Shown here: piece after piece, positions 1 to 64,000 of the stretch
Layout: each line of letters starts with the position of its first letter
Position numbering within the stretch: position 1 is the first letter of the stretch
Source of the DNA: Streptomyces sp. PH10-H1
GTDB lineage: Bacteria > Actinomycetota > Actinomycetes > Streptomycetales > Streptomycetaceae
DNA length: 64,000 nucleotides
Direction: 5' to 3'
NCBI RefSeq assembly: GCF_030063355.1
Contig: NZ_JASISZ010000002.1
Location: forward strand, 119,220-183,219
Notes under the pieces: model-generated
What the model saw: only the letters and a program-made list of their open reading frames with translations
Database searches by the model: none
Told to the model about the DNA's origin: nothing
Position numbers and translations under genes: made by a program

Positions 1-33
1 CGCATCATGCGTGCCGGGCCCTCTCCGTTTTCC

Positions 34-66
34 CGTGCTGTGTACGTGCTGTGTACGTGCTGTGTG
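34..66. repeat. 11-bp tandem repeat, three copies
   Basis: Three consecutive copies of CGTGCTGTGTA (last base of copy three differs) lie ten bases beyond the stop codon of the minus-strand kinase. No function is evident. It is one of several intergenic tandem repeats of 9-14 bp in this window. Confidence 0.8.
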
Positions 67-75
67 CCGGCTGGA

Positions 76-1830
76 TCAGCCGGCGGCCTTACCGGTGGAG
101 ACCCAAATGGTGATCTTGCCGGCGTCGCCCTTCTGCGTGGTGTTGTAGTCCGCCAGCGCCTTGGGATTCTGGTCGACGATGGCGCCCTTGCCCCACTGCT
201 GCTCGTCCGTGTACTTCACCGTGTACTTCCAGCCGGCGGCCTTGAGGCACGCTTCGACGGAGTCCCGGTACTTGGTGTTGAACTGCGGGAACAGGACGAC
301 GTTCGGGTTCGACTCGGTGAAGCTCTGAGTGGCACCGGTGCACGCGGACGAGTCCAGGGTGCGGGTCTTGTCGCCCTCGACGACGCCGTTGCTGTTCGGC
401 GCGTTCGAGGGCTGGTACGAGCCGCCGGTGGATCCGGACGGGGATGCGGACTGGCTCGTGGACGATCTCTGGCCGCCCCCGTCGGCGGTGTTGTTCTTCT
501 TCGTGTTCATCGAGATGACCAGGCCGACGACCAGGGCGATGGCGGCCACCGCCACCGTGGCCCCGATCGCGATGGTCTTCGTCGACCGGCCGCCGCCGTT
601 GCCCCCGCCACCGCGCCCACCGGTGTGGCCGGTGTTGTGCCCGCCGCCGGCGCCGGGCTGCATCGCGTACGAGGACGGCGGAGCCGGCGTCTGGTACTGC
701 TGCTGCGGTGGCTGCTGCTGGAGCTGCTGCGGGTAGCCGTACGCGGCCGGGGCCGGGGTGGCGGGCGGCGGGGTGCCGGGACCGTAGGCGCTCTGCTGCG
801 GCGTGGGCGTCTGGTACGGGCTGTGGACGTTCGGCGGCGGGGTGTGCAGGCCGCCCGATGCGGGCGGGAAGACCGTCGCCGAGACGCCCTCGCCTCGGCT
901 GCGGGCGTGCGGGCCCTCGCCGATGATCAGCGGGGTGGTGCCGGGCTGAGTGGAGGCGCTGACGCGCTCCAGCTCGTCGTGCATGGCGTCGGCGGTCGGG
1001 AATCGCTCCGCCGGGTTCTTCTTCAGCGCCCGCGCGATCAGCGCGTCGACCCCGGGCGAGATCGCCCGGTTGAACTGCGACGGTGCGGGCGGGATCTCCT
1101 GCACGTGCTGGTACGCCATGCCCAGCGGCGAATCGGACTCGAACGGGATCCGGCCCGTCGTCAGCTCGAAGAGCATGCAGCCCACCGAGTACAGATCGGA
1201 GCGCTCGTCGACGCCGCGCCCCAGCGCCTGCTCGGGCGACAGGTACTGCGGAGTGCCGACGACCATGCCGGTCTGGGTCATCGAGGTGACGCCGGACTGC
1301 ATGGCCCGCGCGATGCCGAAGTCCATGACCTTGACCACACCACGCTTGGTCACCATCACGTTGCCGGGCTTGATGTCGCGGTGCACCAGCCCCATCTCGT
1401 GGCTGACCGCGAGCGCCGCCAGCACATCGCCGGTGATCTTCAGTGCCTTCTCGGCCGGCATCGCGCCGAACTGGGCGACGTCCTCGGCCAGCACCACGTT
1501 CAGCGGCTTGCCCTCGACGTACTCCATGACGATGTACGGGACCATCGCGCCGTCGAGGGTGTCCTCGCCGGAGTCGAAGACCGAGACGATGTTCGTGTGG
1601 TTCAGTTTGGCCACAGCCTGCGCCTCGCGGCGGAACCGCTCGCGGAAGGACTGCTCGTTCCCCAGGCTCGTGTGGAGTGTCTTGATGGCCACCGGGCGGT
1701 CCAGGACCGTGTCGTGTCCCAGGTGCACTGAGGCCATGCCGCCCTCGCCGAGCAGATCGCGCAGCACATAGCGTCCGCCTCCGACCGAGCGCCCCGCGTA
1801 ATCGGCCTGCGCGCCGTCCCCGCTGCTCAT
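76..1830 (-). CDS. Membrane Ser/Thr protein kinase with extracellular PASTA-like tail
   Basis: A 584-aa Hanks-type kinase. Residues about 20-285 form the kinase domain: glycine loop LGEGGMASV (28-35), catalytic lysine K50 in AIKTL, HRD at 150-152, DFG at 170-172, and GTPQYLSPEQ in the activation segment. A Pro/Gln/Tyr-rich cytoplasmic linker (about 295-415) leads to one transmembrane helix (about 419-441). The extracellular tail of about 140 aa ends in a segment resembling a PASTA or DUF-type sensor (residues 510-580), but I cannot assign a clear PASTA repeat. It probably phosphorylates cytoplasmic targets in response to an envelope signal. It is divergent from a second kinase across about 200 bp, and the two kinase domains are close relatives with unrelated tails, which suggests duplication with sensor divergence. 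Kinase identity is certain; the ligand is unknown. Confidence 0.95.
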   Translation of the reverse strand: MSSGDGAQADYAGRSVGGGRYVLRDLLGEGGMASVHLGHDTVLDRPVAIKTLHTSLGNEQSFRERFRREAQAVAKLNHTNIVSVFDSGEDTLDGAMVPYIVMEYVEGKPLNVVLAEDVAQFGAMPAEKALKITGDVLAALAVSHEMGLVHRDIKPGNVMVTKRGVVKVMDFGIARAMQSGVTSMTQTGMVVGTPQYLSPEQALGRGVDERSDLYSVGCMLFELTTGRIPFESDSPLGMAYQHVQEIPPAPSQFNRAISPGVDALIARALKKNPAERFPTADAMHDELERVSASTQPGTTPLIIGEGPHARSRGEGVSATVFPPASGGLHTPPPNVHSPYQTPTPQQSAYGPGTPPPATPAPAAYGYPQQLQQQPPQQQYQTPAPPSSYAMQPGAGGGHNTGHTGGRGGGGNGGGRSTKTIAIGATVAVAAIALVVGLVISMNTKKNNTADGGGQRSSTSQSASPSGSTGGSYQPSNAPNSNGVVEGDKTRTLDSSACTGATQSFTESNPNVVLFPQFNTKYRDSVEACLKAAGWKYTVKYTDEQQWGKGAIVDQNPKALADYNTTQKGDAGKITIWVSTGKAAG

Positions 1831-2037
1831 CTGTACCGCTTCCCCCTAGAGAAGACCCTCGTCCCGCAGCTTGCCCGCCAAGTCTGGCTTATCGCTCGGG
1901 CACGTCAAGTTCGTTGACCATCTCGTCACCTGATGCGCATGGAGCCCATACACGAGCGGCCCGGCACCGTCCCCGGAGACGGTAGCGTGGCCGACCAGAA
2001 AACATGTAAGGCGAGGAACAAGCGACGGCGAGGACTG

Positions 2038-3579
2038 ATGGTCGACCCCCATGAGACGACCGCAGGCACTGGAGCGTCCGATTCGCCCGAACTGTGGGGC
2101 GCGCAAGGACTGGTCGGTGACGGCCGCTACCGGCTGACGTACCGGCTGGGCCGTGGCGGTATGGCCGAGGTGTTCGCGGCCGAGGACGTACGGCTGGGCC
2201 GGATCGTGGCGATCAAGCTGCTGCGCTCGGATCTGGCGGAGGATCCGGTCTCCAAGGCGCGCTTCACCCGCGAGGCGCAGTCGGTCGCCGGGCTGAACCA
2301 CCATGCCGTCGTCGCCGTGTACGACTCGGGCGAGGACCGCACACCCACCGGCACGGTTCCGTACATCGTCATGGAGCTGGTCGACGGGCACACCATCCGC
2401 GACCTGCTGACCGGCGCCGAGGCGCCGCCCATCGACCAGGCGCTGATCATCATCTCCGGTGTGCTGGAGGCCCTGGCCTACAGCCACCAGCACGGCATCG
2501 TGCACCGTGACATCAAGCCGGCCAACGTCATCATCACCAACACCGGCGCCGTCAAGGTCATGGACTTCGGCATCGCCCGCGCCCTGCACGGCGCGGCCAG
2601 CACCATGACCCAGACCGGCATGGTCATGGGCACGCCCCAGTACCTCTCCCCCGAGCAGGCGCTCGGCAAGGCCGTCGACTACCGCTCCGACCTGTACGCG
2701 ACCGGCTGCATGCTCTACGAGCTGCTGGCGCTGCGTCCGCCGTTCATGGGCGAGACCCCGCTGTCGGTCGTCTACCAGCACGTACAGGACGAGCCGCAGG
2801 TGCCGTCCACGGTCAGCGACCGGGTGCCGCCGGAACTCGACGGCCTGGTGCTCCGGGCGCTCGCCAAGCACCCGGACGACCGCTTCCAGAGCGCCGAGGA
2901 GATGCGCGGCGTGGTGCAGTACGCGCTGCGCATGCTGCAGGAGCAGGGCGGCTGGACCAACATGTGGGACACCGGCGTCGTGTCCCACACCGCCCCGATC
3001 CCCTCGCAGACGGGCGCGGGCCTGGGCATGGGCCCCGGCACGGGCGGCGGACGGCCGGGGAACTCCACCACCGCGGAGCTGAACCGGCCGATGCTGCTGG
3101 GCGCGTCCGGCCGCGGGGCCGACGACACCCACGGCTACGACGAGCGGCGGCACGGCGGCGGGCAGGACAACAAGTGGCTCAAGCCGGTGCTCTTCGTGCT
3201 GGCCGCGGTGCTGGCGATCTCGATGGGCGTGTACTTCGCGATCGGGCACCCGGGGCAGAAGAAGGATCCGAGCCAGAACGTAGCGCCGTCGACCTCGCAG
3301 AGCGCGTCGGCGCAGAGCACCGAGCCGAGCCAGGACACCTCGACGGATCCGGGCCAGGGCGGCGGGAACACGTCGGAGGCACCGAGCCGCACTCCCTCGC
3401 GCACCCCGTCGCACACCCCGTCCCGGACGCCGTCCGGGACGCCCAGCAACACGCCTTCGGACACGCCGTCGGACACACCGTCCGGCACCCCGTCGTCGTC
3501 GGCTCCGACACCAACGACGCCCACCACACCGCCGAGCGGCACTCCGTCCGGCGGTGGCACCGCGAAGCCGGGCCACTGA
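2038..3579 (+). CDS. Membrane Ser/Thr protein kinase with Thr-Pro-Ser-rich extracellular tail
   Basis: A 513-aa Hanks-type kinase counted from the ATG at 2038, preceded by GCGAGGAC; an upstream ATG at 1933 has no good ribosome site and adds a non-conserved leader. Visible motifs: glycine loop LGRGGMAEV (37-45), K60, HRD at 156-158, DFG at 176-178, GTPQYLSPEQ. One transmembrane helix lies at about 381-400. The outer tail is a low-complexity Ser/Thr/Pro stretch with repeated TPS units, such as TPSRTPSHTPSRTPS, and no folded sensor domain. Such tails are often glycosylated or span the wall in actinobacteria, but that is inference. It is divergent from the kinase at 76-1830 and very similar in its catalytic half. 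Confidence 0.95.
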   Translation: MVDPHETTAGTGASDSPELWGAQGLVGDGRYRLTYRLGRGGMAEVFAAEDVRLGRIVAIKLLRSDLAEDPVSKARFTREAQSVAGLNHHAVVAVYDSGEDRTPTGTVPYIVMELVDGHTIRDLLTGAEAPPIDQALIIISGVLEALAYSHQHGIVHRDIKPANVIITNTGAVKVMDFGIARALHGAASTMTQTGMVMGTPQYLSPEQALGKAVDYRSDLYATGCMLYELLALRPPFMGETPLSVVYQHVQDEPQVPSTVSDRVPPELDGLVLRALAKHPDDRFQSAEEMRGVVQYALRMLQEQGGWTNMWDTGVVSHTAPIPSQTGAGLGMGPGTGGGRPGNSTTAELNRPMLLGASGRGADDTHGYDERRHGGGQDNKWLKPVLFVLAAVLAISMGVYFAIGHPGQKKDPSQNVAPSTSQSASAQSTEPSQDTSTDPGQGGGNTSEAPSRTPSRTPSHTPSRTPSGTPSNTPSDTPSDTPSGTPSSSAPTPTTPTTPPSGTPSGGGTAKPGH

Positions 3580-3622
3580 CCCACGACGCGTTCACCGGCC
3601 CCGACGTGCCCCAGGGCCCGCC

Positions 3623-4657
3623 CTAGCCGGTGAACGCGTCGCTGACGGCCTCGTACTCGCGGGTCCACCACACCGCGAGCGCGGAGGAGGCCGGGAACAG
3701 CGGGTCGGAGCGCCGGTCGCGCTCCTGGTAGCGCCAGCGGAGCATCCAGAAGTCGTTCAGGCGCTCCCACCAGACCCGGTGCACGGCCGCCGCGAGCTCC
3801 TGGGCGGGTACCCCGGCCGCACGCCGGTAGGCGCACGCGTAGGGCCGTACCTTCGCCAGGTCGAGCTGTCCGTCGCCGGGCCGGACGAAGAAGATCGCGG
3901 CGGCCCGCACCGCCTCCTCGGCGCGCGGCTGCACCCCGAGGCGGTCCCAGTCGACGATGGCGACGGGTTCGTCGCCGCGGTAGAGCAGATTCAGCGGATG
4001 GAAGTCGCCGTGCACCCAGCCGGTGGCGGGCACGGCCGGGTCGGGCGGCCTGCGGTGGGCATGGCGCTCGAGCAGGGCGCGGCGTTCCAGCAGCCGGTGC
4101 TCGGCCAGCTCGTCGAAGGTCTCGCGCGGCTCGTTCGCGTGGGCCAGCCCCAGGAGCTCGTCGATGAGCGTGTACGTCCGCTCCGGGTCGGCGCTCGGGT
4201 GCCGGCTCCTGTCCGCCCCCGGCGGGGGCTGTACGCGCGCCAGTCCGGCGTGCACGCGGCCGAGGAGCGTGCCCAGCCGCCGTGACTGGGCGGCGGTCAG
4301 CTCGGTGCCCTCCCGGTGTACGCCCTCGACCCACGGGTAGAGCGCGTAGCAGCGCCCGCCGACGACGGCGACGGTCCGGCCGTCCGCGTCGGCGACGGGC
4401 GGCGCCACGGGCAGGCCGAGCCGGTCCAGGAGCAGCGTCGCGCGGTGCTGGCGGGCGATGGTGCCGGCGTCCGCGGTGTCCGGCGCGAGGTAGTGCTTGA
4501 GGAAGAACCGGCCTCGGGTGGTGGCCAGCCGGTAGCCGCGGTTCAGCAGTCCCTGGGGGACCGGATCGCAGGCCAACGGGGTGCCGGCGCCGTCGTAACG
4601 GCGCAGCAGTGTGCCGAGCGTGCGCTCAGCGAGCGGCTCCGTTGCCGTGCCCGTCAC
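3623..4657 (-). CDS. APH-family phosphotransferase
   Basis: A 344-aa protein of the aminoglycoside/choline/homoserine kinase-like superfamily. The nucleotide lysine is in FFLKHYLAP, the Brenner-type catalytic motif is WVHGDFHPLNLLY (His-Gly-Asp with downstream Asn), and IVDWDRLGV supplies the second metal aspartate. Family members phosphorylate small hydroxylated substrates such as aminoglycosides, homoserine, choline or fructosamine; nothing here identifies the substrate, so resistance should not be assumed. It is convergent with the kinase at 2038-3579, 43 bp away, and ends close to a gene remnant on the same strand. Confidence 0.85.
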   Translation of the reverse strand: MTGTATEPLAERTLGTLLRRYDGAGTPLACDPVPQGLLNRGYRLATTRGRFFLKHYLAPDTADAGTIARQHRATLLLDRLGLPVAPPVADADGRTVAVVGGRCYALYPWVEGVHREGTELTAAQSRRLGTLLGRVHAGLARVQPPPGADRSRHPSADPERTYTLIDELLGLAHANEPRETFDELAEHRLLERRALLERHAHRRPPDPAVPATGWVHGDFHPLNLLYRGDEPVAIVDWDRLGVQPRAEEAVRAAAIFFVRPGDGQLDLAKVRPYACAYRRAAGVPAQELAAAVHRVWWERLNDFWMLRWRYQERDRRSDPLFPASSALAVWWTREYEAVSDAFTG

Positions 4658-4672
4658 GCGGGAAAGCGTAGA

Positions 4673-4948
4673 TCACGCGGCGTGCAGCTCCGGCCACCCT
4701 GCGACACCCTTCACGAACTGGACGTCCACGAACTGCGGGTCGATGCGCAGGTAAACGGGGTCAAAGGCCTGCTCGTCCACGAAGGAGGGCAGCGGTCCGA
4801 AAAGTTCCTCCGCGTCCTCCGGGCCGGGGATGACGCGTGCGGTGCCGGTCAGGTGCACGGCCCAGATGGAGTCCGTGGCCGTGTTGAGGTTGTCGGCCTG
4901 GTAGCCGACCACGGAGGCGCTAGCCGTCTGCGTGCAGCCTGGCGACAT
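4673..4948 (-). pseudogene. Remnant of a pyridoxamine 5'-phosphate oxidase-family protein
   Basis: The open frame gives 91 aa whose residues about 12-88 match the C-terminal half of small actinobacterial PNPOx-like flavin/F420-binding split-barrel proteins (VVGYQADNLNTATDSIWAV, then LTGTARVI and DPVYLRIDP). The N-terminal half of the barrel is absent. The first codons overlap the 3' end of the response regulator by 29 bp and read unrelated sequence ([10 protein letters not shown]). Full-length relatives are about 140 aa. I infer a 5' deletion joining this remnant to the regulator gene. Activity is unlikely because half of the cofactor site is missing. Confidence 0.65.
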
Positions 4949-5618
4949 AGGCCGCCGCCTGGGTCCTGCGCTCCATGCCGAGCTTGGCGAGCAGCGAGGA
5001 GACGTAGTTCTTCACGGTCTTCTCCGCGAGATGCAGCCGCTCGCCGATCTGTCGGTTGGTGTGGCCCTCGCCGATCAGATCGAGGATCTTCTTCTCCTGC
5101 TCGGTGAGGTTCGCGAGCCGGTCGTCGCCCTTGTCCGCGCCGTGCCGCAGCCGTTCCAGGACGCGGGCGGTGGCGACGGGGTCCAGCAGCGACTTCCCGG
5201 CGGCGACGTCACGGACGGCGCTGAGCAGGTCGGTACCCCGGATGGCCTTGAGCACGTATCCGGCGGCGCCCGCCATGATGGCGTCGAAGAGCGCCTCGTC
5301 GTCCGCGAAGGAGGTCAGCATGAGGCACTTGATGTTCGGGTCGTTGGAACGGATCTCCCGGCAGACCTCGACGCCGCTGCCGTCGGGCAGCCGGACGTCC
5401 AGGACCGCGACATCGGGGCGGGTGGCGGGGATCCGGGTGAGGGCCTCGGCAGCCGTTCCGGCCTCGCCGACGACTTCGACGTCGTCCTCCACGGAGAGCA
5501 GCTCATGGACGCCCCGGCGGACCACTTCGTGGTCATCGAGGAGGAATACATGGATTTTTCCGTCTTCGCGCACGAATCGAGCATCGCACACGATTCGATC
5601 CCCAGACCTCTTACGCAC
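4920..5618 (-). CDS. NarL/DevR-type response regulator
   Basis: A two-component response regulator of 232 aa from the ATG at 5618, or 217 aa from a GTG at 5573; neither start has a convincing ribosome site. Receiver domain: acidic pair DDHE near IHVFLL, phospho-acceptor Asp in [13 protein letters not shown], Thr/Ser in [10 protein letters not shown], Lys in [11 protein letters not shown]-terminal LuxR helix-turn-helix follows ([20 protein letters not shown], then [17 protein letters not shown]). The family includes DevR/DosR. No histidine kinase is adjacent, so it is an orphan in this window. The gene is divergent from the 2-oxoacid dehydrogenase operon across about 270 bp, so it may control that operon or itself. 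Confidence 0.9.
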
Positions 5619-5697
5619 ATGCGATCCGCGAGATACCGTTCCTCTGTCCCGGTGGCCTGCGACAACGCCTATTTACTAGGTAATCCAAGCAAAACCG

Positions 5698-5712
5698 CAG
5701 GTCAGAAACCTG
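5698..5712. promoter_or_regulatory. Small inverted repeat in the divergent promoter region
   Basis: CAGGT-cagaa-ACCTG lies between the response regulator and the E1 alpha gene, about 180 bp upstream of the latter. It could be an operator for either gene; branched-chain dehydrogenase operons are often controlled by Lrp-type regulators. Five-base arms are weak evidence. Confidence 0.25.
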
Positions 5713-5890
5713 TCTCCGCGTCGGCGGAGAAGAGCCGCAGTAGGTAACGTCTTTCTTGCAGGCCACTCGCCGGGGCACTGTCACGCCTGGCTCGGCCATG
5801 CCGCACATACCCCGTGCGACGCGTCGGACCAGGTGAGCCGCAACTGGCCTTCCGGCGGATCCCGGGGGCCGGACAGACGGAGGAGCGAAC

Positions 5891-7027
5891 GTGAGCGTGA
5901 AAAGCACTGCCGCGCGGAGGACCACCCGCGGCGGCGCGAAGCGCCGTGGGGGCGAGCCCGAGCTCGTACAGCTGTTGACCCCCGAGGGCAAGCGCGTCGA
6001 GCACAGCGAGTACTCCATCGATCTGACCCCGGAAGAGCTGCGTGGCCTGTACCGCGACATGGTGCTGACCCGCCGCTTCGACGCCGAGGCGATCACACTG
6101 CAGCGGCAGGGCGAGCTGGGCCTGTGGGCCTCGCTGCTCGGCCAGGAGGCGGCACAGATCGGATCGGGCCGGGCCACCCGTCCGGACGATTACGTCTTCC
6201 CGACCTACCGCGAGCACGGCGTGGCCTGGACCCGCGATGTGGACCCGTTGAACCTGCTGGGCATGTTCCGTGGGGTCAACCACGGCGGCTGGGACCCGAA
6301 CGAGAACAATTTCCACCTCTACACGATCGTGATCGGCTCGCAGACGCTGCACGCGACCGGGTACGCGATGGGTGTCGCCAAGGACGGCGCGGACTCCGCC
6401 GTCATCGCCTATTTCGGTGACGGCGCCTCCAGCCAGGGCGATGTCGCGGAGGCCTTCACCTTCGCGGCCGTCTACAACGCCCCTGTGGTGTTCTTCTGCC
6501 AGAACAACCAGTGGGCGATCTCCGAGCCGACCGCGATGCAGAGCCGGGTGCCGATCTACCAGCGCTCGGCCGGTTACGGCTTCCCGGGCGTCCGGGTCGA
6601 CGGCAATGACGTGCTGGCCGTACTGGCCGTCACCAAGGCCGCCCTGGAGCGGGCCCGCACCGGCCAGGGGCCGATGCTCGTCGAGGCGTTCACATACCGC
6701 ATGGGCGCGCACACCACGACCGACGACCCCACCCGCTACCGCGCCGACGAGGAGCGCGAGCAGTGGGAGCTCAAGGACCCGATCCTGCGGCTGAAGACGT
6801 ATCTGGAGGCCGAGGGGTTCGCCGACGAGGCGTACTACGCCTCGATCGAGAAGGAGAGCGACGCGCTCGCCAAGCGGGTACGGGACGGCGTACGGACCAT
6901 GCCGAACCCCGACACCATGGCGATCTTCGAGAATGTCTACGCCGACGGGCACGCGCTCGTCGACGAGGAGCGCGCCCAGTTCGCCGAGTACCTCGCGTCG
7001 TTCGCCGACGAGACTGAGGAGCACTGA
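5891..7027 (+). CDS. bkdA: 2-oxoacid dehydrogenase E1 alpha subunit (branched-chain or pyruvate type, pdhA/bkdA)
   Basis: A 378-aa thiamine-diphosphate-dependent E1 alpha subunit that decarboxylates a 2-oxoacid and passes the acyl group to lipoyl-E2. The ThDP/Mg site is visible as YFGDGASSQGD followed by FFCQNNQWAIS; the phosphorylation-loop region reads YRMGAHTTTDDPTRYR. A basic leader (about residues 5-20) precedes the conserved fold. The GTG start at 5891 follows GGAGGAGCG at ideal spacing. It heads a three-gene operon with E1 beta two bases downstream and E2. Streptomyces operons of this type are usually branched-chain 2-oxoacid dehydrogenases feeding fatty-acid starter units, but automated annotation often says pyruvate dehydrogenase. 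Sequence alone does not settle the substrate. No E3 gene is linked. Confidence 0.92.
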   Translation: MSVKSTAARRTTRGGAKRRGGEPELVQLLTPEGKRVEHSEYSIDLTPEELRGLYRDMVLTRRFDAEAITLQRQGELGLWASLLGQEAAQIGSGRATRPDDYVFPTYREHGVAWTRDVDPLNLLGMFRGVNHGGWDPNENNFHLYTIVIGSQTLHATGYAMGVAKDGADSAVIAYFGDGASSQGDVAEAFTFAAVYNAPVVFFCQNNQWAISEPTAMQSRVPIYQRSAGYGFPGVRVDGNDVLAVLAVTKAALERARTGQGPMLVEAFTYRMGAHTTTDDPTRYRADEEREQWELKDPILRLKTYLEAEGFADEAYYASIEKESDALAKRVRDGVRTMPNPDTMAIFENVYADGHALVDEERAQFAEYLASFADETEEH

Positions 7028-7029
7028 CC

Positions 7030-8004
7030 ATGACCACCATGACCATGGCCAAGGCCCTCAACGAGGCGCTGCGCCAGTCGCTGGACACCGATCCCAAGGT
7101 CCTGCTCATGGGCGAGGACATCGGGAAACTCGGCGGCGTCTTCCGCATCACCGACGGTCTGCAGAAGGACTTCGGCGAGGAGCGGGTCATCGACACGCCG
7201 CTGGCCGAGTCCGGCATCGTCGGCACCGCGATCGGCCTGGCGCTGCGCGGTTACCGTCCGGTCGTCGAGATCCAGTTCGACGGCTTCGTCTTCCCCGCGT
7301 ACGACCAGATCGTCACGCAGCTCGCCAAGATGCACGCGCGGGCGCTGGGCAAGGTCAAGATGCCCGTCGTCATCCGCATCCCGTACGCCGGCGGCATCGG
7401 CGCGGTCGAGCACCACAGCGAGTCCCCCGAGACGCTCTTCGCCCACATCCCGGGCCTGAAGGTGGTCTCGCCGTCCAACGCGCAGGACGCCTACTGGATG
7501 CTGCGGCAGTCCATCGACTGCGACGACCCGGTGATCTTCTTCGAGCCGAAGCGCCGCTACTGGGACAAGGGCGAGGTCGACACCGAGGCCATTCCCGGCC
7601 CGCTGCACAAGGCCCGGGTGACCCGGGAGGGCACGGATCTCACTCTGGCGGCGTACGGTCCCATGGTGAAGGTGTGCCTGGAGGCCGCCGCGGCGGCCGA
7701 GAGCGAGGGCCGTAGCCTGGAAGTGGTTGACCTGCGGTCCCTGTCCCCGATGGACTTCGACACGATCCAGGCGTCGGTCGAGAAGACCCGCCGTCTGGTC
7801 GTCGTGCACGAGGCCCCCGTCTTCCTGGGGACCGGCGCGGAGATCGCCGCCCGGATCACCGAGCGGTGCTTCTATCACCTCGAGGCTCCCGTGCTGAGGG
7901 TCGGCGGCTTCCACGCCCCGTACCCGCCGGCCCGGCTCGAGGAGGAGTACCTGCCCGGCCTGGACCGCGTACTCGACGCCGTCGACCGCGCGCTGGCGTA
8001 CTGA
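7030..8004 (+). CDS. bkdB: 2-oxoacid dehydrogenase E1 beta subunit
   Basis: A 324-aa transketolase-like beta subunit that pairs with E1 alpha in an alpha2beta2 tetramer. Seen: the N-terminal MGEDIGKLGGVF motif, the pyrimidine-domain stretch VVEIQFDGFVFPAYDQI, and the C-terminal transketolase domain with SLSPMDFDTI and VVVHEAPVFLGTGAEI. It starts two bases after the E1 alpha stop, which indicates translational coupling. The family is certain; the choice between branched-chain and pyruvate substrate is as for E1 alpha. Confidence 0.92.
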   Translation: MTTMTMAKALNEALRQSLDTDPKVLLMGEDIGKLGGVFRITDGLQKDFGEERVIDTPLAESGIVGTAIGLALRGYRPVVEIQFDGFVFPAYDQIVTQLAKMHARALGKVKMPVVIRIPYAGGIGAVEHHSESPETLFAHIPGLKVVSPSNAQDAYWMLRQSIDCDDPVIFFEPKRRYWDKGEVDTEAIPGPLHKARVTREGTDLTLAAYGPMVKVCLEAAAAAESEGRSLEVVDLRSLSPMDFDTIQASVEKTRRLVVVHEAPVFLGTGAEIAARITERCFYHLEAPVLRVGGFHAPYPPARLEEEYLPGLDRVLDAVDRALAY

Positions 8005-8018
8005 GAGGCGAGGAGAGC

Positions 8019-9482
8019 GTGACTGTGACCGACATTGCGCAGCGCTTCCGCGAGTTCAAGATGCCCGATGTGGGCGAGGGACTCACCGAGGCCGAGATCC
8101 TCAAGTGGTACGTCAAGCCGGGTGACACCGTCACCGACGGGCAGGTCGTGTGCGAGGTCGAGACGGCGAAGGCGGCCGTCGAGCTGCCGATCCCGTTCGA
8201 CGGCGTCGTGCACGAGATCCGTTTCCCCGAGGGGGAGACGGTCGACGTGGGCACCGCCATCATCTCGGTGGACACCACACCGGGCGCCCCCGACGAGGCC
8301 CCCGCGGCGGCACCCGCCGCTGCAGTGGCAGAGCCCGCGCCGGAGCCGCCCGCCGAGCCGGTGAAGCGGCAGGCGGTGCTGGTGGGCTACGGCGTCTCGC
8401 AGTCGTCGACCGTCCGCCGCCCGCGCAAGGCGGCGGGCGCGGTCCCGGCCCAGCCCGAGGACCGGGCCGCCGGCCGGCCCAAGGCCCCGTCCAAGGGCCG
8501 GACGCAGCCGGAGCTGAACGGCCACGGCGCCGGCGGCGCCACCGGCCTCGCCGGTCTCACCGGGGACCGGCCGCTGGCCAAGCCGCCGGTGCGCAAACTC
8601 GCGAAGGACCTCGGCATCGATCTGAACGCCGTCGTCCCGAGCGGCCGTGACGGGACCATCACCCGCGAGGACGTGCACGCGGCCCTCGCTCCGGCTCCCG
8701 CGCCGGAGCCCGCCGTGGCCGCGGCACCCGCTGTGGTCCCCGTTGCGGGCGCCGTCGCTCCCGCCGTAGCCGAGCCGGGCGCCCGTGAGACCCGCACCCC
8801 GATCAAGGGCGTGCGCAAGGCCACCGCTCAGGCGATGGTCGCGAGCGCCTTCACCGCGCCGCACGTCACGGAGTTCGTGACGTTCGACATCACGCGGACG
8901 ATGAAGCTGGTCCAGGAGCTCAAGCTGGACCCGGCGTTCGCCGGCCGCAAGGTCAGCCCGCTGCTCCTCGTCGCGAAGGCGCTGCTGGTGGCGATCCGGC
9001 GCAATCCGGAGGTCAACGCGGCCTGGGACGAGGCCGGCCAGGAGATCGTCCGCAAGGACTATGTGAACCTGGGCATCGCGGCGGCTACCCCGCGCGGGCT
9101 GATCGTGCCGAACATCAAGGACGCCGGGGCGAAGACACTGCCCGAACTGGCCACCGCGCTCGGTGAGCTGGTGGCGACCGCACGGGAGGGCAAGACCTCT
9201 CCCGCGCAGATGCAGGGCGGCACGGTGACCATCACCAACGTCGGCGTCTTCGGCGTCGACACCGGTACGCCGATCCTGAACCCGGGGGAGTCCGCGATCC
9301 TCGCCTTCGGCGCGGTCAAGGACCTGCCCTGGGTCCACAAGGGCAAGGTGAAGGCCCGCAAGGTCACCACCCTGGCACTGTCGTTCGACCACCGCGTGGT
9401 CGACGGAGAGCTGGGCTCGAAGGTCCTCGCGGATGTCGCGGCGATCCTGGAGCAGCCGAAGCGGCTTCTGACCTGGGCGTAG
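8019..9482 (+). CDS. bkdC: 2-oxoacid dehydrogenase E2, dihydrolipoyl acyltransferase
   Basis: A 487-aa E2 core enzyme from the GTG at 8019, preceded by GAGGCGAGGAGAG; upstream in-frame sequence overlaps E1 beta and is not conserved. An N-terminal lipoyl domain (residues about 9-85) carries the modified lysine in ETAKAAVELP. A long Ala/Pro linker contains a peripheral subunit-binding domain (LAKDLGIDLNAVVPSGRDG). The C-terminal acyltransferase has the catalytic HRVVDG motif near its end. The enzyme transfers the acyl group from lipoate to CoA. It is the last gene of the operon and is followed by a strong hairpin. E3 must be supplied from elsewhere. Confidence 0.93.
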   Translation: MTVTDIAQRFREFKMPDVGEGLTEAEILKWYVKPGDTVTDGQVVCEVETAKAAVELPIPFDGVVHEIRFPEGETVDVGTAIISVDTTPGAPDEAPAAAPAAAVAEPAPEPPAEPVKRQAVLVGYGVSQSSTVRRPRKAAGAVPAQPEDRAAGRPKAPSKGRTQPELNGHGAGGATGLAGLTGDRPLAKPPVRKLAKDLGIDLNAVVPSGRDGTITREDVHAALAPAPAPEPAVAAAPAVVPVAGAVAPAVAEPGARETRTPIKGVRKATAQAMVASAFTAPHVTEFVTFDITRTMKLVQELKLDPAFAGRKVSPLLLVAKALLVAIRRNPEVNAAWDEAGQEIVRKDYVNLGIAAATPRGLIVPNIKDAGAKTLPELATALGELVATAREGKTSPAQMQGGTVTITNVGVFGVDTGTPILNPGESAILAFGAVKDLPWVHKGKVKARKVTTLALSFDHRVVDGELGSKVLADVAAILEQPKRLLTWA

Positions 9483-9500
9483 TCCCGTTGGTGCGACAAG

Positions 9501-9533
9501 GTGGCCCGGACGCACAAAAGTCCGGGCCACTTT
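9501..9533 (+). terminator. Intrinsic terminator of the dehydrogenase operon
   Basis: An 11-bp perfect stem (GTGGCCCGGAC / GTCCGGGCCAC) with an A-rich loop, followed by TTT, 18 bases after the E2 stop codon. Confidence 0.9.
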
Positions 9534-9614
9534 GCTGCGCGTCGCCAGTCATGAAAAGCCTGATGTGTGGCGATATATAGGGAGAAACTCAGTCTCCAGC
9601 CCGGAGGGACAGCC

Positions 9615-9809
9615 GTGGCCGTTTCCGTTTCTGCGATCCTGATTCTCCTGATCATGGCAGTGGTCTTCCTGCGCAGCGGGTCGCTGAAGGTCTCGCACGC
9701 GCTGGTCTGCGTCATCCTCGGCTTCTATCTCGCGAGTTCGAGCGTCGCCCCGACCATCCAGAGCGGGCTCACCGCGACCGCCAACGTCGTGAGCAGCCTG
9801 CGCCCCTGA
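9615..9809 (+). CDS. Small membrane protein
   Basis: A 64-aa protein from the GTG at 9615 (GGAGGG eight bases upstream); an earlier ATG at 9567 lacks a ribosome site. Two hydrophobic helices are visible (about residues 5-22, VSAILILLIMAVVFL, and about 28-45, HALVCVILGFYLA) with a short basic loop between. Similar short proteins with this sequence pattern occur in many Streptomyces and are of unknown function. It lies between the operon terminator and the GntR gene. Confidence 0.7.
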   Translation: MAVSVSAILILLIMAVVFLRSGSLKVSHALVCVILGFYLASSSVAPTIQSGLTATANVVSSLRP

Positions 9810-9848
9810 CCCCGGCCGGTCCGGATCGCGGACGCGGGTTTCTCGTGG

Positions 9849-9879
9849 ATACATGATGTATCTATGATGCGTGCATCAT
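9849..9879. promoter_or_regulatory. Tandem palindromes, probable GntR operator
   Basis: Two adjacent palindromes immediately precede and overlap the GntR start codon: ATACAT-G-ATGTAT (9849-9861, perfect) and ATGATGC-GT-GCATCAT (9864-9879, perfect arms). FCD-type GntR regulators bind such short palindromes, so autoregulation of this gene and the coupled transporter is the simplest reading. Confidence 0.7.
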
Positions 9880-10546
9880 GAATCCCGTCTCCGCGGTGGT
9901 CACCGCCACCAAGTCGCCGCCCGCCGCCGAGCGGGTCTACATCCACGTCAAACAGGGCGTCCTCGAACGCAGTTACGAGGGCGGCACGCTGCTCACCGAG
10001 GGCGATCTCGCCGAGGCCGTCGGGGTGTCCCGCACTCCGGTGCGCGAGGCGCTGCTCCGCCTGGAGGCGGAAGGGCTGATCAAGCTCTATCCGAAGAAGG
10101 GCGCGCTCGTCCTGTCGGTCTCCGCACAGGAGATCGCCGATGTCGTCGAGACCCGGCTGCTCGTCGAGCAGCACGCGGTGGCCCGCCTGGTGCCGGCCCC
10201 GCCGCCCGCGCTGCTGGCCCGGCTCGAGGAGCTGCTCGCGGAGCAGCGGGGCCACGCGGAGGCCGGTGACCTGGCGGCGTTCGCGGTCGCCGACCGCTGC
10301 TTCCACGCCGAGATCGTCCGCGCGGCGGGCAACCGCATCCTCGCCCACCTCTACGACCAGCTGCGCGACCGGCAGTTGCGGATGGGCGTGGCCACCATGC
10401 ACGCCGAGCCCAGCCGTGTCGCCAAGAACCTGGCGGAGCACGGCGAGATCCTGGCGGCGCTCAGAGCCGGCGACGGTGAACGCGCCGCCGCCCTGGTGCA
10501 CCGCCATGTCTCCTGGGTCAAGGTCATGGCCAGGGGGGACGCGTGA
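9878..10546 (+). CDS. GntR-family transcriptional regulator (FCD type)
   Basis: A 222-aa regulator with a winged-helix DNA-binding domain at residues about 15-80 (LTEGDLAEAVGVSRTPVREA, then LEAEGLI) and an all-helical FCD effector domain at about 90-215, with candidate metal ligands in DRCFHAEIVRAAGN, TMHAEPSR and HRHVSW. FCD regulators respond to carboxylic acids or sugars acids. The gene overlaps the MFS transporter by four bases (GTGA), which suggests it controls uptake or export of the transporter's substrate. The start sits inside a palindrome, and no Shine-Dalgarno is obvious, so the mRNA may be leaderless. Confidence 0.88.
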   Translation: MNPVSAVVTATKSPPAAERVYIHVKQGVLERSYEGGTLLTEGDLAEAVGVSRTPVREALLRLEAEGLIKLYPKKGALVLSVSAQEIADVVETRLLVEQHAVARLVPAPPPALLARLEELLAEQRGHAEAGDLAAFAVADRCFHAEIVRAAGNRILAHLYDQLRDRQLRMGVATMHAEPSRVAKNLAEHGEILAALRAGDGERAAALVHRHVSWVKVMARGDA

Positions 10547-11823
10547 ACGGCGAACCACCCGGTGGCAGGCGTGCCGCCGCGGTGTGGGGGATCGGCACGC
10601 TCGTCTACCTGGTCGCCGTGGTGCACCGCACCAGCCTCGGTGTGGCCGGCATCGACGCCGCGGAGCGCTTCCACATCGGGGCGTCCGCGCTGTCCACGTT
10701 CTCGATCCTCCAAGTGCTGGTCTATGCGGGGCTGCAGATACCCGTCGGCCTGATGGTCGACCGGCTCGGCACCAAGAAGGTGCTGACCATCGGCATCGTG
10801 CTGTTCACCGCCGGGCAGCTCGCGTTCGCGCTCTCGCACTCGTACGGGATGGCGCTCGCCGCCCGCGCGGTGCTCGGCTGCGGCGACGCGATGACGTTCG
10901 TCAGCGTGCTGCGGCTCGGCTCGCGCTGGTTCCCGGCCCGCCGGGGCCCGATGATCGCGCAGGCCGCCGCGCTCTTCGGCGTCGCGGGCAACCTGATCAG
11001 TACGGTCGCGCTCTCCCGGATCCTGCACTCGGCCGGCTGGACGGCCACGTTCACCGGCACCGCGATCGGCGGCGCGTTCGTCCTCGTCCTGGTGCTGCTG
11101 TTCCTCAAGGACCACCCCGACGGATTCGAGCCCGCCCCCGCCGAGCACGCCGGATTCGGCTATGTGCGCCACCAGATCGTCTCCGCCTGGCGCGAGCCGG
11201 GGACCAGGCTCGGCATGTGGGTGCACTTCACGACGCAGTTCTCCGGAATGGTCTTCCTGCTGCTGTGGGGGCTGCCGTACCTGGTGGAGGACCAGGGCAT
11301 GTCGCGCGGGGCGGCCGGGTCGATGCTCACCCTCGTGGTGCTCGCCAACATGGTGTTCGGCACGCTCTTCGGGCAGTTGATCGCCCGTCACCACGGCGCG
11401 CGGATGCCGATCACGCTCACCGCGATCGGGACGAGCACCGTGGCCTGGGCGGCCGTGCTGTCCTGGCCCGGCGGGCACGTCCCGCTGTGGCTGCTGATCG
11501 GCCTGTGCGTCGCGCTCGGCGCCTGCGGGCCCGCGTCGATGATCGGCTTCGACTTCGCGCGCCCGGCCAATCCGCCGGAGCGCTTCGGCACCGCCTCAGG
11601 CATCGTCAACGTGGGCGGCTTCACCGCCTCGATGATCACGCTGCTGGCGATCGGCGTGCTGCTGGACGCGACGGGTGACAACTACCGGATCGCCTGGTGC
11701 AGCGTCTTCGTGCTCCAGGCGATCGGTACCGTCCAGATCCTGCGGCTGCGCGGCCGCGCGACCCGGCTGGAGAAGGACCGGATCGCGGTCAGCCGCGTCG
11801 AGAGCGTGCACGTGCCGGCGTAG
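10543..11823 (+). CDS. MFS transporter
   Basis: A 426-aa major facilitator protein with about 12 predicted helices and the inter-helix 2-3 loop signature (GLMVDRLGTKKVL). It begins with a GTG overlapping the GntR stop codon. The pattern resembles organic-anion or nitrate/cyanate-type MFS carriers, but no substrate can be read from the sequence. Co-transcription with the regulator is strongly implied. It ends facing the convergent mycothiol-dependent enzyme gene. Confidence 0.88.
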   Translation: MNGEPPGGRRAAAVWGIGTLVYLVAVVHRTSLGVAGIDAAERFHIGASALSTFSILQVLVYAGLQIPVGLMVDRLGTKKVLTIGIVLFTAGQLAFALSHSYGMALAARAVLGCGDAMTFVSVLRLGSRWFPARRGPMIAQAAALFGVAGNLISTVALSRILHSAGWTATFTGTAIGGAFVLVLVLLFLKDHPDGFEPAPAEHAGFGYVRHQIVSAWREPGTRLGMWVHFTTQFSGMVFLLLWGLPYLVEDQGMSRGAAGSMLTLVVLANMVFGTLFGQLIARHHGARMPITLTAIGTSTVAWAAVLSWPGGHVPLWLLIGLCVALGACGPASMIGFDFARPANPPERFGTASGIVNVGGFTASMITLLAIGVLLDATGDNYRIAWCSVFVLQAIGTVQILRLRGRATRLEKDRIAVSRVESVHVPA

Positions 11824-11828
11824 CCGAA

Positions 11829-11861
11829 CCGGCGGACCGGCCCGGCTAACCCGTCCGCCGG
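11829..11861. terminator. Bidirectional terminator-like hairpin
   Basis: CCGGCGGAC (11829-11837) pairs with GTCCGCCGG (11853-11861) in the gap between the convergent MFS and mycothiol-dependent enzyme genes. There is no U tract. Confidence 0.55.
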
Positions 11862-11863
11862 GC

Positions 11864-12688
11864 TCACGGAGTGAGAGCGATGCGCGCCAGGATCGCGCGC
11901 GCGAGGTCCTGGTCGCCCTCCACCTTCACCCGGTCCGCAACGGCCGCATGGCGCACCCGCCCGCTGACCAGCCGCAGGAACGTCTCCCAGTCGGTGCCGA
12001 AGGTCACGGCCGGACCCAGGGAGACCGCGGAGTCGATCGACCCGTTCCCCTCCTGGTCGACGCGGACCGTCCGCATGAACTCCAGCGGGCCGTGGATATC
12101 GAAGACCACCGCGGAACCGGGCTTCGCGCCCGCGTCCTTGGCGACCAGCTTCGGCAGCCCGCGGAGCAGGAAGTCCCGCGCGTACAAGGCCGCGGGGGAC
12201 GCCAGATTCCCCGGTGCGTTCAGCGCCCGCCGCAGATCCTGCTCATGGACCCAGACGTCGAACGTCCGCATCCACAGCAGGTGTTCGAGGGTCATCTCCT
12301 GGCCCATCGGACCCCGCATGGGCTGCTCGGGACCGCGCGACTCGTTCCGCAGCTGCCGCGACCGCCGGATGATGGTGTATTCGAGCTCGGAGGTCATCTC
12401 CGGAGCCGTGTGGTGGCGCCGGGTGTCCACCGGCACCTCGATGTAGCGGGCGAACTCACTGGTGATGTGCCGCAGATCACTCGGCAACGTGTGGATCGGG
12501 CGCGGATCCCCGAGCATCTCGCACTCGTAGCCGATGACGTGTGACACGACGTCGCGCACCGACCAGTAGGGGCATTCGGTCGGCCGGTTCCATTCACCCT
12601 CGACGAGGGGGGCGACCAATTCGTTTATGGATTCTATGGAGTGGGTCCAGGCGTCGATGTACGGCTGGATCTTACTGTGGACGGTCAC
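11864..12688 (-). CDS. Mycothiol-dependent maleylpyruvate isomerase-family (DinB-like) enzyme
   Basis: A 274-aa protein with the MDMPI/DinB helical-bundle pattern: conserved WSVRDVVSHVIGYE near residue 42, and WVHEQDLRRAL near residue 150, which carries the metal histidine and the typical HEQDIR-like signature. A C-terminal MDMPI domain follows (about 180-272). Family members are zinc-dependent thiol transferases using mycothiol, the actinobacterial glutathione substitute. The real substrate is unknown; maleylpyruvate isomerase activity should not be assumed from the family name. It is divergent from the amidase gene. Confidence 0.85.
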   Translation of the reverse strand: MTVHSKIQPYIDAWTHSIESINELVAPLVEGEWNRPTECPYWSVRDVVSHVIGYECEMLGDPRPIHTLPSDLRHITSEFARYIEVPVDTRRHHTAPEMTSELEYTIIRRSRQLRNESRGPEQPMRGPMGQEMTLEHLLWMRTFDVWVHEQDLRRALNAPGNLASPAALYARDFLLRGLPKLVAKDAGAKPGSAVVFDIHGPLEFMRTVRVDQEGNGSIDSAVSLGPAVTFGTDWETFLRLVSGRVRHAAVADRVKVEGDQDLARAILARIALTP

Positions 12689-12822
12689 GGGACCCCTCGA
12701 CGGATCGATGCGCGGTCGTAGTGGTGTGCGCCTAAGTTACGCTCCGCGCGGGTACCCACGCAGTGCTTTCGAGTGACGATGGTAGGCCCGACATGACGAC
12801 CAAACGTATGGGCGGTGGGTGT

Positions 12823-13623
12823 ATGCGCGCTTCTTTGCTGCAGATCGACGTTGACCTGAGCGAAACGGTCGCCGACCGGCGGGACCGGGTGGCCGCGCTG
12901 GTGCGCGCCCAAGCCGGTACGGATCTGGTCGTACTGCCGGAACTGTGGCCCGTCGGCGCCTTCGCCTCGGACACCTTCGCGGCGGAGGCCGAGCCGCTCG
13001 ACGGGCCGACGGCCGACGCGATGTCGGCGGCGGCGCGCGACGCCGGCGTCTGGCTGCACGCCGGCTCCATCGTCGAGCGCGCTGCGGCGGACAGCGGCTC
13101 CGCCGCGGGTGACGGCCCGCTCTACAACACCTCGCTGGTCTTCGGACCCGACGGGGAACTGCGGCACACCTATCGCAAGATCCACCGCTTCGGCTTCGAC
13201 CAGGGCGAGGCGGCCCTGATGGCTCCGGGCGAGGAGATCGTCACGGTGGCGCTCCCGGACACCGTGCTGGGCCTGGCCACCTGCTACGACCTGCGCTTCC
13301 CCGAGCAGTTCCGGTTGCTCATCGACGCCGGCGCCCAGATGCTCGTCATCTCGGCCGGCTGGCCGGCGAAGCGGCTGGAGCACTGGCGGCTGCTCGCGCG
13401 GGCCCGCGCGGTCGAGTCCCAGACGTACGTCCTGGCCTGCGGCACGGCCGGCACCCACGCGGGCGTCGAACTCGCCGGCCACAGCCTCGTCATCGACCCC
13501 TGGGGCGACATCATCGCCGAGGCCGGTCCCGACGCGCAGACCCTCACCGCCGACCTCGACCCGGCGCTCGTCACCAAGACCCGGCACGACTTCCCCGTAC
13601 TCCGCGACCGCCGGCTGGGCTGA
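12823..13623 (+). CDS. Nitrilase-superfamily carbon-nitrogen hydrolase
   Basis: A 266-aa amidase from the ATG at 12823; upstream in-frame ATGs at 12763 and 12793 would add a non-conserved leader. The Glu-Lys-Cys triad is visible: Glu in VVLPELWP, Lys in HTYRKIHRFGF, Cys in LATCYDLRFPEQF. The C-terminal GHSLVIDPWGDIIAEAG stretch is typical. Homologues act on omega-amides of keto acids, deaminated glutathione or other small amides. The exact substrate is not determined. Divergent from the mycothiol-dependent enzyme. Confidence 0.9.
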   Translation: MRASLLQIDVDLSETVADRRDRVAALVRAQAGTDLVVLPELWPVGAFASDTFAAEAEPLDGPTADAMSAAARDAGVWLHAGSIVERAAADSGSAAGDGPLYNTSLVFGPDGELRHTYRKIHRFGFDQGEAALMAPGEEIVTVALPDTVLGLATCYDLRFPEQFRLLIDAGAQMLVISAGWPAKRLEHWRLLARARAVESQTYVLACGTAGTHAGVELAGHSLVIDPWGDIIAEAGPDAQTLTADLDPALVTKTRHDFPVLRDRRLG

Positions 13624-13768
13624 GCAGCGGGCCGATCCTCGGGCCGGGCCGGGCCGGAGCCTTGGCCGAACCGGCGCGCGGTGGGCGGCCCGGTACTTGA
13701 CTGGTACGCGGAGCGACAACACGATCACGCACAGTAGTGATCGTCGTCTCTGCGTCAGGAAGTCCATC

Positions 13769-14599
13769 GTGCCCCGCATCGCCACTGTTCTCGCCGCCCT
13801 CGTGGCCGCCGTGCTGCTCAGCACCCCCACGGCCGGAGCGTCGGCTCCTCCGCCGCCCGTCCGCTACGCCGCCCTCGGCGACTCGGCCGCCGCCGCGCCC
13901 GGCGTTCCCGAGGAGGAGAAGGCGAGCGGGCTCTGTCAGCGCTCCACGCACAACTACCCGCACCTGGTGGCGGAACGGCTCGCGCCGGCCGCGTTCAAGG
14001 ACGTGACGTGCACCGGCGCCGACACCGCCACCCTGGCCTCGGACGGCCAGTTCGACGCGCTCACCAAGGACACCACCCTGGTGACGCTCACCATCGGCGG
14101 CAACGACATCGGCTTCACGGAGATCATCGTCAAGTGCAGCGCCCTGGGCCTGCTCAACCCGCTCGGCCGGCCCTGCGCCGACAGCTACGGCAGCGGGCTC
14201 GACGACCGGGTCAAGGCAGCGGAGCCGAAGGTCGCCGCCGCGCTCCGGACGATCCATCAGCGCTCCCCGGGCGCCCGGGTGCTGCTCGTCGGCTACCTCA
14301 ACCTCATCCCGGACGACGGCAGGACCTGCCGGCCGCGTGTCATGTTCACCAGCGGGGACATGGTCTTCCTCAACACCTTCGAGAACAGCCTCAACGTCAT
14401 GTTCGCCCGCGTCGCCGCCGCCGAGGGCGCGGTCTTCGTCGACAACCACCCGGCGAGCGCGGACCGCGACGTATGCCGCGCCGATGACACCCGCTGGTCG
14501 GAGGGGCTGATCCCGACCAACCCGGCGATTCCCTTCCACCCCAACGCCCGGGGTGAGCGGGCCATGGCCGACGCGGTGCTCGCGGCCGCTCGCGCGTAA
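13769..14599 (+). CDS. Secreted SGNH/GDSL hydrolase
   Basis: A 276-aa exported esterase from the GTG at 13769 (AGGAAG upstream), giving a short signal peptide VPRIATVLAALVAAVLLSTP with a likely cut near AGASA. SGNH blocks are visible: GDS (block I, LGDSAAAAP), Gly/Asn block TIGGNDIGF, and the C-terminal His in PFHPNARGE. Four cysteines in the mature part are compatible with disulfides. Streptomyces relatives are secreted lipases or phospholipases. The catalytic nucleophile is in an atypical GDSAAA context where relatives usually have GDSYASG. Confidence 0.85.
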   Translation: MPRIATVLAALVAAVLLSTPTAGASAPPPPVRYAALGDSAAAAPGVPEEEKASGLCQRSTHNYPHLVAERLAPAAFKDVTCTGADTATLASDGQFDALTKDTTLVTLTIGGNDIGFTEIIVKCSALGLLNPLGRPCADSYGSGLDDRVKAAEPKVAAALRTIHQRSPGARVLLVGYLNLIPDDGRTCRPRVMFTSGDMVFLNTFENSLNVMFARVAAAEGAVFVDNHPASADRDVCRADDTRWSEGLIPTNPAIPFHPNARGERAMADAVLAAARA

Positions 14600-14601
14600 T
14601 C

Positions 14602-14644
14602 CCGGAACGGGGCAGCGGGCTTCCGCCGCGCTGCCCCGTTCCGG
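14602..14644. terminator. Bidirectional terminator hairpin
   Basis: A 16-bp perfect stem (CCGGAACGGGGCAGCG with its complement at 14629-14644) fills the gap between the convergent SGNH hydrolase and LURP-one-like genes. Confidence 0.85.
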
Positions 14645-14645
14645 C

Positions 14646-15152
14646 TCAGTCCTCGCCGTGCTCCCTCTCGTGCTCCTTGTCGACCAGCCGGTCCACGCAC
14701 ACCGCGATGGCGATGAGCATCCCCGCGTCCGCGTCCTCGCGTTCCACATCGATGGAGTAGGTGTCCCGCATCCGGAACCACTTCCGGGAGATCCGCGCGA
14801 GCCGCTCCCCCTCGTACTCGATGTCGAATTCCTTGTCGACGATGTCTCCGCGGACCTCCAGCTCCTCACCGGAGGCCAGCTCCGCCCGGAACACGTCCCG
14901 CAGCAGCGTCAGCCGCTTCTTCCGCACGGTGACCAGCACGTCCCCGCCGCGCTCCACCGTCATCGCGTCCCGCAGACTCACGAGCTTCTTCCGGATGACC
15001 GCGACCTCGGCCCCCCGCGCGTCCCGCAGCTCCAGCGTGTCCCGGATCCGCAGGACCTTCCCGTCCACATAGAACGCCCGCTCACCGCGCTCGTCCTCGA
15101 TCCAGTAGTCGTCACCGATCGCGAACAGCTTCTCCCGCACCAGGTATTTCAT
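14646..15152 (-). CDS. LURP-one-related / tubby-like protein
   Basis: A 168-aa protein from the ATG at 15152. Repeating beta-hairpin units (KLFAIGDDYWIEDERGERAF, then LELRDARGAEVAVIRKK and VLVTVRKKRL) match the LOR/tubby C-terminal barrel fold. The protein has no signal peptide. Members in plants and bacteria are of uncertain function; phospholipid binding has been proposed for the fold. The start nearly abuts the divergent thioredoxin/NHL gene, only 40 bp away, so the two share one very short promoter region and at least one transcript may be leaderless. Confidence 0.8.
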   Translation of the reverse strand: MKYLVREKLFAIGDDYWIEDERGERAFYVDGKVLRIRDTLELRDARGAEVAVIRKKLVSLRDAMTVERGGDVLVTVRKKRLTLLRDVFRAELASGEELEVRGDIVDKEFDIEYEGERLARISRKWFRMRDTYSIDVEREDADAGMLIAIAVCVDRLVDKEHEREHGED

Positions 15153-15192
15153 GGGGGAATGTCTACCCACGGACATGCTGTTGGATGGGGAT

Positions 15193-17016
15193 ATGACTGC
15201 ACGTGCGCGCGTCCGGGCCCCCGAGCTGGTCGGCAAGGGCGGCTGGCTCAACACCGGCGAAAACCAACTGACCCTCGCTGACCTGCGAGGACGCATCGTG
15301 ATTGTTGATTTTTGGACATTTTGCTGTGTCAACTGCCTCCATGTTCTGGATGAGCTGCGCGAGCTGGAGGAGAAGCACCGCGACACCGTCGTGATCGTCG
15401 GCGTGCACTCGCCGAAGTTCGTGCATGAGGCGGAGCATCAGGCGGTCGTGGACGCGGTCGAGCGGTATGAGGTGCACCATCCGGTGCTCGACGATCCCGA
15501 GCTGACCACCTGGAAGCAGTACGCGGTGCGGGCGTGGCCGACGCTGGTGGTGATCGATCCGGAGGGCTACATCGTCGCGCAGCACGCGGGCGAGGGGCAT
15601 GCCCACGCGCTGGAGACGCTGGTCACGGAGCTGGAGGCGGAGCACGCCGGCAAGGGGACGCTGCGGCGGGGCGCGGGGCCGTATGTGGCGCCGGAGCCGG
15701 TGGCGACCGATCTGCGGTTCCCGGGCAAGGCGGTGGTGCTGCCGGGCGGCGGCTTCCTGGTCTCGGACTCGACGCGGCACGCGCTGGTGGAGCTGGCGCC
15801 GGACGGCGAGACGGTCGTCCGGCGGTTCGGCGACGGCGAGCGCGGGATGATGGACGGCGGTCCTGACGAGGCGCGGTTCAGCGAGCCGCAGGGGCTGGCG
15901 CTGCTGGCGGACGGTTCGGTCGTCGTCGCGGACACCGTGAACCACGCGCTGCGCCGCGTCGACCTCGCCGACGGCAAGGTGACGACGATCGCCGGGACCG
16001 GCCGCCAGTGGTGGCAAGGGTCCCCGACGTCGGGCCGCGCGCTTGAGGTGGCCCTGTCGTCGCCCTGGGACGTGGCCTGGTTCGCCGGCCGGGTGTGGAT
16101 CGCGATGGCTGGCGTGCACCAGCTGTGGACGTACGACCCGGAGACCGGGACCGTAGGGGTCGCGGCCGGCACCACGAACGAGGGGCTGGTCGACGGGCCC
16201 GCCGCCGAAGCGTGGTTCGCCCAGCCGTCGGGCCTGGCGGCCGCCGGGGAGCGGCTGTGGATCGCGGACTCGGAATCGTCCGCCGTGCGGTACGTGGAGC
16301 GAGCATCGGACGCGACCGGCGGATTCGTCGTGCGGACCGCAGTCGGCACCGGCCTCTTCGACTTCGGGCACCGGGACGGCGCCGCGGAACAGGCGCTGCT
16401 GCAGCACCCGTTGGGCGTCACCGCGCTCCCCGACGGCTCGGTCGCGATCAGCGATACGTACAACAACGCGCTGCGCCGCTTCGACCCGGCGACCGGTGAG
16501 GTGACCACGCTCGCGACCGATCTGCGGGAGCCGTCGGACGCCGTGCTGGTGGGCGGGGACGTGGTGGTGGTCGAGTCGGCCCGGCACCGGCTCACCCGGC
16601 TGCGGCTGCCCGAGGAGGCGGTGCGGGTCGAGTCGGCCGCGCACCGGACCCAGCGGCCGGCCACCGAGGTGGCCGCGGGACCGTTCCGCCTCGAAGTGGT
16701 CTTCACCGCGCCCGCGGGCCAGAAGCGCGACGAGCGCTACGGCCCCTCGACCCGGCTGCTGGTCAGCTCCACGCCGCCGGATCTCCTGGCGGAGGGCGCG
16801 GGCAAGGGGACGGATCTGGGGCGGGATCTCGTGCTGAATCCGGAGATCGCCGAGGGTGTTCTGCATGTGTCGGCGATGGCCGCGTCCTGCGACGACGATC
16901 CCGAGAACGAGTACCCGGCCTGCCATGTGCACCAGCAGGACTGGGGCGTCCCGGTCCTGCTGACCGCCGGTGGCACGGGCCGGCTGGCGCTGGTGCTGGC
17001 CGGGATGGACGAGTGA
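15193..17016 (+). CDS. Thioredoxin-like domain fused to NHL repeat beta-propeller (NHLRC2-like)
   Basis: A 607-aa protein from the ATG at 15193 (GGATGGGGAT upstream). Residues about 1-165 are a thioredoxin/TlpA-like fold with a Cys pair in FWTFCCVNCLHVLDEL (CCxxC, as in NHLRC2 proteins). Residues about 175-480 contain NHL units (LPGGGFLVSDSTRHALVEL; SVVVADTVNHALRRVDL; SVAISDTYNNALRRFD). A C-terminal beta-rich segment follows. No signal peptide is present, so it is presumably cytoplasmic. Function is unproven; the human orthologue NHLRC2 is linked to redox homeostasis. The stop codon lies within a tandem repeat. Confidence 0.88.
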   Translation: MTARARVRAPELVGKGGWLNTGENQLTLADLRGRIVIVDFWTFCCVNCLHVLDELRELEEKHRDTVVIVGVHSPKFVHEAEHQAVVDAVERYEVHHPVLDDPELTTWKQYAVRAWPTLVVIDPEGYIVAQHAGEGHAHALETLVTELEAEHAGKGTLRRGAGPYVAPEPVATDLRFPGKAVVLPGGGFLVSDSTRHALVELAPDGETVVRRFGDGERGMMDGGPDEARFSEPQGLALLADGSVVVADTVNHALRRVDLADGKVTTIAGTGRQWWQGSPTSGRALEVALSSPWDVAWFAGRVWIAMAGVHQLWTYDPETGTVGVAAGTTNEGLVDGPAAEAWFAQPSGLAAAGERLWIADSESSAVRYVERASDATGGFVVRTAVGTGLFDFGHRDGAAEQALLQHPLGVTALPDGSVAISDTYNNALRRFDPATGEVTTLATDLREPSDAVLVGGDVVVVESARHRLTRLRLPEEAVRVESAAHRTQRPATEVAAGPFRLEVVFTAPAGQKRDERYGPSTRLLVSSTPPDLLAEGAGKGTDLGRDLVLNPEIAEGVLHVSAMAASCDDDPENEYPACHVHQQDWGVPVLLTAGGTGRLALVLAGMDE

Positions 17017-17068
17017 GACGAGTGAGACGAGCGAGCTAGTGAGCTGAGTGAGCTGACGGGCTGAGTGG
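17008..17068 (+). repeat. 8-9 bp tandem repeat overlapping a stop codon
   Basis: About seven units of the GACGAGTGA / GCTGAGTGA type begin at the last codons of the thioredoxin/NHL gene, whose TGA stop is in unit one, and continue about 50 bp downstream. Downstream TGA triplets occur in all three frames. Confidence 0.75.
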
Positions 17069-17104
17069 CGCTACCGGGGCCGGGTGACGGCCTCGGCGCT
17101 GCCA

Positions 17105-17329
17105 TCACTCGTAGTAGCGGCGCTCCTCGACGAGCGGGTCGCCGCCGCGGAGGCCGGGCTGCAGCCGCCGCCGCTTGAAGATGCTGACGTAGGCCGCGAC
17201 GCCGATCGCTCCGACGGCCATCATGATCAGGCCCACCAGGTCGAGGTTGACGCCGGACATGTGCCAGTCGGTCGCGAAAGTGAGGATCGCGCCGACCGCG
17301 ATCAGTGCGATGCAGCCGCCGATGCCCAT
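17105..17329 (-). CDS. Small membrane protein, DUF6458-like
   Basis: A 74-aa protein from the ATG at 17329, with GGAGG upstream. Two transmembrane helices (MGIGGCIALIAVGAILTFA, and LVGLIMMAVGAIGVAAYV) flank a short outer loop; the tail is basic then acidic and ends RRYYE. The pattern fits the actinobacterial DUF6458 family, whose function is unknown. A paralogue with the same topology and a similar RYYE-containing tail is at 36674-36916. Confidence 0.75.
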   Translation of the reverse strand: MGIGGCIALIAVGAILTFATDWHMSGVNLDLVGLIMMAVGAIGVAAYVSIFKRRRLQPGLRGGDPLVEERRYYE

Positions 17330-17426
17330 AATGTCTGCCTCCGTGGTGCCTCTTGGCCGTTCCGGGTTGCTGTGGGGGCGCCTACCCCGGTTCGGAACGG
17401 CCATGCGGCATATGGGAGTTGGTACC

Positions 17427-18716
17427 TCAGCTCTCGATGAAGGACTTCAGCGCGCTCGCCAGCAGGTGCGGGTCGTCCGCGCCGCACAGTTCGCGGGCGG
17501 AGTGCATCGACAGGATCGGCACACCGACGTCCACCGTGGTGATGCCGTGCCGTGCCGCGGTGATCGGGCCGATCGTCGTGCCGCACGGCATGGCGTTGTT
17601 GGACACGAAGTGCTGGAACGGAACCCCGACCCGCTCGCAGGCGGCGGTGAAGATGCCGCGCCCCGAACCGTCCGTGGCGTACCGCTGGTTGACGTTGGTC
17701 TTGAGGATCGGACCGCCGTTGGCGCGCGGGTGGTGGGTGGGGTCGTGCCGCTCCACGTAGTTGGGGTGCACCGCGTGCCCGGAGTCGGACGAGACGCACA
17801 CCGTGCCGGCCAGCGCGCGCTGCCGGTGCTCGAAGTCGCCGCCGCGCGCATGCACGGACCGCTCCAGGACGTTGCCGAGCAGCGGGCCCTGCGCTCCGGT
17901 GTCGGACTCGCTGCCGTTCTCCTCGTGGTCGAAGGCGGCGAGGACGGGGATGTACGCGAGCTCCTGCCCGGCGACGGCCGCCAGCGCGGACGTGGCGGCG
18001 TGCACCGACAGCAGGTTGTCCATCCGGGGTGCGGCCAGCAGCTCGCGGTCGCGGCCCAGGTGGGCGGGCGGCTGTACGTCGTGCGCCATCACATCCCAGC
18101 CGACGACATCGGACGCGGTCACCCCGGCCTCATCGGCCAGGAAGTCGATGAGGTCGCCGTCATTGACCTCGCCGAGGCCCCAGATCGGCTGCATGTGCCG
18201 CTGCTTGTCCAGCGTGAGGCCGTTGTCGTTGACGCCCCGGTCCAGGTGGATGGCCAGTTGGGCGACGCGCAGCAGCGGCCGGTCGACGTTCACCAGCCGC
18301 GAGCCGCCGTCGCGCAGCGTCAGCCGGCCCGAGAGTCCCAGGTCCCGGTCGAGCCAGCTGTTCAGCAGCGGCCCGCCGTACAGCTCCACGGCGATCTGCC
18401 GCCAGCCGGCCGAGCCCATGTCGGGGCGCGGCTTCACCCGCAGGTTCGGCGAGTCGGTGTGCGCGCCCATGATCCGGAACGGCGTCTCGGGACGGGCGCC
18501 CTCGGGGACGTACCAGGCGATGATCGCGCCGCCGCGCAGCACGTACTTCCCGCCCGTCTCGCCGTCCCACGCCTCGGTCTCCTCGACCCGCCGGAATCCG
18601 GCCTTCTCCAGCCGTTCCGCGGCGCTCGCCACCGCGTGGTAGGGCGACGGGCTGGCTTGTATGAAGGCCATCAGGTCATCGGTGTGGGCGCGGGTGAAGT
18701 GAGGGTGGACGCTCAT
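17427..18716 (-). CDS. apeB: M18-family metallo-aminopeptidase
   Basis: A 429-aa aminopeptidase from the ATG at 18716; upstream in-frame sequence is low-complexity and not conserved. It has the dinuclear zinc centre signatures of the M18/M42 clan: His/Asp in MGAHTDSPNLRVK, the Glu pair in AAFDHEENGSESDTGA, Asp in SSDSGHAVHPNY, and a late His in VPILSMHSARELCG. Cytosolic family members remove N-terminal acidic or neutral residues from peptides. The length matches the family (about 430 aa). It stands alone, divergent from the surface-protein/sortase pair. Confidence 0.9.
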   Translation of the reverse strand: MSVHPHFTRAHTDDLMAFIQASPSPYHAVASAAERLEKAGFRRVEETEAWDGETGGKYVLRGGAIIAWYVPEGARPETPFRIMGAHTDSPNLRVKPRPDMGSAGWRQIAVELYGGPLLNSWLDRDLGLSGRLTLRDGGSRLVNVDRPLLRVAQLAIHLDRGVNDNGLTLDKQRHMQPIWGLGEVNDGDLIDFLADEAGVTASDVVGWDVMAHDVQPPAHLGRDRELLAAPRMDNLLSVHAATSALAAVAGQELAYIPVLAAFDHEENGSESDTGAQGPLLGNVLERSVHARGGDFEHRQRALAGTVCVSSDSGHAVHPNYVERHDPTHHPRANGGPILKTNVNQRYATDGSGRGIFTAACERVGVPFQHFVSNNAMPCGTTIGPITAARHGITTVDVGVPILSMHSARELCGADDPHLLASALKSFIES

Positions 18717-19030
18717 GGGGCCAGCATACGAAGTCCCCGGATGCCGGGCGCCTCCGGCGGGGGGCCCGGGGACTACTCGGGGGTTCCCCCCCACCGAGCG
18801 GTACGACCACCGGGTAGGCGACGATCCGGGTCCGTGGCCGGGACGCGTCGCCCAAGTTCTGCCTGTCGGCCCGCTGTTGCCTCCCTGTGACAGAACCGGG
18901 AGGGCGGCGTCGCACAAGATCCGTAGATTTCGTTCTGCAGCCGGACTCCTTGGTCCCTACGAGGCGAACAGCGGCACATCTGCCCCACGTCATTCCTTTT
19001 GCTATTTGCCGGTCAGGCCAGGAGTCCGCC
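18717..19030. promoter_or_regulatory. Divergent intergenic region, aminopeptidase / surface protein
   Basis: About 310 bp between two divergent genes. It contains a G-run/C-run stretch able to form a hairpin (around 18755-18800) and an AGGAG ribosome site at its right end. I see no gene and no clear promoter boxes. Confidence 0.4.
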
Positions 19031-19969
19031 ATGTCCGTACGTTTCGCACGCCGCCGTACCGCCTTCCGCGCCGCGCTCACCGCTGCCGCCGTCACCGGCG
19101 CCGTCCTCATCCCGGCCTCCGGCGCCTTCGCCGACACGGCTAAGCCGACCGCGACGAAGTCCGCCGCCGCGCAGGACGCCGGCAGCTCCAAGGGCTGCAC
19201 CGTCACCAAGACCATCAAGTCTGTCTTCGGGGGCTGGACGGTCGAGCTCAGCGACGGTCCGGCCGGCCCCAAGGCGGTCCTGAAGGACGAGAAGGGAAAG
19301 ACCGTCGCGACGGTGGACAAGCACAACAGCACCGACTCCAGGAACGGCCTGGAGATCATCGGCGCCGAGGGTCTCTCACCGGTCTTCCGGGACCGGAACC
19401 AGGGCGGTCCGACTCCCTGGCGCAAGACCGCGTTCCCGAAGCCCCCGAAGGGCTGCTTCGGCGAGCCCGGTGTGCCGGGAACCGTTACCCACGACGGTTG
19501 CACGGTCACCAGGACCATCAACTCGGTCTTCGGCGAGCTCACGGTCGACCTCAGCAACAGCCCCGCCGCCGGGCCCAAGGCCGTCCTGAAGGGCGGTCGC
19601 GGCGAGATCGTCGCGACGGTGGACCGCAAGCACCCGGAGAACCCGGCGATGGGACTCAAGATCACCGGCGCGTACAGCTCCTCGCCGAAGTTCCTCGACC
19701 GGACCCAGGGCGGTACCGCGTCCGCCTACCGCCAGACGGCCTTCCCGGCGCTCTCCAAGGGCTGCGCCACGACCGGTACCACCGGCACCACCCCCACGGG
19801 CGGCCAGACCAAGACCCTGCCCAAGGGCAGCGTCGCCGCGGGTGCGGAAGGGGTGACCCAGAACGACAAATCCGCCCTCGTCATCGCGGGCGGTGCGGCC
19901 GCCGCGGCGGCCGTGGCGGGTCTCGGGTTCGTGGTGCTGCGCCGCCGCTCGGCCGCCGCCACCGCCTGA
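19031..19969 (+). CDS. Secreted, membrane-anchored surface protein with duplicated domain
   Basis: A 312-aa protein from the ATG at 19031 (AGGAG nine bases upstream). A signal peptide of about 35 aa ends near SGAFA. Two tandem copies of a domain of about 95 aa follow, each starting with GCTV(T/N) and containing VFGxxTVxLS, GPKAVLK and VATVD, and each ending at a KGC motif, so each domain probably has one disulfide. A linker, one C-terminal helix (VIAGGAAAAAAVAGLGFVVL) and an RRR tail make a surface-anchored topology. There is no strict LPXTG or LAXTG; the nearest is LPKGS. The class F sortase gene directly downstream suggests a substrate-enzyme pair. Domain function is unknown. Confidence 0.75.
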   Translation: MSVRFARRRTAFRAALTAAAVTGAVLIPASGAFADTAKPTATKSAAAQDAGSSKGCTVTKTIKSVFGGWTVELSDGPAGPKAVLKDEKGKTVATVDKHNSTDSRNGLEIIGAEGLSPVFRDRNQGGPTPWRKTAFPKPPKGCFGEPGVPGTVTHDGCTVTRTINSVFGELTVDLSNSPAAGPKAVLKGGRGEIVATVDRKHPENPAMGLKITGAYSSSPKFLDRTQGGTASAYRQTAFPALSKGCATTGTTGTTPTGGQTKTLPKGSVAAGAEGVTQNDKSALVIAGGAAAAAAVAGLGFVVLRRRSAAATA

Positions 19970-20003
19970 TCCGCGTTCAGCCAAGCGGAGAAGCCTTAGG
20001 CAG

Positions 20004-20047
20004 GAACCGCAGGAACTGAACGAACTGAACGAACCGCAGGAACTGAA
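20004..20047 (+). repeat. Direct repeat between surface-protein and sortase genes
   Basis: GAACCGCAGGAACTGAA occurs twice (20004-20020 and 20031-20047), separated by a related CGAACTGAA unit. It sits just upstream of the sortase ribosome site (AAGGAGCGAG). A spacing or translation-coupling role is possible but unproven. Confidence 0.65.
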
Positions 20048-20062
20048 GGAGCGAGCTGTCCG

Positions 20063-20737
20063 ATGTCCATGCCCACCGGGTCCCGGCCGCGCTGGATCGT
20101 GGTCGCCTGTCTTCTGGCGCTGGTCGCCGGTGGCTGGATGCTCGTCTCCGGTATTCGCGGCGGCGGCCACACCGCCGCCGCGAACGCCAACATCTCCGCC
20201 ACCACCCCGGCCGGTCCCGCCGGACACCCCAGCGCGGGCAATGCGGCGGGTACGGGCAAGCCGCCCGCCACCGCCCCCGCGCCGATGGCCGCTTCGAAGC
20301 CGGTCCGGGTACGGATCCCGTCCGCGGGTGTCGACACCGGTCCGCTGCTGGACCTGGGGCTGGCCGCCGACGGAACGGTCGAGGTCCCCTCGGTCCAGCA
20401 GGCGGACCGCATCGGCTGGTACAAGGAGGGCGTCACGCCCGGTGAACTAGGGCCCGCGGTCCTCATCGGTCACTTCGATACGGTCGATGGCCCCGCTGTC
20501 CTGAAGGACATCGCGAAGGTCAAAGCCGGTGACCGGATCACGGTGGACCGCGCGGACGGTTCGACCGCCGTCTTCACCGTCCGAGCGCTGGAACAGGTGG
20601 GCAAGGACACCTTCCCCACCCAGAAGGTGTACGGCGACACCGCCCGCCCCGAGCTGCGGCTGATCACCTGCGGTGGCGAACTGCGCGGCGGCCACCGCCC
20701 GGACAACATCATCGTCTACGCCGATCTGACGTCCTGA
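20063..20737 (+). CDS. Class F sortase
   Basis: A 224-aa sortase with one N-terminal signal-anchor (residues about 10-30, WIVVACLLALVAGGWMLV), an Ala/Pro linker, and a sortase beta-barrel. Catalytic residues are visible: His in VLIGHFDT, Cys in LITCGG, Arg in GGHRPDNIIVY. The position after a surface protein with a C-terminal anchor is typical of class F sortases in Streptomyces. Family members cleave a sorting motif and attach the protein to the wall; some actinobacterial class F enzymes remain uncharacterised. The 3' end overlaps a convergent acetyltransferase remnant by 22 bp. Confidence 0.9.
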   Translation: MSMPTGSRPRWIVVACLLALVAGGWMLVSGIRGGGHTAAANANISATTPAGPAGHPSAGNAAGTGKPPATAPAPMAASKPVRVRIPSAGVDTGPLLDLGLAADGTVEVPSVQQADRIGWYKEGVTPGELGPAVLIGHFDTVDGPAVLKDIAKVKAGDRITVDRADGSTAVFTVRALEQVGKDTFPTQKVYGDTARPELRLITCGGELRGGHRPDNIIVYADLTS

Positions 20738-21117
20738 CGGATCCGGTACAGCACGCTGGGGCGCAGCGGCCCCTCGGGGACCTCCGGGTCGTCGAAGTCG
20801 TCGGCGGGGTCGTAGGTCATGCCGATCCGGCGCATCACCGCCTGGGAGCGCACGTTGGTGGCGGTGGTCACCGCGAGGATCTCCGGCAGGGCGAGGGCCT
20901 CGAAGCCGAAGGCCAGGACGGCTCGGGCCGCCTCAGTCGCGTAGCCGTGGCCCCAGGCGGAGCGGGCCAGCCGCCAGCCGATCTCCACTCCGGTGAAGGG
21001 GAAGCCGTCGTCGACCTGGTCCAGCCCGGCGAAGCCGATGAACTCGCCGGTGGCGGACACCTCGACCGCCCACCAGCCGAAGCCCCGCTGATCGAAGTCG
21101 GTCTGGAAGCGGGCCAC
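20716..21117 (-). pseudogene. N-terminally truncated GNAT acetyltransferase (RimJ/RimL-like)
   Basis: A 133-aa open frame matches the C-terminal two thirds of RimJ/RimL-type GNAT enzymes: GFAGLDQVDDG, EIGWRLARSAWGHGYATEAA (the acetyl-CoA loop) and TTATNVRSQAVMRRIGM. The first strands expected in a protein of about 180 aa are missing. In-frame reading upstream continues into homologous-looking sequence (LLTPEQAAASVARFQ) and stops at a TGA near 21170, where sequence from an unrelated surface-protein remnant begins. Loss of the N-terminus makes activity doubtful. Confidence 0.65.
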
Positions 21118-21187
21118 CGAGGCCGCGGCCTGTTCGGGTGTGAGCAGTCCGGTCGGGGCCCTTGTGCGGATTCAACTGCGGCTGCGG

Positions 21188-21613
21188 CTACGGCTTGGTG
21201 AAGTAACCGAACACGTCCGCCACCACATGCGTCCTGCCGTTGGAGTTGTACACGTCGAACATGCCGTTCGCACCCAGGGGGGTGGTGACGTGGTTCGGTA
21301 CGGTCTGCCCGGCGGTGAAGTTGACGTTGGACGTGGCGGGCCGCTGGTTGCCGTCCGCCCACACCGTCAGGTAGCCGCCGGTCGGCGACCCGGTACTGGT
21401 CACGTTGAGCACGGCCCCGGACGCTCCGGCCGGCGCGCCGGACGGCACGCGCAGGGTGGCCCCGGAGCCGACCGGCTGACCGCTGCCGGTGCGGGTGTCC
21501 GTCACGCGGGTCGGGGTCACCGGGGTGAACAGCGCCTCGCCGTCCGGGCTGTAGTAGCCGAACAGATCGACAATGACGTCCGTGCTGCCCGTGTGGTTGT
21601 AGATCTTCACCAT
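21188..21613 (-). pseudogene. Fragment of a secreted repeat protein (VDVFGYF-type)
   Basis: About 140 aa contain two units of a repeat common in large secreted Streptomyces proteins: DVIVDLFGYYSPDG, then FTPVTPTRVTDTRTG, LNVTSTGSPTGGYLTVWADG, SNVNFTAGQTVPNHV, and the terminal VVADVFGYFTKP. It has no signal peptide; the reading frame extends upstream only to KLGSG and then stops. Parent proteins are several hundred residues with an N-terminal signal and an enzymatic or binding domain. This is a C-terminal remnant, joined on one side to a GNAT fragment and on the other to an unrelated plus-strand fragment. Confidence 0.65.
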
Positions 21614-21869
21614 GCCGCTGCCGAGCTTTGTCGCACACCTGGATCAGGCTGCGGAGCAGGCCGCCGCGCAGAGCACGATCGCCCGGCTCCAGGGGTTCCT
21701 GCAGTGGTGGGGGGAGTACGTCGCCATCCACCGTTACCCGGCCCGGGCCGTCAGGCTGGATACGCTGGAAGCGATGGCGGAAGCCACGACCGACCGGGAC
21801 GCGCTGCGCCCGGTGCTCGCTGCAATCCGGGAAATCGTCGAGGCCGCGCAGCGCGAGGCTTCCGTGTGA
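21612..21869 (+). CDS. Small hypothetical protein, possibly a gene fragment
   Basis: An 85-aa open frame with a helical, acidic composition and plausible codon bias: FLQWWGEYVAIHRYPARAVR followed by EAMAEATTDRDAL. The WWxEYV region loosely resembles the C-terminal part of short actinobacterial proteins of the DUF6247 type, but I am not sure. The apparent ATG (21612) lies at the junction with the surface-protein remnant, so the original N-terminus may be lost. Treat as a probable fragment. Confidence 0.4.
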   Translation: MPLPSFVAHLDQAAEQAAAQSTIARLQGFLQWWGEYVAIHRYPARAVRLDTLEAMAEATTDRDALRPVLAAIREIVEAAQREASV

Positions 21870-21878
21870 ACGGCCGCG

Positions 21879-21907
21879 GGCTCCCCCGCCGGGTGGCGGG
21901 GGAGCCC
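21879..21907. terminator. Terminator-like hairpin
   Basis: GGGCTCCCC...GGGGAGCCC with one bulged C and a GGGT loop lies between the plus-strand fragment and the 3' end of the minus-strand acyl-CoA dehydrogenase gene. It can act in either direction. Confidence 0.7.
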
Positions 21908-21930
21908 GTAGCGCGATGGTGCCGTGCGGC

Positions 21931-23757
21931 TTAGAACGCGGCTTCCGGCAGGTCCATCAGGTCGAGGGTGACGGCCTCGGCCAGCGACCGCTGGACGCCG
22001 ACGTTCGGCAGGATGTTGGCGGCGAAGAACTTCGCGGCCGCGATCTTGCCGGTGTAGAAGGCGGTGTCCTTCGGGCCGGCGGTCGGCAGCTTGTCCGCGG
22101 CCACGGCCGCGCCGCGCAGCAGCAGGTAGCCGATGACGACGTCGCCGGAGGCGAGCAGCAGGCGGGTGGAGTTCAGGCCGACCTTGTAGATGGACCGGAC
22201 GTCCTTCTCGGTGCCGGCCAGGTCGGTCAGCATGGTGCCGACGATGGCCTCCAGGTCCACGGCGGACTTGGCGAGCTGCTCGCGGGCGGCGGCCAGCTCC
22301 TCGCCGCCGACGGCCTCGGCGAGGAACTTCTTGATCTCCTCGGACAGGGTGGTCAGTGCCTGGCCCTGGTCGCGGACGATCTTGCGGAAGAAGAAGTCCT
22401 GACCCTGGATCGCCGTGGTGCCCTCATAGAGGGTGTCGATCTTGGCGTCCCGGATGTACTGCTCGACCGGGTACTCCTGCAGGTAGCCGGAGCCACCGAA
22501 GGTCTGCAGGGACTGGGCGAGCTGCTCGTACGACTTCTCCGAGCCGTAGCCCTTGACGATCGGGAGGAGAAGATCGTTGAGGCTGATCAGGGACTTGGCG
22601 TCCTCGCCCGCGGCCTCCTGGACCACGATCTGGTCCTGGACCGAAGCGGTGTAGAGGACCAGGGCGCGCATGCCCTCGGCGTACGCCTTCTGCGTCATCA
22701 GCGAGCGGCGCACGTCCGGGTGGTGGGTGATGGTGACCTTCGGCGCGGACTTGTCCATGAACTGCGCGAGGTCCGGGCCCTGCAAGCGCTCCTTGGCGTA
22801 CTCCAGCGCGTTCAGGTAGCCGGTGGAGAGGGTGGCGATGGCCTTCGTGCCGACCATCATCCGGGCGAACTCGATGATGCGGAACATCTGGCGGATGCCG
22901 TCGTGCTTGTCGCCGAGCAGCCAGCCCTTGGCGGGGTGCTGGTCGCCGAACGTCATCTCGCAGGTGTTGGAGGCCTTGAGGCCCATCTTGTGCTCGACGT
23001 TCGTGGCGTAGGCGCCGTTGCGCTCGCCCAGCTCGCCGGTCTCCCAGTCGAAGTCGTACTTCGGCACGATGAAGAGCGACAGGCCCTTGGTGCCGGGGCC
23101 GGCGCCCTCGGGGCGGGCCAGCACCAGGTGGATGATGTTCTCGGACATGTCGTGCTCGCCCGAGGTGATGAAGCGCTTGACGCCCTCGATGTGCCAGGAG
23201 CCGTCCTCCTGCTGCACGGCCTTGGTGCGGCCGGCGCCCACGTCGGAACCCGCGTCGGGCTCGGTCAGCACCATCGTGGCGCCCCACTGGCGGTCGACCA
23301 TGAGCTTGGCGACCTTCGCCTGCTCCTCGGTGCCCTCCTCGAAGACGACGCCGGCGAAGGCCGGGCCGGAGGAGTACATCCAGATGGCCGGGTTGGAGCC
23401 GAGGATCAGCTCCGCGTACGACCAGATGAGGGAGGCGGGGGTCTTCGTGCCACCGATCTCCTCGGGGATGCCCAGACGCCAGTACTCGGAGTCCATGTAG
23501 GCCTGGTAGCTCTTCTTGAACGTGTCCGGCACCGGGGCGGTGTTGTCCGCCGGGTCGAAGACCGGCGGGTTGCGGTCGGCGTCGGTGAAGGACGCGGCCA
23601 GCTCGTTCTCGGCGAGGCGCGTGACCTCGCTGAGGATGCTCTTGGCGGTCTCCACGTCCATCTCGGCGAACGGGCCGGTGCCGTAGAGCTTGTCGCGGCC
23701 GAGTACCTCGAAGAGGTTGAACTCGATGTCGCGGAGGTTGGACTTGTAGTGGCCCAT
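21931..23757 (-). CDS. Acyl-CoA dehydrogenase
   Basis: A 608-aa acyl-CoA dehydrogenase of the long FadE5-like subclass with an N-terminal [19 protein letters not shown] signature. The start is the ATG at 23757. FAD-binding segments [17 protein letters not shown] and [12 protein letters not shown] are visible; the catalytic-base region and the C-terminal signature [21 protein letters not shown] followed by [17 protein letters not shown]-like sequence ([15 protein letters not shown]) confirm the family. The extra C-terminal helical domain of about 130 aa is typical of this subclass. It carries out the first oxidation of fatty-acid beta-oxidation with an electron-transferring flavoprotein. It is monocistronic and divergent from the SseB-like gene. 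Confidence 0.93.
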
Positions 23758-23813
23758 GACGACGGCTCCGTATCGCACTCGATCAGTTACGTGGCAGTAG
23801 TACAGAATGATGC

Positions 23814-23825
23814 TACCCGTCGGTA
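23814..23825. promoter_or_regulatory. Short inverted repeat in acyl-CoA dehydrogenase promoter
   Basis: TACC-CGTC-GGTA lies about 57 bp upstream of the acyl-CoA dehydrogenase start in an AT-richer stretch (ATGCTACCCGTCGGTAATA). TetR-type regulators of beta-oxidation genes use short palindromes of this kind. The regulator is not in the window. Confidence 0.35.
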
Positions 23826-23882
23826 ATAAGAAGCAACCCCTTACGGCCCGGATGTGACCCGACACTCGCTAGTCTTGGGTCT

Positions 23883-24332
23883 GTGTACGGCTACGACCAG
23901 ACCTCGCATCCCGGCCCGCCGCCCGGCCATCCGCCCGACGCTGCCCCGATGCCGGGGGTGTACCCCGAGCCGTCCCCACCCTCCCTCGCGGACGCTGTGC
24001 GCGCATTCACCACCGGTTCTCTGTCGGCGGAGGACTTCCAGGCGGTCTTCTCGACGTCGAAGGTCTACTGCCCGCGCGGCGAGAACCCCGGCTTCCTGGC
24101 GCTGCACGACACGCAGCAGCCCGTGATCCCGATGTTCACCTCGCTCAAGGAGCTGCGCCGGTACGCGGGCAAGGAGTCCAAGTACTTCGTCATCACCGGC
24201 GCCGAGGTGCTCGATCTGCTGCCGACCGGCTACGGCTTCGTGCTCGACATCGACGGCCAGCACCGGATGGTGTTCGACGCCAAGGCTGTGGAACAGATGG
24301 TCGAATTCACGATGCGCCGGATGTATGGCTAG
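23883..24332 (+). CDS. SseB-like N-terminal domain protein
   Basis: A 149-aa cytoplasmic protein from the GTG at 23883. A Pro-rich leader (residues 1-35) precedes an SseB N-terminal-like fold: VYCPRGENPGFLALHD, VIPMFTSLKELRRYAG, GFVLDIDGQHRMVFD. The family occurs widely in Streptomyces and is associated with type VII secretion or immunity-like proteins elsewhere, but no function is proven. It starts about 125 bp from the divergent acyl-CoA dehydrogenase start. Confidence 0.75.
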   Translation: MYGYDQTSHPGPPPGHPPDAAPMPGVYPEPSPPSLADAVRAFTTGSLSAEDFQAVFSTSKVYCPRGENPGFLALHDTQQPVIPMFTSLKELRRYAGKESKYFVITGAEVLDLLPTGYGFVLDIDGQHRMVFDAKAVEQMVEFTMRRMYG

Positions 24333-24420
24333 CCGCCACCACTGCGTGTACGGCTAGAGGACGGAACACCACCCCACTGACCTGCGGGAATATGTCACGC
24401 CTTGCCGACTGTTCACTATT

Positions 24421-24431
24421 CAACTAAGTTG
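24421..24431. promoter_or_regulatory. Palindrome upstream of pirin gene
   Basis: CAACT-A-AGTTG, perfect five-base arms within TTCAACTAAGTTGGA, ends 25 bp before the pirin start codon. The position is right for a repressor operator overlapping the promoter. Confidence 0.5.
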
Positions 24432-24456
24432 GATGCAGAACATGAGGAGGACCGCC

Positions 24457-25431
24457 ATGCCTGCCGTGACCGTCGAGAACCCGTTGACCCTGCCGCGCGT
24501 CTCCGCGCCCGCCGACGCGGTGCCACGCCAGGCGCTGGCCGTGTCCACCGCGCCGAGCGGTTTCGAGGGCGAGGGCTTCCCCGTCCGCCGCGCGTTCGCG
24601 GGCATCGACTACAAGCACCTCGATCCGTTCATCATGATGGACCAGATGGGTGAGGTGGAGTACGCGCCGGGCGAGCCCAAGGGCACCCCCTGGCACCCGC
24701 ACCGCGGCTTCGAGACCGTGACGTACCTGATCGACGGCACCTTCGTGCACCAGGACTCCAACGGTGGCGGCGGCGTGATCAACGGCGGCGACACCCAGTG
24801 GATGACGGCGGGCAGCGGCCTGCTGCACATCGAGGCGCCGCCGGAGGAGCTGGTCGTGAGCGGCGGGCTCTTCCACGGCTTCCAGCTGTGGGTGAACCTG
24901 CCGAAGAGCGACAAGATGATGCTGCCCAAGTACCAGGACATCGGCGGCGCCCAGGTCAGGATGCTGACATCCGCGGACGGCGGGGCGCTCATCCGGCTGA
25001 TCGCGGGCGACCTCGGCGGCCATGAGGGCCCGGGGGCGACCCACACCCCGATCACGATGATCCACGTCTCGCTCAACCCGGGCGCCGAACTGACGCTGCC
25101 CTGGCGGCCGGACTTCAACGCCCTCGCGTACGGTATGGCCGGGCGCGGCACGGCAGGCCTGACGGCCCGTCCGTTCCGCACCGGGCAGACGGTCGTCTTC
25201 GGGAAGGGCGACTCGCTCACCATCAAGGCGGACGAGACGCAGGAATCGCGCAGCCCGAACTTCGAGGTCGTGCTGCTCGGCGGCCGGCCGATCCGCGAGC
25301 CGATGATGCAGTACGGGCCGTTCGTGATGAACACCCACGCCGAGCTGGCGCAGGCCTTCGAGGACTTCCAGGCCGGTCTCCTCGGCCGGATCCCGGCGGG
25401 ACAGGCCTCATCAAGCCTCATCAAAGCCTGA
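24457..25431 (+). CDS. Pirin-family bicupin protein
   Basis: A 324-aa protein from the ATG at 24457, which has an excellent AGGAGG site; earlier ATGs at 24433 and 24442 overlap it. The N-terminal cupin carries the pirin metal motif WHPHRGFETVTYLIDG with further ligands in HQDSNGG and GLLHIEAPPEE. The C-terminal pirin domain (about 190-300) contains the conserved LLGGRPIREPMMQYGPFVMN. Bacterial pirins include quercetinases and regulators of central metabolism; this one could be either. The last codons (SSLIKA) are encoded by the first units of a tandem repeat that continues past the stop, so the C-terminus appears to have been changed by repeat expansion. Confidence 0.9.
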   Translation: MPAVTVENPLTLPRVSAPADAVPRQALAVSTAPSGFEGEGFPVRRAFAGIDYKHLDPFIMMDQMGEVEYAPGEPKGTPWHPHRGFETVTYLIDGTFVHQDSNGGGGVINGGDTQWMTAGSGLLHIEAPPEELVVSGGLFHGFQLWVNLPKSDKMMLPKYQDIGGAQVRMLTSADGGALIRLIAGDLGGHEGPGATHTPITMIHVSLNPGAELTLPWRPDFNALAYGMAGRGTAGLTARPFRTGQTVVFGKGDSLTIKADETQESRSPNFEVVLLGGRPIREPMMQYGPFVMNTHAELAQAFEDFQAGLLGRIPAGQASSSLIKA

Positions 25432-25458
25432 TCAAGGCCTGATCAAGGCCTGATCAGG
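25405..25458 (+). repeat. 11-bp tandem repeat spanning the pirin stop codon
   Basis: Five units of GCCT(C/G)ATCAA(G/A) (first unit 10 bp). The third unit holds the pirin TGA stop; units four and five repeat TGA eleven and twenty-two bases later, giving stops in all three frames. Each later unit also contains the palindrome TGATCA. Confidence 0.85.
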
Positions 25459-25472
25459 CACGGAACCGGCGG

Positions 25473-27527
25473 TCATCCGACGGCGGCGGCCTCGTAGATC
25501 TCGAACCAGATCGTCTTCCCGTCGCCCCGGGGATCGACGCCCCAGGCGTCGGCCAGTTCCTCGATCAGCAGCAGCCCACGCCCCGACGAGGCCATCTCGC
25601 CGGGGCTTCGGCGATGCGGCATGTCGTCGCTGCGGTCGCCGACGTCGATCCGCAGCCGCCGGGTGCCGGGCATGCCCATCAGGCGGGCGGTCAGCACCGC
25701 GTCCTCGTCGGTGTGCACCAGCACATTGGTGATCAGCTCGGACACCAGCAGCACCGCCGCGTCCACCTGGTCGGGGGCGGCCCAGTCGTGCAGCAGGGCG
25801 CGGATCTCGTGACGCGACTCGCGGATCTGCCGGGGCGCGCTCTGCGAGACGGTCAGCACCGTCCTGCGGACGGGCACCGCGCAGCTCGGCCCGTCGGGGT
25901 CGCGGCGCAGCAGCATCAGCGCGATGTCGTCCTCGCGGCGGTCGGCCAGCGGCCCGGTTGTGTGGTGCGAGGCGGGTCCGTGCACGGCCCCCACCAGATG
26001 GTCGGCGAGTGCCTCCAGATCGTCCGAGGGCCCGGTCTCCAGGGCGGCGCGCAGCCGCTTCCAGCCGGTGCCCAGATCGTGGCCGCCGGTCTCGATCAGC
26101 CCGTCCGTGCAGATCAGCAGTGTTTCGCCGGGCTCCAGCACCAGCCGGGTGGTCGGGTAGTCGCTGTCGGGGGCGATGCCCAGCGGCATGCCGCCCGCGG
26201 TACGCCGGACGATCGTCGTGCCGTCGCCCAGCCGGATGGCGGGTTCCGGATGCCCGGCCCGTACGACGTCGAGGGTGCCGGTCGCCGGGTCGGCCTCCAG
26301 ATACAGACAGGTCGCAAACCGGTCGTCGTCGCGGTGGTCGGGGTCGGTGAGTCCGGCGAGGAAGCGCGAGGTGCGGGAGAGCACCGCGTCGGGATGGTGC
26401 CCCTCGGCGGCGTAGGCGCGCAGCGCGATCCGCAGCTGGCCCATCAGGCCGGCGGCGCGTACGTCATGTCCCTGGACGTCGCCGATGACCAGCGCGGTGC
26501 GGCCGGACGGCAGGCCGATCACGTCGTACCAGTCGCCGCCGACCTGCAGCCCGCCGCCGGTGGGGACATAGCGCGCGGCGACCGCCATGCCGTCGATGTC
26601 GGGACCGCGGGTGGGCAGCATGGTGCGCTGCAGGCCGTCGGAGAGTTCCCTCTCGGATTCGTGCAGATGGGCGCGGGACAGCGCCTGGGCGAGCATCCGG
26701 GCGACGGTGGTGAGGACGGAGCGCTCGTCCGGGGTGAAGCCGACCGGTTCGCGGAAGGCCGCCATCCAGGCGCCGATGGTGCTGCCCGCGACCACCAGCG
26801 GCAGAAAGGCCCAGGAGGAGCGGCCGAACGGTTCGGCGAGCGGCCAGGTGACCGGGAAGCGCTGCTCGTACGCCTCGGCGGTGGGCAGATAGATCGCCCG
26901 CCCGGTGCGGACCACCAGCGCGGCCGGGTAGTCGGTGGCCATCGGCATGTCCATGAACGGTCCGTCGGCGCCGACGGCGTGGCCGTGGTGCCCGATGACC
27001 GACAGCCGGTCTCCCTGGACCCCGAAGACGGCCAGGCCGTCGGGCGAGAACCCGGGCATGGACAGCGTCGCGGCGACCCGCAGCACCTCGGCGGTGCTGT
27101 CCGCTTCGGCCAGCGCCCGCCCGGCGTCCAGCAGGAAGGCCTCCCGGGCGCGGCGCCAGTCCCCGGCGGGGGCCGGGCCGCCCGGCGCCGCTCCGCGCGC
27201 CTCGTGCAGCGTCCCCGCCATGGTGTGCCGGCCGCTCGGCCGCATCCTCAGCCGGATGGTCCGCGTGATGCTGCCGTCGTCGCCCACCACCCGCATCTGG
27301 GACTCCAGCACGGTGCCCTCGGCGCGGGCGAGGGCCAGCGCGCCGTTCAGCGCCACGAAGTCCTCGGCGTGCAGACAGGCGCGTACGGCGGAGGACCGGG
27401 AGGTGCCGGGCTCCGCGGGCAGCCCCAGCAGCCGGGCCGCCGTCGCGTCGAGCGCCACGGTGCCGGCGGTCTCGTCCCAGTGCCACAGCCCCGTGCCGAC
27501 GGCTGCCAGAACGTCCTCGGTGCGCAT
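25473..27527 (-). CDS. PAS-GAF-SpoIIE phosphatase with C-terminal anti-sigma-like ATPase
   Basis: A 684-aa regulatory protein. Order: PAS-like sensor (residues about 1-110), GAF (about 130-290), PP2C/SpoIIE Ser/Thr phosphatase (about 310-525) with metal motifs VGGDWYDVI, VIGDVQGHDVRAA and LLICTDGLIE, then an HATPase_c kinase domain (about 555-680) with SELITNVLVHT and SSGRGLLLIEELADAWG. The family dephosphorylates anti-anti-sigma (STAS) proteins while the ATPase domain may phosphorylate them or bind a sigma factor. A paralogue of the same architecture lies at 37169-39313. The signal sensed is unknown. Confidence 0.9.
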   Translation of the reverse strand: MRTEDVLAAVGTGLWHWDETAGTVALDATAARLLGLPAEPGTSRSSAVRACLHAEDFVALNGALALARAEGTVLESQMRVVGDDGSITRTIRLRMRPSGRHTMAGTLHEARGAAPGGPAPAGDWRRAREAFLLDAGRALAEADSTAEVLRVAATLSMPGFSPDGLAVFGVQGDRLSVIGHHGHAVGADGPFMDMPMATDYPAALVVRTGRAIYLPTAEAYEQRFPVTWPLAEPFGRSSWAFLPLVVAGSTIGAWMAAFREPVGFTPDERSVLTTVARMLAQALSRAHLHESERELSDGLQRTMLPTRGPDIDGMAVAARYVPTGGGLQVGGDWYDVIGLPSGRTALVIGDVQGHDVRAAGLMGQLRIALRAYAAEGHHPDAVLSRTSRFLAGLTDPDHRDDDRFATCLYLEADPATGTLDVVRAGHPEPAIRLGDGTTIVRRTAGGMPLGIAPDSDYPTTRLVLEPGETLLICTDGLIETGGHDLGTGWKRLRAALETGPSDDLEALADHLVGAVHGPASHHTTGPLADRREDDIALMLLRRDPDGPSCAVPVRRTVLTVSQSAPRQIRESRHEIRALLHDWAAPDQVDAAVLLVSELITNVLVHTDEDAVLTARLMGMPGTRRLRIDVGDRSDDMPHRRSPGEMASSGRGLLLIEELADAWGVDPRGDGKTIWFEIYEAAAVG

Positions 27528-27647
27528 TGGATCAGTTTAGGAGGGTTTGGCCGACTCATACGAATGGGGGTGCACGTCCTGGCGCCGGTACGCTGTGACG
27601 GGCCCCTTCTGGGCTCCTTCACCGAAATCCGACGACTTGGATGAACG

Positions 27648-29414
27648 ATGCATCGGTACCGGTCCCACACCTGCGGCGAGCTGCGCGCCACTGACGTCGA
27701 CACCGACGTCCGCCTGTCCGGGTGGCTGCACAATCGCCGCGATCTGGGCGGCGTCCTCTTCGTCGACCTCCGGGACCACTACGGCTTCGTCCAGCTGGTC
27801 GTGCGGCCGGGCTCGCCCGCGTACGAGGAGCTCAGCAGCCAGTCCAAGGAATCCGTCGTCCGCATCGACGGCCGGGTGCTCGCGCGCAGCGCCGAGAACG
27901 TGAACCCCGAGCTCCCGACGGGTGAGGTCGAGATCGACGTCACCGCCTTCGAGGTGCTCGGCGCCGCCGACCCGCTGCCCTTCCCGGTCTTCCCCGAGGA
28001 CAACGCCAACGAGGAGTCGCGGCTCACCAACCGCTTCCTGGACCTGCGCCGCCAGCGCATGCACAAGAACATCATGCTGCGCTCGGACGTCATCTCCTTC
28101 CTCCGCAAGGAGATGACCGCGCTCGGCTTCAACGAGCTGGCAACCCCGATCCTGTCGGCCACCTCCCCCGAGGGCGCCCGCGACTTCCTGGTGCCCTCCC
28201 GGGTGCACCCCGGCAAGTTCTACGCGCTGCCGCAGGCCCCGCAGCAGTTCAAGCAGCTGCTGATGATCGCGGGCTTCGACCGTTACTTCCAGATCGCGCC
28301 GTGCTTCCGCGACGAGGACTCCCGGGCCGACCGCTCGCCCGGCGAGTTCTACCAGCTCGACATGGAGATGAGCTTCGTCGAGCAGGAGGACGTCTTCGGC
28401 GTCATCGAGAAGGTCATGACCGACCTCTTCACGGAGTTCGGTGGTGACCGCCACGTCACCTCCCCGTTCCCGCGTATCCCGTTCCGCGAGTCGATGCTCA
28501 AGTACGGCAACGACAAGCCGGACCTGCGCGCCAAGCTCGAACTGGTCGACGTCTCGGACGTCTTCGCCGGCTCCGGCTTCAAGGCATTCGCCGACAAGCA
28601 CGTGCGCGCGCTGGCCGTGCCGGACACCGCGGCCCAGCCCCGCAAGTTCTTCGACCAAATGGGCGAGTACGCGGTCGAGCAGGGCGCCAAGGGCCTGGCC
28701 TGGGTCCGGGTCGGCGAGGACAACGCCCTCACCGGTCCGATCGCGAAGTTCCTCACCGAGGACGACGTCAAGGCCCTGCTGGCCGCCGTCGACGCCAAGC
28801 CCGGCCACGCCATCTTCTTCGGCGCGGGCGAGTTCGACGAGGTTTCCAAGATCATGGCGCCGGTCCGCGTCGAGGCCGCCAAGCGCGCCGGGCACTTCGA
28901 GGAGAACGTCTTCCGATTCTGCTGGATCGTCGACTTCCCGATGTTCGATACGGACGAGGACACCGGCGCGATCGGCTTCTCCCACAACCCGTTCTCCATG
29001 CCGCAGGGCGGCCTGGAAGCGCTGGAGACCAAGGACCCGCTGGATATCCTGGCCTGGCAGTACGACATCGTCTGCAACGGCACCGAGCTGTCGTCGGGCG
29101 CCATCCGCAACCACGAGCCCGCCGTCATGTACAAGGCGTTCGAGATCGCCGGCTACGACCGGGCGACCGTCGAGAAGGAATTCGGCGGCATGCTCCGCGC
29201 CTTCCACTTCGGTGCCCCGCCGCACGGCGGCATCGCCCCGGGCGTCGACCGCATGGTGATGCTCCTGGCGGACGAGCCGAACATCCGCGAGACCATCGCC
29301 TTCCCGCTCAACCAGCACGCCCAGGATCTGATGATGGGCGCGCCGAGCGAGGTGGACGACGTCCGGCTGCGCGAACTGAACATCGCGCCGCGCAAGCCGG
29401 CACCGAAGGTCTGA
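27648..29414 (+). CDS. aspS: Aspartyl-tRNA synthetase
   Basis: A 588-aa class II synthetase that charges tRNA-Asp (or tRNA-Asp/Asn). It has an N-terminal OB-fold anticodon-binding domain ([20 protein letters not shown]), class II motif 2 ([19 protein letters not shown]), the bacterial GAD insertion domain (about 290-420), and motif 3 ([13 protein letters not shown]). The length and order match bacterial AspRS. The ATG at 27648 gives the canonical [12 protein letters not shown] start. It is divergent from the phosphatase and convergent with metG. Confidence 0.98.
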
Positions 29415-29460
29415 CCTGAGCCGCTGAGCCGCAGGAGCGGCCCGCAGGCACCCGGTACCC

Positions 29461-29509
29461 GGACATGGCGAAGGCCGCCCCGATCAATGGGGCGGCCTTC
29501 GCCATGTCC
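29461..29509. terminator. Bidirectional terminator between aspS and metG
   Basis: A 21-bp perfect stem (29461-29481 with 29489-29509) and a 7-base loop GATCAAT sit in the gap between the two convergent synthetase genes. It is one of the longest perfect hairpins in the window. Confidence 0.9.
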
Positions 29510-29520
29510 AGAGGTCCGGG

Positions 29521-31248
29521 CTAGACGGCGGTGTCCGGGTTGCCGCCGAAGCGCTCGCGGTAGGTCTCGAGGTCCTCTTCGGTGATCTTGGCGAAGAGGA
29601 CCGGGGGGACGGTGAACGGGGTGCCGGGCGGCAGGAAGGAGAGCGACCTGGCCTCGTCGGGCGTGACCCAGGTGCGGGTGTCGTCGGCGAGGGCGAAGGC
29701 GCTGCGCATCGCGGCGGACGAGGAAGGGATGAACGGCTCGGAGACCACCGCGTACAGATGGATGAGGTTCATCGCGGTGCGCAGGGTGAGCGCGGCTCCG
29801 TCGGGGTCGGTCTTGATCTCCATCCAGGGGGCCTTCTCCTCCAGATAGGAGTTGCCCGCGCTCCACAGGGCGCGCAGCGCGGCCGCGGCCTTGCGGAACT
29901 GGAGGGTGTCCAGGTGGCCCTCGTACTCGGCCAGGAGCCCGGAGATCTGCTCGCCGAGCTTCGCCTCGGCCTCTCCTGCCGCGCTGCCGGCCGGCACATC
30001 GTCGCCGAAGCGCTTGCGGGAGAAGGACAGGACGCGGTTGACGAAGTTGCCGAGGGTGTCGGCGAGGTCCTTGTTCACGGAGGAGGAGAAGACCTCCCAG
30101 GTGAAGGAAGTGTCGTCGGACTCCGGGGCGTTCGCGATCAGGAAGTAGCGCCAGTAGTCGGCCGGCAGCAGTTCGAGCGCGGCGTCGGTGAAGATGCCGC
30201 GGCGCTGGCTGGTGGAGAACTTCCCGCCGTAGTACGTGAGCCAGTTGAAGGCCTTGACGTAGTCGACCTTCTTCCACGGCTCGCGGGTGCCGAGCTCGGT
30301 GGCCGGGAACATCACCGTGTGGAACGGGACGTTGTCCTTGGCCATGAACTCCGTGTAGCGGACATCGTCGGCCTCGTACCACCAGGACTTCCAGTCCCGG
30401 GTCTCGCCGTCGGGGGCGGCGTCCGCCCACTCCTTGGTGGAACCGATGTACTCGATCGGCGCGTCGAACCAGACGTAGAAGACCTTGCCCTCGGCGGCCA
30501 GCTCCGGCCAGGTGTCGGCCGGGACCGGAACGCCCCACTCCAGATCGCGGGTGATTGCGCGGTCCTGGAGGCCCTCGGTGAGCCACTTGCGGGCGATGGA
30601 GGACGCGAGGGTCGGCCATTCGCCGCCCACCTCGTCGATCCACGACTCGACCTCGTCGGCCAGCTTCGACTGCAGGAGGAACAGGTGCTTGGTCTCACGG
30701 ACCTCCAGCGCGCTGCTGCCGCTGATCGCGGAGCGCGGCTCGATCAGGTCGGTGGGGTCCAGGACGCGGGTGCAGTTCTCGCACTGGTCGCCGCGGGCCT
30801 TGTCGTAGCCGCAGTGCGGGCACGTGCCGACGATGTAGCGGTCCGGGAGGAAGCGCTCGTCGGCGAGCGAGTAGACCTGGCGGATCGCGCGTTCCTCGAT
30901 GAAGCCGTTCGCCTTGAGGCGGCGCGCGAAGTGCTGGGTCAGCTCGCTGTTCTCCGGGGACGAGCTGCGGCCGAAGTGGTCGAAGCGCAGCGCGAAACCG
31001 TCGTAGACCGCCTTCTGCGCGAGGTGCTGCTCGGCGCAGAAGGTGTCGACGGGCAGCCCGGCTTCCTTGGCGGCCAGTTCGGCGGGGGTGCCGTGCTCGT
31101 CCGTGGCGCAGATGTAGAGGACGTCGTGCCCGGTCTGGCGCAGGTAGCGGGCGTAGACGTCGGCCGGGAGCATCGACCCCACCATGTTGCCCAGGTGCTT
31201 GATCCCGTTGATATAGGGCAGGGCGCTGGTGATGAGGTGTCGAGCCAT
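29521..31248 (-). CDS. metG: Methionyl-tRNA synthetase
   Basis: A 575-aa class I synthetase charging tRNA-Met. The HIGH-like motif is HLGN (residues 18-21), zinc ligands are in CPHCGY...CENC (about 143-159), and the KMSKS loop reads [11 protein letters not shown]. It lacks the C-terminal tRNA-binding extension of longer enzymes. Convergent with aspS; its promoter region is shared with a DUF397 gene and contains phased 12-bp repeats. Confidence 0.97.
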
Positions 31249-31399
31249 TGCAGGCTGCTCCCAATTCGTTACGCGGGGTGAGTGATTGATCTACGGACCG
31301 TCAATATCGTATCCGACCCCCCGGGCACCCCTTCTTGTTTCCCGGTGGAGGGAGCCGGGGCCGGGTCCTGAGCCCTCGTTGTTGATCACAGTGGGTGAC

Positions 31400-31435
31400 T
31401 GCACGTGCGCATGCACGTGCACATGCACGTGCTGG
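31400..31435 (+). promoter_or_regulatory. Three 12-bp iterons upstream of DUF397 gene
   Basis: Exact 12-bp-phased units: TGCACGTGCGCA, TGCACGTGCACA and TGCACGTGCTGG, each centred on the palindrome GCACGTGC. They lie 63 bp upstream of the DUF397 start and 150 bp upstream of metG. The same unit recurs in the promoter of the XRE/ATPase genes at 32290-32337, which argues for a shared operator. Confidence 0.75.
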
Positions 31436-31497
31436 GGCAACCGGTTATCATCTGCCTTACTCGGCAAGGCAGTTACGGGGATTACGGGGAGAGTCTT

Positions 31498-31731
31498 ATG
31501 CGCCGTACACACAATGGCATGGCCGCGACAGATCTCCAGGGAGTCGTCTGGCAGAAGAGCTTGCACAGCAACGCGAACGGTACGTGCGTGGAACTGGCAC
31601 AGCTGCCCGGCGGGGATGTGGCGGTACGCAATTCACGCTTTCCGGACGGGCCGGCCCTGATATATACGCGTGCCGAGATCGAATCGCTGATTCTCGGCGT
31701 CAAGGACGGTGAGTTCGACCACCTCATGTGA
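31498..31731 (+). CDS. DUF397 protein
   Basis: A 77-aa protein from the ATG at 31498 (GGGGAGAG upstream). A longer open frame from 31405 would translate the iterons into a His-Met-Val repeat, which is clearly regulatory DNA. The DUF397 pattern is complete: WQKSLHSNANGTCVELAQL, VAVRNSRFPDGPAL, then the IESLILGVKDGEFDHL tail. DUF397 proteins are encoded next to XRE-DUF5753 regulators across Streptomyces (WhiJ/AbaA-like clusters) and some such pairs behave as toxin-antitoxin or developmental switches. The partners here are the ATPase at 31744 and the XRE gene at 32417. Confidence 0.88.
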   Translation: MRRTHNGMAATDLQGVVWQKSLHSNANGTCVELAQLPGGDVAVRNSRFPDGPALIYTRAEIESLILGVKDGEFDHLM

Positions 31732-31743
31732 CCGGATGTGAAC

Positions 31744-32235
31744 TTATAGCGACGGGTCTTCGTTCATTCCGATCGGCGAATGGAAGAGGGCCCAGACGAC
31801 TTTTCCCGCCCCGGTGAGCGGATGCCAGCCCCAGGTCTCGCTGTAGGACTCCACCAGGTGCAGCCCCCGTCCGGACTCCGCGACGAAATCGGGCGTCCTG
31901 GCCACCGGACCGATGGCACTGGGGTCCCGTACGGCACAGACCACGCGTGAGGTCCACCGCACCAGGCTGAGGTGAACGGGCGCGCCGGCGGTGCCCGGCG
32001 GTACGGCATAGCGCAGCGCGTTGGTGACGAGTTCCGAGGCGACCAGTTCGATGCTGTCGAACAGCGGTGCCAGATCCCAGCGCTGAAGTGTCGCCCGGGT
32101 GAACCGACGGGCGTCGCGGACCGCTTCGAAGCGGCCTGGCAGCTCACATGTGGCGCCGCTGGAGGCAACGAGGCCCTCAGGGGCGAGCACTTCATCCCAT
32201 AACGGCTCAAGCACAGTTGCGGCCTCAGTCCTCAT
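31744..32235 (-). CDS. HATPase_c ATP-binding protein (RsbW-like anti-sigma kinase)
   Basis: A 163-aa protein from the ATG at 32235; the open frame extends upstream only through the repeat region. It has a GHKL ATPase fold: N box ELVASELVTNALRYA, and a G1-like box FVAESGRGLHLVESYSETWG. Streptomyces encodes many of these single-domain kinases beside DUF397/XRE genes. They resemble anti-sigma kinases, but no cognate is proven. It is convergent with the DUF397 gene, 12 bp apart, and divergent from the XRE gene, so the three form one locus. Confidence 0.85.
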   Translation of the reverse strand: MRTEAATVLEPLWDEVLAPEGLVASSGATCELPGRFEAVRDARRFTRATLQRWDLAPLFDSIELVASELVTNALRYAVPPGTAGAPVHLSLVRWTSRVVCAVRDPSAIGPVARTPDFVAESGRGLHLVESYSETWGWHPLTGAGKVVWALFHSPIGMNEDPSL

Positions 32236-32289
32236 GCGCGCCACCGGGGTATCTGCACGGACACCATGGTCCCCAACGCCCACACGGTA

Positions 32290-32337
32290 TGCAAGAGCGG
32301 ATGCACGTGCAGATGCAAGGATTGATGCACGTGATGG
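32290..32337. promoter_or_regulatory. Four phased 12-bp units between ATPase and XRE genes
   Basis: Units begin at 32290, 32302, 32314 and 32326, each starting TGCA: TGCAAGAGCGGA, TGCACGTGCAGA, TGCAAGGATTGA, TGCACGTGATGG. Two carry the same TGCACGTG core as the iterons at 31400-31435. Another TGCACGG at 32254 is in the same 12-bp phase. The position between divergent genes suggests an operator controlling both. Confidence 0.65.
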
Positions 32338-32416
32338 TGCTGTGTGACCGGATGAGTACTCAACGCAGCGCGGAAGTGGCAGACTGCTCACGACCTAGGG
32401 GCGGAGCGTGACGTAA

Positions 32417-33283
32417 ATGACCACAGGGCAGCCGGGAGGCGGGTCCATCGTGCGACGCATTCTGCTGGGAGCGCAGTTGCGGAGACTTCGCGAAGCGGGA
32501 GGAATCACCCGTGAGGCGGCCGGTTACTCGATCCGCGCGTCCGAATCGAAGATCAGCCGCATGGAGTTGGGGCGAGTGAGCTTCAAGGAACGTGACGTGG
32601 CCGACCTCCTCACCCTCTACAACGTGGTCGACGAGGACGATCGTGCCGCGCTCCTCGGGCTCGTGCGCGAGGCGAATGTGCCCGGTTGGTGGCACGGCTA
32701 CGGGGATGTGCTCCCCGTCTGGTTCCAGACATATGTGGGGCTCGAGGAGTCCGCCTCGCTCATTCGGACCTTCGAAGTCCAGTTCATCCACGGGCTGTTG
32801 CAGACCGAGGACTACATCCGGGCGGTCGTCAGGCTCGGACACCCCGGTGCGGCGAAGTCCGAGATCGAGCGCCGGGTCGGGCTGCGCATGGAACGCCAGA
32901 AGCTGCTGGTGTCCGAGCGCGGCCCGCGTTTCGTCGCGGTCATGGATGAGGGCGCGCTGCTCCGGCCGTTCGGCGGACGCGACGTCATGCGAGGCCAGTT
33001 GCAGCATCTGATGGAGATCGCCCAGCAGCCGAATGTGTCCGTCCACATCCTGCCGTTCGAAATCGGCGGCCATGCGGCGGGCGGCGGCGCATTCACCCTG
33101 CTCCGTTTTCCCGAGTCGGATCTGTCCGATCTGGTCTATCTGGAGCAGCTCACCAGCGCGCTGTATATCGACAAGCGTGAGGAAGTGGACTTCTACGACA
33201 GGACCATGGAAAGGCTGTGTGCGGACAGTCTTTCCACCGAGCGTTCGCTCGAGCGGCTCCGGACGATCCATCAAGAGGCCTGA
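32417..33283 (+). CDS. XRE-family regulator with DUF5753 domain (WhiJ-like)
   Basis: A 288-aa DNA-binding protein. Residues about 15-75 form a helix-turn-helix (LGAQLRRLREAGGITREAAG, then SESKISRMELGR), followed by a DUF5753 domain (about 100-280) with the signature VWFQTYVGLEESASLIRTFE and LLQTEDYIRA. Such proteins pair with DUF397 partners. In Streptomyces the best-known example, WhiJ, influences aerial development. It probably binds the phased TGCACGTG repeats found only around this three-gene module; that is inference from position. Confidence 0.9.
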   Translation: MTTGQPGGGSIVRRILLGAQLRRLREAGGITREAAGYSIRASESKISRMELGRVSFKERDVADLLTLYNVVDEDDRAALLGLVREANVPGWWHGYGDVLPVWFQTYVGLEESASLIRTFEVQFIHGLLQTEDYIRAVVRLGHPGAAKSEIERRVGLRMERQKLLVSERGPRFVAVMDEGALLRPFGGRDVMRGQLQHLMEIAQQPNVSVHILPFEIGGHAAGGGAFTLLRFPESDLSDLVYLEQLTSALYIDKREEVDFYDRTMERLCADSLSTERSLERLRTIHQEA

Positions 33284-33366
33284 TTCGCATCAACAGGCTT
33301 GATACGTAGGTAATATGACACAGCATCACCAACGCGCGCCTCGCCGGTCACCGCGAAAGGGATAAA

Positions 33367-34824
33367 GTGTCGTACTTCTCCGAGTTGGCTCTCCAGTACA
33401 TCGACGGGGAGTGGCGCTCCGGCTCTGGCTCCTGGGACATCGTCGACTTCAATCCCTTCAACGGGGACAAGCTGGCCTCCATCACCGTGGCGACCACCGC
33501 CGAGGTCGACCAGGCCTACCGGGCCGCTGAGCGCGCTCAGCGGCTCTGGGCCGAGGTGAATCCGTACGAGCGCCGGCTGGTCTTCGAGCGGGCGCTGAAG
33601 GTGGTCGAGGACCGCGAGCAGGAGATCACCGAGACGATCATCGCCGAACTGGGCGGCACCTACCTCAAGGCCGGCTTCGAACTCGCCCTCACCAAGGACA
33701 TGTTGCGCCAGGCGATGCAGTTCGCGCTGCATCCGGAGGGCCGCATCCTGCCGTCCCCGGTGGACGGCAAGGAGAACCGCCTCTACCGGCGGCCGGTCGG
33801 CGTCGTCGGGGTGATCAGCCCGTTCAACTTCCCGCTCTTCCTGGGTCTGAAGTCGATCGCCCCCGCGCTGGCGCTCGGCAACGCCGTGGTGCTCAAGCCG
33901 CACCAGAACACCCCGGTGGTCGGCGGCACGCTGATCGCGAAGATATTCGAGGAGGCGGGGCTGCCCGCCGGTCTGTTCAACGTCGTCATCACCGACATAG
34001 CCGAGATCGGTGACGCCTTCATCGAGCACCCGGTGCCCAAGGTGATCTCGTTCACCGGTTCCGACCATGTGGGCCGGCATGTGGCCACGGTCGCCGCCTC
34101 GCACTTCAAGCGGACGGTGCTGGAGATGGGCGGCAACAGCGCGCTCGTCGTCCTGGACGACGCCGACCTCGACTACGCGGTCGACGCCGCGGTCTTCAGC
34201 CGCTTCGCCCACCAGGGCCAGGTCTGCATGGCGGCCAACCGCGTCCTGGTGGACCGCTCGGTGGAGGAGGAGTTCACCCGGAAATTCGTCGCCAAGGTCG
34301 CCTCGCTGCGGGTCGGCGACCCGGCCGACCCGGCCACCCAGATCGGCCCGCTGATCAACGCCACCCAGGCCGAGCGCATCACGACGGAGATCGCCCAGGC
34401 CATCGAGGCGGGCGCCACGGCGCTGCTGCTCGGCGAGGCCGACGGCACGTTGGTGTCACCGACGGTGCTCGGCGATCTCCCCGCGGACGCCCCGATCCTG
34501 CGACGCGAGCTGTTCGGCCCCGTCGTCCTTGTGGTGCCCTTCGACGGTGAGGACGAGGCGGTGCGGATCGCCAACGACACCCCGTTCGGGCTCAGCGGCG
34601 CCGTTCACACCGGTGACATCGAGCGCGGGGTGCGTTTCGCCCAGCGCATCGACACCGGCATGATGCACATCAATGACGGCACCATCGCCGACGAGCCGAT
34701 CGTGCCCTTCGGCGGCGAGAAGTCCTCGGGACTGGGCCGGCTCAACGGCGATGCCACGGTGGACGCGTTCACCACGGTGAAGTGGATCTCGGTCCAGCAC
34801 GGGCGCAGCCGCTTCCCGTTCTGA
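33367..34824 (+). CDS. NAD(P)-dependent aldehyde dehydrogenase
   Basis: A 485-aa aldehyde dehydrogenase from a GTG with AAAGGG upstream. The catalytic cysteine is in HQGQVCMAANRV, the general-base Glu in LEMGGNSALVVLDDAD, and the nucleotide-binding segments in VISPFNFPLFLG and SFTGSDHVGRHVA. The sequence looks closest to benzaldehyde/vanillin-type dehydrogenases, oxidising aromatic or other aldehydes to acids. It appears monocistronic. The exact substrate is not determined. Confidence 0.92.
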   Translation: MSYFSELALQYIDGEWRSGSGSWDIVDFNPFNGDKLASITVATTAEVDQAYRAAERAQRLWAEVNPYERRLVFERALKVVEDREQEITETIIAELGGTYLKAGFELALTKDMLRQAMQFALHPEGRILPSPVDGKENRLYRRPVGVVGVISPFNFPLFLGLKSIAPALALGNAVVLKPHQNTPVVGGTLIAKIFEEAGLPAGLFNVVITDIAEIGDAFIEHPVPKVISFTGSDHVGRHVATVAASHFKRTVLEMGGNSALVVLDDADLDYAVDAAVFSRFAHQGQVCMAANRVLVDRSVEEEFTRKFVAKVASLRVGDPADPATQIGPLINATQAERITTEIAQAIEAGATALLLGEADGTLVSPTVLGDLPADAPILRRELFGPVVLVVPFDGEDEAVRIANDTPFGLSGAVHTGDIERGVRFAQRIDTGMMHINDGTIADEPIVPFGGEKSSGLGRLNGDATVDAFTTVKWISVQHGRSRFPF

Positions 34825-35040
34825 CCGGCCTCCGACTGGCCGGCCACCGATGTTCCTACCGATGTCCCCGTTCCGGCCGATCGACGGTCCGTCATATTGA
34901 TCTTCACTCGAACGGGTGAAGATGGGCATCTGTTCCGGGCTGTGGTCTCCCCTGCGCCAATTCCCCGAGGCTACGGTTACGGTAGGTCACCCCAGGCCCC
35001 GGTGGTCGCTCGGACGGCCGACCGCGGGAGGGGGACATCG

Positions 35041-35439
35041 GTGCAGGACGGTGACCGTGACGACACACCGCCCGGTTCGCCGCATCTGATCCCGCCGCCC
35101 AATCCGTATGCCCGCACCTACCGGATCGTCGAGTTCACCGTCGTGGAGCTGTGCGGCGAGCTGGACATCGACACCGGGAGGTTCGTGGCCCCGCATCTGG
35201 ACCTGGTCTCCGGCGGGCCGCCGCCCCTGCTGGTCATCGTCGATCTGCGACGGCTGGAGTTCCTCGACTGCTACGGCCTGTCCCTGCTCTGCCGTGCCCG
35301 CCGCCGTGTCATGGCGAGCGGGGGACGGCTGCGGCTGGTCTGCGACCGCCCGGCGACGCTGAAGCTGCTGCGCCTCACCGGTCTGAACGAGGTCTTCCAG
35401 CCGGTCCCCACCCTCGCGCGGGCCCTCGCCGGCGGGTAG
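35041..35439 (+). CDS. STAS-domain anti-sigma factor antagonist
   Basis: A 132-aa protein from the GTG at 35041, preceded by a strong GGAGGGGGACATCG site; the longer frame from 34897 has none. The STAS fold is visible: VVELCGELDIDTGRFVAPHL, LLVIVDLRRLEFLDCYGLSL and LRLVCDRPATLKLLRLTGL. The phospho-acceptor position, normally a Ser/Thr in FLDSSG-like sequence, reads FLDCYG here, with Cys and Tyr in place of the serine pair. That may make it insensitive to classical partner-switch phosphorylation, an interesting departure. It lies in a stretch rich in SpoIIE phosphatases and ATPases. Confidence 0.85.
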   Translation: MQDGDRDDTPPGSPHLIPPPNPYARTYRIVEFTVVELCGELDIDTGRFVAPHLDLVSGGPPPLLVIVDLRRLEFLDCYGLSLLCRARRRVMASGGRLRLVCDRPATLKLLRLTGLNEVFQPVPTLARALAGG

Positions 35440-35469
35440 CGGGTCCGGATGATTGGTGTTTGCCTGATG

Positions 35470-35486
35470 GTGTCCGAATCGGACAC
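35470..35486. promoter_or_regulatory. 17-bp perfect palindrome upstream of a small gene
   Basis: GTGTCCGA-A-TCGGACAC lies five bases before the AGGAGG of the 57-aa gene at 35506. As DNA it is a likely operator; as RNA it would be a small hairpin beside the ribosome site. Confidence 0.6.
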
Positions 35487-35505
35487 CTTTCAGGAGGAAA
35501 TGGCC

Positions 35506-35679
35506 ATGGCCAAGCACGCAGCCCGTAGCGCCCATTCCAAGGGCATGAGGCATGCCGAGCAAGTGGATGCCGCTCAGGCGAAGCACCGCGCGACCGAGGT
35601 GAGGGAGAACCTGGACGCTTTCGAGCACAACGAGAGCCCCAAGGCGGAGAGGCGGGCCGGGCGAACGCCTCACGAGTAG
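35506..35679 (+). CDS. Small basic hydrophilic protein of unknown function
   Basis: A 57-aa protein from the ATG at 35506, eight bases after a perfect AGGAGG; the ATG at 35500 is too close. It is rich in Lys, Arg, His, Glu and Ala with no hydrophobic core (MAKHAARSAHSKGMRHAEQ, ending RAGRTPHE), consistent with a disordered or nucleic-acid-associated protein. I do not recognise a family. The strong ribosome site, upstream palindrome and downstream terminator argue that it is expressed. Confidence 0.65.
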   Translation: MAKHAARSAHSKGMRHAEQVDAAQAKHRATEVRENLDAFEHNESPKAERRAGRTPHE

Positions 35680-35686
35680 CGGTGAA

Positions 35687-35728
35687 CGGGTGAGGGGCGG
35701 GCCCGGACGAGGGCCCGCCCCTCACCCG
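35687..35728 (+). terminator. 18-bp terminator hairpin
   Basis: A perfect 18-bp stem (35687-35704 with 35711-35728) and loop GGACGA, eight bases after the stop of the 57-aa gene. Confidence 0.9.
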
Positions 35729-35844
35729 CGCGACGGCGTCCGCCGCCTGGTCCGGTCCCGGATGCGGCAATGGACAAACCGGGTGATCCCATGGCGGACA
35801 GCTCAGGGGACAATCGGAGGTCGTCTACATGGCGTCGATGACAT

Positions 35845-36677
35845 CTACGGGCGCGGGTCCGGCGGGGTGTTCAGCTGCCGGGCGAACGGCTCCTCGTGGG
35901 CGATGACGTATCCCACGCTGATGCCGATCGTGACGACGGTGAAGAAGACGGTCAGCCAGGTCAGCAGGACGAACAGCGAACCGAACGGCCCGAACTCCTG
36001 CAGGCTGCGTTCGACGGCCCCCGGCATGTAGATCTTCGACCACACGGCGACGCCCAGAACGCCGGCCGCCACGACGAGCGAACCCGGCAGCAGCGGCATC
36101 CACGGGATCCGGGCGCCGAGCAGCATTCGCTGGGTCCACCACCACAGGAGCGTTCCGGAGATCAGCTGCAACGGGGCGCCGAGCTTCAGCTGAGGCCGAA
36201 GCCGTCGTGGAGCAGGCCCTGGAAGAGCAGCGAGGCGAACCAGACCGCCAGTCAGGCGACCCAGCGCCAGGCGATCACCCGGACGCCTGCCCTGGGCATC
36301 CGCCAGGCCCGTTCGCACATCCGTTGCAGGGCGCGGCTGCAGGCCGTCGCCGAGAGCAGCGTGACGAGGATGCCGAGGATGCCGACGATGCCGACGATGC
36401 CGGTCGAGCTCTTGTCAGCGGTGTCGTCGGCGGTGTAGACCGCTCTGACCTGGTCCAGCGCGCCGTTCTGCAGTCCGAGGACGGTGCGCAGCGAGGAGAC
36501 GAGCTGGTCGCGGACCGCCTGGGGCGCGAACGCCGCGATGACGAACAGGGCGGGCAGGGCGGTGAGGAACGCCTGAGCGGCGAGCCGGGTGGCACAGTCC
36601 AGGACGTTCACCGCGGTGAGCTGGTGGACGAGGCGCCCGAGGAAGGGCGCCCCGCGCAGGACCCGCTTGATGATCAC
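35845..36677 (-). pseudogene. YihY/BrkB-family membrane protein, disrupted by a nonsense codon and a frameshift
   Basis: Two frames on the minus strand together encode a protein of about 275 aa of the YihY (formerly RNase BN/BrkB) family. The 5' part (36677 down to 36252) starts MIIKRVLRGAPFLGRLVHQL and ends at WRWVA-stop. Translation beyond that TGA continues the family pattern (LAVWFASLLFQGLLHDGFG) to about 36195, where a one-base shift restores the second frame at LKLGAPLQLISGTLLWWW, continuing to the end (VVTIGISVGYVIAHEEPFAR). The TGA replaces a codon that was plausibly TGG, and GGCCTCAGCTGAAG lacks one C relative to the frame-preserving sequence. Two independent lesions argue against a single read error. 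Confidence 0.8.
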
Positions 36678-36916
36678 GGGCGCGGGGGGTCCTCGTAATA
36701 CCGCTGCTCGTAGACGCGCTCGGTGTCGTAACGGTGCTGGGAGGGGCGCCGGCGGCGGGTGAACGCCAGCAGCACGCCGATGAGGAGCCCGGCGGCTCCG
36801 CCGAGCATGCAGATGTTGCCGAGGATCCCGAGGTCGATCCCCCGGGGATGCCAGGTGATCGCGTATCTCAGGATCGCCCCGATGATGATGAGGGCGAGCC
36901 CACCGGCTGCGGTCAT
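36674..36916 (-). CDS. Small two-helix membrane protein (DUF6458-like paralogue)
   Basis: An 80-aa protein from the ATG at 36916 (GGAAGGGA upstream). Two helices (GGLALIIIGAILRYAITW and ILGNICMLGGAAGLLIGVLL) flank a HPRGIDL loop; the tail is basic and Tyr-rich (YEQRYYEDPPRP). Topology, the AIGAIL-like first helix and the RYYE tail match the protein at 17105-17329. Function is unknown. It overlaps the start of the YihY pseudogene by four bases, so the two were probably co-transcribed. Confidence 0.7.
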   Translation of the reverse strand: MTAAGGLALIIIGAILRYAITWHPRGIDLGILGNICMLGGAAGLLIGVLLAFTRRRRPSQHRYDTERVYEQRYYEDPPRP

Positions 36917-37052
36917 GACGGGTCCCTTCCGGGCGTATGGCGGGCGGCAGCGGTAGTTCGCGGCTCCTCGCACCAGCCTGTGGGGCCCGGGTCCCGCTGT
37001 CCTGCCGGGAGCCGCCGCGTTGGGCCGTTGGAGGCCGGACGCAGCACGGCCC

Positions 37053-37084
37053 GAGTGCGGTCTGAGTGCGGTCTGAGTGCGGAC
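37053..37084 (+). repeat. Three 11-bp direct repeats upstream of phosphatase gene
   Basis: GAGTGCGGTCT is repeated three times with an 11-bp period (last copy GAGTGCGGA), ending 84 bp before the phosphatase start. Spacing of one helical turn is typical of arrays bound cooperatively by an activator. Confidence 0.65.
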
Positions 37085-37168
37085 AAATCTTCTCAAAGTT
37101 ATGCTGGCGACCCAGACCCGGAACCAGGCTTGTCGGGTTGACCGGCCGGAACCGCGACGCCCGGGAGC

Positions 37169-39313
37169 ATGAACATGCCCGAACAGGACCGGCCGCGGGA
37201 CCGCGGTGAGCCTCCGGACACCGCCACGCCCCGGAGCGGTCCGGCCGAACGCCTCGCCCTCAACCACATGGGCAGTTTCGACTGGAACCTCAGGCTCGGC
37301 ACCCTGGAGCTGGACGCGGCAGGGCTGGAGGTCTTCGACCTGCTGCCCGAGGAGTTCACCGGCCGGCCCGAATGCCTGTCCAGCCGGGTGACCACCGAGG
37401 ACGCCGCCCGGCTCGACGCCGCCGTCAGCCGCGCCGTGCACGCCCGGGACTCCTCGTACGGCATGTACTTCCAGGTGCACTGCCGGGACGGCACACCGCG
37501 CTGGACCCACACCCAGGGCCGCATCCTGCGCGACGACCAGGGCAGGCCCGAGCGCGTCATCGGCATCGTCCGCGACGCCACCTCGGAACTGGCGCACTCC
37601 ACCTTGCTGCGCACCCGGGAGGAGGACCGCAAGCGCCAGACCTCCATGGTGGAACGGACCACCCAGGCCCTGTCGCGGGCCGTCACCGTGGACGACGTCA
37701 CCGCTGTCCTGACCGGCAGCGGCGGGCTGGAACGGTTCGGCGCCGACGGCCTCGTACTGAGCATGGTCGAGGGCAGCATGCTGCGGGTCCTCGCGCTGAC
37801 CGGCCGTTCGATGGAGGTCCTGGACGCCCTGCCGCGGGACCGGATCGACGACAACATGCCGACGGCGGAAGTCGTCGTGACCCAGCGCCCGCGCTTCTTC
37901 GCCTCCCTGAAGGAACTCGCCGACCGCTACCCCCGGCTGCGCCCCCTCGTCAAGGACCTGCGCATCGAGGCGGCGGCCTTCCTCCCGCTCGTCGCCCAGG
38001 CGCACTCGATCGGTGCGCTCGGCCTGTTCTACCGGGACCGCACCCACTTCACCGCCGAGGACCGCAATCTGTGCCTGGCCCTGGCGGGCATCGTCGCCCA
38101 GTCACTGCAGCGCGCCATGCTCTTCGACCAGGAGCGCGAGTTCGCCACCGGCCTGCAGGCCTCCATGCTGCCGCGCCGGATCCCCGAGGTCACCGGCGGT
38201 GAGATCGCCGTGCGCTACCACGCGGCCTGGAGCGGCCGGGAGGTCGGCGGCGACTGGTACGACGTCATCCCGCTGCCGCAGGGCCGCATCGGCGTCGTCG
38301 TCGGCGATGTCGAGGGCCACGACACCCACGCGGCGGCCATGATGGGCCAGCTCCGTATCGTGCTGCGCGCCTACGCCGCCGAGGGCCACGCCCCGTCCAC
38401 CGTGCTCGCCCGCGCCTCGCAGTTCCTCGCGGAACTCGACACCGAACGCTTCGCGACCTGCATCTACGCCCAGGCCGACCTGGTCACCGGCGATGTACGG
38501 GTGGTACGCGCCGGCCATCTCGGTCCGCTGATCCGCCACACCGACGGACGCACCGGCTGGCCCAACGTCCGCGGCGGTCTCCCGCTGGGGCTTGCGACCC
38601 ACTTCAACGACCACGAGTACCCGGAGACCCGGCTGGACCTGGTGCCAGGGGAGACCCTCCTGCTCTGCACCGACGGGCTCGTCGAACAGCCGGGCAAGGA
38701 CATCGGCGAGGGCATGGACGAACTCGCTGACGCCGTACGGCGCGGACCGCACGGCGCCGCCGCGCTCGCCGACCACCTGTCCGACGGGCTGTGGGCCCGG
38801 CCCGGCGCGGAGGACGACATGGCGCTGCTCCTGCTGCGCCGCGCGCCCGACCCCGGCACCGCCCACGCCCCGCGCATCCACCAGTACATCCACCAGGCGG
38901 ACCCCGAAGGGCTGGCCGAGGCGCGCGCCGTGCTGCGCCAGGCGCTTTACGACTGGGGAGCGTCGGGGCTGGTCGACGATGTGGAACTGGTGGCCGGGGA
39001 GCTGCTCACCAACGTGCTGCTGCACACCGAGGGCGGCGCCGTGATGACCTTGGAGATCCTTCCCGCGCCGCAGCGGCAGGACCCGCGCCAGGTCCGGCTA
39101 GCCGTCCAGGACCGCTCCAGCGTCTGGCCCCGGCGCAGGACCCCGGGCGAGTCGGCGACCTCCGGCCGCGGTCTGCTGCTCATCGACTCCCTCGCCACCC
39201 GCTGGGGTGTAGAGCCGCGCGGGGAGGGCAAGTCCGTCTGGGCCGAGTTCCGTTGGCCTCCGAGGAGCGGGGATCAGCCGGAGGCGGGGACGGGCGGGAC
39301 GGCGTCGTCCTGA
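37169..39313 (+). CDS. PAS-GAF-SpoIIE phosphatase with C-terminal ATPase domain
   Basis: A 714-aa regulatory protein. PAS (about residues 30-150, with the terminal WTHTQGRILRDDQGRPERVI), GAF (about 165-320), SpoIIE/PP2C (about 340-555; VGGDWYDVIPL, VVGDVEGHDTHAA, LLLCTDGLVE) and HATPase_c (about 590-705; VAGELLTNVLLHTEGG, SGRGLLLIDSLATRWG). The architecture duplicates the protein at 25473-27527, and the two share motif wording throughout. It likely dephosphorylates a STAS antagonist to release a sigma factor under a signal sensed by PAS/GAF. A STAS gene lies 1.7 kb upstream. The 3' end overlaps the convergent membrane-protein gene by 40 bp. Confidence 0.92.
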   Translation: MNMPEQDRPRDRGEPPDTATPRSGPAERLALNHMGSFDWNLRLGTLELDAAGLEVFDLLPEEFTGRPECLSSRVTTEDAARLDAAVSRAVHARDSSYGMYFQVHCRDGTPRWTHTQGRILRDDQGRPERVIGIVRDATSELAHSTLLRTREEDRKRQTSMVERTTQALSRAVTVDDVTAVLTGSGGLERFGADGLVLSMVEGSMLRVLALTGRSMEVLDALPRDRIDDNMPTAEVVVTQRPRFFASLKELADRYPRLRPLVKDLRIEAAAFLPLVAQAHSIGALGLFYRDRTHFTAEDRNLCLALAGIVAQSLQRAMLFDQEREFATGLQASMLPRRIPEVTGGEIAVRYHAAWSGREVGGDWYDVIPLPQGRIGVVVGDVEGHDTHAAAMMGQLRIVLRAYAAEGHAPSTVLARASQFLAELDTERFATCIYAQADLVTGDVRVVRAGHLGPLIRHTDGRTGWPNVRGGLPLGLATHFNDHEYPETRLDLVPGETLLLCTDGLVEQPGKDIGEGMDELADAVRRGPHGAAALADHLSDGLWARPGAEDDMALLLLRRAPDPGTAHAPRIHQYIHQADPEGLAEARAVLRQALYDWGASGLVDDVELVAGELLTNVLLHTEGGAVMTLEILPAPQRQDPRQVRLAVQDRSSVWPRRRTPGESATSGRGLLLIDSLATRWGVEPRGEGKSVWAEFRWPPRSGDQPEAGTGGTASS

Positions 39314-40608
39314 TCCTTCGAGCCGTTCCGGTCGTTCCGGTCGTTCCGGTCGTCGAGGAACTCGATGACGGCCAGGACGCCGACGACCGCCAGCGCCAGC
39401 CACCAGACCACCATGCCGGTGGGGCGGTTCCACAGCAGCAGCGCGACCGCCGCGGCTGCGACGACACCCCAGTTGAGCCAGGTCTTGAGACGGTGCACCC
39501 CGTCGCCGACCGGTCCGGTGCGCAGCCCCGTCACGTCGCGAGCGGCGCCGATGCCCGACGTCCACATGGAGCGGGCGCGCACCGCCCAGCGGCCTGGCCC
39601 GCAGATCCAGCTGCCGAGGGCGACCACGACGCCGAGGACGAGGACCATCCGGACGGTGCTTCGCAGGAACCGGATCAACGCCTCGTAGACCGCCCTTGCG
39701 GCGGCCGGGGAGACGGAGGAGGGCAGCGCGTCGAGATAGACCGCACGGAAGACCGTGAGGCCGATGCCCAGGACGACGGCCGCGGCCGCGAAGCCGAGTG
39801 CCGCGCCGATCAGCGCGCGGCGCCTGCGGCCGGCGAGCAGCACGCCGGCGGCGGCCGGCAGGACGGCGGCGAGCGGCAGCCATCCGCCCATGATCTGGAG
39901 CACCCGGAAGCCGGTCCTCGCCCTGCCGATGTCGTCGGACTCCAGCACCGTGAAGTCGGTGTGCACCGCCGGGATACTGCCCGCGACGGTCAGTCCCCGG
40001 TCGACCAGCCGCTGTTTGACCTGCTCTACCACCGGGGCCATATCGATCGTCACGGTGCCGCCCGTGAGCTGTACGGCGCCGCCGCCGCTGCCGGTGAGCG
40101 CCTTGTTCATCGTGGCGTGCGACGTGCGGTTCACCTCGGTCCAGACCGTTTCGAAGGCGTCGCTCGCCACGAACCTCTGCACGACATCGCGCACGAGGTC
40201 CTTGAGCCCGCTGGTGAGCGGGCCGCTCAGGGCGCCCAGCGCGAACTCGAGCCGGGGGCGGTCGCCCGGGGCCACCTGCTGCAGGAGGGTGCCGATGTCG
40301 AGGTGCTCGACGACGGCGTCGGTGACCCGGTTGGTGACCGCGGCCCGGACATCGGGGTTCGCGGCGAGCGGCGCCACCGTCGCGAGGTACCGGTCGGTGT
40401 CGCCGATCGTGGCGCTCGTCCACACCGCCAGCGCGGCCGGTGGCACCAGCACACAGCCGAGCACGATCAGCAGCGCCGAGCAGAACGATCGCAGCCGGTG
40501 CCGCCGTCCGCCCGGCACGGACCGCCCGGCTCCCTGTGTGTCCTGCAGGTTCGCGACCCGCGACCGCAGCGCGGCCAGTTCGGCGCGCTCGTCGGCTCCG
40601 AGATCCAT
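39274..40608 (-). CDS. Multi-pass membrane protein of unknown function
   Basis: A 444-aa protein with an N-terminal coiled-coil-like stretch (ERAELAALRSRVANLQ), a helix at about 40-62, a large extracytoplasmic domain (about 65-235), and four further helices in the C-terminal half (for instance LPLAAVLPAAAGVLLAG and VLVLGVVVALGSWI). The C-terminus is charged with a DRN repeat (DDRNDRNDRN). It resembles conserved Streptomyces integral-membrane proteins with no assigned role. The 3' end overlaps the convergent phosphatase gene. Confidence 0.8.
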   Translation of the reverse strand: MDLGADERAELAALRSRVANLQDTQGAGRSVPGGRRHRLRSFCSALLIVLGCVLVPPAALAVWTSATIGDTDRYLATVAPLAANPDVRAAVTNRVTDAVVEHLDIGTLLQQVAPGDRPRLEFALGALSGPLTSGLKDLVRDVVQRFVASDAFETVWTEVNRTSHATMNKALTGSGGGAVQLTGGTVTIDMAPVVEQVKQRLVDRGLTVAGSIPAVHTDFTVLESDDIGRARTGFRVLQIMGGWLPLAAVLPAAAGVLLAGRRRRALIGAALGFAAAAVVLGIGLTVFRAVYLDALPSSVSPAAARAVYEALIRFLRSTVRMVLVLGVVVALGSWICGPGRWAVRARSMWTSGIGAARDVTGLRTGPVGDGVHRLKTWLNWGVVAAAAVALLLWNRPTGMVVWWLALAVVGVLAVIEFLDDRNDRNDRNGSKDQDDAVPPVPASG

Positions 40609-40704
40609 GCCTCACGCCTCCTACGCCGAACAGCCGGTCCTGTTCCCCCAGGGAAGACCAGCCCAGGGCAGGCGGCGCGCTGTGCGGGCGTACGAGTGAC
40701 GGCG

Positions 40705-41859
40705 TCAGAGCCAGTTGCGGCGCTTGAAGACCATGTACAGCCCCACGCAGACCACGCCCATCAGCCCGACGGCGAAGGGATACCCGAACATCCATTTCAG
40801 CTCGGGCATTCTCTCGAAGTTCATGCCGTAGACCGTGCCGATGAGGGTCGGCGCGAAGAGGATGGCGGCCCACGACGAGATCTTCTTGATCTCGTCGTTC
40901 TGGGCGTTGCTCGCCTCGGCCAGCTGCTTCATCTCCTCGTTCTGGGCCTGGGTCACCAAGGTGGCGTTGACGGCGAGGATGTCGGCGATCATCTGCCGGA
41001 AGCCGTCCACGCGCTCGACGACGGTCGTGGCGTGGTCGTCGACGTCGCGCAGATAGCGCCGCAGCTCCTGGTCGATGCCGTACTTCTCGAACCCTGCGGC
41101 CAGGGCGCTGAGGATGGTCAGCAGCGGGCGGGTGGCGCGCTGGAACTCGACGACCTCGCGGGACAGCTCGTAGATGCGCCGCGAGACCTTGGGGTCGCCG
41201 CCGAAGACCTCGGTCTCGATCTCGTCGATGTCGTTCTGCAGGCCCGCGATGACGGGTGCGTAGCCGTCGACGACCGAGTCGAGCACGGCGTAGAGCACGG
41301 CCTCAGGACCCAGCCGCAGCAGCTCGGGATCGGCTTCGAGGCGGGCCCGTACGGCCGAGAGGTCCGGGGACTGGCTGTGCCGGACGGTGAGGACGAAGTC
41401 GGGGCCGACGAAGAGGTGGATCTCGCCGAAGTCGACCTCCTCCGAGTCGTCGAGGTAGCGGGCGGCGCGCAGGACGACGAAGAGCGTGTCGCCGTAACGC
41501 TCCAGCTTGGGCCGCTGATGGGCGACGACGGCGTCCTCGACGGCCAGTTCGTGCAGCCCGAACGCCGCCGCCGCGGCCAGCAGTTGGTCCTCAGCCGGAC
41601 GGTAGAGGCCGATCCAGGCCATGGCGTCCGGTGTGTCGGGCAGCTTCCGGTAGGCCTCGGTGAGGGTTGCCGGGGTGTCGATACGACGGCCGTCACGGTA
41701 GAGCGCCGCGTCGATGACGCTGCTCTCCACGGACGACGGGTCCGTCCCCTCTCCCGCCGGGTGCCGGGGCTCCATCGAGTGCTCCGGTGCCGTCTCCGCG
41801 GCCGGGTGGTGCTGGTCTCGCTTGTGCGGGCGCAGTGCGCGGGGACGCCGGTCCGACAT
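40705..41859 (-). CDS. corA: CorA-family magnesium/cobalt transporter
   Basis: A 384-aa CorA protein: a long cytoplasmic N-terminal domain with helical funnel (about 80-310), and two C-terminal helices with the selectivity motif GMNFERMPEL after the first (IGTVYGMNF). The end LYMVFKRRNWL is the usual basic CorA terminus. It mediates Mg2+ (or Co2+/Ni2+) uptake as a pentamer. An N-terminal disordered His/Pro-rich stretch of about 50 aa precedes the conserved domain. It is divergent from the small gene at 42189. Confidence 0.93.
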   Translation of the reverse strand: MSDRRPRALRPHKRDQHHPAAETAPEHSMEPRHPAGEGTDPSSVESSVIDAALYRDGRRIDTPATLTEAYRKLPDTPDAMAWIGLYRPAEDQLLAAAAAFGLHELAVEDAVVAHQRPKLERYGDTLFVVLRAARYLDDSEEVDFGEIHLFVGPDFVLTVRHSQSPDLSAVRARLEADPELLRLGPEAVLYAVLDSVVDGYAPVIAGLQNDIDEIETEVFGGDPKVSRRIYELSREVVEFQRATRPLLTILSALAAGFEKYGIDQELRRYLRDVDDHATTVVERVDGFRQMIADILAVNATLVTQAQNEEMKQLAEASNAQNDEIKKISSWAAILFAPTLIGTVYGMNFERMPELKWMFGYPFAVGLMGVVCVGLYMVFKRRNWL

Positions 41860-42188
41860 GACGGGCTCTTTCCTGGCGGAACGGGATCTGCTCGGGCCGG
41901 CATCACGCTACGGCCACTTCCTGCGGTTACACGGTAGCTGGCGGATGCGGGTCCAGGCGGGTCCCGGAGCGGGTCGGGGACTGGGTCTTCCGCCGGCTCC
42001 AGGTGGCGATGGCCGTCGGATCCTGTGCCACGGAGCCGGTTCGTCGGAGCCCCGTGGACGCCCTGAATTCTTGTGACTGACCCGTCCGAGTGGTGTTCAT
42101 ACGAAAAACGGCGCGGGTCCCTCGATCTCTGCGGCCCGTCCACATGATGAGGGACATACGCAGCCGAACCGATCGAAAGCGAGGGGCC
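41860..42188. promoter_or_regulatory. Divergent intergenic region, corA / small hypothetical
   Basis: About 330 bp holding the promoters of two divergent genes. No conserved gene, riboswitch-like fold or clear inverted repeat was recognised. Confidence 0.35.
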
Positions 42189-42596
42189 GTGACCACCACA
42201 GCAAGCACCGTAAGCAACACCATCACCGCAACCACCAGGGTCGCGAAGATGTGGGCCGTCTTCATCACCGTTCTCGCCCGGCTCCTCACCTCGCTGCGGC
42301 TCATCGGCCCGGCCCAGGTCCCGGCCGCGCGGCGCCCGGCCGACGAGCCCGTGCGACCGGCGGGTGCCGCACGGACCGCACCGCTCGCGGGCGGCGCGCC
42401 GCCGCGTGAGCGGTCCCTGCCGCCCACGATCAAGCAGCGCATCCGCGCCGAGGCCCACGGCGCCTCGCCCGTATCCCGGCAGCGGACCGCCGACATCGGC
42501 GACATGAGGCTCGCCTCCCCCGCCGGCGATCTCCTCTCCGCCGCCGCGCTGGTGCCGACGGCCGATCGTTTCAACCGCGTTCCGTGCGCGGTCTGA
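42189..42596 (+). CDS. Small hypothetical protein
   Basis: A 135-aa protein if read from the GTG at 42189 (GAGGGG is only two bases upstream, a poor spacing; an ATG at 42090 has no better site). A Thr-rich start (VTTTASTVSNTITATTRV) leads to a hydrophobic patch (WAVFITVLARLLTSLRLIG), then a Pro/Arg/Ala-rich segment and PPTIKQRIRAEAHGASP. I recognise no domain. Codon bias supports the plus strand over the overlapping minus-strand frames, but this call is moderate. Confidence 0.5.
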   Translation: MTTTASTVSNTITATTRVAKMWAVFITVLARLLTSLRLIGPAQVPAARRPADEPVRPAGAARTAPLAGGAPPRERSLPPTIKQRIRAEAHGASPVSRQRTADIGDMRLASPAGDLLSAAALVPTADRFNRVPCAV

Positions 42597-42600
42597 ACCA

Positions 42601-42639
42601 CCGCCTGAACCGAACCGCCTGAACCGAACCGCCTGAACC
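42601..42639 (+). repeat. 14-bp tandem repeat just after a stop codon
   Basis: CCGCCTGAACCGAA is repeated (42601-42614, 42615-42628), followed by a partial third unit. The TGAACC core copies the stop codon context of the preceding gene (TGAACC at 42594) and puts TGA into the other two frames. Confidence 0.75.
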
Positions 42640-42751
42640 ATCGCCCGAACCAGCGACGTTCTCAGCCCCCTATTCTTCTGCGGCGCCCGCCCGTTCCCGC
42701 TCAGGGAACCCGCGTGTGGCGCGCAGCACGCACGCCTGGTAGGCATGGGCC

Positions 42752-43342
42752 GTGCGCTTTGAGACAGTCCCGATGCCGTCGACCGTCCGGGCCAGGCCGC
42801 GTGACAGCCGCGGCTATCCCGTTCCGGCCATCACCCCGTGGGCAGGGGACGAGCCGCAGTTCGCGCTCACCGACTACGGGCGCAGCGCCGACTGCGCGCG
42901 CATGCGCCGGTGTTCGGTCTGCGACACGGTGATGCCCCAGGGCACGGTGTGGCGGGTGGTGGGAGCCGCGGAGAGTGCCGCGATCGGTGAGGCACTGGCC
43001 GCCGGGCGGCCGTACCGCAATCTCGCCGCGACCCTGGAGGGTCCTGGACACCGGGCCTGCATGCTGTACGCCTCGATGGTCTGCCCGTACCTGGCCCGTC
43101 CGAACGCGCGCCGCGGTCTGTCTGCGCAGCAGCCGGACGACATGACGGAGCACGTCGTCCGGGGCGCTGTCCGGGGCGCGATGGGCGCGGTGGTGGGCTT
43201 CGGCGACTACGAGTTCGCGATCACCGGTACGCAGGTGCTGTTCCGGTTCCTCGACGTGGTGGAGTTCCTGCCGCACGACACGTCCGACGCGCACTTCGAC
43301 GAGCTGCGCGCCGAACTCGCCGGGCGGGATCAGCCCCGGTAG
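42752..43342 (+). CDS. Conserved hypothetical protein with CxxC motif
   Basis: A 196-aa protein from the GTG at 42752 (an ATG at 42773 is an alternative). It has a CSVCD pair near residue 54, a later Cys pair around MLYASMVCPYL, and a C-terminal segment VVGFGDYEFAITGTQVLFRF. The Cys residues could bind a metal. No family is recognised with confidence. It overlaps the convergent lipoprotein gene by 13 bp. Confidence 0.6.
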   Translation: MRFETVPMPSTVRARPRDSRGYPVPAITPWAGDEPQFALTDYGRSADCARMRRCSVCDTVMPQGTVWRVVGAAESAAIGEALAAGRPYRNLAATLEGPGHRACMLYASMVCPYLARPNARRGLSAQQPDDMTEHVVRGAVRGAMGAVVGFGDYEFAITGTQVLFRFLDVVEFLPHDTSDAHFDELRAELAGRDQPR

Positions 43343-44436
43343 GCCGGCAGGCCGTGGTACGTGGAGACCAGCTTCGGCGCGGCGGAGCCCTTGGTGAAGA
43401 GCGTGACGATGCCGGCGGGGGTCCTGGCGGCGATGGTGGTGCCGTCGGGGGACCAGGCGGGCTCGGTGTAGTCGGTGGTGGCGTTCGGGGTCAGATCCTT
43501 GATGACGGGCCCGCTGTTGGACCTGTCCTCCAGGAACAGGTGGTCGTGTCCGCCGACCGAGCGGACGAAGGCGATCTCCTGGTTGTCGGTCTGCGACATC
43601 GCGGGCTCGGAGCCGGGGGCGAGCATGAAGCCCATCTGACGGAGGTAGTCGTCGCGGATGTAGACCTCACCGTTGTCGGCGTTCGCGTAGACGGAACTGC
43701 CGTGGGTGCCGCCCGCACTCGGCCATACGTTGCCGGTCTGGGGGATGGGGTCCGTGTTGTCGCCGGGCTCCCCTCCCAGGTGCAGCGTCTTCGGTGTCCC
43801 GTTGACGGCGGTGGCGGGCACGGTGTCCAGCTGGGAGACGCCGTGCTTGCGGACGGCGAACTGGAGGTTGTTCCGCTCGGACATCTCCTTGATGGAGTTG
43901 TACCCCGTCACCTGCCAGGTGGGGTGCGACCAGGTCTGTCCGCCCGGGTTCCTGGCGATGGTGACGCGGCCGGTGCCGTTGGGGTTGGAGACGGCGAGGT
44001 TGCCCGCCCCGTCGATGAACGCCGCCTTGCGGCCGTCCGGTGACCAGGCCAGGTCGCTGACGGCGGTGCCGAAGTCGACCGAGCCGCCGTTCATCAGCAC
44101 GTACCGGGTGCCGTTGCTGATGGTCAGCCTGCTGTTCGCGGTGCCGTTCAGGGCCGCGGCCGGCGCGCTGCCGTCCGGAGTGGCCGTGCCGGCCGGGGTG
44201 GATCCGCCGGTCGGAGCGGCGGAGGCGCTGGTGGTCGGAGCGGCGGTCGGCGTCGCGCCACCGGTCGGGGTGGCGGAAGCGCTGCTGCCCGGAGTGCCGG
44301 TCGTGGTGGGCGGTGTGGTGACGGCCGCATGGCCGGACGTAGGGCCGCATCCGGTGAGCAGCGCCGCGGTGCCGGCGGTGAGAGTGGCGGTGAGGGCGAT
44401 GGCGGCGGCGGTGCTTCTGCGGGTGCGAGCGGACAT
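43330..44436 (-). CDS. Lipoprotein with WD40-like (PD40/TolB-type) propeller repeats
   Basis: A 368-aa lipoprotein: signal peptide with lipobox LLTGC (Cys about 30), then a Thr/Ser/Pro/Ala-rich spacer of about 65 aa, then a beta-propeller with TolB-like blades (LAWSPDGRKAAFIDGAGNLAV; PAWSPDGTTIAARTPAGIV). It is probably anchored to the outer face of the membrane with the propeller held away by the flexible spacer. Ligand or partner is unknown. Divergent from the sigma factor gene. Confidence 0.8.
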   Translation of the reverse strand: MSARTRRSTAAAIALTATLTAGTAALLTGCGPTSGHAAVTTPPTTTGTPGSSASATPTGGATPTAAPTTSASAAPTGGSTPAGTATPDGSAPAAALNGTANSRLTISNGTRYVLMNGGSVDFGTAVSDLAWSPDGRKAAFIDGAGNLAVSNPNGTGRVTIARNPGGQTWSHPTWQVTGYNSIKEMSERNNLQFAVRKHGVSQLDTVPATAVNGTPKTLHLGGEPGDNTDPIPQTGNVWPSAGGTHGSSVYANADNGEVYIRDDYLRQMGFMLAPGSEPAMSQTDNQEIAFVRSVGGHDHLFLEDRSNSGPVIKDLTPNATTDYTEPAWSPDGTTIAARTPAGIVTLFTKGSAAPKLVSTYHGLPAYRG

Positions 44437-44652
44437 AGTTGGTTCCCCCCAGGGATGTTGACGATGGCGTGCTACGCGACGGTTCGCGTTCGCGGAGCCG
44501 CGCCGCCGTCCCCTGGGTCTTCACCCGTTCGACTGGTTGCCGCTCTATGCGATGGGAGGAGGATGCCCACCCAACGTCCGCGCCCTGTGTGACGGCTGTC
44601 ACGGACGTGCAACAGCTGTCGGTAGCCCGCGCGAAGCCCGCGGGAGGGTGTG

Positions 44653-44680
44653 GGTTCGATGTGCCGGGGAAGGCGGGTGC
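44653..44680 (+). promoter_or_regulatory. Candidate SigB-type promoter before sigma factor gene
   Basis: GGTTC (44653-44657) and GGGTGC (44675-44680), 17 bases apart, resemble the GTTT/GGGTA boxes of SigB-class promoters, which are often autoregulated. Spacing is slightly long, so this is weak. Confidence 0.3.
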
Positions 44681-44712
44681 TATTGCCGGTTGCTCCTGGG
44701 AGAATGAGGAAC

Positions 44713-45597
44713 ATGACAGCTCTTGTGAACTCGACCCGCCTGGCTGTGGTTGATGTCCCGAAGGCGGCTGGTTGTGAATCGTCGGTCGGAGAGCTGCCCT
44801 GGATCGAGGACGCGGGCAAGGTCGCGCCGAAGGACGCGCGGGCGGTGTCGAAGCTCTTCTTCGACCGGCTCCGGGTTCTGGACGAGGGGTCGAGCGAGTA
44901 CCAGTACGCGCGGAACACCCTGATCGAACTGAACCTGTCTCTGGTCAGGTTCGCCGCCGGCCGGTTCCGCAACCGGTCGGAGGACATGGAGGACATCGTT
45001 CAGGTGGGGACGATCGGCCTGATCAAGGCGATCGACCGGTTCGACCTGTCGCGCGAGGTGGAGTTCACCACCTTCGCCATCCCGTACATCACCGGTGAGA
45101 TCAAGCGGTTCTTCCGGGACACCAGCTGGGCCGTGCATGTACCGCGGAGCCTCCAGGAGCGACGGATCGCGCTGGCGCAGGCCAGGGACGCGCTGGCCCA
45201 GCGCATGGACCGGTCCCCGACGACCGGGGAACTGGCCGATTACCTGGACCTGACCCCGGAAGAGGTGAACGAGGGGCTGGTGGCCAGCAACGGCTACACC
45301 GCCGGATCCCTGGACATCCCCGCCGGTGAGAACAGCGAGGAGCCCGCGGGCAGCTCGTTCGCCGACCGTCTCGGCGCGGACGACCCGGGCATGGAGGCCG
45401 TGGAGAACCTGCAGGCCCTCAAGCCGCTGATGAACGAACTCGACGAACGTGACCGCCGGATCCTGCGGATGCGCTTCGGGCAGGAGATGACGCAGTCGGA
45501 GATCGGCGCTGAACTCGGGGTCTCGCAGATGCACGTCTCCCGGCTTTTGACCCGGACGCTCAGCCGCCTGCGCGCCGGGCTGCTCACCCAGACGTGA
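44713..45597 (+). CDS. RNA polymerase sigma factor, SigB/SigF/SigG subfamily
   Basis: A 294-aa group 3 sigma factor from the ATG at 44713 (GAGGAAC upstream). Region 2 is clear (NLSLVRFAAGRFRNRSEDM, IVQVGTIGLIKAIDRFD, TFAIPYITGEIKRFFRD), region 3 follows (QERRIALAQARDALAQRM; PEEVNEGLVASNGY), and region 4 has a helix-turn-helix (MTQSEIGAELGVSQMHVSR). Streptomyces paralogues (SigB, F, G, H and others) drive stress and sporulation genes and are held by anti-sigma ATPases released by STAS antagonists. No anti-sigma gene is adjacent here, though candidates lie 9-13 kb away. Confidence 0.92.
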   Translation: MTALVNSTRLAVVDVPKAAGCESSVGELPWIEDAGKVAPKDARAVSKLFFDRLRVLDEGSSEYQYARNTLIELNLSLVRFAAGRFRNRSEDMEDIVQVGTIGLIKAIDRFDLSREVEFTTFAIPYITGEIKRFFRDTSWAVHVPRSLQERRIALAQARDALAQRMDRSPTTGELADYLDLTPEEVNEGLVASNGYTAGSLDIPAGENSEEPAGSSFADRLGADDPGMEAVENLQALKPLMNELDERDRRILRMRFGQEMTQSEIGAELGVSQMHVSRLLTRTLSRLRAGLLTQT

Positions 45598-45688
45598 TGC
45601 ACCAGACGTGATGCACCAGGCGTGATGGACCGGGCGTGATGCACGGGCGTGATGGACCGGGCGTGATGCACGGGCGTGATGCACCGGG
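45593..45688 (+). repeat. Seven 13-14 bp tandem repeats spanning the sigma factor stop codon
   Basis: Units of the form CGTGATGCACC(A/G)G(A/G), with variants CGTGATGGACCGGG and CGTGATGCACGGG, start inside the last codons. The TGA stop is in unit one. Because units are 13-14 bp, TGA recurs in all three frames. A hairpin follows at 45699. Confidence 0.85.
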
Positions 45689-45698
45689 CGTCATGACC

Positions 45699-45745
45699 CG
45701 CGCCCCGGTGCCGCACGCGTGAAGGCGCGGCGGCACCGGGGCGCG
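45699..45745. terminator. Bidirectional terminator hairpin
   Basis: A 16-bp perfect stem (CGCGCCCCGGTGCCGC with its complement at 45730-45745) and 15-base loop, between the sigma factor repeats and the convergent DUF5949-like gene. Confidence 0.85.
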
Positions 45746-45752
45746 GTCGTGG

Positions 45753-46256
45753 TCACGCCTTGAGGGACCCGACGGGCAGGAAGCAGTGGGCGGAGGTGGT
45801 CAGCATCGCTTCGTCCCCGGCGAAGGCCTTGAGCTCTTCCTCGCTGATCGCCTTCCCCGGTGTCGCCTGCGGCCACGGCCGGGTGGCGAACATGAAATAC
45901 ACCATGCCGCGCTCGCGGGCTGCGTCCACCCACTGGTCGGGAGCGGGGCACGACGCATGCAGATACGGCATGGTCAACACGGCCTGGCCGCCCTCGACAA
46001 GGAGCTTCACCGGAACCCGGGGCACCTGGGCGATGTCGAGGATGGTCCCGCCGATCGGCAGCCCGACCTCCTCGAGCACCGTCCTGATGGCCTCCTCCGC
46101 CGCCTCCGGTCCGTCCTCCCCGTCACCGAGGGAATAGGCTAGGAGGAACGCGATGTCCTTTTCGTCCTCGAGGTGTTCGCCGGCCCAGGGGATCACCGCG
46201 AGGGTGCCCATCTGGCGCTGCCGGGTGATGTCGGGAGCGGTGCTGGTCTGACTCAT
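45753..46256 (-). CDS. DUF5949-like cytoplasmic protein
   Basis: A 167-aa protein with no signal or membrane segment. Conserved-looking blocks: GTLAVIPWAGE, FLLAYSLGDGEDGPEAAEEA, VKLLVEGGQAVLTMPYLHA and VYFMFATRPWPQA. This fits an actinobacterial family I recall as DUF5949, of unknown function. The link to that accession is from memory and moderate. It is divergent from the chaplin gene across about 330 bp. Confidence 0.65.
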   Translation of the reverse strand: MSQTSTAPDITRQRQMGTLAVIPWAGEHLEDEKDIAFLLAYSLGDGEDGPEAAEEAIRTVLEEVGLPIGGTILDIAQVPRVPVKLLVEGGQAVLTMPYLHASCPAPDQWVDAARERGMVYFMFATRPWPQATPGKAISEEELKAFAGDEAMLTTSAHCFLPVGSLKA

Positions 46257-46584
46257 GGCAACGGACTGTAACGGCGGGCCGCGCCCGGCCGCGCCCGCGT
46301 GTCACCTGTGAGGGCGAGTTCCGCTCTCTAAACCCGCCGAACGGTGCCAACTGCCCGTGACCGGCCGAACCGGTGGTCGTTGGACAGGGCGCATCACCCC
46401 CGCGCGAAGGCTCCGGAGCGTCATCGCTTCGGAGCCTTCGGTGTATTCGGTGTAGGGGCCGCCTCGCCCGCTGAAAGTTCACCAGTTCAGCTCAACCTGC
46501 GTGACCATGCGACCCGCATACGCGTTGCGCAGGGCGTCAATGCCGCAGGCTCTGCGGCTGGATTTCATCATCAAGGAGATTTCG
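46257..46584. promoter_or_regulatory. Divergent intergenic region upstream of chaplin
   Basis: About 330 bp between the DUF5949-like gene and a chaplin. It contains the hairpin at 46405-46440 and, at the right end, the AAGGAG ribosome site of the chaplin. I see no gene in it. Confidence 0.4.
46405..46440 (+). terminator. Terminator-like hairpin upstream of chaplin
   Basis: CGAAGGCTCCGgAGCG-TCAT-CGCTtCGGAGCCTTCG, a 16-bp stem with one G-T type mismatch. It lies 145 bp before the chaplin start and does not follow any plus-strand gene, so it may end a small unannotated transcript or act as an attenuator in a long chaplin leader. Confidence 0.55.
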
Positions 46585-46842
46585 ATGTCGCGTATCGCCA
46601 AGGCAGCAGCCATCACCGCCGCGGCCGGTGCCGTCCTGGCCGGCGGCGCCGGCATGGCCGTCGCCGACGCCACCGCCCATGGTGCGGCTGTCGGTTCCCC
46701 CGGCGTCCTGTCCGGCAACCTGGTCCAGGTGCCCGTCCACGTGCCCGTCAACGTCTGCGGCAACTCCGTCAACGTGATCGGGCTCCTGAACCCGGCGTTC
46801 GGCAACCACTGCGAGAACGTCTCGGGCCACGACGGCTGGTAA
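46585..46842 (+). CDS. Short chaplin
   Basis: An 85-aa secreted amyloid surfactant from the ATG at 46585 (AAGGAG upstream). The signal peptide ends near GMAVADA. The mature part is one chaplin domain: SPGVLSGNLVQVPVHVPVNV, then CGNSVNVIGLLNPAFGN with the two conserved cysteines (CGN and HCEN). It has a short unusual C-terminal extension, SGHDGW. Short chaplins assemble into amyloid fibrils at the air-water interface, coating aerial hyphae and spores with the rodlins. In S. coelicolor, from memory, a chaplin gene also lies next to melC2. Confidence 0.93.
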   Translation: MSRIAKAAAITAAAGAVLAGGAGMAVADATAHGAAVGSPGVLSGNLVQVPVHVPVNVCGNSVNVIGLLNPAFGNHCENVSGHDGW

Positions 46843-46882
46843 TCCCGGTTCCTCCGGTACGGGGAGAACACCCCTATGAGTG

Positions 46883-46919
46883 GTGCGGCCTCCCGCGATG
46901 CCTTCGCGGGAGGCCGCAC
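46883..46919. terminator. Bidirectional terminator hairpin
   Basis: A 16-bp perfect stem (GTGCGGCCTCCCGCGA with its complement at 46904-46919) with loop TGCCT, between the convergent chaplin and tyrosinase genes. Confidence 0.9.
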
Positions 46920-46942
46920 TCGTACGTCCGCCCTACGGCGCG

Positions 46943-47812
46943 TCAGTTCTCCTCGTACCGGTAGACGCCCCGGGTGTCGAGGTGGTCGGACGGCTTCGCG
47001 TTCCACGGCGGCATGGGCTCATGGAGGCTGACGACCCGTCCGTGCTCCTGGTCGGAGTGGGCCAGCGGCTTGGCCGGCAGATAGCCCGACTTCGGATGCT
47101 TGCGCTGCCAGCGGATCCAGATGAGGTCGACGAAGGCGTGGTGGAGCCAGAAGACCGGGTCGTTGGGCGAGGTGGCGCCCGTCATGTGGCCGCCGACCCA
47201 CTGATGGACCCGGTTGTGGATATAGCCGCCCTGCCGCTCGCTGACCGTCCAGCCCTCGAACTTGTTGCGAAAGCCCGCGGTGGAGGCGGTGGAATTCCAG
47301 GGGGAGGCGTCGTAGACCGGGTTCTCGATGGCCTTGGCCAGTTCGCTCTTCGTGGGCAGCGCGATGGGGCGGTCGGGGCGGCCGAACTGCCGGGTCAGAT
47401 ACTTCTCATCCGTGACTCCGTTGGTGATCGGCCAGTATCCGTTGGAATACGCGAAGGGGCCGGTCAGGACCTGTCCATCGCTCGAACGGCCGTTGCCGCC
47501 CATGAAATCCTTCGCCCACAGCGAGGAGGACGGTGAGCTGTCCCGCGTCCAGTCCCAGTAGGGCACGGTGACCCCCGGATCCACGGATTGCAATGAGCGT
47601 TCGAATTCCAGGAGCAGCCGGCGGTGCCATGGGAAGAACGAAGGCGCCATATGGCCGACCCGGAGCCCGGTGTCTCCGTCGGAGACGTAGTACTGACCGT
47701 GCAGGCGGACGAAATCGTCGTAGGCGCCGTTCGATTTGAGTGCCAGCACCGCATTGACGAATCTCTTCTTCTGGGAGCTGGTGAGGTTCTTCTGGTTCTT
47801 GCGGATGTACAC
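46943..47812 (-). CDS. melC2: Tyrosinase
   Basis: A 289-aa type 3 copper monophenol oxidase. Copper ligands: first site HGQYYVSDGD (His of LHGQ), HMAPSFFPWHRRLLLEFER; second site HNRVHQWVGGHM and FWLHHAFVDLIWIRWQ. The sequence lacks a signal peptide, as expected; export relies on the MelC1 partner. The enzyme oxidises tyrosine to dopaquinone for melanin. It is translated 20 bp after melC1 in the same operon. Confidence 0.96.
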   Translation of the reverse strand: MYIRKNQKNLTSSQKKRFVNAVLALKSNGAYDDFVRLHGQYYVSDGDTGLRVGHMAPSFFPWHRRLLLEFERSLQSVDPGVTVPYWDWTRDSSPSSSLWAKDFMGGNGRSSDGQVLTGPFAYSNGYWPITNGVTDEKYLTRQFGRPDRPIALPTKSELAKAIENPVYDASPWNSTASTAGFRNKFEGWTVSERQGGYIHNRVHQWVGGHMTGATSPNDPVFWLHHAFVDLIWIRWQRKHPKSGYLPAKPLAHSDQEHGRVVSLHEPMPPWNAKPSDHLDTRGVYRYEEN

Positions 47813-47832
47813 CGGTATCGGTCCTTCTCCGG

Positions 47833-48312
47833 TCAGTGGTGGTAGGAAGTGGCCAGTGACAGCTGAGCGCCGCCGATCACATCGACCGCGCCGCGGGCTG
47901 TGGCGAGCGGTGTGGCGAACGACTGGTAGTGGTTCGCCACGCTCACATAGCTGCCGTCCGCGCGGCGCATGACATGGAGGGGCCTGCCGTCGATGAGGAT
48001 GTCGACACCGGGTTTCGCGGTGGCGCCATCGGCGGTCGCGTCCGTGCCCGTGGGAAGGCCCCGAATACGACGGCCCCGGTAGATCTCGTCGAACGCTCCG
48101 GCGGACGGATCCGACGGGGGGCGGTCGTCCCCGGTACCCCCGGCCGTCCCCTGCGTCCCGGTGGCCTCGGTCCGTTTGGCCGTGAGGATCGGATAGAGCG
48201 CCGCGGTCGTACCCGTGACGGTGACGGCGGCGGTGATCGCCGCCTTGAGCATCCTCCGCCGAGTGACGGAGGACGGCGCTTTCCCGCCGCTGCTTTCCTT
48301 GGCCTCGCTCAT
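47833..48312 (-). CDS. melC1: Tyrosinase cofactor / copper chaperone MelC1
   Basis: A 159-aa helper protein from the ATG at 48312, which has AGGGGAGC upstream. A twin-arginine-type signal is present (SVTRRRMLKAAITAAV) and carries the MelC2 complex across the membrane. The mature part has the MelC1 features: DEIYRGRRIRGLPTG, GVDILIDGRPLHVMRRADGS, and the terminal ATSYHH, whose histidines plausibly help transfer copper. It is first in the melC1-melC2 operon. Confidence 0.93.
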   Translation of the reverse strand: MSEAKESSGGKAPSSVTRRRMLKAAITAAVTVTGTTAALYPILTAKRTEATGTQGTAGGTGDDRPPSDPSAGAFDEIYRGRRIRGLPTGTDATADGATAKPGVDILIDGRPLHVMRRADGSYVSVANHYQSFATPLATARGAVDVIGGAQLSLATSYHH

Positions 48313-48785
48313 GCTCAGCTCCCCTCGATATCGGCCGCGAGGGCCGGACCGTGCCGTCGGATATATCTGACTATGCGCCATATAACGCGGCTCGGCGCGC
48401 TCGATACCGCCACTTCAGGGGCGGCCGCATTGTTCGGCTGCTACCCCGGCGCGCGGCCCTGAACGTCCGTCACCTCCGGCCCATCATCCCGCTCCCGCCG
48501 CGAGGCACCGGCAATTCCCGGCAGCCGGAGTACGGAACTCCTCCGTGCGGGTGGCGTTTGCCCCCGACCCGTAACGAAGGCGGATTCGCCCCAATACCGC
48601 GCGGCGGTCAACCGGATCCAGGACATCACTCGATCTGACGGTCCGAAGGATTCTCCGGCGGTCCGGACCTGCACAGGTTTCCTAATGGACTATCAGAAGG
48701 CGCTGTACTGCCCGGCTGGCAATACTTTCTGAATTACCGTCCGGGGAGCGTGCTTCGGTTCGGTAACGTCGCAGGAGGAGCAGAG
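48313..48785. promoter_or_regulatory. Divergent intergenic region, melC / glycosidase
   Basis: About 470 bp. Near melC1 there is an AT-rich patch (GGATATATCTGACTATGCG, then CCATATAACGC) likely to be the melC promoter. The right end carries the strong GGAGGAGCAGAG ribosome site of the glycosidase gene. No gene is seen. Confidence 0.45.
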
Positions 48786-50372
48786 ATGGCCCACCGACGC
48801 CAGAGGCTGACCGGTACATGTGTCGGAGCGGTCACCGCCGTCCTGCTCATGTTCGGAATGACCCATGCCGCCGAGGTCGAGATCCGCAATACGTCGGACA
48901 GCACCGATCCGACGCCGAAGCCGGCATTCCCCGGACCCGACAGGACGGGCGGCTCCGCGGGGTACGCACCCATGGGGGCGTTCACGTCCTCCGGCGCCGA
49001 TGGCGTGCAGCGCATCTCCGACCTGGAGAACTGGCTGGGCGGCACCAACCTCAAGGTGGGCCACACCTATCTCCCCGGTGAGAGCTGGTCCAACATCGAG
49101 GGCGATCCCGAGCTGCTGCAGCCGTGGGCCAAGTGGAAGCGCGCCGACGCGGACCGGCAGTTCGTCCTCAACGTGCCGATGCAGGAGCGCAACGAGCAGC
49201 ATGTCTCCGACGACGAGGTGCGGGATCTGCTGCACTCGGGAGCGTCTGGCGCGTTCGACGGCCACTTCACCAAGCTGGCCGAGCGGCTGGTCGCTCTGAA
49301 CGTGCCCGACACCGTCATCGTCCTGGGCTGGGAGATGAACGGCACCACGTACACCCACCGCTGCGGTCCCGATCCCACGTCCTGGAAGGCGTACTGGAAC
49401 CGCATCGTGGCCGCCATGCGCGCCGTCCCCGGACAGCGGTTCCGGTTCGACTTCACACCGAACCGCGGCGAGGACGCGATCGGATGGACGGCGTGCTATC
49501 CCGGTGACTCCGTCGTGGACATCATCGGCATGGACTCGTACGACCAGCCGCCGGGCGACTCGTTCTACGACCAGGTCGAGCAGCCGTTCGGTCTCCAGGC
49601 GCACGTGGATTTCGCGGCGGAGCACAAGAAGCCGGTCTCCTATCCGGAGTGGGGGCTCTTCCGGAACGGCGACAACCCGGACTACATGCGGATGATGCTC
49701 CAGTGGATCACTGATCACCGGCCGGTCTACCAGACCCTGACGGACTACTGCCCGCACGGTGTGTGGCAGTGCACGGAGAACCCGAAATCGTCGAAGGTGT
49801 TCCGCGCGCTGAACTTCAACCGCATCGAACCGAAGCCGGAGCCTACGCCGAAGCCGGTCCCGACGCCGATGCCGGTCCCCACGACGCCGACCCCGACGGC
49901 GTCCCCGGGCGCGACGCCGGGCGCGACGCCGAATCCAGCCGTCACGCCGACGCCGACGGGCAGTGCTATGCCGACGGTCTCTCCGACGCCCACGGTGTCC
50001 CCGATGCCGACGGTGGCACCCACGGTGACACCGACCGTCGCGCCGGTGCCCGCCGTCACCCCGGCGCCCGCTCCGGGCCTGAGTCCGGCGCCGGGCACGA
50101 GTCCCGCCCCGGCGGTGAAGCCGGTGCCGGTGCCGGTGCCGGTGGCCGTCCCGGCGGTCGGTCCGACCTGCGCACCGGTGCAAGCAGCCGGCTTCACCTG
50201 CACCGTGGTGCCGTCCGGGGCCTTCAGCGCCGCCCCGACGCTCGCCACATCCCTGGCCGCCGCTCCCGCGGAAGCCTGTCTCCCTCTCGACATGAGCGAG
50301 GAATTCAAGCGTCAGTTCGGCAGCGGCCGGATGTGCTTCCGCATCGAGTGGAAGGCGCCCAAGAAGGTCTGA
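48786..50372 (+). CDS. Secreted GH26-like glycoside hydrolase with Pro/Thr-rich linker
   Basis: A 528-aa exported protein from the ATG at 48786 (GGAGGAG upstream). After a signal peptide (to about residue 30), a TIM-barrel catalytic domain (about 65-340) shows GH26-type features: acid/base Glu in VIVLGWEMNGTTYTH and a probable nucleophile Glu in VSYPEWGLFRN; GDSVVDIIGMDSYDQPPGDS is the usual barrel strand. GH26 enzymes cut beta-mannans or related beta-glycans. A long TPTP/PVPV/SPTP linker (about 345-455) leads to a C-terminal module with four cysteines (GPTCAPVQAAGFTCTVV, EACLPL, RMCFRIEW) that may bind a surface. Between melC and a rodlin, it may trim the aerial polysaccharide. Confidence 0.85.
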   Translation: MAHRRQRLTGTCVGAVTAVLLMFGMTHAAEVEIRNTSDSTDPTPKPAFPGPDRTGGSAGYAPMGAFTSSGADGVQRISDLENWLGGTNLKVGHTYLPGESWSNIEGDPELLQPWAKWKRADADRQFVLNVPMQERNEQHVSDDEVRDLLHSGASGAFDGHFTKLAERLVALNVPDTVIVLGWEMNGTTYTHRCGPDPTSWKAYWNRIVAAMRAVPGQRFRFDFTPNRGEDAIGWTACYPGDSVVDIIGMDSYDQPPGDSFYDQVEQPFGLQAHVDFAAEHKKPVSYPEWGLFRNGDNPDYMRMMLQWITDHRPVYQTLTDYCPHGVWQCTENPKSSKVFRALNFNRIEPKPEPTPKPVPTPMPVPTTPTPTASPGATPGATPNPAVTPTPTGSAMPTVSPTPTVSPMPTVAPTVTPTVAPVPAVTPAPAPGLSPAPGTSPAPAVKPVPVPVPVAVPAVGPTCAPVQAAGFTCTVVPSGAFSAAPTLATSLAAAPAEACLPLDMSEEFKRQFGSGRMCFRIEWKAPKKV

Positions 50373-50378
50373 CCGGAC

Positions 50379-50418
50379 ACGCGGTACGCCCGGCGGCAGG
50401 CCGCCGGGCGTACCGCGT
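50379..50418 (+). terminator. Terminator hairpin after glycosidase
   Basis: A 19-bp perfect stem (ACGCGGTACGCCCGGCGGC with its complement) with a very tight loop centred on AG, seven bases after the glycosidase stop. Confidence 0.85.
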
Positions 50419-50467
50419 GGGTCACCGGTTGGGCCAGTGGGGTGAAATCGCGGAACCAAACCAGAAT

Positions 50468-50486
50468 TGGACAGTTGATCAGTTCG
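50468..50486 (+). promoter_or_regulatory. Rodlin promoter element, copy 1
   Basis: TGGACAGTTGATCAGTTCG, 40 bp upstream of the rodlin start at 50527. It matches the element at 62310-62328 before the second rodlin at 17 of 19 bases and equal distance. It contains the palindrome TTGATCA(G). Confidence 0.7.
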
Positions 50487-50526
50487 CTATCAGTGACAGG
50501 AACATAGCTTTCAAGAAGGGCGAACC

Positions 50527-50937
50527 GTGCTTAAGAAGTTCATGGCCAGTGCAGCAGTTGCCGTTTCCATCGTCGGTCTCTCCGCCGTGGCTTCCCCGCA
50601 GGCGCTGGCCATCGGTAACGACAAAGGAACCTCCACGCACGACGGCAACGGCTCCGAGCAGAACTACGGCAACACCTACACCGGCGGCGAGATGAGCCCC
50701 CAGGTCGGCCTGGTGCAGGGCACGCTCAACAAGCCGTGTGTGGGCCTGCCCGTCAAGGCGAACGTCGGCTCGCTCGTCGGCGTGGTTCCGATCACGGTCC
50801 AGGACATCAATGTCCTGTCGTCGCCGCAGAACCAGCAGTGCACGGAGAACTCCGCCCAGATCAAGGGTGACGAGCCGCTCTCGCACATCCTGAGCCAGAT
50901 CCCGGTGGCGTCCGGGAACGGCCAGAACAACAACTGA
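50527..50937 (+). CDS. Rodlin
   Basis: A 136-aa secreted rodlin from the GTG at 50527. The signal peptide (LKKFMASAAVAVSIVGLSAV) ends near ASPQALA. The mature sequence has the rodlin block GNGSEQNYGNTYTGGEMSP, LNKPCVGLPVKANVGSLVGV, VPITVQDINVLSSPQNQQCT and IKGDEPLSHIL, with two conserved cysteines. Rodlins RdlA and RdlB organise chaplin fibrils into paired rodlets on aerial hyphae. The paralogue at 62368-62778 is about three-quarters identical by eye. Which one corresponds to RdlA or RdlB cannot be fixed here. Confidence 0.95.
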   Translation: MLKKFMASAAVAVSIVGLSAVASPQALAIGNDKGTSTHDGNGSEQNYGNTYTGGEMSPQVGLVQGTLNKPCVGLPVKANVGSLVGVVPITVQDINVLSSPQNQQCTENSAQIKGDEPLSHILSQIPVASGNGQNNN

Positions 50938-51300
50938 CAGCCGACCCTTCACCGCATGCTGTGGCCGCGTACCGAGTACGCGGCCACAGTCATGTTCCCT
51001 GACACCTTCAGGCTTCCCGTTCACCCTTCCCGGGCACCCGGTTGGCTCACACGGCGGCTGTCAATCGCCCCGTACCGGCCGCACGAGTCCAATTTGCTGT
51101 GCACAGCGGCGGTTCGCCGCCGGGCAGCACCCTAACGGCCCTCTGGAATCCGGCTGCGGCACATCCCCGTGGGAACGGAAAACCCCAGTTCACAGAGGGA
51201 GCAGCACGCACGGGTCTCTCCACTTGACAAGTTGCGGCCGAGTCGCCGGCTTTCGACGGTAGTGGAGTACCCGTCTGCTCACTGAAGGGAATTCATTTTC
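50938..51300. promoter_or_regulatory. Intergenic region after rodlin
   Basis: About 360 bp. A 14-bp hairpin (CTGTGGCCGCGTAC / GTACGCGGCCACAG, 50959-50989) terminates the rodlin. The rest should hold the promoter of the secreted repeat protein, including a TTGACA at 51224, but no matching -10 box is obvious. Confidence 0.45.
50959..50989 (+). terminator. Terminator hairpin after rodlin
   Basis: A 14-bp perfect stem with loop CGA, 21 bases after the rodlin stop. Confidence 0.85.
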
Positions 51301-52068
51301 ATGCGCACCCACCGGATCACCGGCGTGCTCGTCTCGTCCGCCCTCATCGGCACCCTCGCGTTCGGCGCCGCCGGACCGGCATTCTCCGCCCCCGAGGTCC
51401 CCCCCGCAGGAAATTCCGCCCAGGCGGCGCCCGACGTCGCGGCTCTCCTGGCCCAGGTCATATCTCTCGGCCAGATCGCCGGTGTCCTCACACCGGTGAC
51501 GGAAGCGGTCAAGCACGTGCTCGCCGTCCCCGACGCCAAGCTGTCGCCGGATACAGCCGCGAAGGACGCCGCCGCGGTCAAGACCGCGATCGACGCGGCC
51601 AAGGTGGCGCCGGCTCTTCCCGCGACGCCGGCTCTTCCTGCGACGCCGGCTCTTCCTGCGACGCCTGCCCTTCCGGCGACGTCGGCTCTTCCTGCGACGC
51701 CTGCCCTTCCGGCGACGCCCGCCCTGCCCGCACTCCCGCTGCGCGGGGTCAGTGCCACTGACTCCTCGGCACCGCGGGCGGCCGACGTCAAGGCCGACGC
51801 GTTGGCCGCTCTGCAGACGGCCGTCAACGACCTGCTGAAGGCCGCCACGTCCGGCGACCCGACGGCGCTTGTCGGCGCCGCGCTGAAGGTCGTGACGGGG
51901 CTGGTCAACGTCGTGGTCGCCACGGTGCTGTCCGGTGGGCTGCCCGTGCCGGACCTGCCCGGTCTCCCGAAGCTCCCGGCGCTCCCGGTTCCCCTCCCGG
52001 CGCTCCCGGTTCCCCTCCCGCCGCTCCCGGTTCCCCTCCCGGTCCCGGTCCCCGGCCTCCCCGGCTGA
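51301..52068 (+). CDS. Secreted Ala/Pro/Leu-rich repeat protein
   Basis: A 255-aa protein with a signal peptide (MRTHRITGVLVSSALIGTLAF, cleavage near GPAFSA). A helical region (about 45-100) is followed by a tandem of ALPATP units (about eight, 103-148), then a hydrophobic helical segment (about 165-220), and a C-terminal Pro/Leu repeat (LPALPVPLP units, to LPG). No catalytic motif or cysteine is visible. Low-complexity hydrophobic secreted proteins of this kind could coat the cell surface. It sits between a rodlin and the exopolysaccharide operon, so a sheath role is a reasonable but unproven guess. Confidence 0.7.
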   Translation: MRTHRITGVLVSSALIGTLAFGAAGPAFSAPEVPPAGNSAQAAPDVAALLAQVISLGQIAGVLTPVTEAVKHVLAVPDAKLSPDTAAKDAAAVKTAIDAAKVAPALPATPALPATPALPATPALPATSALPATPALPATPALPALPLRGVSATDSSAPRAADVKADALAALQTAVNDLLKAATSGDPTALVGAALKVVTGLVNVVVATVLSGGLPVPDLPGLPKLPALPVPLPALPVPLPPLPVPLPVPVPGLPG

Positions 52069-52085
52069 CGCGATCGAGCCCTCAA

Positions 52086-52123
52086 CGACCCGCGGCGCGC
52101 AGATGGATGCGCGCCGCGGGTCG
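52086..52123. terminator. Bidirectional terminator hairpin
   Basis: A 16-bp perfect stem (CGACCCGCGGCGCGCA with its complement at 52108-52123) and loop GATGGA, between the secreted repeat protein and the end of the exopolysaccharide operon. Confidence 0.9.
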
Positions 52124-52129
52124 TGGTGT

Positions 52130-53311
52130 TCAGATCCGCTCCGCCCGCCAGATGTTCAGCCGCGACCGCCAGGTACGCACCACCGGCAGGTGGCGGAGCA
52201 CCACCCGGACGAGCCAGGCCCGGCCCGCGGTCCGAGCCACCTGGAGCTGCAGGGCCGGCGCGAGCATGGGCCCCGCCATCAGCAGGCGCTGGTTGGCGGT
52301 GATGTCGGGGCACCAGGGGAGCTTGTCCGGGTGGTTGCCGCGCAGCAGGCTCAGCGTGCCGATGCCGGCACCGGCCGCGTGGCCGGCACCGTGCCGGAGC
52401 AGCATGGTGGTGACGTCGACCCTGGTGGTACGCAGCCGCGGATCGGCGCCGACGAGATAGCCGCCGACCAGCTGGGGCGAGAGCATCTTGAGGTCCGCGG
52501 CCACCACCTCGCCGTTCATCCGGTACTCGGTGACGAGGGCGTCGCCGCTGGCCACCATGTGCTGCGCGGCACGCTTGAGATGGTCGGCGAAACGGGGTCT
52601 GACATGCTCGGTGGTCACCCCGCGCCCCGCCCATTGCAGCTTGTGGAGCCGCAGCAGGTTCTCGACGGCCGCGGGCACCTCGTGCTCGGGAACGGCGTGC
52701 TCCTCGATGCCCATGGAGTCCAGCTTGCGCACCTTGGCGCGGGTGCGCTGCGCCCGGGATGTGGACATCCGGGTGATCAGCTCATCGATGGGGGCACCCG
52801 GCAGCTCCATGCAGACGGAGTCGGCCAGGCGTCGTTTCGGACCCTGCCAGCAGTCGTAGAGGAGGTCGGCCGCGGCGCCGGGTCGTACCTCGCGCAGGTC
52901 CAGTACCGCGCCGCGGGCCGCGCGGCGCAGCCCGCGGGCCATCGCGGTGGCGGCGATCGCGGCGGCGCCGTCGTCGAGCAGCACATCGGAGAAGTCCGTG
53001 ATGCGGCCGCCCAGCGGCACCAGGACCGGCAGTGGCCGGTGGGCCAGCATCAGCGGGGCGGCGCCGATCAGTTCACCGGCCTGCCGGACGAGGAGCACAC
53101 GGAGCCGGCGGGGCCTGCCGTACGACGTCCACCAGGAGTGCAGCCAGGAATGGGTCTGGAAGGAAGTGGCGGTCCGGCAGCGCCGGTACAGGCGCCCCCA
53201 TTCCTCCGCCAGGCCGGCGAACTGCAGCGGATCGCGGCACATCGTCACGGACAGGCCGGAGCCGCGGTCGCCGGAAGGACCACCGTCGGAAGCGGCGTCG
53301 CCCCCGGTCAT
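52130..53311 (-). CDS. CelD/BcsL-like GNAT acyltransferase
   Basis: A 393-aa cytoplasmic protein of the CelD/FemAB-like GNAT type used in exopolysaccharide clusters: SFQTHSWLHSWWTSYGRPRR near the N-terminus, LLVRQAGELIGAAPL, the central acceptor region RAKVRKLDSMGIEE, and the C-terminal GTLSLLRGNHPDKLPW, with the typical RG.E.YK-like acyl-CoA stretch. It probably acylates a sugar precursor or side chain. Last gene of the eight-gene minus-strand operon, overlapping the upstream gene by one base (TGATG). Confidence 0.8.
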   Translation of the reverse strand: MTGGDAASDGGPSGDRGSGLSVTMCRDPLQFAGLAEEWGRLYRRCRTATSFQTHSWLHSWWTSYGRPRRLRVLLVRQAGELIGAAPLMLAHRPLPVLVPLGGRITDFSDVLLDDGAAAIAATAMARGLRRAARGAVLDLREVRPGAAADLLYDCWQGPKRRLADSVCMELPGAPIDELITRMSTSRAQRTRAKVRKLDSMGIEEHAVPEHEVPAAVENLLRLHKLQWAGRGVTTEHVRPRFADHLKRAAQHMVASGDALVTEYRMNGEVVAADLKMLSPQLVGGYLVGADPRLRTTRVDVTTMLLRHGAGHAAGAGIGTLSLLRGNHPDKLPWCPDITANQRLLMAGPMLAPALQLQVARTAGRAWLVRVVLRHLPVVRTWRSRLNIWRAERI

Positions 53312-53973
53312 CAGGCCATTTCCTTGACCGTCGGGTGGATTCCCTGGGCCGGGGCGGGAACGGCCGCGTGGCCGGCCTCCCGGCGTCCGCGGCCACCGGG
53401 ACGGACGAGGAGGATCAGCGCGCCGAGCAGCCCGCCGGCGCTGGCACCGACGGCGGCGGAGAGCGATGTGGAGGGCGAGACGGGGGTGGACGGCGTGGCG
53501 GCCGGGGAGAACAGCAGCAGCCGCACACCGGTGTTGGCGGCGTTCTGATTACCGGTCGCGGCCAGCGAGTTCGCCACGGCGTTGGCGATGCGGGCGGCGG
53601 TCCCGGCCTGCGAACCGGTGCCGGTGATCGCGATCATCGGTGCGTCGGGCGAGGTGGCCGCCTGCACGCTGGTGCGCAGCGCGGAGACCGGCACCCCCGC
53701 CGCTTCCTGGGCGCCGGTCAGCACCGCCGAGCCGGTGATGACGCGCCCGTACGCCTGCGCGAAGCCCAGGGCGGTGGACGAGTCGGAGTGCTGCGGCACG
53801 ACGATGACGTAGCTCGTCGCGGAGTACTGCGGCGGGGTGACCACGCCGTATCCCGCGCCGCCGGCCAGTCCGAGGCCGATGCACAGCGGCAGCGGCCACC
53901 AGCGGGGCAGGCGCCGTGACGCGTCCCGCAGGCGGGTCGGCGCGCTGTGGGCGTGGGTTCGGGTCTCGTCCAT
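53311..53973 (-). CDS. Wzz-like chain-length / polysaccharide co-polymerase protein
   Basis: A 220-aa membrane protein with two helices (WPLPLCIGLGLAGGAGYGV, about 26-46; LSAAVGASAGGLLGALILLV, about 168-188) around an extracytoplasmic domain (QYSATSYVIVVPQHSDSST), the usual Wzz topology. The proline-rich motif near the second helix is weak. Wzz proteins set polymer length with the polymerase. It is translated 20 bp after the glycosyltransferase. Confidence 0.75.
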   Translation of the reverse strand: MDETRTHAHSAPTRLRDASRRLPRWWPLPLCIGLGLAGGAGYGVVTPPQYSATSYVIVVPQHSDSSTALGFAQAYGRVITGSAVLTGAQEAAGVPVSALRTSVQAATSPDAPMIAITGTGSQAGTAARIANAVANSLAATGNQNAANTGVRLLLFSPAATPSTPVSPSTSLSAAVGASAGGLLGALILLVRPGGRGRREAGHAAVPAPAQGIHPTVKEMA

Positions 53974-53993
53974 GGGATCGCTCTTTCTCTGGG

Positions 53994-55145
53994 TCAGGGC
54001 CGGGCGGCGGCGAGTGCGTACAGGGCCGCCAGGCGGTCGGCGGTGCCGGCGATGTCGTAGTGGCCCACGGCGGCGGGCACCGGCAGCCGGTGCGGTCCGG
54101 CCTCCTGGTGCTGCCGCAGGGCGGATCCGAGGGCGCCGGTGTCGGCGTTGACGCGGCGCGCGCCGGGTGCGTGCGAGGGGGGCAGGTCGTCGAGCGCCGG
54201 GCAGGCGGCGTACAGGACGGGCAGTCCGGCGGCGAGGGCCTCGAGGACGGCAAGCCCGAAGGTCTCCTCATTGGAGGGGGAGACGAAGAGGTCCATGGCC
54301 GCGAGCAGGGCGGCGATGCCCGGCGTGCCGTCTCCGTCGCCCCGCTCGCAGGCGCCGCTCTGCGCGCGGGTGTCGCCCGGGCCTTCGGCCGCGCCCGGCA
54401 GATGGATCCGGTCGGCCGCGCCGAGCGTGCCGGCCAGGCGCAGCAGGGCGTCGTGCTCGGGACCCGTACCGGCCAGCAGCAGCCGGGCTCCTGGGCGGTC
54501 GGCGACCGCGCGGACCAGCAGGTCGAAGCGCTTGCCGGGCACGAGCCGGCCGACGCCGCCCACCACGAAGGCGTCCGGGGGAAGGCCGAGCCGGGCTCGG
54601 GTGGCGGCCCGGACCGCGGCGTCGAAGCGGAAGGCTCCGGCGTCGATGCCGTTGGGCACCGTATGGATACGCGGCCCGGGGATGCCCCAGGCGCGCAGGC
54701 GTTGGGCGACGGTGCCGGAGACGGCGACGGTCGCGGTGCCCAGTTTCTCCGTGCCCCGGTAGAGGGCGCGGGTGCCGCGAGTGAGGGGGCGGCCTTCGAT
54801 GAGGGTGTCGCCGAGGGAGTGTTCGGTGGCGACCACGGTGCGCACCCCGGCCAGCCGGGCGGCGATACGGCCGTAGACGCAGGCCCGGTAGAGATGGGTG
54901 TGCACGATGTCGTAGCGTCCGGCGCGGATCAGCCGGGTCAGCCGGGGCAGCGCGGTGAGGTCCCGGTTGCCGGTCATGCCCAGATGGGTGACGGGGGTGC
55001 CGTCGGCGCGGATGCCGTCGGCGACCGGGCCCGGATGGGTGAGGGTGATGACCTCGCAGGACAGCGGCAGATGCCGCAGCAGCAGGCGCAACTGCTGTTC
55101 GGCTCCGCCGACGCCGAGCCCCGTGATGATGTGCAGGACTTTCAC
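53994..55145 (-). CDS. GT4-family glycosyltransferase
   Basis: A 383-aa retaining glycosyltransferase of the GT-B fold. N-terminal HIITGLGVGGAEQQLRLLLR; nucleotide-sugar site VVGGVGRLVPGKRFDLLVRA; C-terminal Glu motif VSPSNEETFGLAVLEALAAG. It adds a sugar to a lipid-linked intermediate on the cytoplasmic face. It overlaps the upstream deacetylase by four bases, as expected for translational coupling. Confidence 0.92.
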   Translation of the reverse strand: MKVLHIITGLGVGGAEQQLRLLLRHLPLSCEVITLTHPGPVADGIRADGTPVTHLGMTGNRDLTALPRLTRLIRAGRYDIVHTHLYRACVYGRIAARLAGVRTVVATEHSLGDTLIEGRPLTRGTRALYRGTEKLGTATVAVSGTVAQRLRAWGIPGPRIHTVPNGIDAGAFRFDAAVRAATRARLGLPPDAFVVGGVGRLVPGKRFDLLVRAVADRPGARLLLAGTGPEHDALLRLAGTLGAADRIHLPGAAEGPGDTRAQSGACERGDGDGTPGIAALLAAMDLFVSPSNEETFGLAVLEALAAGLPVLYAACPALDDLPPSHAPGARRVNADTGALGSALRQHQEAGPHRLPVPAAVGHYDIAGTADRLAALYALAAARP

Positions 55146-56026
55146 CGGCTGTCCTGACGGTCCGGCTCGCCGTGCGCGTCGTGCGCTGTGTCGGCGTCAC
55201 GGGCGTCCGGCACTTCGACCTGCTCGACGGGACCGGCCGCGGGGGAGAGCCGGCGGCGGGGCAGCCGGTGCAGCAGGTGCTTGAGGTGGAGTCGCCCCGC
55301 GGTGTCGCGCTCCCCGATGTAGGCGCGGGGCAGCGCGTGCGGCCCGTTCAGCGGGCCCGGGCCGACGGCGCAGCCGTACTGGTAACCGGCCGCGCGAACG
55401 GCGTCGACGGTGCGGGCGTCCAGCTTGCCGTACGGGTAGCAGAAGCCCGCGGGAGCGCTGCCGGTGATCTCGTGGAGCAGGTCGCGGCTGCCGCGCACCT
55501 CGGCTGCCAGCGCGTCGTCATCGTCGAGGGCCGTCAGGTCCTGGTGGACCAGGCCGTGGGAGCCGATCTCCATGCCGGCGGCGGCCACGGCGCGGATAGC
55601 GCACTCGGTCAGCAGCGGTTTGCGCGGCCCCAGCACGTCCCAGGCGTTGACTCCGCCGAGGCGGCCGGGCAGGACGAAGACCGTGGCGGTGTGGGCGTGG
55701 CGGCGCAGCAGCGGTACCGCGTGCTCCAGGAAATCGGTGTAGCCGTCGTCGAAGGTCAGCCCGACCAGCCGGTGTCCGCGTCCGGCCGCGCGGGCGCGCA
55801 GCAGTTCGGACATGCTCACCCCGGTCAGGTCGCGGCGGTCCAGCCAGCTCAGCTGGTGGTCGAGCCGGTCGGGGGTGACGGTGACCTGGTACGGATCGTC
55901 GGTGCAGTCCCCGACCGAGTGGTACATCAGCACCCAGGGCGGCGCCTGCAGGCTCCGACCGGAAAGTGCGCGGCGCACGGAAGCGCGGTGCGAAGGGACG
56001 CGGGCAGGCGCGATATCAGCGGACAT
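55142..56026 (-). CDS. Polysaccharide deacetylase (CE4)
   Basis: A 294-aa NodB-type deacetylase. Motif 1 is LVGLTFDDGYTDFLEHAV (metal and base aspartates), motif 2 is GSHGLVHQDLT (HxxxH zinc ligands), and later motifs include FCYPYGKLDART. CE4 enzymes remove N- or O-acetyl groups from GlcNAc polymers. There is no signal peptide at the chosen start, so it may act on cytoplasmic precursors, unless an upstream start or anchor is missed. It overlaps the MurJ-like gene by 11 bp. Confidence 0.9.
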   Translation of the reverse strand: MSADIAPARVPSHRASVRRALSGRSLQAPPWVLMYHSVGDCTDDPYQVTVTPDRLDHQLSWLDRRDLTGVSMSELLRARAAGRGHRLVGLTFDDGYTDFLEHAVPLLRRHAHTATVFVLPGRLGGVNAWDVLGPRKPLLTECAIRAVAAAGMEIGSHGLVHQDLTALDDDDALAAEVRGSRDLLHEITGSAPAGFCYPYGKLDARTVDAVRAAGYQYGCAVGPGPLNGPHALPRAYIGERDTAGRLHLKHLLHRLPRRRLSPAAGPVEQVEVPDARDADTAHDAHGEPDRQDSR

Positions 56027-57761
56027 GGGGGAGCTTTCGTTTCACGGTGGCGAGCAGGTGCGGGACTTCCGGCACCTGTACGGCGGCGGCCGCCGCGGTG
56101 AAGGCGGCCGGTACGACGAGGCAGCAGACAGCGGTGCTCAGGAGCGGGTCGGGTAAGGCGGATGCGGTCGCCCAGCCGGCCGCGGTGGCGGCCGCGGCGG
56201 CCACGATGAGCCGGCCGATACCCGCCGCGACCTGGCGGGGCCTGATGGCGATCGGCTGGGCGCCGAGGCCGCGCAGCAGCAGCACGGCGGTGGTGGTGAT
56301 ACCGGCGGCGTTGGCGCCGGCGATGCCGTAGATGCCCCAGTACCCGACGGTGGCGGCCCCCGCGGTGATGGTGATCAGCAGTCCGACGGCCATGGCGGCG
56401 GCCGGGTACCAAGTGGGCCGGGCGGCCGAGAAGAACGGCCGGACCAGGGCTCCCACCAGGCTCTGGCCGAGCAGGCCCAGTGCGTAGACCCGCATGACGG
56501 ACGCCGTCGCCGCGGTGTCCGCCGCGTCGAAGACCCCGCGCTGGAAGAGCAGTTCGATGATCTGCGGAGCGCAGGCGATGACGAAGGCGGTGCCCAGGAG
56601 CACCACGATGCCGGCCAGCGTCAGATCGCGTTCCACCCGGCGCCTGGCCTTCTCGGGTTCGCCGGCGGCCAGGGCCTGGGCCACGACCGGGAAGGTGACG
56701 GTGCAGATCATCAGCGAGAGCACCATCGGCAACTGGGCCACCTTCTGCGCGTAGTTCAGATGCGAGATGGCGCCGGCCGGAAGCGAGGCGGCGAAGAATC
56801 GCTCGATCAGGACCTGGGTCTGGCGGCTCAGGCTGAAGATGATCACGGGAGCCAGCAGCGCGAACCTCAGGGGCGCGGGGCCCGCCGCCTCGGTGACCGG
56901 CGAGATGGCGGCCGGCGAGACGGCGTGCGGCGTGACGGTATGCGGCGTGACGGCGTCCGGGGTGATGGCAGCCGGAACGACGGCTCGCGCGCTGTGCCGT
57001 CCGCGCGAGGTGCGCGGTGGCAGTTGGCGCAGGAACGAGGGCAGCTGGACGAGGACCATCAGCAGGCCGCCCATCGCGACGCCCGCGGCGGCGGCACGTA
57101 CCCCCCAGCGGGCGTGGAGCAGCAGCAGGGTGGCGATGATGCCGACGTTGTAGGCGACGTAGATGGCCGCCGGGGGGATGAACCGGCGGTGGGCGCGCAG
57201 CGCGGCGCTGAAGTATCCGGTGAGGCCGAACGTCAGGACGGTGGCGGCGGTCAGCCGGGTGCAGTCCACCGCGAGCTGAGGCGCGGTCAGGCCGGGCGCC
57301 ATGATGTGGACCAGAGCGGGCGCGCCCAGTTCGATCAGCGCCATCGCCGCGGCCAGGGCCAGCAGCAGCCGGGGCAGCGTGGTCGCCAGCAGCACCCGGA
57401 CCGGGTCGGGTCGCCGCCCGGCGGCGCGCCGGGCCAGCGCCAGGCTGAAGGCCGGGATCAGCAGGAGGGCCATCCCGTCCTCGATGAGAACGGTCGAGGA
57501 CAGTTCCGGCACCGTCCACGCCACCAGGAAGGCGTCGGTGGCGGGACCGGCGCCGAACAGATGGGCGATCGTCTGGTCGCGGATCAGGCCCAGGAGGGAG
57601 CCGGCGGCGGTGAGCGCGGCGGTGAGGGCCGCGGCCCGGGCCAGCACCCGGCCCAGGCCCGAGGGACGGGGCGACTCCGTACCCGGGCCGGCGACGACGG
57701 CCGGTTCGCCGAGGGGGGCAGGCCCGGCCTGCGGCTCGGCCTGCGCCGCGGTGTCCGTCAT
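56016..57761 (-). CDS. MurJ/MviN-like lipid-linked oligosaccharide flippase
   Basis: A 581-aa MOP-superfamily transporter from the ATG at 57761. Around 14 helices are expected; the signature stretches GLIRDQTIAHLFGAGPATDAF and GLTGYFSAALRAHRRFIPPA, and VLIERFFAASLPAGAISHLNYAQ, are MurJ-like. It probably flips an undecaprenyl-linked repeat unit, the Wzx role of this operon. An unusual Thr-Pro-Ala-rich insert with repeated TPHAV/SPAAI units interrupts the middle loop (about 270-300), absent from housekeeping MurJ. Confidence 0.85.
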   Translation of the reverse strand: MTDTAAQAEPQAGPAPLGEPAVVAGPGTESPRPSGLGRVLARAAALTAALTAAGSLLGLIRDQTIAHLFGAGPATDAFLVAWTVPELSSTVLIEDGMALLLIPAFSLALARRAAGRRPDPVRVLLATTLPRLLLALAAAMALIELGAPALVHIMAPGLTAPQLAVDCTRLTAATVLTFGLTGYFSAALRAHRRFIPPAAIYVAYNVGIIATLLLLHARWGVRAAAAGVAMGGLLMVLVQLPSFLRQLPPRTSRGRHSARAVVPAAITPDAVTPHTVTPHAVSPAAISPVTEAAGPAPLRFALLAPVIIFSLSRQTQVLIERFFAASLPAGAISHLNYAQKVAQLPMVLSLMICTVTFPVVAQALAAGEPEKARRRVERDLTLAGIVVLLGTAFVIACAPQIIELLFQRGVFDAADTAATASVMRVYALGLLGQSLVGALVRPFFSAARPTWYPAAAMAVGLLITITAGAATVGYWGIYGIAGANAAGITTTAVLLLRGLGAQPIAIRPRQVAAGIGRLIVAAAAATAAGWATASALPDPLLSTAVCCLVVPAAFTAAAAAVQVPEVPHLLATVKRKLPHVR

Positions 57762-59221
57762 CGGGCGGCCACCGGGTCGCCCGCGTCGCCCGAGGTGACT
57801 GAGGTGACCGAGGTGCCCTCGTCGTCCGCCGCGGGCTGCAGTGCCCAGGCGGCGGCCAGGCCGAACAGCAGGGCGGTCAGGACGGTGGAGGGGCCGCCGA
57901 TGTCGGAGTACAGGAAGTCGACGCACTGCCAGAGCAGGAGTGCGGTCGCGATCAGCCCGCGGTCGGTACCGTGGCCGGTGCGGTGGGCGGCCGTCAGCCG
58001 GCGCACTCCGCCGACCAGCAGGGCCGCCCAGCTGCCGACGATCAGGGTGACGCCGACCAGCCCCTGCTCGCTGAGGATGAGCAGATACATGTTGTGCGGC
58101 GACAGCAGGGGTTCGAGCTTGAACTGCTGGCCAGCACCCGCGGTGTCACTGCCGGACGACAGATTGAGCGCGGCATGCCCGTCGCGGTGGGCGGGGAAGC
58201 CCTTCAGACCGACGCCGGTGAACGGCTGCTCGCGCCACATGCCGGTGGCGGCGGCCCACAGGCTGTACCGGTCGGTCACCGACGCGTCGGGAGCGTCGGT
58301 CACCCGCGTGATGCTGGCGACCCGGTCGGTGATCAGCTGGGACCCCACGCCCGCGCCCCCGACCAGAACCACGCCCGCGGCGGCCGTCACCGCGAAGATC
58401 CGTACCGCCCGGCGCCATCCGGCCAGCACGGTCATCACGGTGCACGCCAGCACGGTGGCGATCCACGTGCCGCGGCTGAAGGACACCACCAGCGGGACGA
58501 CGAGCGCGGCGGCGCAGCCCAGCGCGGCCGGCCGGAGCCAGCGCGGCGCGCCGGCCGTGGCCGGGGCGAGGGCCAGGCCGACGGCGATCATCAGCCCGTA
58601 GGCGACCACCGTGGCCATGCCCATCACGTCCGAAGGACCGAAGGTCCCCACAGCGCGGATGTTCTCGCCCACGTACGAGGCACCCGTACCCGTCGCGTAC
58701 TGGTAGACGCCGATCGCGCCCTGCACCAGGGCGAGCAGGACGACGGAGCCGGCCACCACCAGGAAGTCACGGCGGTCGCGCAGCAGGAGCACCAGCGCGG
58801 TGGGCACGAGGACGAAGACCTGCAGGTACCGCACGAATCCGTCGAGGCTCGCCGCCGGGTCACCGGAGGTGATGGTGGCGATGGCGACCGCGACGACGGG
58901 TGCGCCAAGGATGACGGCGGCCGCGCGTGTCAGGGGCCGGGCCCGGTCGCGAAGGGCCCGGACGGCGCAGAAGGCCACCAGCACCGCCGAGGCCGCGTCG
59001 GCGGGGGTGATCTTGCCCGACGCGGTCACGTCCCCCGTCTCGATGGGGGCCGCGAGCAGCAGCACGGTCGCCAGCGCGGGCAACAGCGGCCCCAGCCATG
59101 CCCATTGACGCCATACACATTGACGCCGAGCCCATTGACGAAGGACATGGCCGATCGCGAGGCTGACCGCGCGCGGGCGCCGGCCGGGGTGGGAGAGGGT
59201 GCCCGGGATACCGGCGGCCAT
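57758..59221 (-). CDS. O-antigen ligase / Wzy-like polymerase
   Basis: A 487-aa polytopic protein from the ATG at 59221. About ten to twelve helices and the Wzy_C-type periplasmic loop (GTFGPSDVMGMATVVAYGLM, then SRGTWIATVLACTV, and the conserved PHNMYLLILSEQGLVGV) identify it as ligase or polymerase. It joins flipped repeat units or attaches the polymer. It overlaps the flippase by four bases. The N-terminus carries a duplicated WARRQ/VWRQWAW segment encoded by CATTGACG repeats on the plus strand. Confidence 0.85.
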   Translation of the reverse strand: MAAGIPGTLSHPGRRPRAVSLAIGHVLRQWARRQCVWRQWAWLGPLLPALATVLLLAAPIETGDVTASGKITPADAASAVLVAFCAVRALRDRARPLTRAAAVILGAPVVAVAIATITSGDPAASLDGFVRYLQVFVLVPTALVLLLRDRRDFLVVAGSVVLLALVQGAIGVYQYATGTGASYVGENIRAVGTFGPSDVMGMATVVAYGLMIAVGLALAPATAGAPRWLRPAALGCAAALVVPLVVSFSRGTWIATVLACTVMTVLAGWRRAVRIFAVTAAAGVVLVGGAGVGSQLITDRVASITRVTDAPDASVTDRYSLWAAATGMWREQPFTGVGLKGFPAHRDGHAALNLSSGSDTAGAGQQFKLEPLLSPHNMYLLILSEQGLVGVTLIVGSWAALLVGGVRRLTAAHRTGHGTDRGLIATALLLWQCVDFLYSDIGGPSTVLTALLFGLAAAWALQPAADDEGTSVTSVTSGDAGDPVAAR

Positions 59222-59223
59222 GC

Positions 59224-60717
59224 TCAGCTCCCCCCGAATCGGAAGAGCGCCGTCGCGGTGAGCAACAGGATCCGGATGTCCTGCCACAGCGACCAGCTCT
59301 CGATGTAGTGGTTGTCGAAGCGGGCCCGGTCCTCGATGGAGGTGTCGCCGCGCAGACCGTGGATCTGCGCGAGCCCGGTGATGCCCACGGGCATCCGGTG
59401 CCGGTCCTGGTATCCGGGATACGACCGGCTGAACTGGCGGACGAAATACGGGCGTTCCGGTCGCGGCCCGACCAGGCTCATGTCGCCCCGCAGGACGTTC
59501 CACAGCTGCGGCAGCTCGTCGAGGGAGGTGCGGCGCAGAATGTGGCCGACCGTGCTCATCCGCCGGTCGTCGGAGACGTTCCACCGGGTGGCTGATTCGC
59601 GTTCGTCGCTCGGTCGCAGGGTGCGGAACTTCAGGAGGGTGAACGGCCGTCCGGCCAGGCCGATCCGTTCCTGGCGGAAGAGGACCCCCGGGCCGTCGGA
59701 CAGCCGGACGGCGAGGGCACAGGCCGCCAGGATCGGCGCGGCGGGGACCAGGGCCACGGAGGCGAGGACGGCGTCCAGGACGCGCTTGGACATCAAGGCG
59801 GCACCGGGGCGCGGATAGGGGTCGAGCCGGGAGCAGGCGAAACCCCACAGATGACCGGACGAGGAACGCACGCCGGTGCTGGACCCGGGCCCCGACCTGA
59901 CCTGCCACAGACAACAGCCACGGGCGGCGAGCAGCCGGACCAGTCCGGGGGTGTCACGGTCGCCCGCAGCGGCTCCGGTGAACACGGCGTAGCGCACCGA
60001 GTTCTGGATGATCGCCCGGTTCACACCCCCCGCGGACGTGAGCACGGGCAGCGACGATTCGGTGGTGGTGCCGGTGTCGGCGTGCACCACGCCGACCGCC
60101 CGCATGCCGTACTCGGGGTGCGCGAACAGCGCGTCGGCGATCTGGTGGACGGCCGGCCCCGTCCCCACGATCAGGGTCGAGCGCGGATGACGGCACGCCG
60201 ACCAGCGCTGGACGCGGTAGATCACCGCGCGGGCGGCGCAGGCCAGCAGGCTGGTCGCGGCTACGGCGGCGAGCAGCACACCCCAGCCGGGGGACCGCTC
60301 CGGGCGGACGGCGGTGAGGGCGGTGGCCGCGGCGCACCAGGCCAGGGCCGCGCACCCCGCCAGCGCGGGCAGTTCGTCGAGGGCCGCCGGGTCGAGACCC
60401 GTGCGGTACAGCCCGGCGTGGGTGTGCAGCAGCGTCAGGAACATCAGGAGCGGGCCGAGCAGCAGTACCGGAGTGGCCGGGTGGCAGGCCAGGACGCAGG
60501 CGGCGGCCGCACAGTCGGTGGCGATGAGCGGGCCGGTCGCACGGTGGCGGAAGGGGATCGGCTGGTGAAGTGGCGGGGTGGAGAGGTCGGTCGGCCGTCG
60601 CGGTGGCGAGATCGGGGCGGTCTGGGGTGGCGGGATCGGGGCGGTCGTGGCGGGCGCGACCGGGGGCTGCGTCACGTGCCGGGCCGGGTGGTGGGTGCTT
60701 GCGCTCTCCGTCGTCAT
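59224..60717 (-). CDS. Polyprenyl-phosphate glycosyl-1-phosphate transferase (initiating enzyme)
   Basis: A 497-aa WbaP/CpsE-type initiating transferase from the ATG at 60717. An N-terminal disordered Pro/Thr-rich leader of about 55 aa is followed by four helices, a Rossmann-like domain (CRHPRSTLIVGTGPAVHQIA), then the C-terminal bacterial sugar transferase domain with KRVLDAVLASVALVPAAP, TLLKFRTLR and SLVGPRPERPYFV. It loads the first sugar phosphate onto undecaprenyl phosphate. It starts two bases from the ligase and overlaps the upstream glycosyltransferase by four. Confidence 0.92.
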   Translation of the reverse strand: MTTESASTHHPARHVTQPPVAPATTAPIPPPQTAPISPPRRPTDLSTPPLHQPIPFRHRATGPLIATDCAAAACVLACHPATPVLLLGPLLMFLTLLHTHAGLYRTGLDPAALDELPALAGCAALAWCAAATALTAVRPERSPGWGVLLAAVAATSLLACAARAVIYRVQRWSACRHPRSTLIVGTGPAVHQIADALFAHPEYGMRAVGVVHADTGTTTESSLPVLTSAGGVNRAIIQNSVRYAVFTGAAAGDRDTPGLVRLLAARGCCLWQVRSGPGSSTGVRSSSGHLWGFACSRLDPYPRPGAALMSKRVLDAVLASVALVPAAPILAACALAVRLSDGPGVLFRQERIGLAGRPFTLLKFRTLRPSDERESATRWNVSDDRRMSTVGHILRRTSLDELPQLWNVLRGDMSLVGPRPERPYFVRQFSRSYPGYQDRHRMPVGITGLAQIHGLRGDTSIEDRARFDNHYIESWSLWQDIRILLLTATALFRFGGS

Positions 60718-61898
60718 CGCGTGATGCGTTCCCTGCACTCGGGGTGCGACAGATCGAGCACGTCGCGGTAGAGGTCGGCGACCGACGTCGTCGTCCGCCG
60801 CACGTCGTAGGTCGTGCGCACATGGGTGAGGGCCCGGCCGGCAACCGTGGTGCGCAGGCCGGGGTCGGTCAGCAGACCGAGCAGCGCCTGGACGAGGGCG
60901 CCCCGATCGCCGGGCGGCACGAGGCAGTGGCGTTCCTGACCGGGCGGCAGGCTCTCCCGGGCGCCGTTGACATCCGTCATCACCACGGGCCGGCCGCAGG
61001 CCATCGCCTCCAGCGGGGACAGCGCCATCCCCTCCCACCGGGACGGCTGGACCACCACATCGGCGGCCCGGTACCAGGGGACGGAGTCCCGCGTGGCCCC
61101 GGCGAACAACACCCCTTCGGGCGCGGTCCGGTGCAGCCGGTCCCGGTCGGGACCGTCGCCGACCAGCACCAGCCGCGCGTCGGGAAGCCGGGCGGTGATC
61201 TCCGGCCAGGCCCGCAGGAGCAGATCCTGGCCCTTCTGCGGACACAGCCGGCCCACACAGACCACCAGGGGGGCGGCCGGGGGCAGACCGGAGAGGGCGG
61301 GGAGCGACGTGCGGAGATCGCGGGCCCGGTCCTCCGTTCCGCTCCGGGGAGTGAACCGGTCGAGGTCGACGCCGTTGGGGATGACCGCCCAGCGGGCGCG
61401 TACCCCGGCGCTCTCCCCCGTCCGCCGTTCGCTCTCGCTCACACAGAGCACCCTGGTGGCCCAGCCCGCGGCCCATCGCTCCCAGCGCAGGGCCGCGTGC
61501 GCGGTCGCTCCGCCGACCGCCTCGAAGGACCAGGCGTGGGGCTGGAACACCGTAGGAAGGCGGCCGCGTACCGCCAGCCGTCCCGCCAGGCCCGCCTTGG
61601 CACTGTGGGCGTGGACCAGGTCCGGCCGGATCTGGCGGATCAGCCGGCCGGCGTGCCGGATCTCCTGGGGAAGCCGGGGACCGGGAGAACGGCCGGCCGC
61701 CCAGGGCACGACCTCGGCGCCCACGGCGGCCGCGTCGGCGGCCAGACCGCCGACGGGAGGGCAGGCCACGACCGCGCGGACCCCGTCACGTACCTGGGCA
61801 CGCACCAGGTCGGTGACGACGCGCGCGACCCCGCCGTCGACAGGCTGAACCAGGTGGAGCACCGTCAGCCGACCGGGGTCCTGCTGGTGTTGCGGCAT
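60714..61898 (-). CDS. GT4-family glycosyltransferase, first gene of the operon
   Basis: A 394-aa glycosyltransferase. N-terminal HLVQPVDGGVARVVTDLVR, acceptor region DLVHAHSAKAGLAGRLA, nucleotide site VVCVGRLCPQKGQDLLLRAW, and catalytic SRWEGMALSPLEAMACGRPVV. Closest in pattern to WcaA/PimB-like GT4 enzymes. It is the first gene of an eight-gene operon read away from the second rodlin. Its promoter must lie in the 470-bp region at 61899-62367. Confidence 0.92.
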   Translation of the reverse strand: MPQHQQDPGRLTVLHLVQPVDGGVARVVTDLVRAQVRDGVRAVVACPPVGGLAADAAAVGAEVVPWAAGRSPGPRLPQEIRHAGRLIRQIRPDLVHAHSAKAGLAGRLAVRGRLPTVFQPHAWSFEAVGGATAHAALRWERWAAGWATRVLCVSESERRTGESAGVRARWAVIPNGVDLDRFTPRSGTEDRARDLRTSLPALSGLPPAAPLVVCVGRLCPQKGQDLLLRAWPEITARLPDARLVLVGDGPDRDRLHRTAPEGVLFAGATRDSVPWYRAADVVVQPSRWEGMALSPLEAMACGRPVVMTDVNGARESLPPGQERHCLVPPGDRGALVQALLGLLTDPGLRTTVAGRALTHVRTTYDVRRTTTSVADLYRDVLDLSHPECRERITR

Positions 61899-62131
61899 CG
61901 CGCGCCGTTCCCTCTCTCCGCGACATGAAGAATCGGTTGTGTGCTGCCTGTCCCGGCCGCGAAAACAGCGGCCTGTCGCGGTATCAACGAAGGGGATGCC
62001 AGACAGGTAATCCTTGTCCGAGCGCCGGCGCGAATTGGGGCTCGGAGCTGCAGGAATGCACGGTGACAGACTGCGGGCTGAAAATCACGTGAGACGCGCC
62101 GACCTTGCGTTCCAGCACATTGTTATGACCA

Positions 62132-62142
62132 ACTGATCAACC
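62132..62142 (-). promoter_or_regulatory. Inverted core of the rodlin element
   Basis: ACTGATCAACC, the reverse complement of GGTTGATCAGT found in rodlin element copy 2, lies 168 bp upstream of that copy, nearer to the exopolysaccharide operon. It could couple the two transcription units. Confidence 0.45.
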
Positions 62143-62309
62143 TCTGTTCCCTGTTGGGGACGCGTTCGCCTTTCGAATGAGTTCGCGAAGAAACGGCAGG
62201 AAACGGTGAGATGCGGCGAGATACGGCGGAATACCGAACACGCGGCACGCTCGTCCCCCGATCGGGTGCCCGTCACCATTTGGGTGAAGGGCCATAACCA
62301 AACCTGCGA

Positions 62310-62328
62310 TGGACGGTTGATCAGTCCG
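62310..62328 (+). promoter_or_regulatory. Rodlin promoter element, copy 2
   Basis: TGGACGGTTGATCAGTCCG, 39 bp before the rodlin start at 62368, differs from copy 1 (50468-50486) by A to G and T to C. The outer GGAC...GTCC adds to the central TGATCA palindrome. Confidence 0.7.
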
Positions 62329-62367
62329 ACCCGGTACCAGGGCAATCTCGCATAAGAAGGACTAATC

Positions 62368-62778
62368 GTGATCAAGAAGTTCCTCGCCACGGCTGCGGTG
62401 GCTGTCTCCGTCGTGGGCGTCTCGGCAGCGGTGGCCTCGCCGGCGATGGCCATCGGCAACGACGGCGGCACCAGCACCACCAACGGCAACGGTTCCGAGC
62501 AGAACTACGGCAACACCTACACCAGCGGCTACATGAGCCCGTCGTTCGCGCTCGTCCAGGGCTCCCTGAACAAGCCGTGCCTCGCGGTGCCGCTGAAGGG
62601 CAATGTCGGCTCGCTCGTCGGCGTGGTTCCGATCACGGTCCAGGACATCAACGTCCTGTCGTCGCCGCAGAACCAGCAGTGCACCGAGAACTCCTCCCAG
62701 ATCAAGGGCGACGAGCCGCTGTCGCACATCCTGGACCAGATCCCGGTGCTGTCCGGCAACGGCGTCGGCAACAAGTGA
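62368..62778 (+). CDS. Rodlin, second copy
   Basis: A 136-aa secreted rodlin from the GTG at 62368. Signal peptide IKKFLATAAVAVSVVGVSA, cleavage near SPAMA; mature part GNGSEQNYGNTYTSGYMSP, LNKPCLAVPLKGNVGSLVGV, VPITVQDINVLSSPQNQQCT, IKGDEPLSHILDQIP. Length, cysteines and spacing match the first rodlin. Paired rodlin genes next to chaplins are characteristic of Streptomyces rodlet loci, in which both proteins are needed for full rodlet structure. Confidence 0.95.
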   Translation: MIKKFLATAAVAVSVVGVSAAVASPAMAIGNDGGTSTTNGNGSEQNYGNTYTSGYMSPSFALVQGSLNKPCLAVPLKGNVGSLVGVVPITVQDINVLSSPQNQQCTENSSQIKGDEPLSHILDQIPVLSGNGVGNK

Positions 62779-63122
62779 TCCGCACCGTCTGAAGGCCCTG
62801 GCCGCCGGTGACCACCGGCGGCCAGGGCTTTTTTGCGTTGTGCGGGATGCTGTGCGGATGCTGTGCGGGAGCGGCGCGCGGGCTGTTTTCTTCACGCCTT
62901 TTTCGATTTCGCGAGAAGATATCAGCGACGACAATTCGTGAACCTTGACAGCGCAGTTACGTCATTAGAGTGGATGATCACCGGAGCGCAGTGCGAAGGG
63001 TTTCTCCTGTCATCGGCAGTCGTTACCCCGGAAGGTAGCGGTGTCACGGGTGGCATGAAATTCGCCCGGGCAGCACGACGGTCGTGACTGCGATGGACGC
63101 CCCTATGGAAAGGGAGCTCAAC
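62779..63122. promoter_or_regulatory. Intergenic region upstream of chaplin
   Basis: About 345 bp. After the rodlin terminator, a possible promoter is TTGACA (62945-62950) with TAGAGT 15 bases on (62966-62971). TGGATGATCACCGG (near 62971) shares the TGATCA core of the rodlin element. No gene is seen. Confidence 0.4.
62795..62834 (+). terminator. Intrinsic terminator after rodlin 2
   Basis: GCCCTGGCCGCCGG pairs with CCGGCGGCCAGGGC, followed by six T. It is the most canonical rho-independent terminator in the window. Confidence 0.95.
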
Positions 63123-63356
63123 GTGAAGTACTCGAAGGTTGCTGCGATCGCCGCCGGAACGCTGATGGCCCTGGGAGCCGCTGCACCCGCGTTCGCCGAC
63201 GCCGAGGCCAACGGTGTGGCCAAGGACTCCCCGGGCGTGCTGTCCGGCAACGTCGTCCAGGTCCCGGTCCACGTGCCGATCAACGTCTGCGGCAACACGG
63301 TCAGCGTCATCGGCCTGCTCAACCCCGCCTTCGGCAACAGCTGCACCAACAAGTGA
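63123..63356 (+). CDS. Short chaplin
   Basis: A 77-aa chaplin from the GTG at 63123 (AAGGGAG upstream). Signal peptide KYSKVAAIAAGTLMALGAAA with cleavage near PAFADA; mature domain SPGVLSGNVVQVPVHVPINV, CGNTVSVIGLLNPAFGN, then SCTNK. Two cysteines form the usual disulfide. It is ChpH-like by length and wording. Short chaplins self-assemble into amyloid and can be wall-associated through long chaplins. Confidence 0.95.
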   Translation: MKYSKVAAIAAGTLMALGAAAPAFADAEANGVAKDSPGVLSGNVVQVPVHVPINVCGNTVSVIGLLNPAFGNSCTNK

Positions 63357-63387
63357 CGTTGGTCATCAGCCCGTGAGGGCGACCCGT

Positions 63388-63425
63388 AGCGGCCCCGGAG
63401 CGCTGGCTTGTGCTCCGGGGCCGCT
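63388..63425 (+). terminator. Terminator-like hairpin between chaplins
   Basis: AGCGGCCCCGGAGC pairs with GCTCCGGGGCCGCT across a 10-base loop, 31 bases after the short chaplin stop. Confidence 0.8.
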
Positions 63426-63491
63426 GCGGCTCCGGCGCGCGGGAGAGCTTCCCGCGCGCATTCCGAACAACCCAAGGCAGGAAGAGAGTCG

Positions 63492-64000
63492 ATGCGACAG
63501 GCCTTGAGCAGGAGCTTGATCACCGTCGCGGCCGCGAGCAGCGTGCTCGCCGTGACCGGCGGCTACGCACATGCCGACAGCGAATCCCACTCGACCACGT
63601 CGAACTCGCCGGGTGTGGTGGCCGGCAACAGCGTCGCGGCCCCGGTGGACGTATCGGTGAACCTGTGCGGCAACTCGGTGGACGGCGCCGCGATGCTGAA
63701 CCCGGCATTCGGCAACAACTGCGCCAACGAGTCGGCCCAGGCGCACGATCACCGCGGGGGATCATCCGGCACGGACGACAACCGGGGCGGCGGCCATGCC
63801 GACAGCCACGCCGGTGACCAGTACGGAGGGCAGCACGGAGACCAGTACGGCGAGCAGTACTGGGAGCATTACGGAGACCAGGGCGGAGACGAATACGGAG
63901 ACCAGCGCGGCACGCGGCACGGCGGTCACGACAGCACTGCGGACTCACCCGGTGTTGCCTCGGGGAACAATGCCCGGGTTCCGGTCGAGGCCCCGGTCAA
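63492..64000 (+). CDS. Long chaplin, truncated by window end
   Basis: An open frame from the ATG at 63492 runs off the end of the window (169 codons seen). The signal peptide MRQALSRSLITVAAASSVLA has cleavage near YAHA. The first chaplin domain is NSPGVVAGNSVAAPVDVSVN, CGNSVDGAAMLNPAFGN, then NCANE. A hydrophilic linker of about 75 aa follows, rich in Gly, Asp, Gln, Tyr and His with repeated DQYG-like units, before a second chaplin domain starts (DSPGVASGNNARVPVEAPV) at the edge. Long chaplins carry two such domains and a C-terminal sorting signal for sortase anchoring. The linker repeats look unusual. Confidence 0.88.
   Translation, partial: MRQALSRSLITVAAASSVLAVTGGYAHADSESHSTTSNSPGVVAGNSVAAPVDVSVNLCGNSVDGAAMLNPAFGNNCANESAQAHDHRGGSSGTDDNRGGGHADSHAGDQYGGQHGDQYGEQYWEHYGDQGGDEYGDQRGTRHGGHDSTADSPGVASGNNARVPVEAPV

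Follow-up and report, generated by a model that had tools for sequence, protein, structure and literature searches.

The window analyzed here, a 64,000-nucleotide stretch of DNA from Streptomyces sp. PH10-H1, carries between positions 46585 and 64000 three chaplin genes, two rodlin genes, melC1 and melC2, and the gene of a secreted GH26 enzyme, together with a polysaccharide operon of eight genes. All the genes of this inventory, which had been listed in a preliminary description, were recovered by profile or similarity searches. The DNA of the window is that of an Actinacidiphila-type genome. The features are as follows.

45753..46256, minus strand: DUF5949 gene at the module edge (PF19374, 253.9 bits)
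46585..46842, plus strand: short chaplin (PF03777, 103.4 bits; cut-off, 21)
46943..47812, minus strand: tyrosinase MelC2 (PF00264, 153.6 bits)
47833..48312, minus strand: tyrosinase co-factor MelC1 (PF06236, 100.5 bits)
48786..50372, plus strand: secreted GH26-type endo-glycanase with a Pro/Thr-rich tail (PF02156, 26.3 bits; cut-off, 20.2)
50454..50480, plus strand: rodlin promoter-like element AACC-N16-GTTGATC (exact match)
50527..50937, plus strand: rodlin adjoining the GH26 gene, 78% identical to the rodlin at 62368..62778
51301..52068, plus strand: secreted Pro/Ala/Leu repeat protein (no profile match)
52130..53311, minus strand: predicted FemX-fold tandem-GNAT acyltransferase, last operon gene (PF13480, 79.7 bits)
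53311..53973, minus strand: Wzz/PCP-like chain-length protein, a weak assignment (TIGR01006, 30.5 bits; cut-off, 296)
53994..55145, minus strand: GT4 glycosyltransferase B (PF13439, 92.7 bits)
55142..56026, minus strand: NodB-type polysaccharide deacetylase (PF01522, 88.8 bits)
56016..57761, minus strand: MurJ/MviN-family flippase (PF03023, 196.6 bits)
57758..59221, minus strand: Wzy/O-antigen-ligase family polymerase (PF04932, 65.5 bits; cut-off, 31.7)
59224..60717, minus strand: polyprenyl-phosphate hexose-1-phosphate transferase (PHPT) initiator (TIGR03025, 344.4 bits; cut-off, 295.6)
60714..61898, minus strand: GT4 glycosyltransferase A (gtA), first operon gene (PF13692, 133.2 bits)
61984..62008, minus strand: ECF-type promoter-like element ACC-N16-CGTTGA of the operon, in the TTACC form (pattern match)
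62296..62322, plus strand: rodlin promoter-like element AACC-N16-GTTGATC (exact match)
62368..62778, plus strand: rodlin, divergent from the operon (similarity to annotated rodlins)
63084..63356, plus strand: short chaplin (PF03777, 102.8 bits; cut-off, 21)
~63492..64000, plus strand, continuing past the window end to ~64421: long two-domain chaplin (PF03777, 134.7 bits over two stretches; cut-off, 21)

The eight operon genes lie on the minus strand and read from 61898 toward 52130. Neighboring genes overlap by 1 to 11 bp at five of the seven junctions, and the remaining two are gaps of 2 and 20 bp. Gene order is maintained in other operon-bearing genomes of Actinacidiphila, indicating that the clustering exceeds chance. 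The DUF5949 gene accompanies the module in Actinacidiphila and on plasmids. Pfam and NCBIfam searches with the Pro/Ala/Leu repeat protein gave zero matches, and only a minority of genomes have weak relatives of it close to the locus. The position of the operon between two rodlins, pointed out in the preliminary description, is real in this strain but was found in only 5 of the 28 Actinacidiphila loci that cover the GH26-side stretch, the other 23 being without the GH26-adjacent rodlin. A third rodlin is located at 65499-65912, just beyond the window.

Residue conservation was tested in aligned copies from 135 loci. Most tested motif residues of the initiator were invariant in 134/134 copies, with two motif positions that vary, and the catalytic D, D, H and H of the deacetylase motif were invariant in 128/128. 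The PF04932 protein is predicted to be the Wzy polymerase, in a family that covers both polymerase and ligase roles. The announced flippase is present, but as a MurJ-type protein and not a Wzx: no Wzx model appeared among its Pfam and NCBIfam matches, its TIGR01695 score (214.8) was under the cut-off of 235.6, and it is the sole flippase of the operon. The label 'Wzz-like' is a weak assignment: the TIGR01006 score is far under the cut-off, and neither a Pfam nor a PDB profile match was obtained for that protein. The AlphaFold model of the acyltransferase (pLDDT 88.2) superimposed on FemX 6snr with a Z score of 22.8 (rmsd 3.8, 298 residues aligned), on the aminoacyl-tRNA-dependent Sbb17/Sba18 with 21.4 to 21.7, on MprF/PGS with 17.5 to 19.4 and on 2hqy, of unknown function, with 18.0; every other structure scored at most 14.4. 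A profile search of PDB sequences returned no solved FemABX protein at an E value of 0.01. The model predicts a tandem-GNAT FemX fold, in line with the earlier proposal of a deacetylase accompanied by an acyltransferase.

Chaplins and rodlins are functional amyloids. The long chaplin ends with an LAHTG sorting motif, recognized by eye. The gene call of the first short chaplin began at 46579, whereas the first ATG of its signal peptide is at 46585; for the chaplin at 63084..63356, a GTG start near 63123 is likely. None of the Pfam models searched matched the two rodlins, but all 11 Streptomyces plasmid records matched by the rodlin at 62368..62778 carry a coding sequence annotated 'rodlin' (65-75% identity). 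MelC1 has a twin-arginine signal by eye, and five tested histidines of MelC2, presumably the copper ligands, were unchanged in all 74-76 aligned copies.

The GH26 enzyme has a signal peptide, identified by eye. Its Glu 195 (GWEMN) and Glu 300 (PEWG), the two catalytic glutamates of GH26 enzymes, were invariant in 119/119 and 118/118 aligned copies, respectively. The AlphaFold model is a beta/alpha barrel that aligned with CtLic26 (2cip_A) over 247 residues (Z 23.4, rmsd 2.6). We then scored the operon, by its ligase gene, and the GH26 gene in 297 genomes of the bacterial family. Both were found in 238 genomes and neither in 51, with four discordant genomes in each direction (Fisher p 1e-47, a value that ignores phylogeny), and 112 of the 115 full loci have GH26 no more than ~10 kb away from the operon. 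The partnership that had been suggested between the two is thus upheld, and the real unit is the operon plus GH26, as near-obligate partners.

The preliminary description would have been contradicted by a lack of conserved linkage across genomes, but such linkage exists. A chaplin gene was found within ~10 kb of the operon in 27/27 full Actinacidiphila loci and 69/77 full Streptomyces loci (96/104 together), with none within that distance in the other eight Streptomyces loci. The linkage state changes five times on the operon tree, indicating few independent origins. The melC block differed between loci in side as well as in orientation, giving four states besides 'not found', with eight changes on the same tree when 'not found' is counted as a state. 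melC2 is inside the cluster in 27/27 full Actinacidiphila loci, and it was not found in the stretch covered for 34/77 Streptomyces loci. Rodlins and the operon were unassociated over the 297 genomes (120/122/26/29, odds ratio 1.1). Excerpts of a published account describe rodlins as readily lost (PMC4255298). No chaplin, rodlin or melC match was detected near 11 operon loci of four other genera or near two of another family, and the operon therefore does not need these neighbors. These data separate true co-inheritance, that of the operon and GH26, from mere nearness, that of the rodlins and tyrosinase, and they give no support to the joint system with the rodlet layer that had been put forward.

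The promoter-like element at 61984..62008 is expected 0.37 times by chance and alone is no evidence. However, ACC-N16-CGTTGA is present upstream of gtA in 17/27 Actinacidiphila loci, the exact element being absent upstream of the operon in the other 10. It occurs 38 times in 1.89 Mb (29 Actinacidiphila stretches, both strands), 17 times upstream of the operon, 9 times upstream of a chaplin gene and 12 times elsewhere. This pattern suggests a conserved chaplin-type, ECF promoter-like element in Actinacidiphila. The likeness to the consensus of sigma-BldN promoters holds in Actinacidiphila only. In Streptomyces, a chaplin-type promoter was found upstream of gtA in 1/92 stretches, a match judged spurious, and upstream of an extra first gene in 0/48; part of the Streptomyces loci have a conserved operon-upstream region, yet not of the chaplin promoter type. 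Chaplins and rodlins are named as sigma-BldN targets in excerpts of two reports (PMC4125116, PMC12096830).

The module is also present on Streptomyces plasmids. All seven plasmid records with the operon ligase match GH26 and chaplin, six of them match rodlin, and melC2 was found together with the cluster; four records were examined directly. The sheath-gene set can thus sit together on linear plasmids.

We consider it fairly probable that the locus combines an old, self-contained Wzy-type exopolysaccharide unit with its own GH26 glycanase, recruited to an aerial-sheath locus. From the domains present we infer both activities and order of steps. The initiator would load a sugar onto undecaprenyl phosphate, the two GT4 enzymes would lengthen it, the deacetylase and the FemX-fold enzyme would modify the glycan, the MurJ-type protein would flip it, and Wzy would then polymerize it; GH26 would cut or trim the chain outside the cell. 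In an ancestor of Streptomyces and Actinacidiphila, the unit would have come among chaplin genes and, depending on the lineage, rodlin and melC genes, and mostly stayed there. It would most likely supply a glycan to the sheath of aerial hyphae and spores that holds the chaplin fibers; the polymer's identity, its location and any chaplin contact are those that we infer under this reading. The operon may make the missing sugar part of the spore coat, whose fibers repel water. To our knowledge, any glycan that houses chaplins and rodlins on aerial hyphae is known only via the CslA and MatAB products. The presence near chaplin genes, in most of the Streptomyces and Actinacidiphila loci covered, of a full polymer pathway and its near-obligate glycanase offers a direct, single-locus genetic test.

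The operon might instead have nothing to do with the aerial sheath and make a general vegetative capsule or a wall-linked polysaccharide, remodeled by GH26 during growth. Its occurrence in genera with no visible chaplin tie and the Streptomyces upstream region would fit, and a MurJ-type flippase with Wzy would suit a wall-linked glycan. Nevertheless, the chaplin-type promoter in Actinacidiphila, the layout divergent with rodlins and the long-kept chaplin linkage make this rather unlikely. It is also unlikely that the unit and the amyloid genes were juxtaposed once in a common ancestor and remained neighbors by inertia, with no shared function. The few changes in chaplin linkage, the independence of rodlins and the retention of the operon with GH26 where no chaplin is near are consistent with that view, but 96/104 loci keep a chaplin close in a neighborhood otherwise reshuffled, as melC illustrates, the gene set is together on plasmids too, and Actinacidiphila operons have the chaplin promoter type.

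It is improbable that the operon makes an amino-acylated aerial-sheath glycan fed by aminoacyl-tRNA, and that all the sheath components, the polymer and glycanase as well as chaplins, rodlins and melC, also travel as a linear-plasmid module. The deacetylase would free amines of the repeat unit, the FemX-fold enzyme would putatively add an amino acid from aminoacyl-tRNA to them, the charged or aromatic glycan would bind chaplin amyloid, and GH26 would set chain length; the added group could also be a target of tyrosinase in lineages whose cluster includes melC. Lastly, the proposal that tyrosinase belongs to a single assembly with the rodlet layer and the polymer, which it would cross-link through Tyr-rich chaplin linkers, has in its favor the presence of melC2 in the Actinacidiphila and plasmid clusters and the 5 Tyr in the 61-residue linker of the PH10-H1 long chaplin, but it is hardly credible given the family-wide independence of rodlins and operon, the Streptomyces loci where melC2 was not found, and a linker that looks peculiar to this strain (median of 1 Tyr in nine recovered Actinacidiphila long chaplins), which leaves the cross-linking unsupported.

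The literature searched contained no study of an operon with GH26 at a chaplin/rodlin/melC locus, and no expression, mutant or sugar data. As for the favored sheath-glycan unit, it resembles Wzx/Wzy-dependent pathways in having a PHPT initiator, GT4 enzymes, a Wzy-family polymerase, a weakly assigned Wzz-like protein and modifying enzymes in one operon. It differs from them by its MurJ-family flippase, a convergent GH26 partner beside the operon and a monoderm, chaplin-linked context. It would work like such a pathway without being a strict member, since its sole flippase is of the MurJ family with no Wzx match. The Caulobacter holdfast system likewise pairs a polysaccharide deacetylase (HfsH) with a FemX-like tandem GNAT protein (HfsK), and excerpts of the reports describe the two as adjusting cohesion as well as adhesion (PMC5362036, PMC8449245). 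Here, the two enzymes are encoded inside the operon, whereas hfsK is placed outside the hfs locus in those excerpts; operon proteins scored far under the NCBIfam cut-offs for HfsE (143.9 of 750 bits) and HfsH (30.2 of 400). A monoderm would not be expected to have the holdfast components for export through an outer membrane.

Among Streptomyces surface glycans, CslA with GlxA yields a cellulose- or chitin-like glycan and MatAB yields PNAG, the CslA product acting with chaplins in attachment, according to parts of one article (PMC5972031). The present system differs as a multi-gene Wzy-type operon. The CslA/GlxA and MatAB genes presumably lie at a different locus. Streptomyces sp. 139 also has an exopolysaccharide cluster, the Ebosin ste cluster, but the S. 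coelicolor counterpart of that cluster, given as SCO0381-SCO0401 in an excerpt of the report (PMC4398421), is another locus than this operon. The chaplin/rodlin/melC locus itself has the same gene set in several Streptomyces loci, with the operon inside. In S. coelicolor, the order is chpG-melC-chpF ... chpA-chpD-rdlAB.

Every gene listed in the preliminary description was found in the window, which belongs to a contig of 289,566 bases in an 8.54-Mb genome. The genes of the polysaccharide operon and its glycanase partner are as follows.

60714-61898, minus strand: GT4 glycosyltransferase, first gene of the operon (gtA)
59224-60717, minus strand: initiator
57758-59221, minus strand: Wzy (the ligase gene)
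56016-57761, minus strand: MurJ-type flippase
55142-56026, minus strand: deacetylase
53994-55145, minus strand: second GT4 glycosyltransferase
53311-53973, minus strand: Wzz-like protein
52130-53311, minus strand: acyltransferase
48786-50372, convergent with the operon: secreted GH26 enzyme

The cluster continues beyond the window, with a long chaplin gene ending at about 64421 and a third rodlin gene at 65499-65912. A small secreted protein, with an N-terminus like a chaplin signal peptide, is encoded past the window's end at L009:4137-4484 (about 64917-65264 in window numbering). For 27 of 29 Actinacidiphila loci, its gene was kept between the chaplins and the place of the third rodlin; contig ends truncate the remaining two. 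At 51301-52068, the window encodes a secreted protein with Pro/Ala/Leu repeats that matched no family; a minority of loci have relatives close to chaplin genes. An RNA leader was sought in the window and three Streptomyces loci, and no Rfam family was obtained at gathering level.

The ligase gene was detected in 29 of the 35 Actinacidiphila genomes searched. In 28 genomes besides the window's own, the order was DUF5949, chaplin, melC2, melC1, GH26 and the eight operon genes, followed by rodlin, chaplins, the small protein and usually another rodlin. This order was uniform except for the numbers of rodlin, chaplin and repeat-protein genes; the loci of genomes G017 and G032 were cut by contig ends. 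An extra rodlin gene adjoined GH26 in 5 of the 28 loci covering that stretch. Distant extra rodlin genes were also seen, toward both ends of a 9.1-Mb contig in one genome (G019:C1:609924 and 8482959) and on other contigs in G007 and G020.

We then compared gene presence over 297 genomes of the family. Ligase and GH26 were both present in 238 genomes and both missing from 51, with only 8 discordant cases, one of which is the 71%-complete genome G016, with rodlins and GH26 and no ligase match. Rodlin presence was not tied to the ligase in this way, with both found in 120 genomes, the ligase only in 122, rodlins only in 26 and neither in 29, rodlin presence being defined as a match at E 1e-18 or better and weaker matches (77 of 223 genomes) not being counted. 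Matches of any strength totalled 242 genomes for the ligase, 223 for rodlins and 242 for GH26. Within Streptomyces alone, no strong rodlin match was obtained in 39 of 129 ligase-bearing genomes, and 15 genomes had rodlins without the ligase. Among the 35 Actinacidiphila genomes, G016 aside, the ligase is missing from five near-complete genomes, exactly those that lack rodlins. Those genomes (G008, G010, G014, G025 and G029) are also devoid of GH26 and have 5 to 9 chaplin matches each; the joint absence probably reflects a single loss of the block. The genus data had suggested a tight coupling of rodlins to the operon, which we rejected because it was gone in the family-wide test of 297 genomes. 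Ligase matches in five genomes (G026, G056, G116, G163 and G243) contain one in-frame TGA each, resulting from decay or sequencing error.

Linkage outside the genus was assessed in 20 Streptomyces genomes and loci of four other genera, a non-random set chosen for long contigs and varied rodlin status, and in 80 named loci, the best-scoring 80 of 493, from which 8 identical to genus loci were removed. The operon genes were clustered, with few exceptions, in the 20 Streptomyces genomes and these best 80 named loci, the acyltransferase being undetected in some of them. The 63 full named loci among the best 80 contained a chaplin in 59 cases, GH26 in 62, melC2 in 35 and a rodlin in 27. Exclusion of 20 of 135 loci that were too short on one side left 115 full loci, pooled and de-duplicated. 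GH26 was found within about 10 kb in 112 of them. Over the same distance, chaplins were present in 27/27 Actinacidiphila, 69/77 Streptomyces and 0/11 other full loci, and rodlins in 27/27, 24/77 and 0/11, respectively. The melC block varies in both side and orientation, requiring eight changes on the operon tree when 'not found' is counted as a state, and the chaplin state requires five; these counts are rough, as the tree was built with FastTree and has some long branches.

Eleven loci from four other genera and 2 from another family retain the operon, with no chaplin, rodlin or melC match in the 20-33 kb covered. GH26 was present in 9 of the 11, the remaining two having been read over 20 kb only and having an operon end cut off as well, and in both other-family loci, one of which had no detected acyltransferase. 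In these two other-family loci (family f17; L216-L219), a gtA-like transferase lies at the opposite end of the operon, adjoining GH26. In a class-level sample, the ligase was found in 13 of 148 genomes, 11 of these in the same family. Given the co-inheritance with GH26 and the loci elsewhere without chaplin, rodlin or melC matches, the polysaccharide unit appears to predate its amyloid neighbors and not to depend on them.

The preliminary description had proposed a joint system in which rodlet layer, polymer, GH26 and tyrosinase act together. This claim is only partly borne out: its polymer-GH26 pairing and the polymer-chaplin neighborhood held up, and its inclusion of the rodlins (120/122/26/29) and of the tyrosinase was not supported. 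Judged from gene distribution, the polymer operon and GH26 can be regarded as a firm unit and the operon and chaplins as a well-kept neighborhood, beside which rodlins and tyrosinase appear to be optional.

The ligase also occurs in 7 of 72,556 plasmid records, all from Streptomyces and from few lineages, with GH26 and chaplin matches in 7/7 and rodlin matches in 6/7; five further plasmid records have rodlins without the ligase. The four ligase plasmids examined are all linear. NZ_CP108254, NZ_CP109020 and NZ_CP108296 carry chaplins, rodlins, tyrosinase, MelC1, DUF5949, the operon and the glycosyl hydrolase within about 31 kb, and NZ_CP108509 carries the operon with GH26, melC and one chaplin. 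In both S. melanogenes plasmids, the first GT4 and the initiator are separated by a transposase gene.

Plasmid loci of the proposed sheath module
L222, L223, L225, L226: NZ_CP108254.1, NZ_CP109020.1, NZ_CP108296.1

Passages of PMC4125116 and PMC12096830 describe chaplins and rodlins as sigma-BldN targets. Among upstream stretches, 83 of 119 for rodlins and 0 of 121 for gtA contained the strict rodlin pattern AAC-N15..17-GTTGA, and the sole form that the operon has in common was ACC-N16-CGTTGA, in Actinacidiphila only. In that genus, TTACC-N16-CGTTGA precedes the first gene in 17 of the 27 operons whose start could be read (29 gtA stretches, G023 and G018 being counted once each); the window's copy, at 61984-62008, is not significant there alone (expected 0.37). 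Over 1.89 Mb of Actinacidiphila loci, both strands included, ACC-N16-CGTTGA occurs 38 times, 17 at operons, 9 at chaplins and 12 elsewhere, and AACC-N16-GTTGA is found in 28 of 57 rodlin upstream stretches of the same loci. These operon and rodlin elements resemble the sigma-BldN promoter. Upstream of Streptomyces gtA, ACC-N16-CGTTGA appeared in 1 of 92 stretches and was judged spurious; as the element was not found in Streptomyces, the argument for a chaplin-type promoter is limited to one genus.

In 49 of 121 loci, all from Streptomyces and none from Actinacidiphila (L091 and L069, for example), gtA is preceded by an additional gene for a secreted DUF3344-like protein (26.7 bits, below the cut-off of 27.2); the window's genome has no relative at E 0.001. 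The ACC-type form was found upstream of this gene in 0 of 48 stretches with the start read, and the looser AAC-N16..18-GTTG in 23 of 48 such Streptomyces stretches. By eye, a stretch around ACGTGATTT ... TCTG ... CTCCTGTTT was seen upstream of Actinacidiphila gtA and of the DUF3344-like gene in some Streptomyces, which suggests an older common control region.

No paper was recognized as being about the operon in open-licence texts, and microarray or ChIP lists may include its genes. The corresponding S. coelicolor region is presumably SCO2700-2715; in the open-licence texts few papers carry these tags, and SCO2713 is mentioned there solely as an RNA control.

Residue conservation was checked in the aligned copies from 135 loci. 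The two catalytic glutamates of GH26 (119 and 118 copies), the deacetylase motif residues (128 copies), the key residues of the initiator (134 copies) and the five histidines of MelC2 (74-76 copies) were constant in all of them. Long-chaplin linkers were compared over the 13 two-domain proteins recovered. The closest fold match to the GH26 model (pLDDT 81.8) was the lichenase CtLic26 (Z 23.4, rmsd 2.6, 247 aligned), followed by GH26 xylanases and mannanases, mostly at Z 17-21, and the enzyme's sequence profile matched 12 GH26 chains, the majority mannanases. From these fold neighbors and profile matches, the GH26 substrate is probably a beta-linked glycan.

PDB sequence profile searches gave no match for the acyltransferase or the Wzz-like protein. 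The acyltransferase model (pLDDT 88.2) came closest in fold to FemX, FemA and Sbb17/Sba18, the last two being aminoacyl-tRNA-dependent (Z 21-23), then to MprF and related lipid aminoacyl transferases (Z 17.5-19.4) and to 2hqy, of unknown function (18.0), with all remaining rows at Z 14.4 or below. In the Caulobacter holdfast, HfsK is described in passages of PMC5362036 as affecting holdfast cohesion, like the deacetylase HfsH, and as being closest to FemX.
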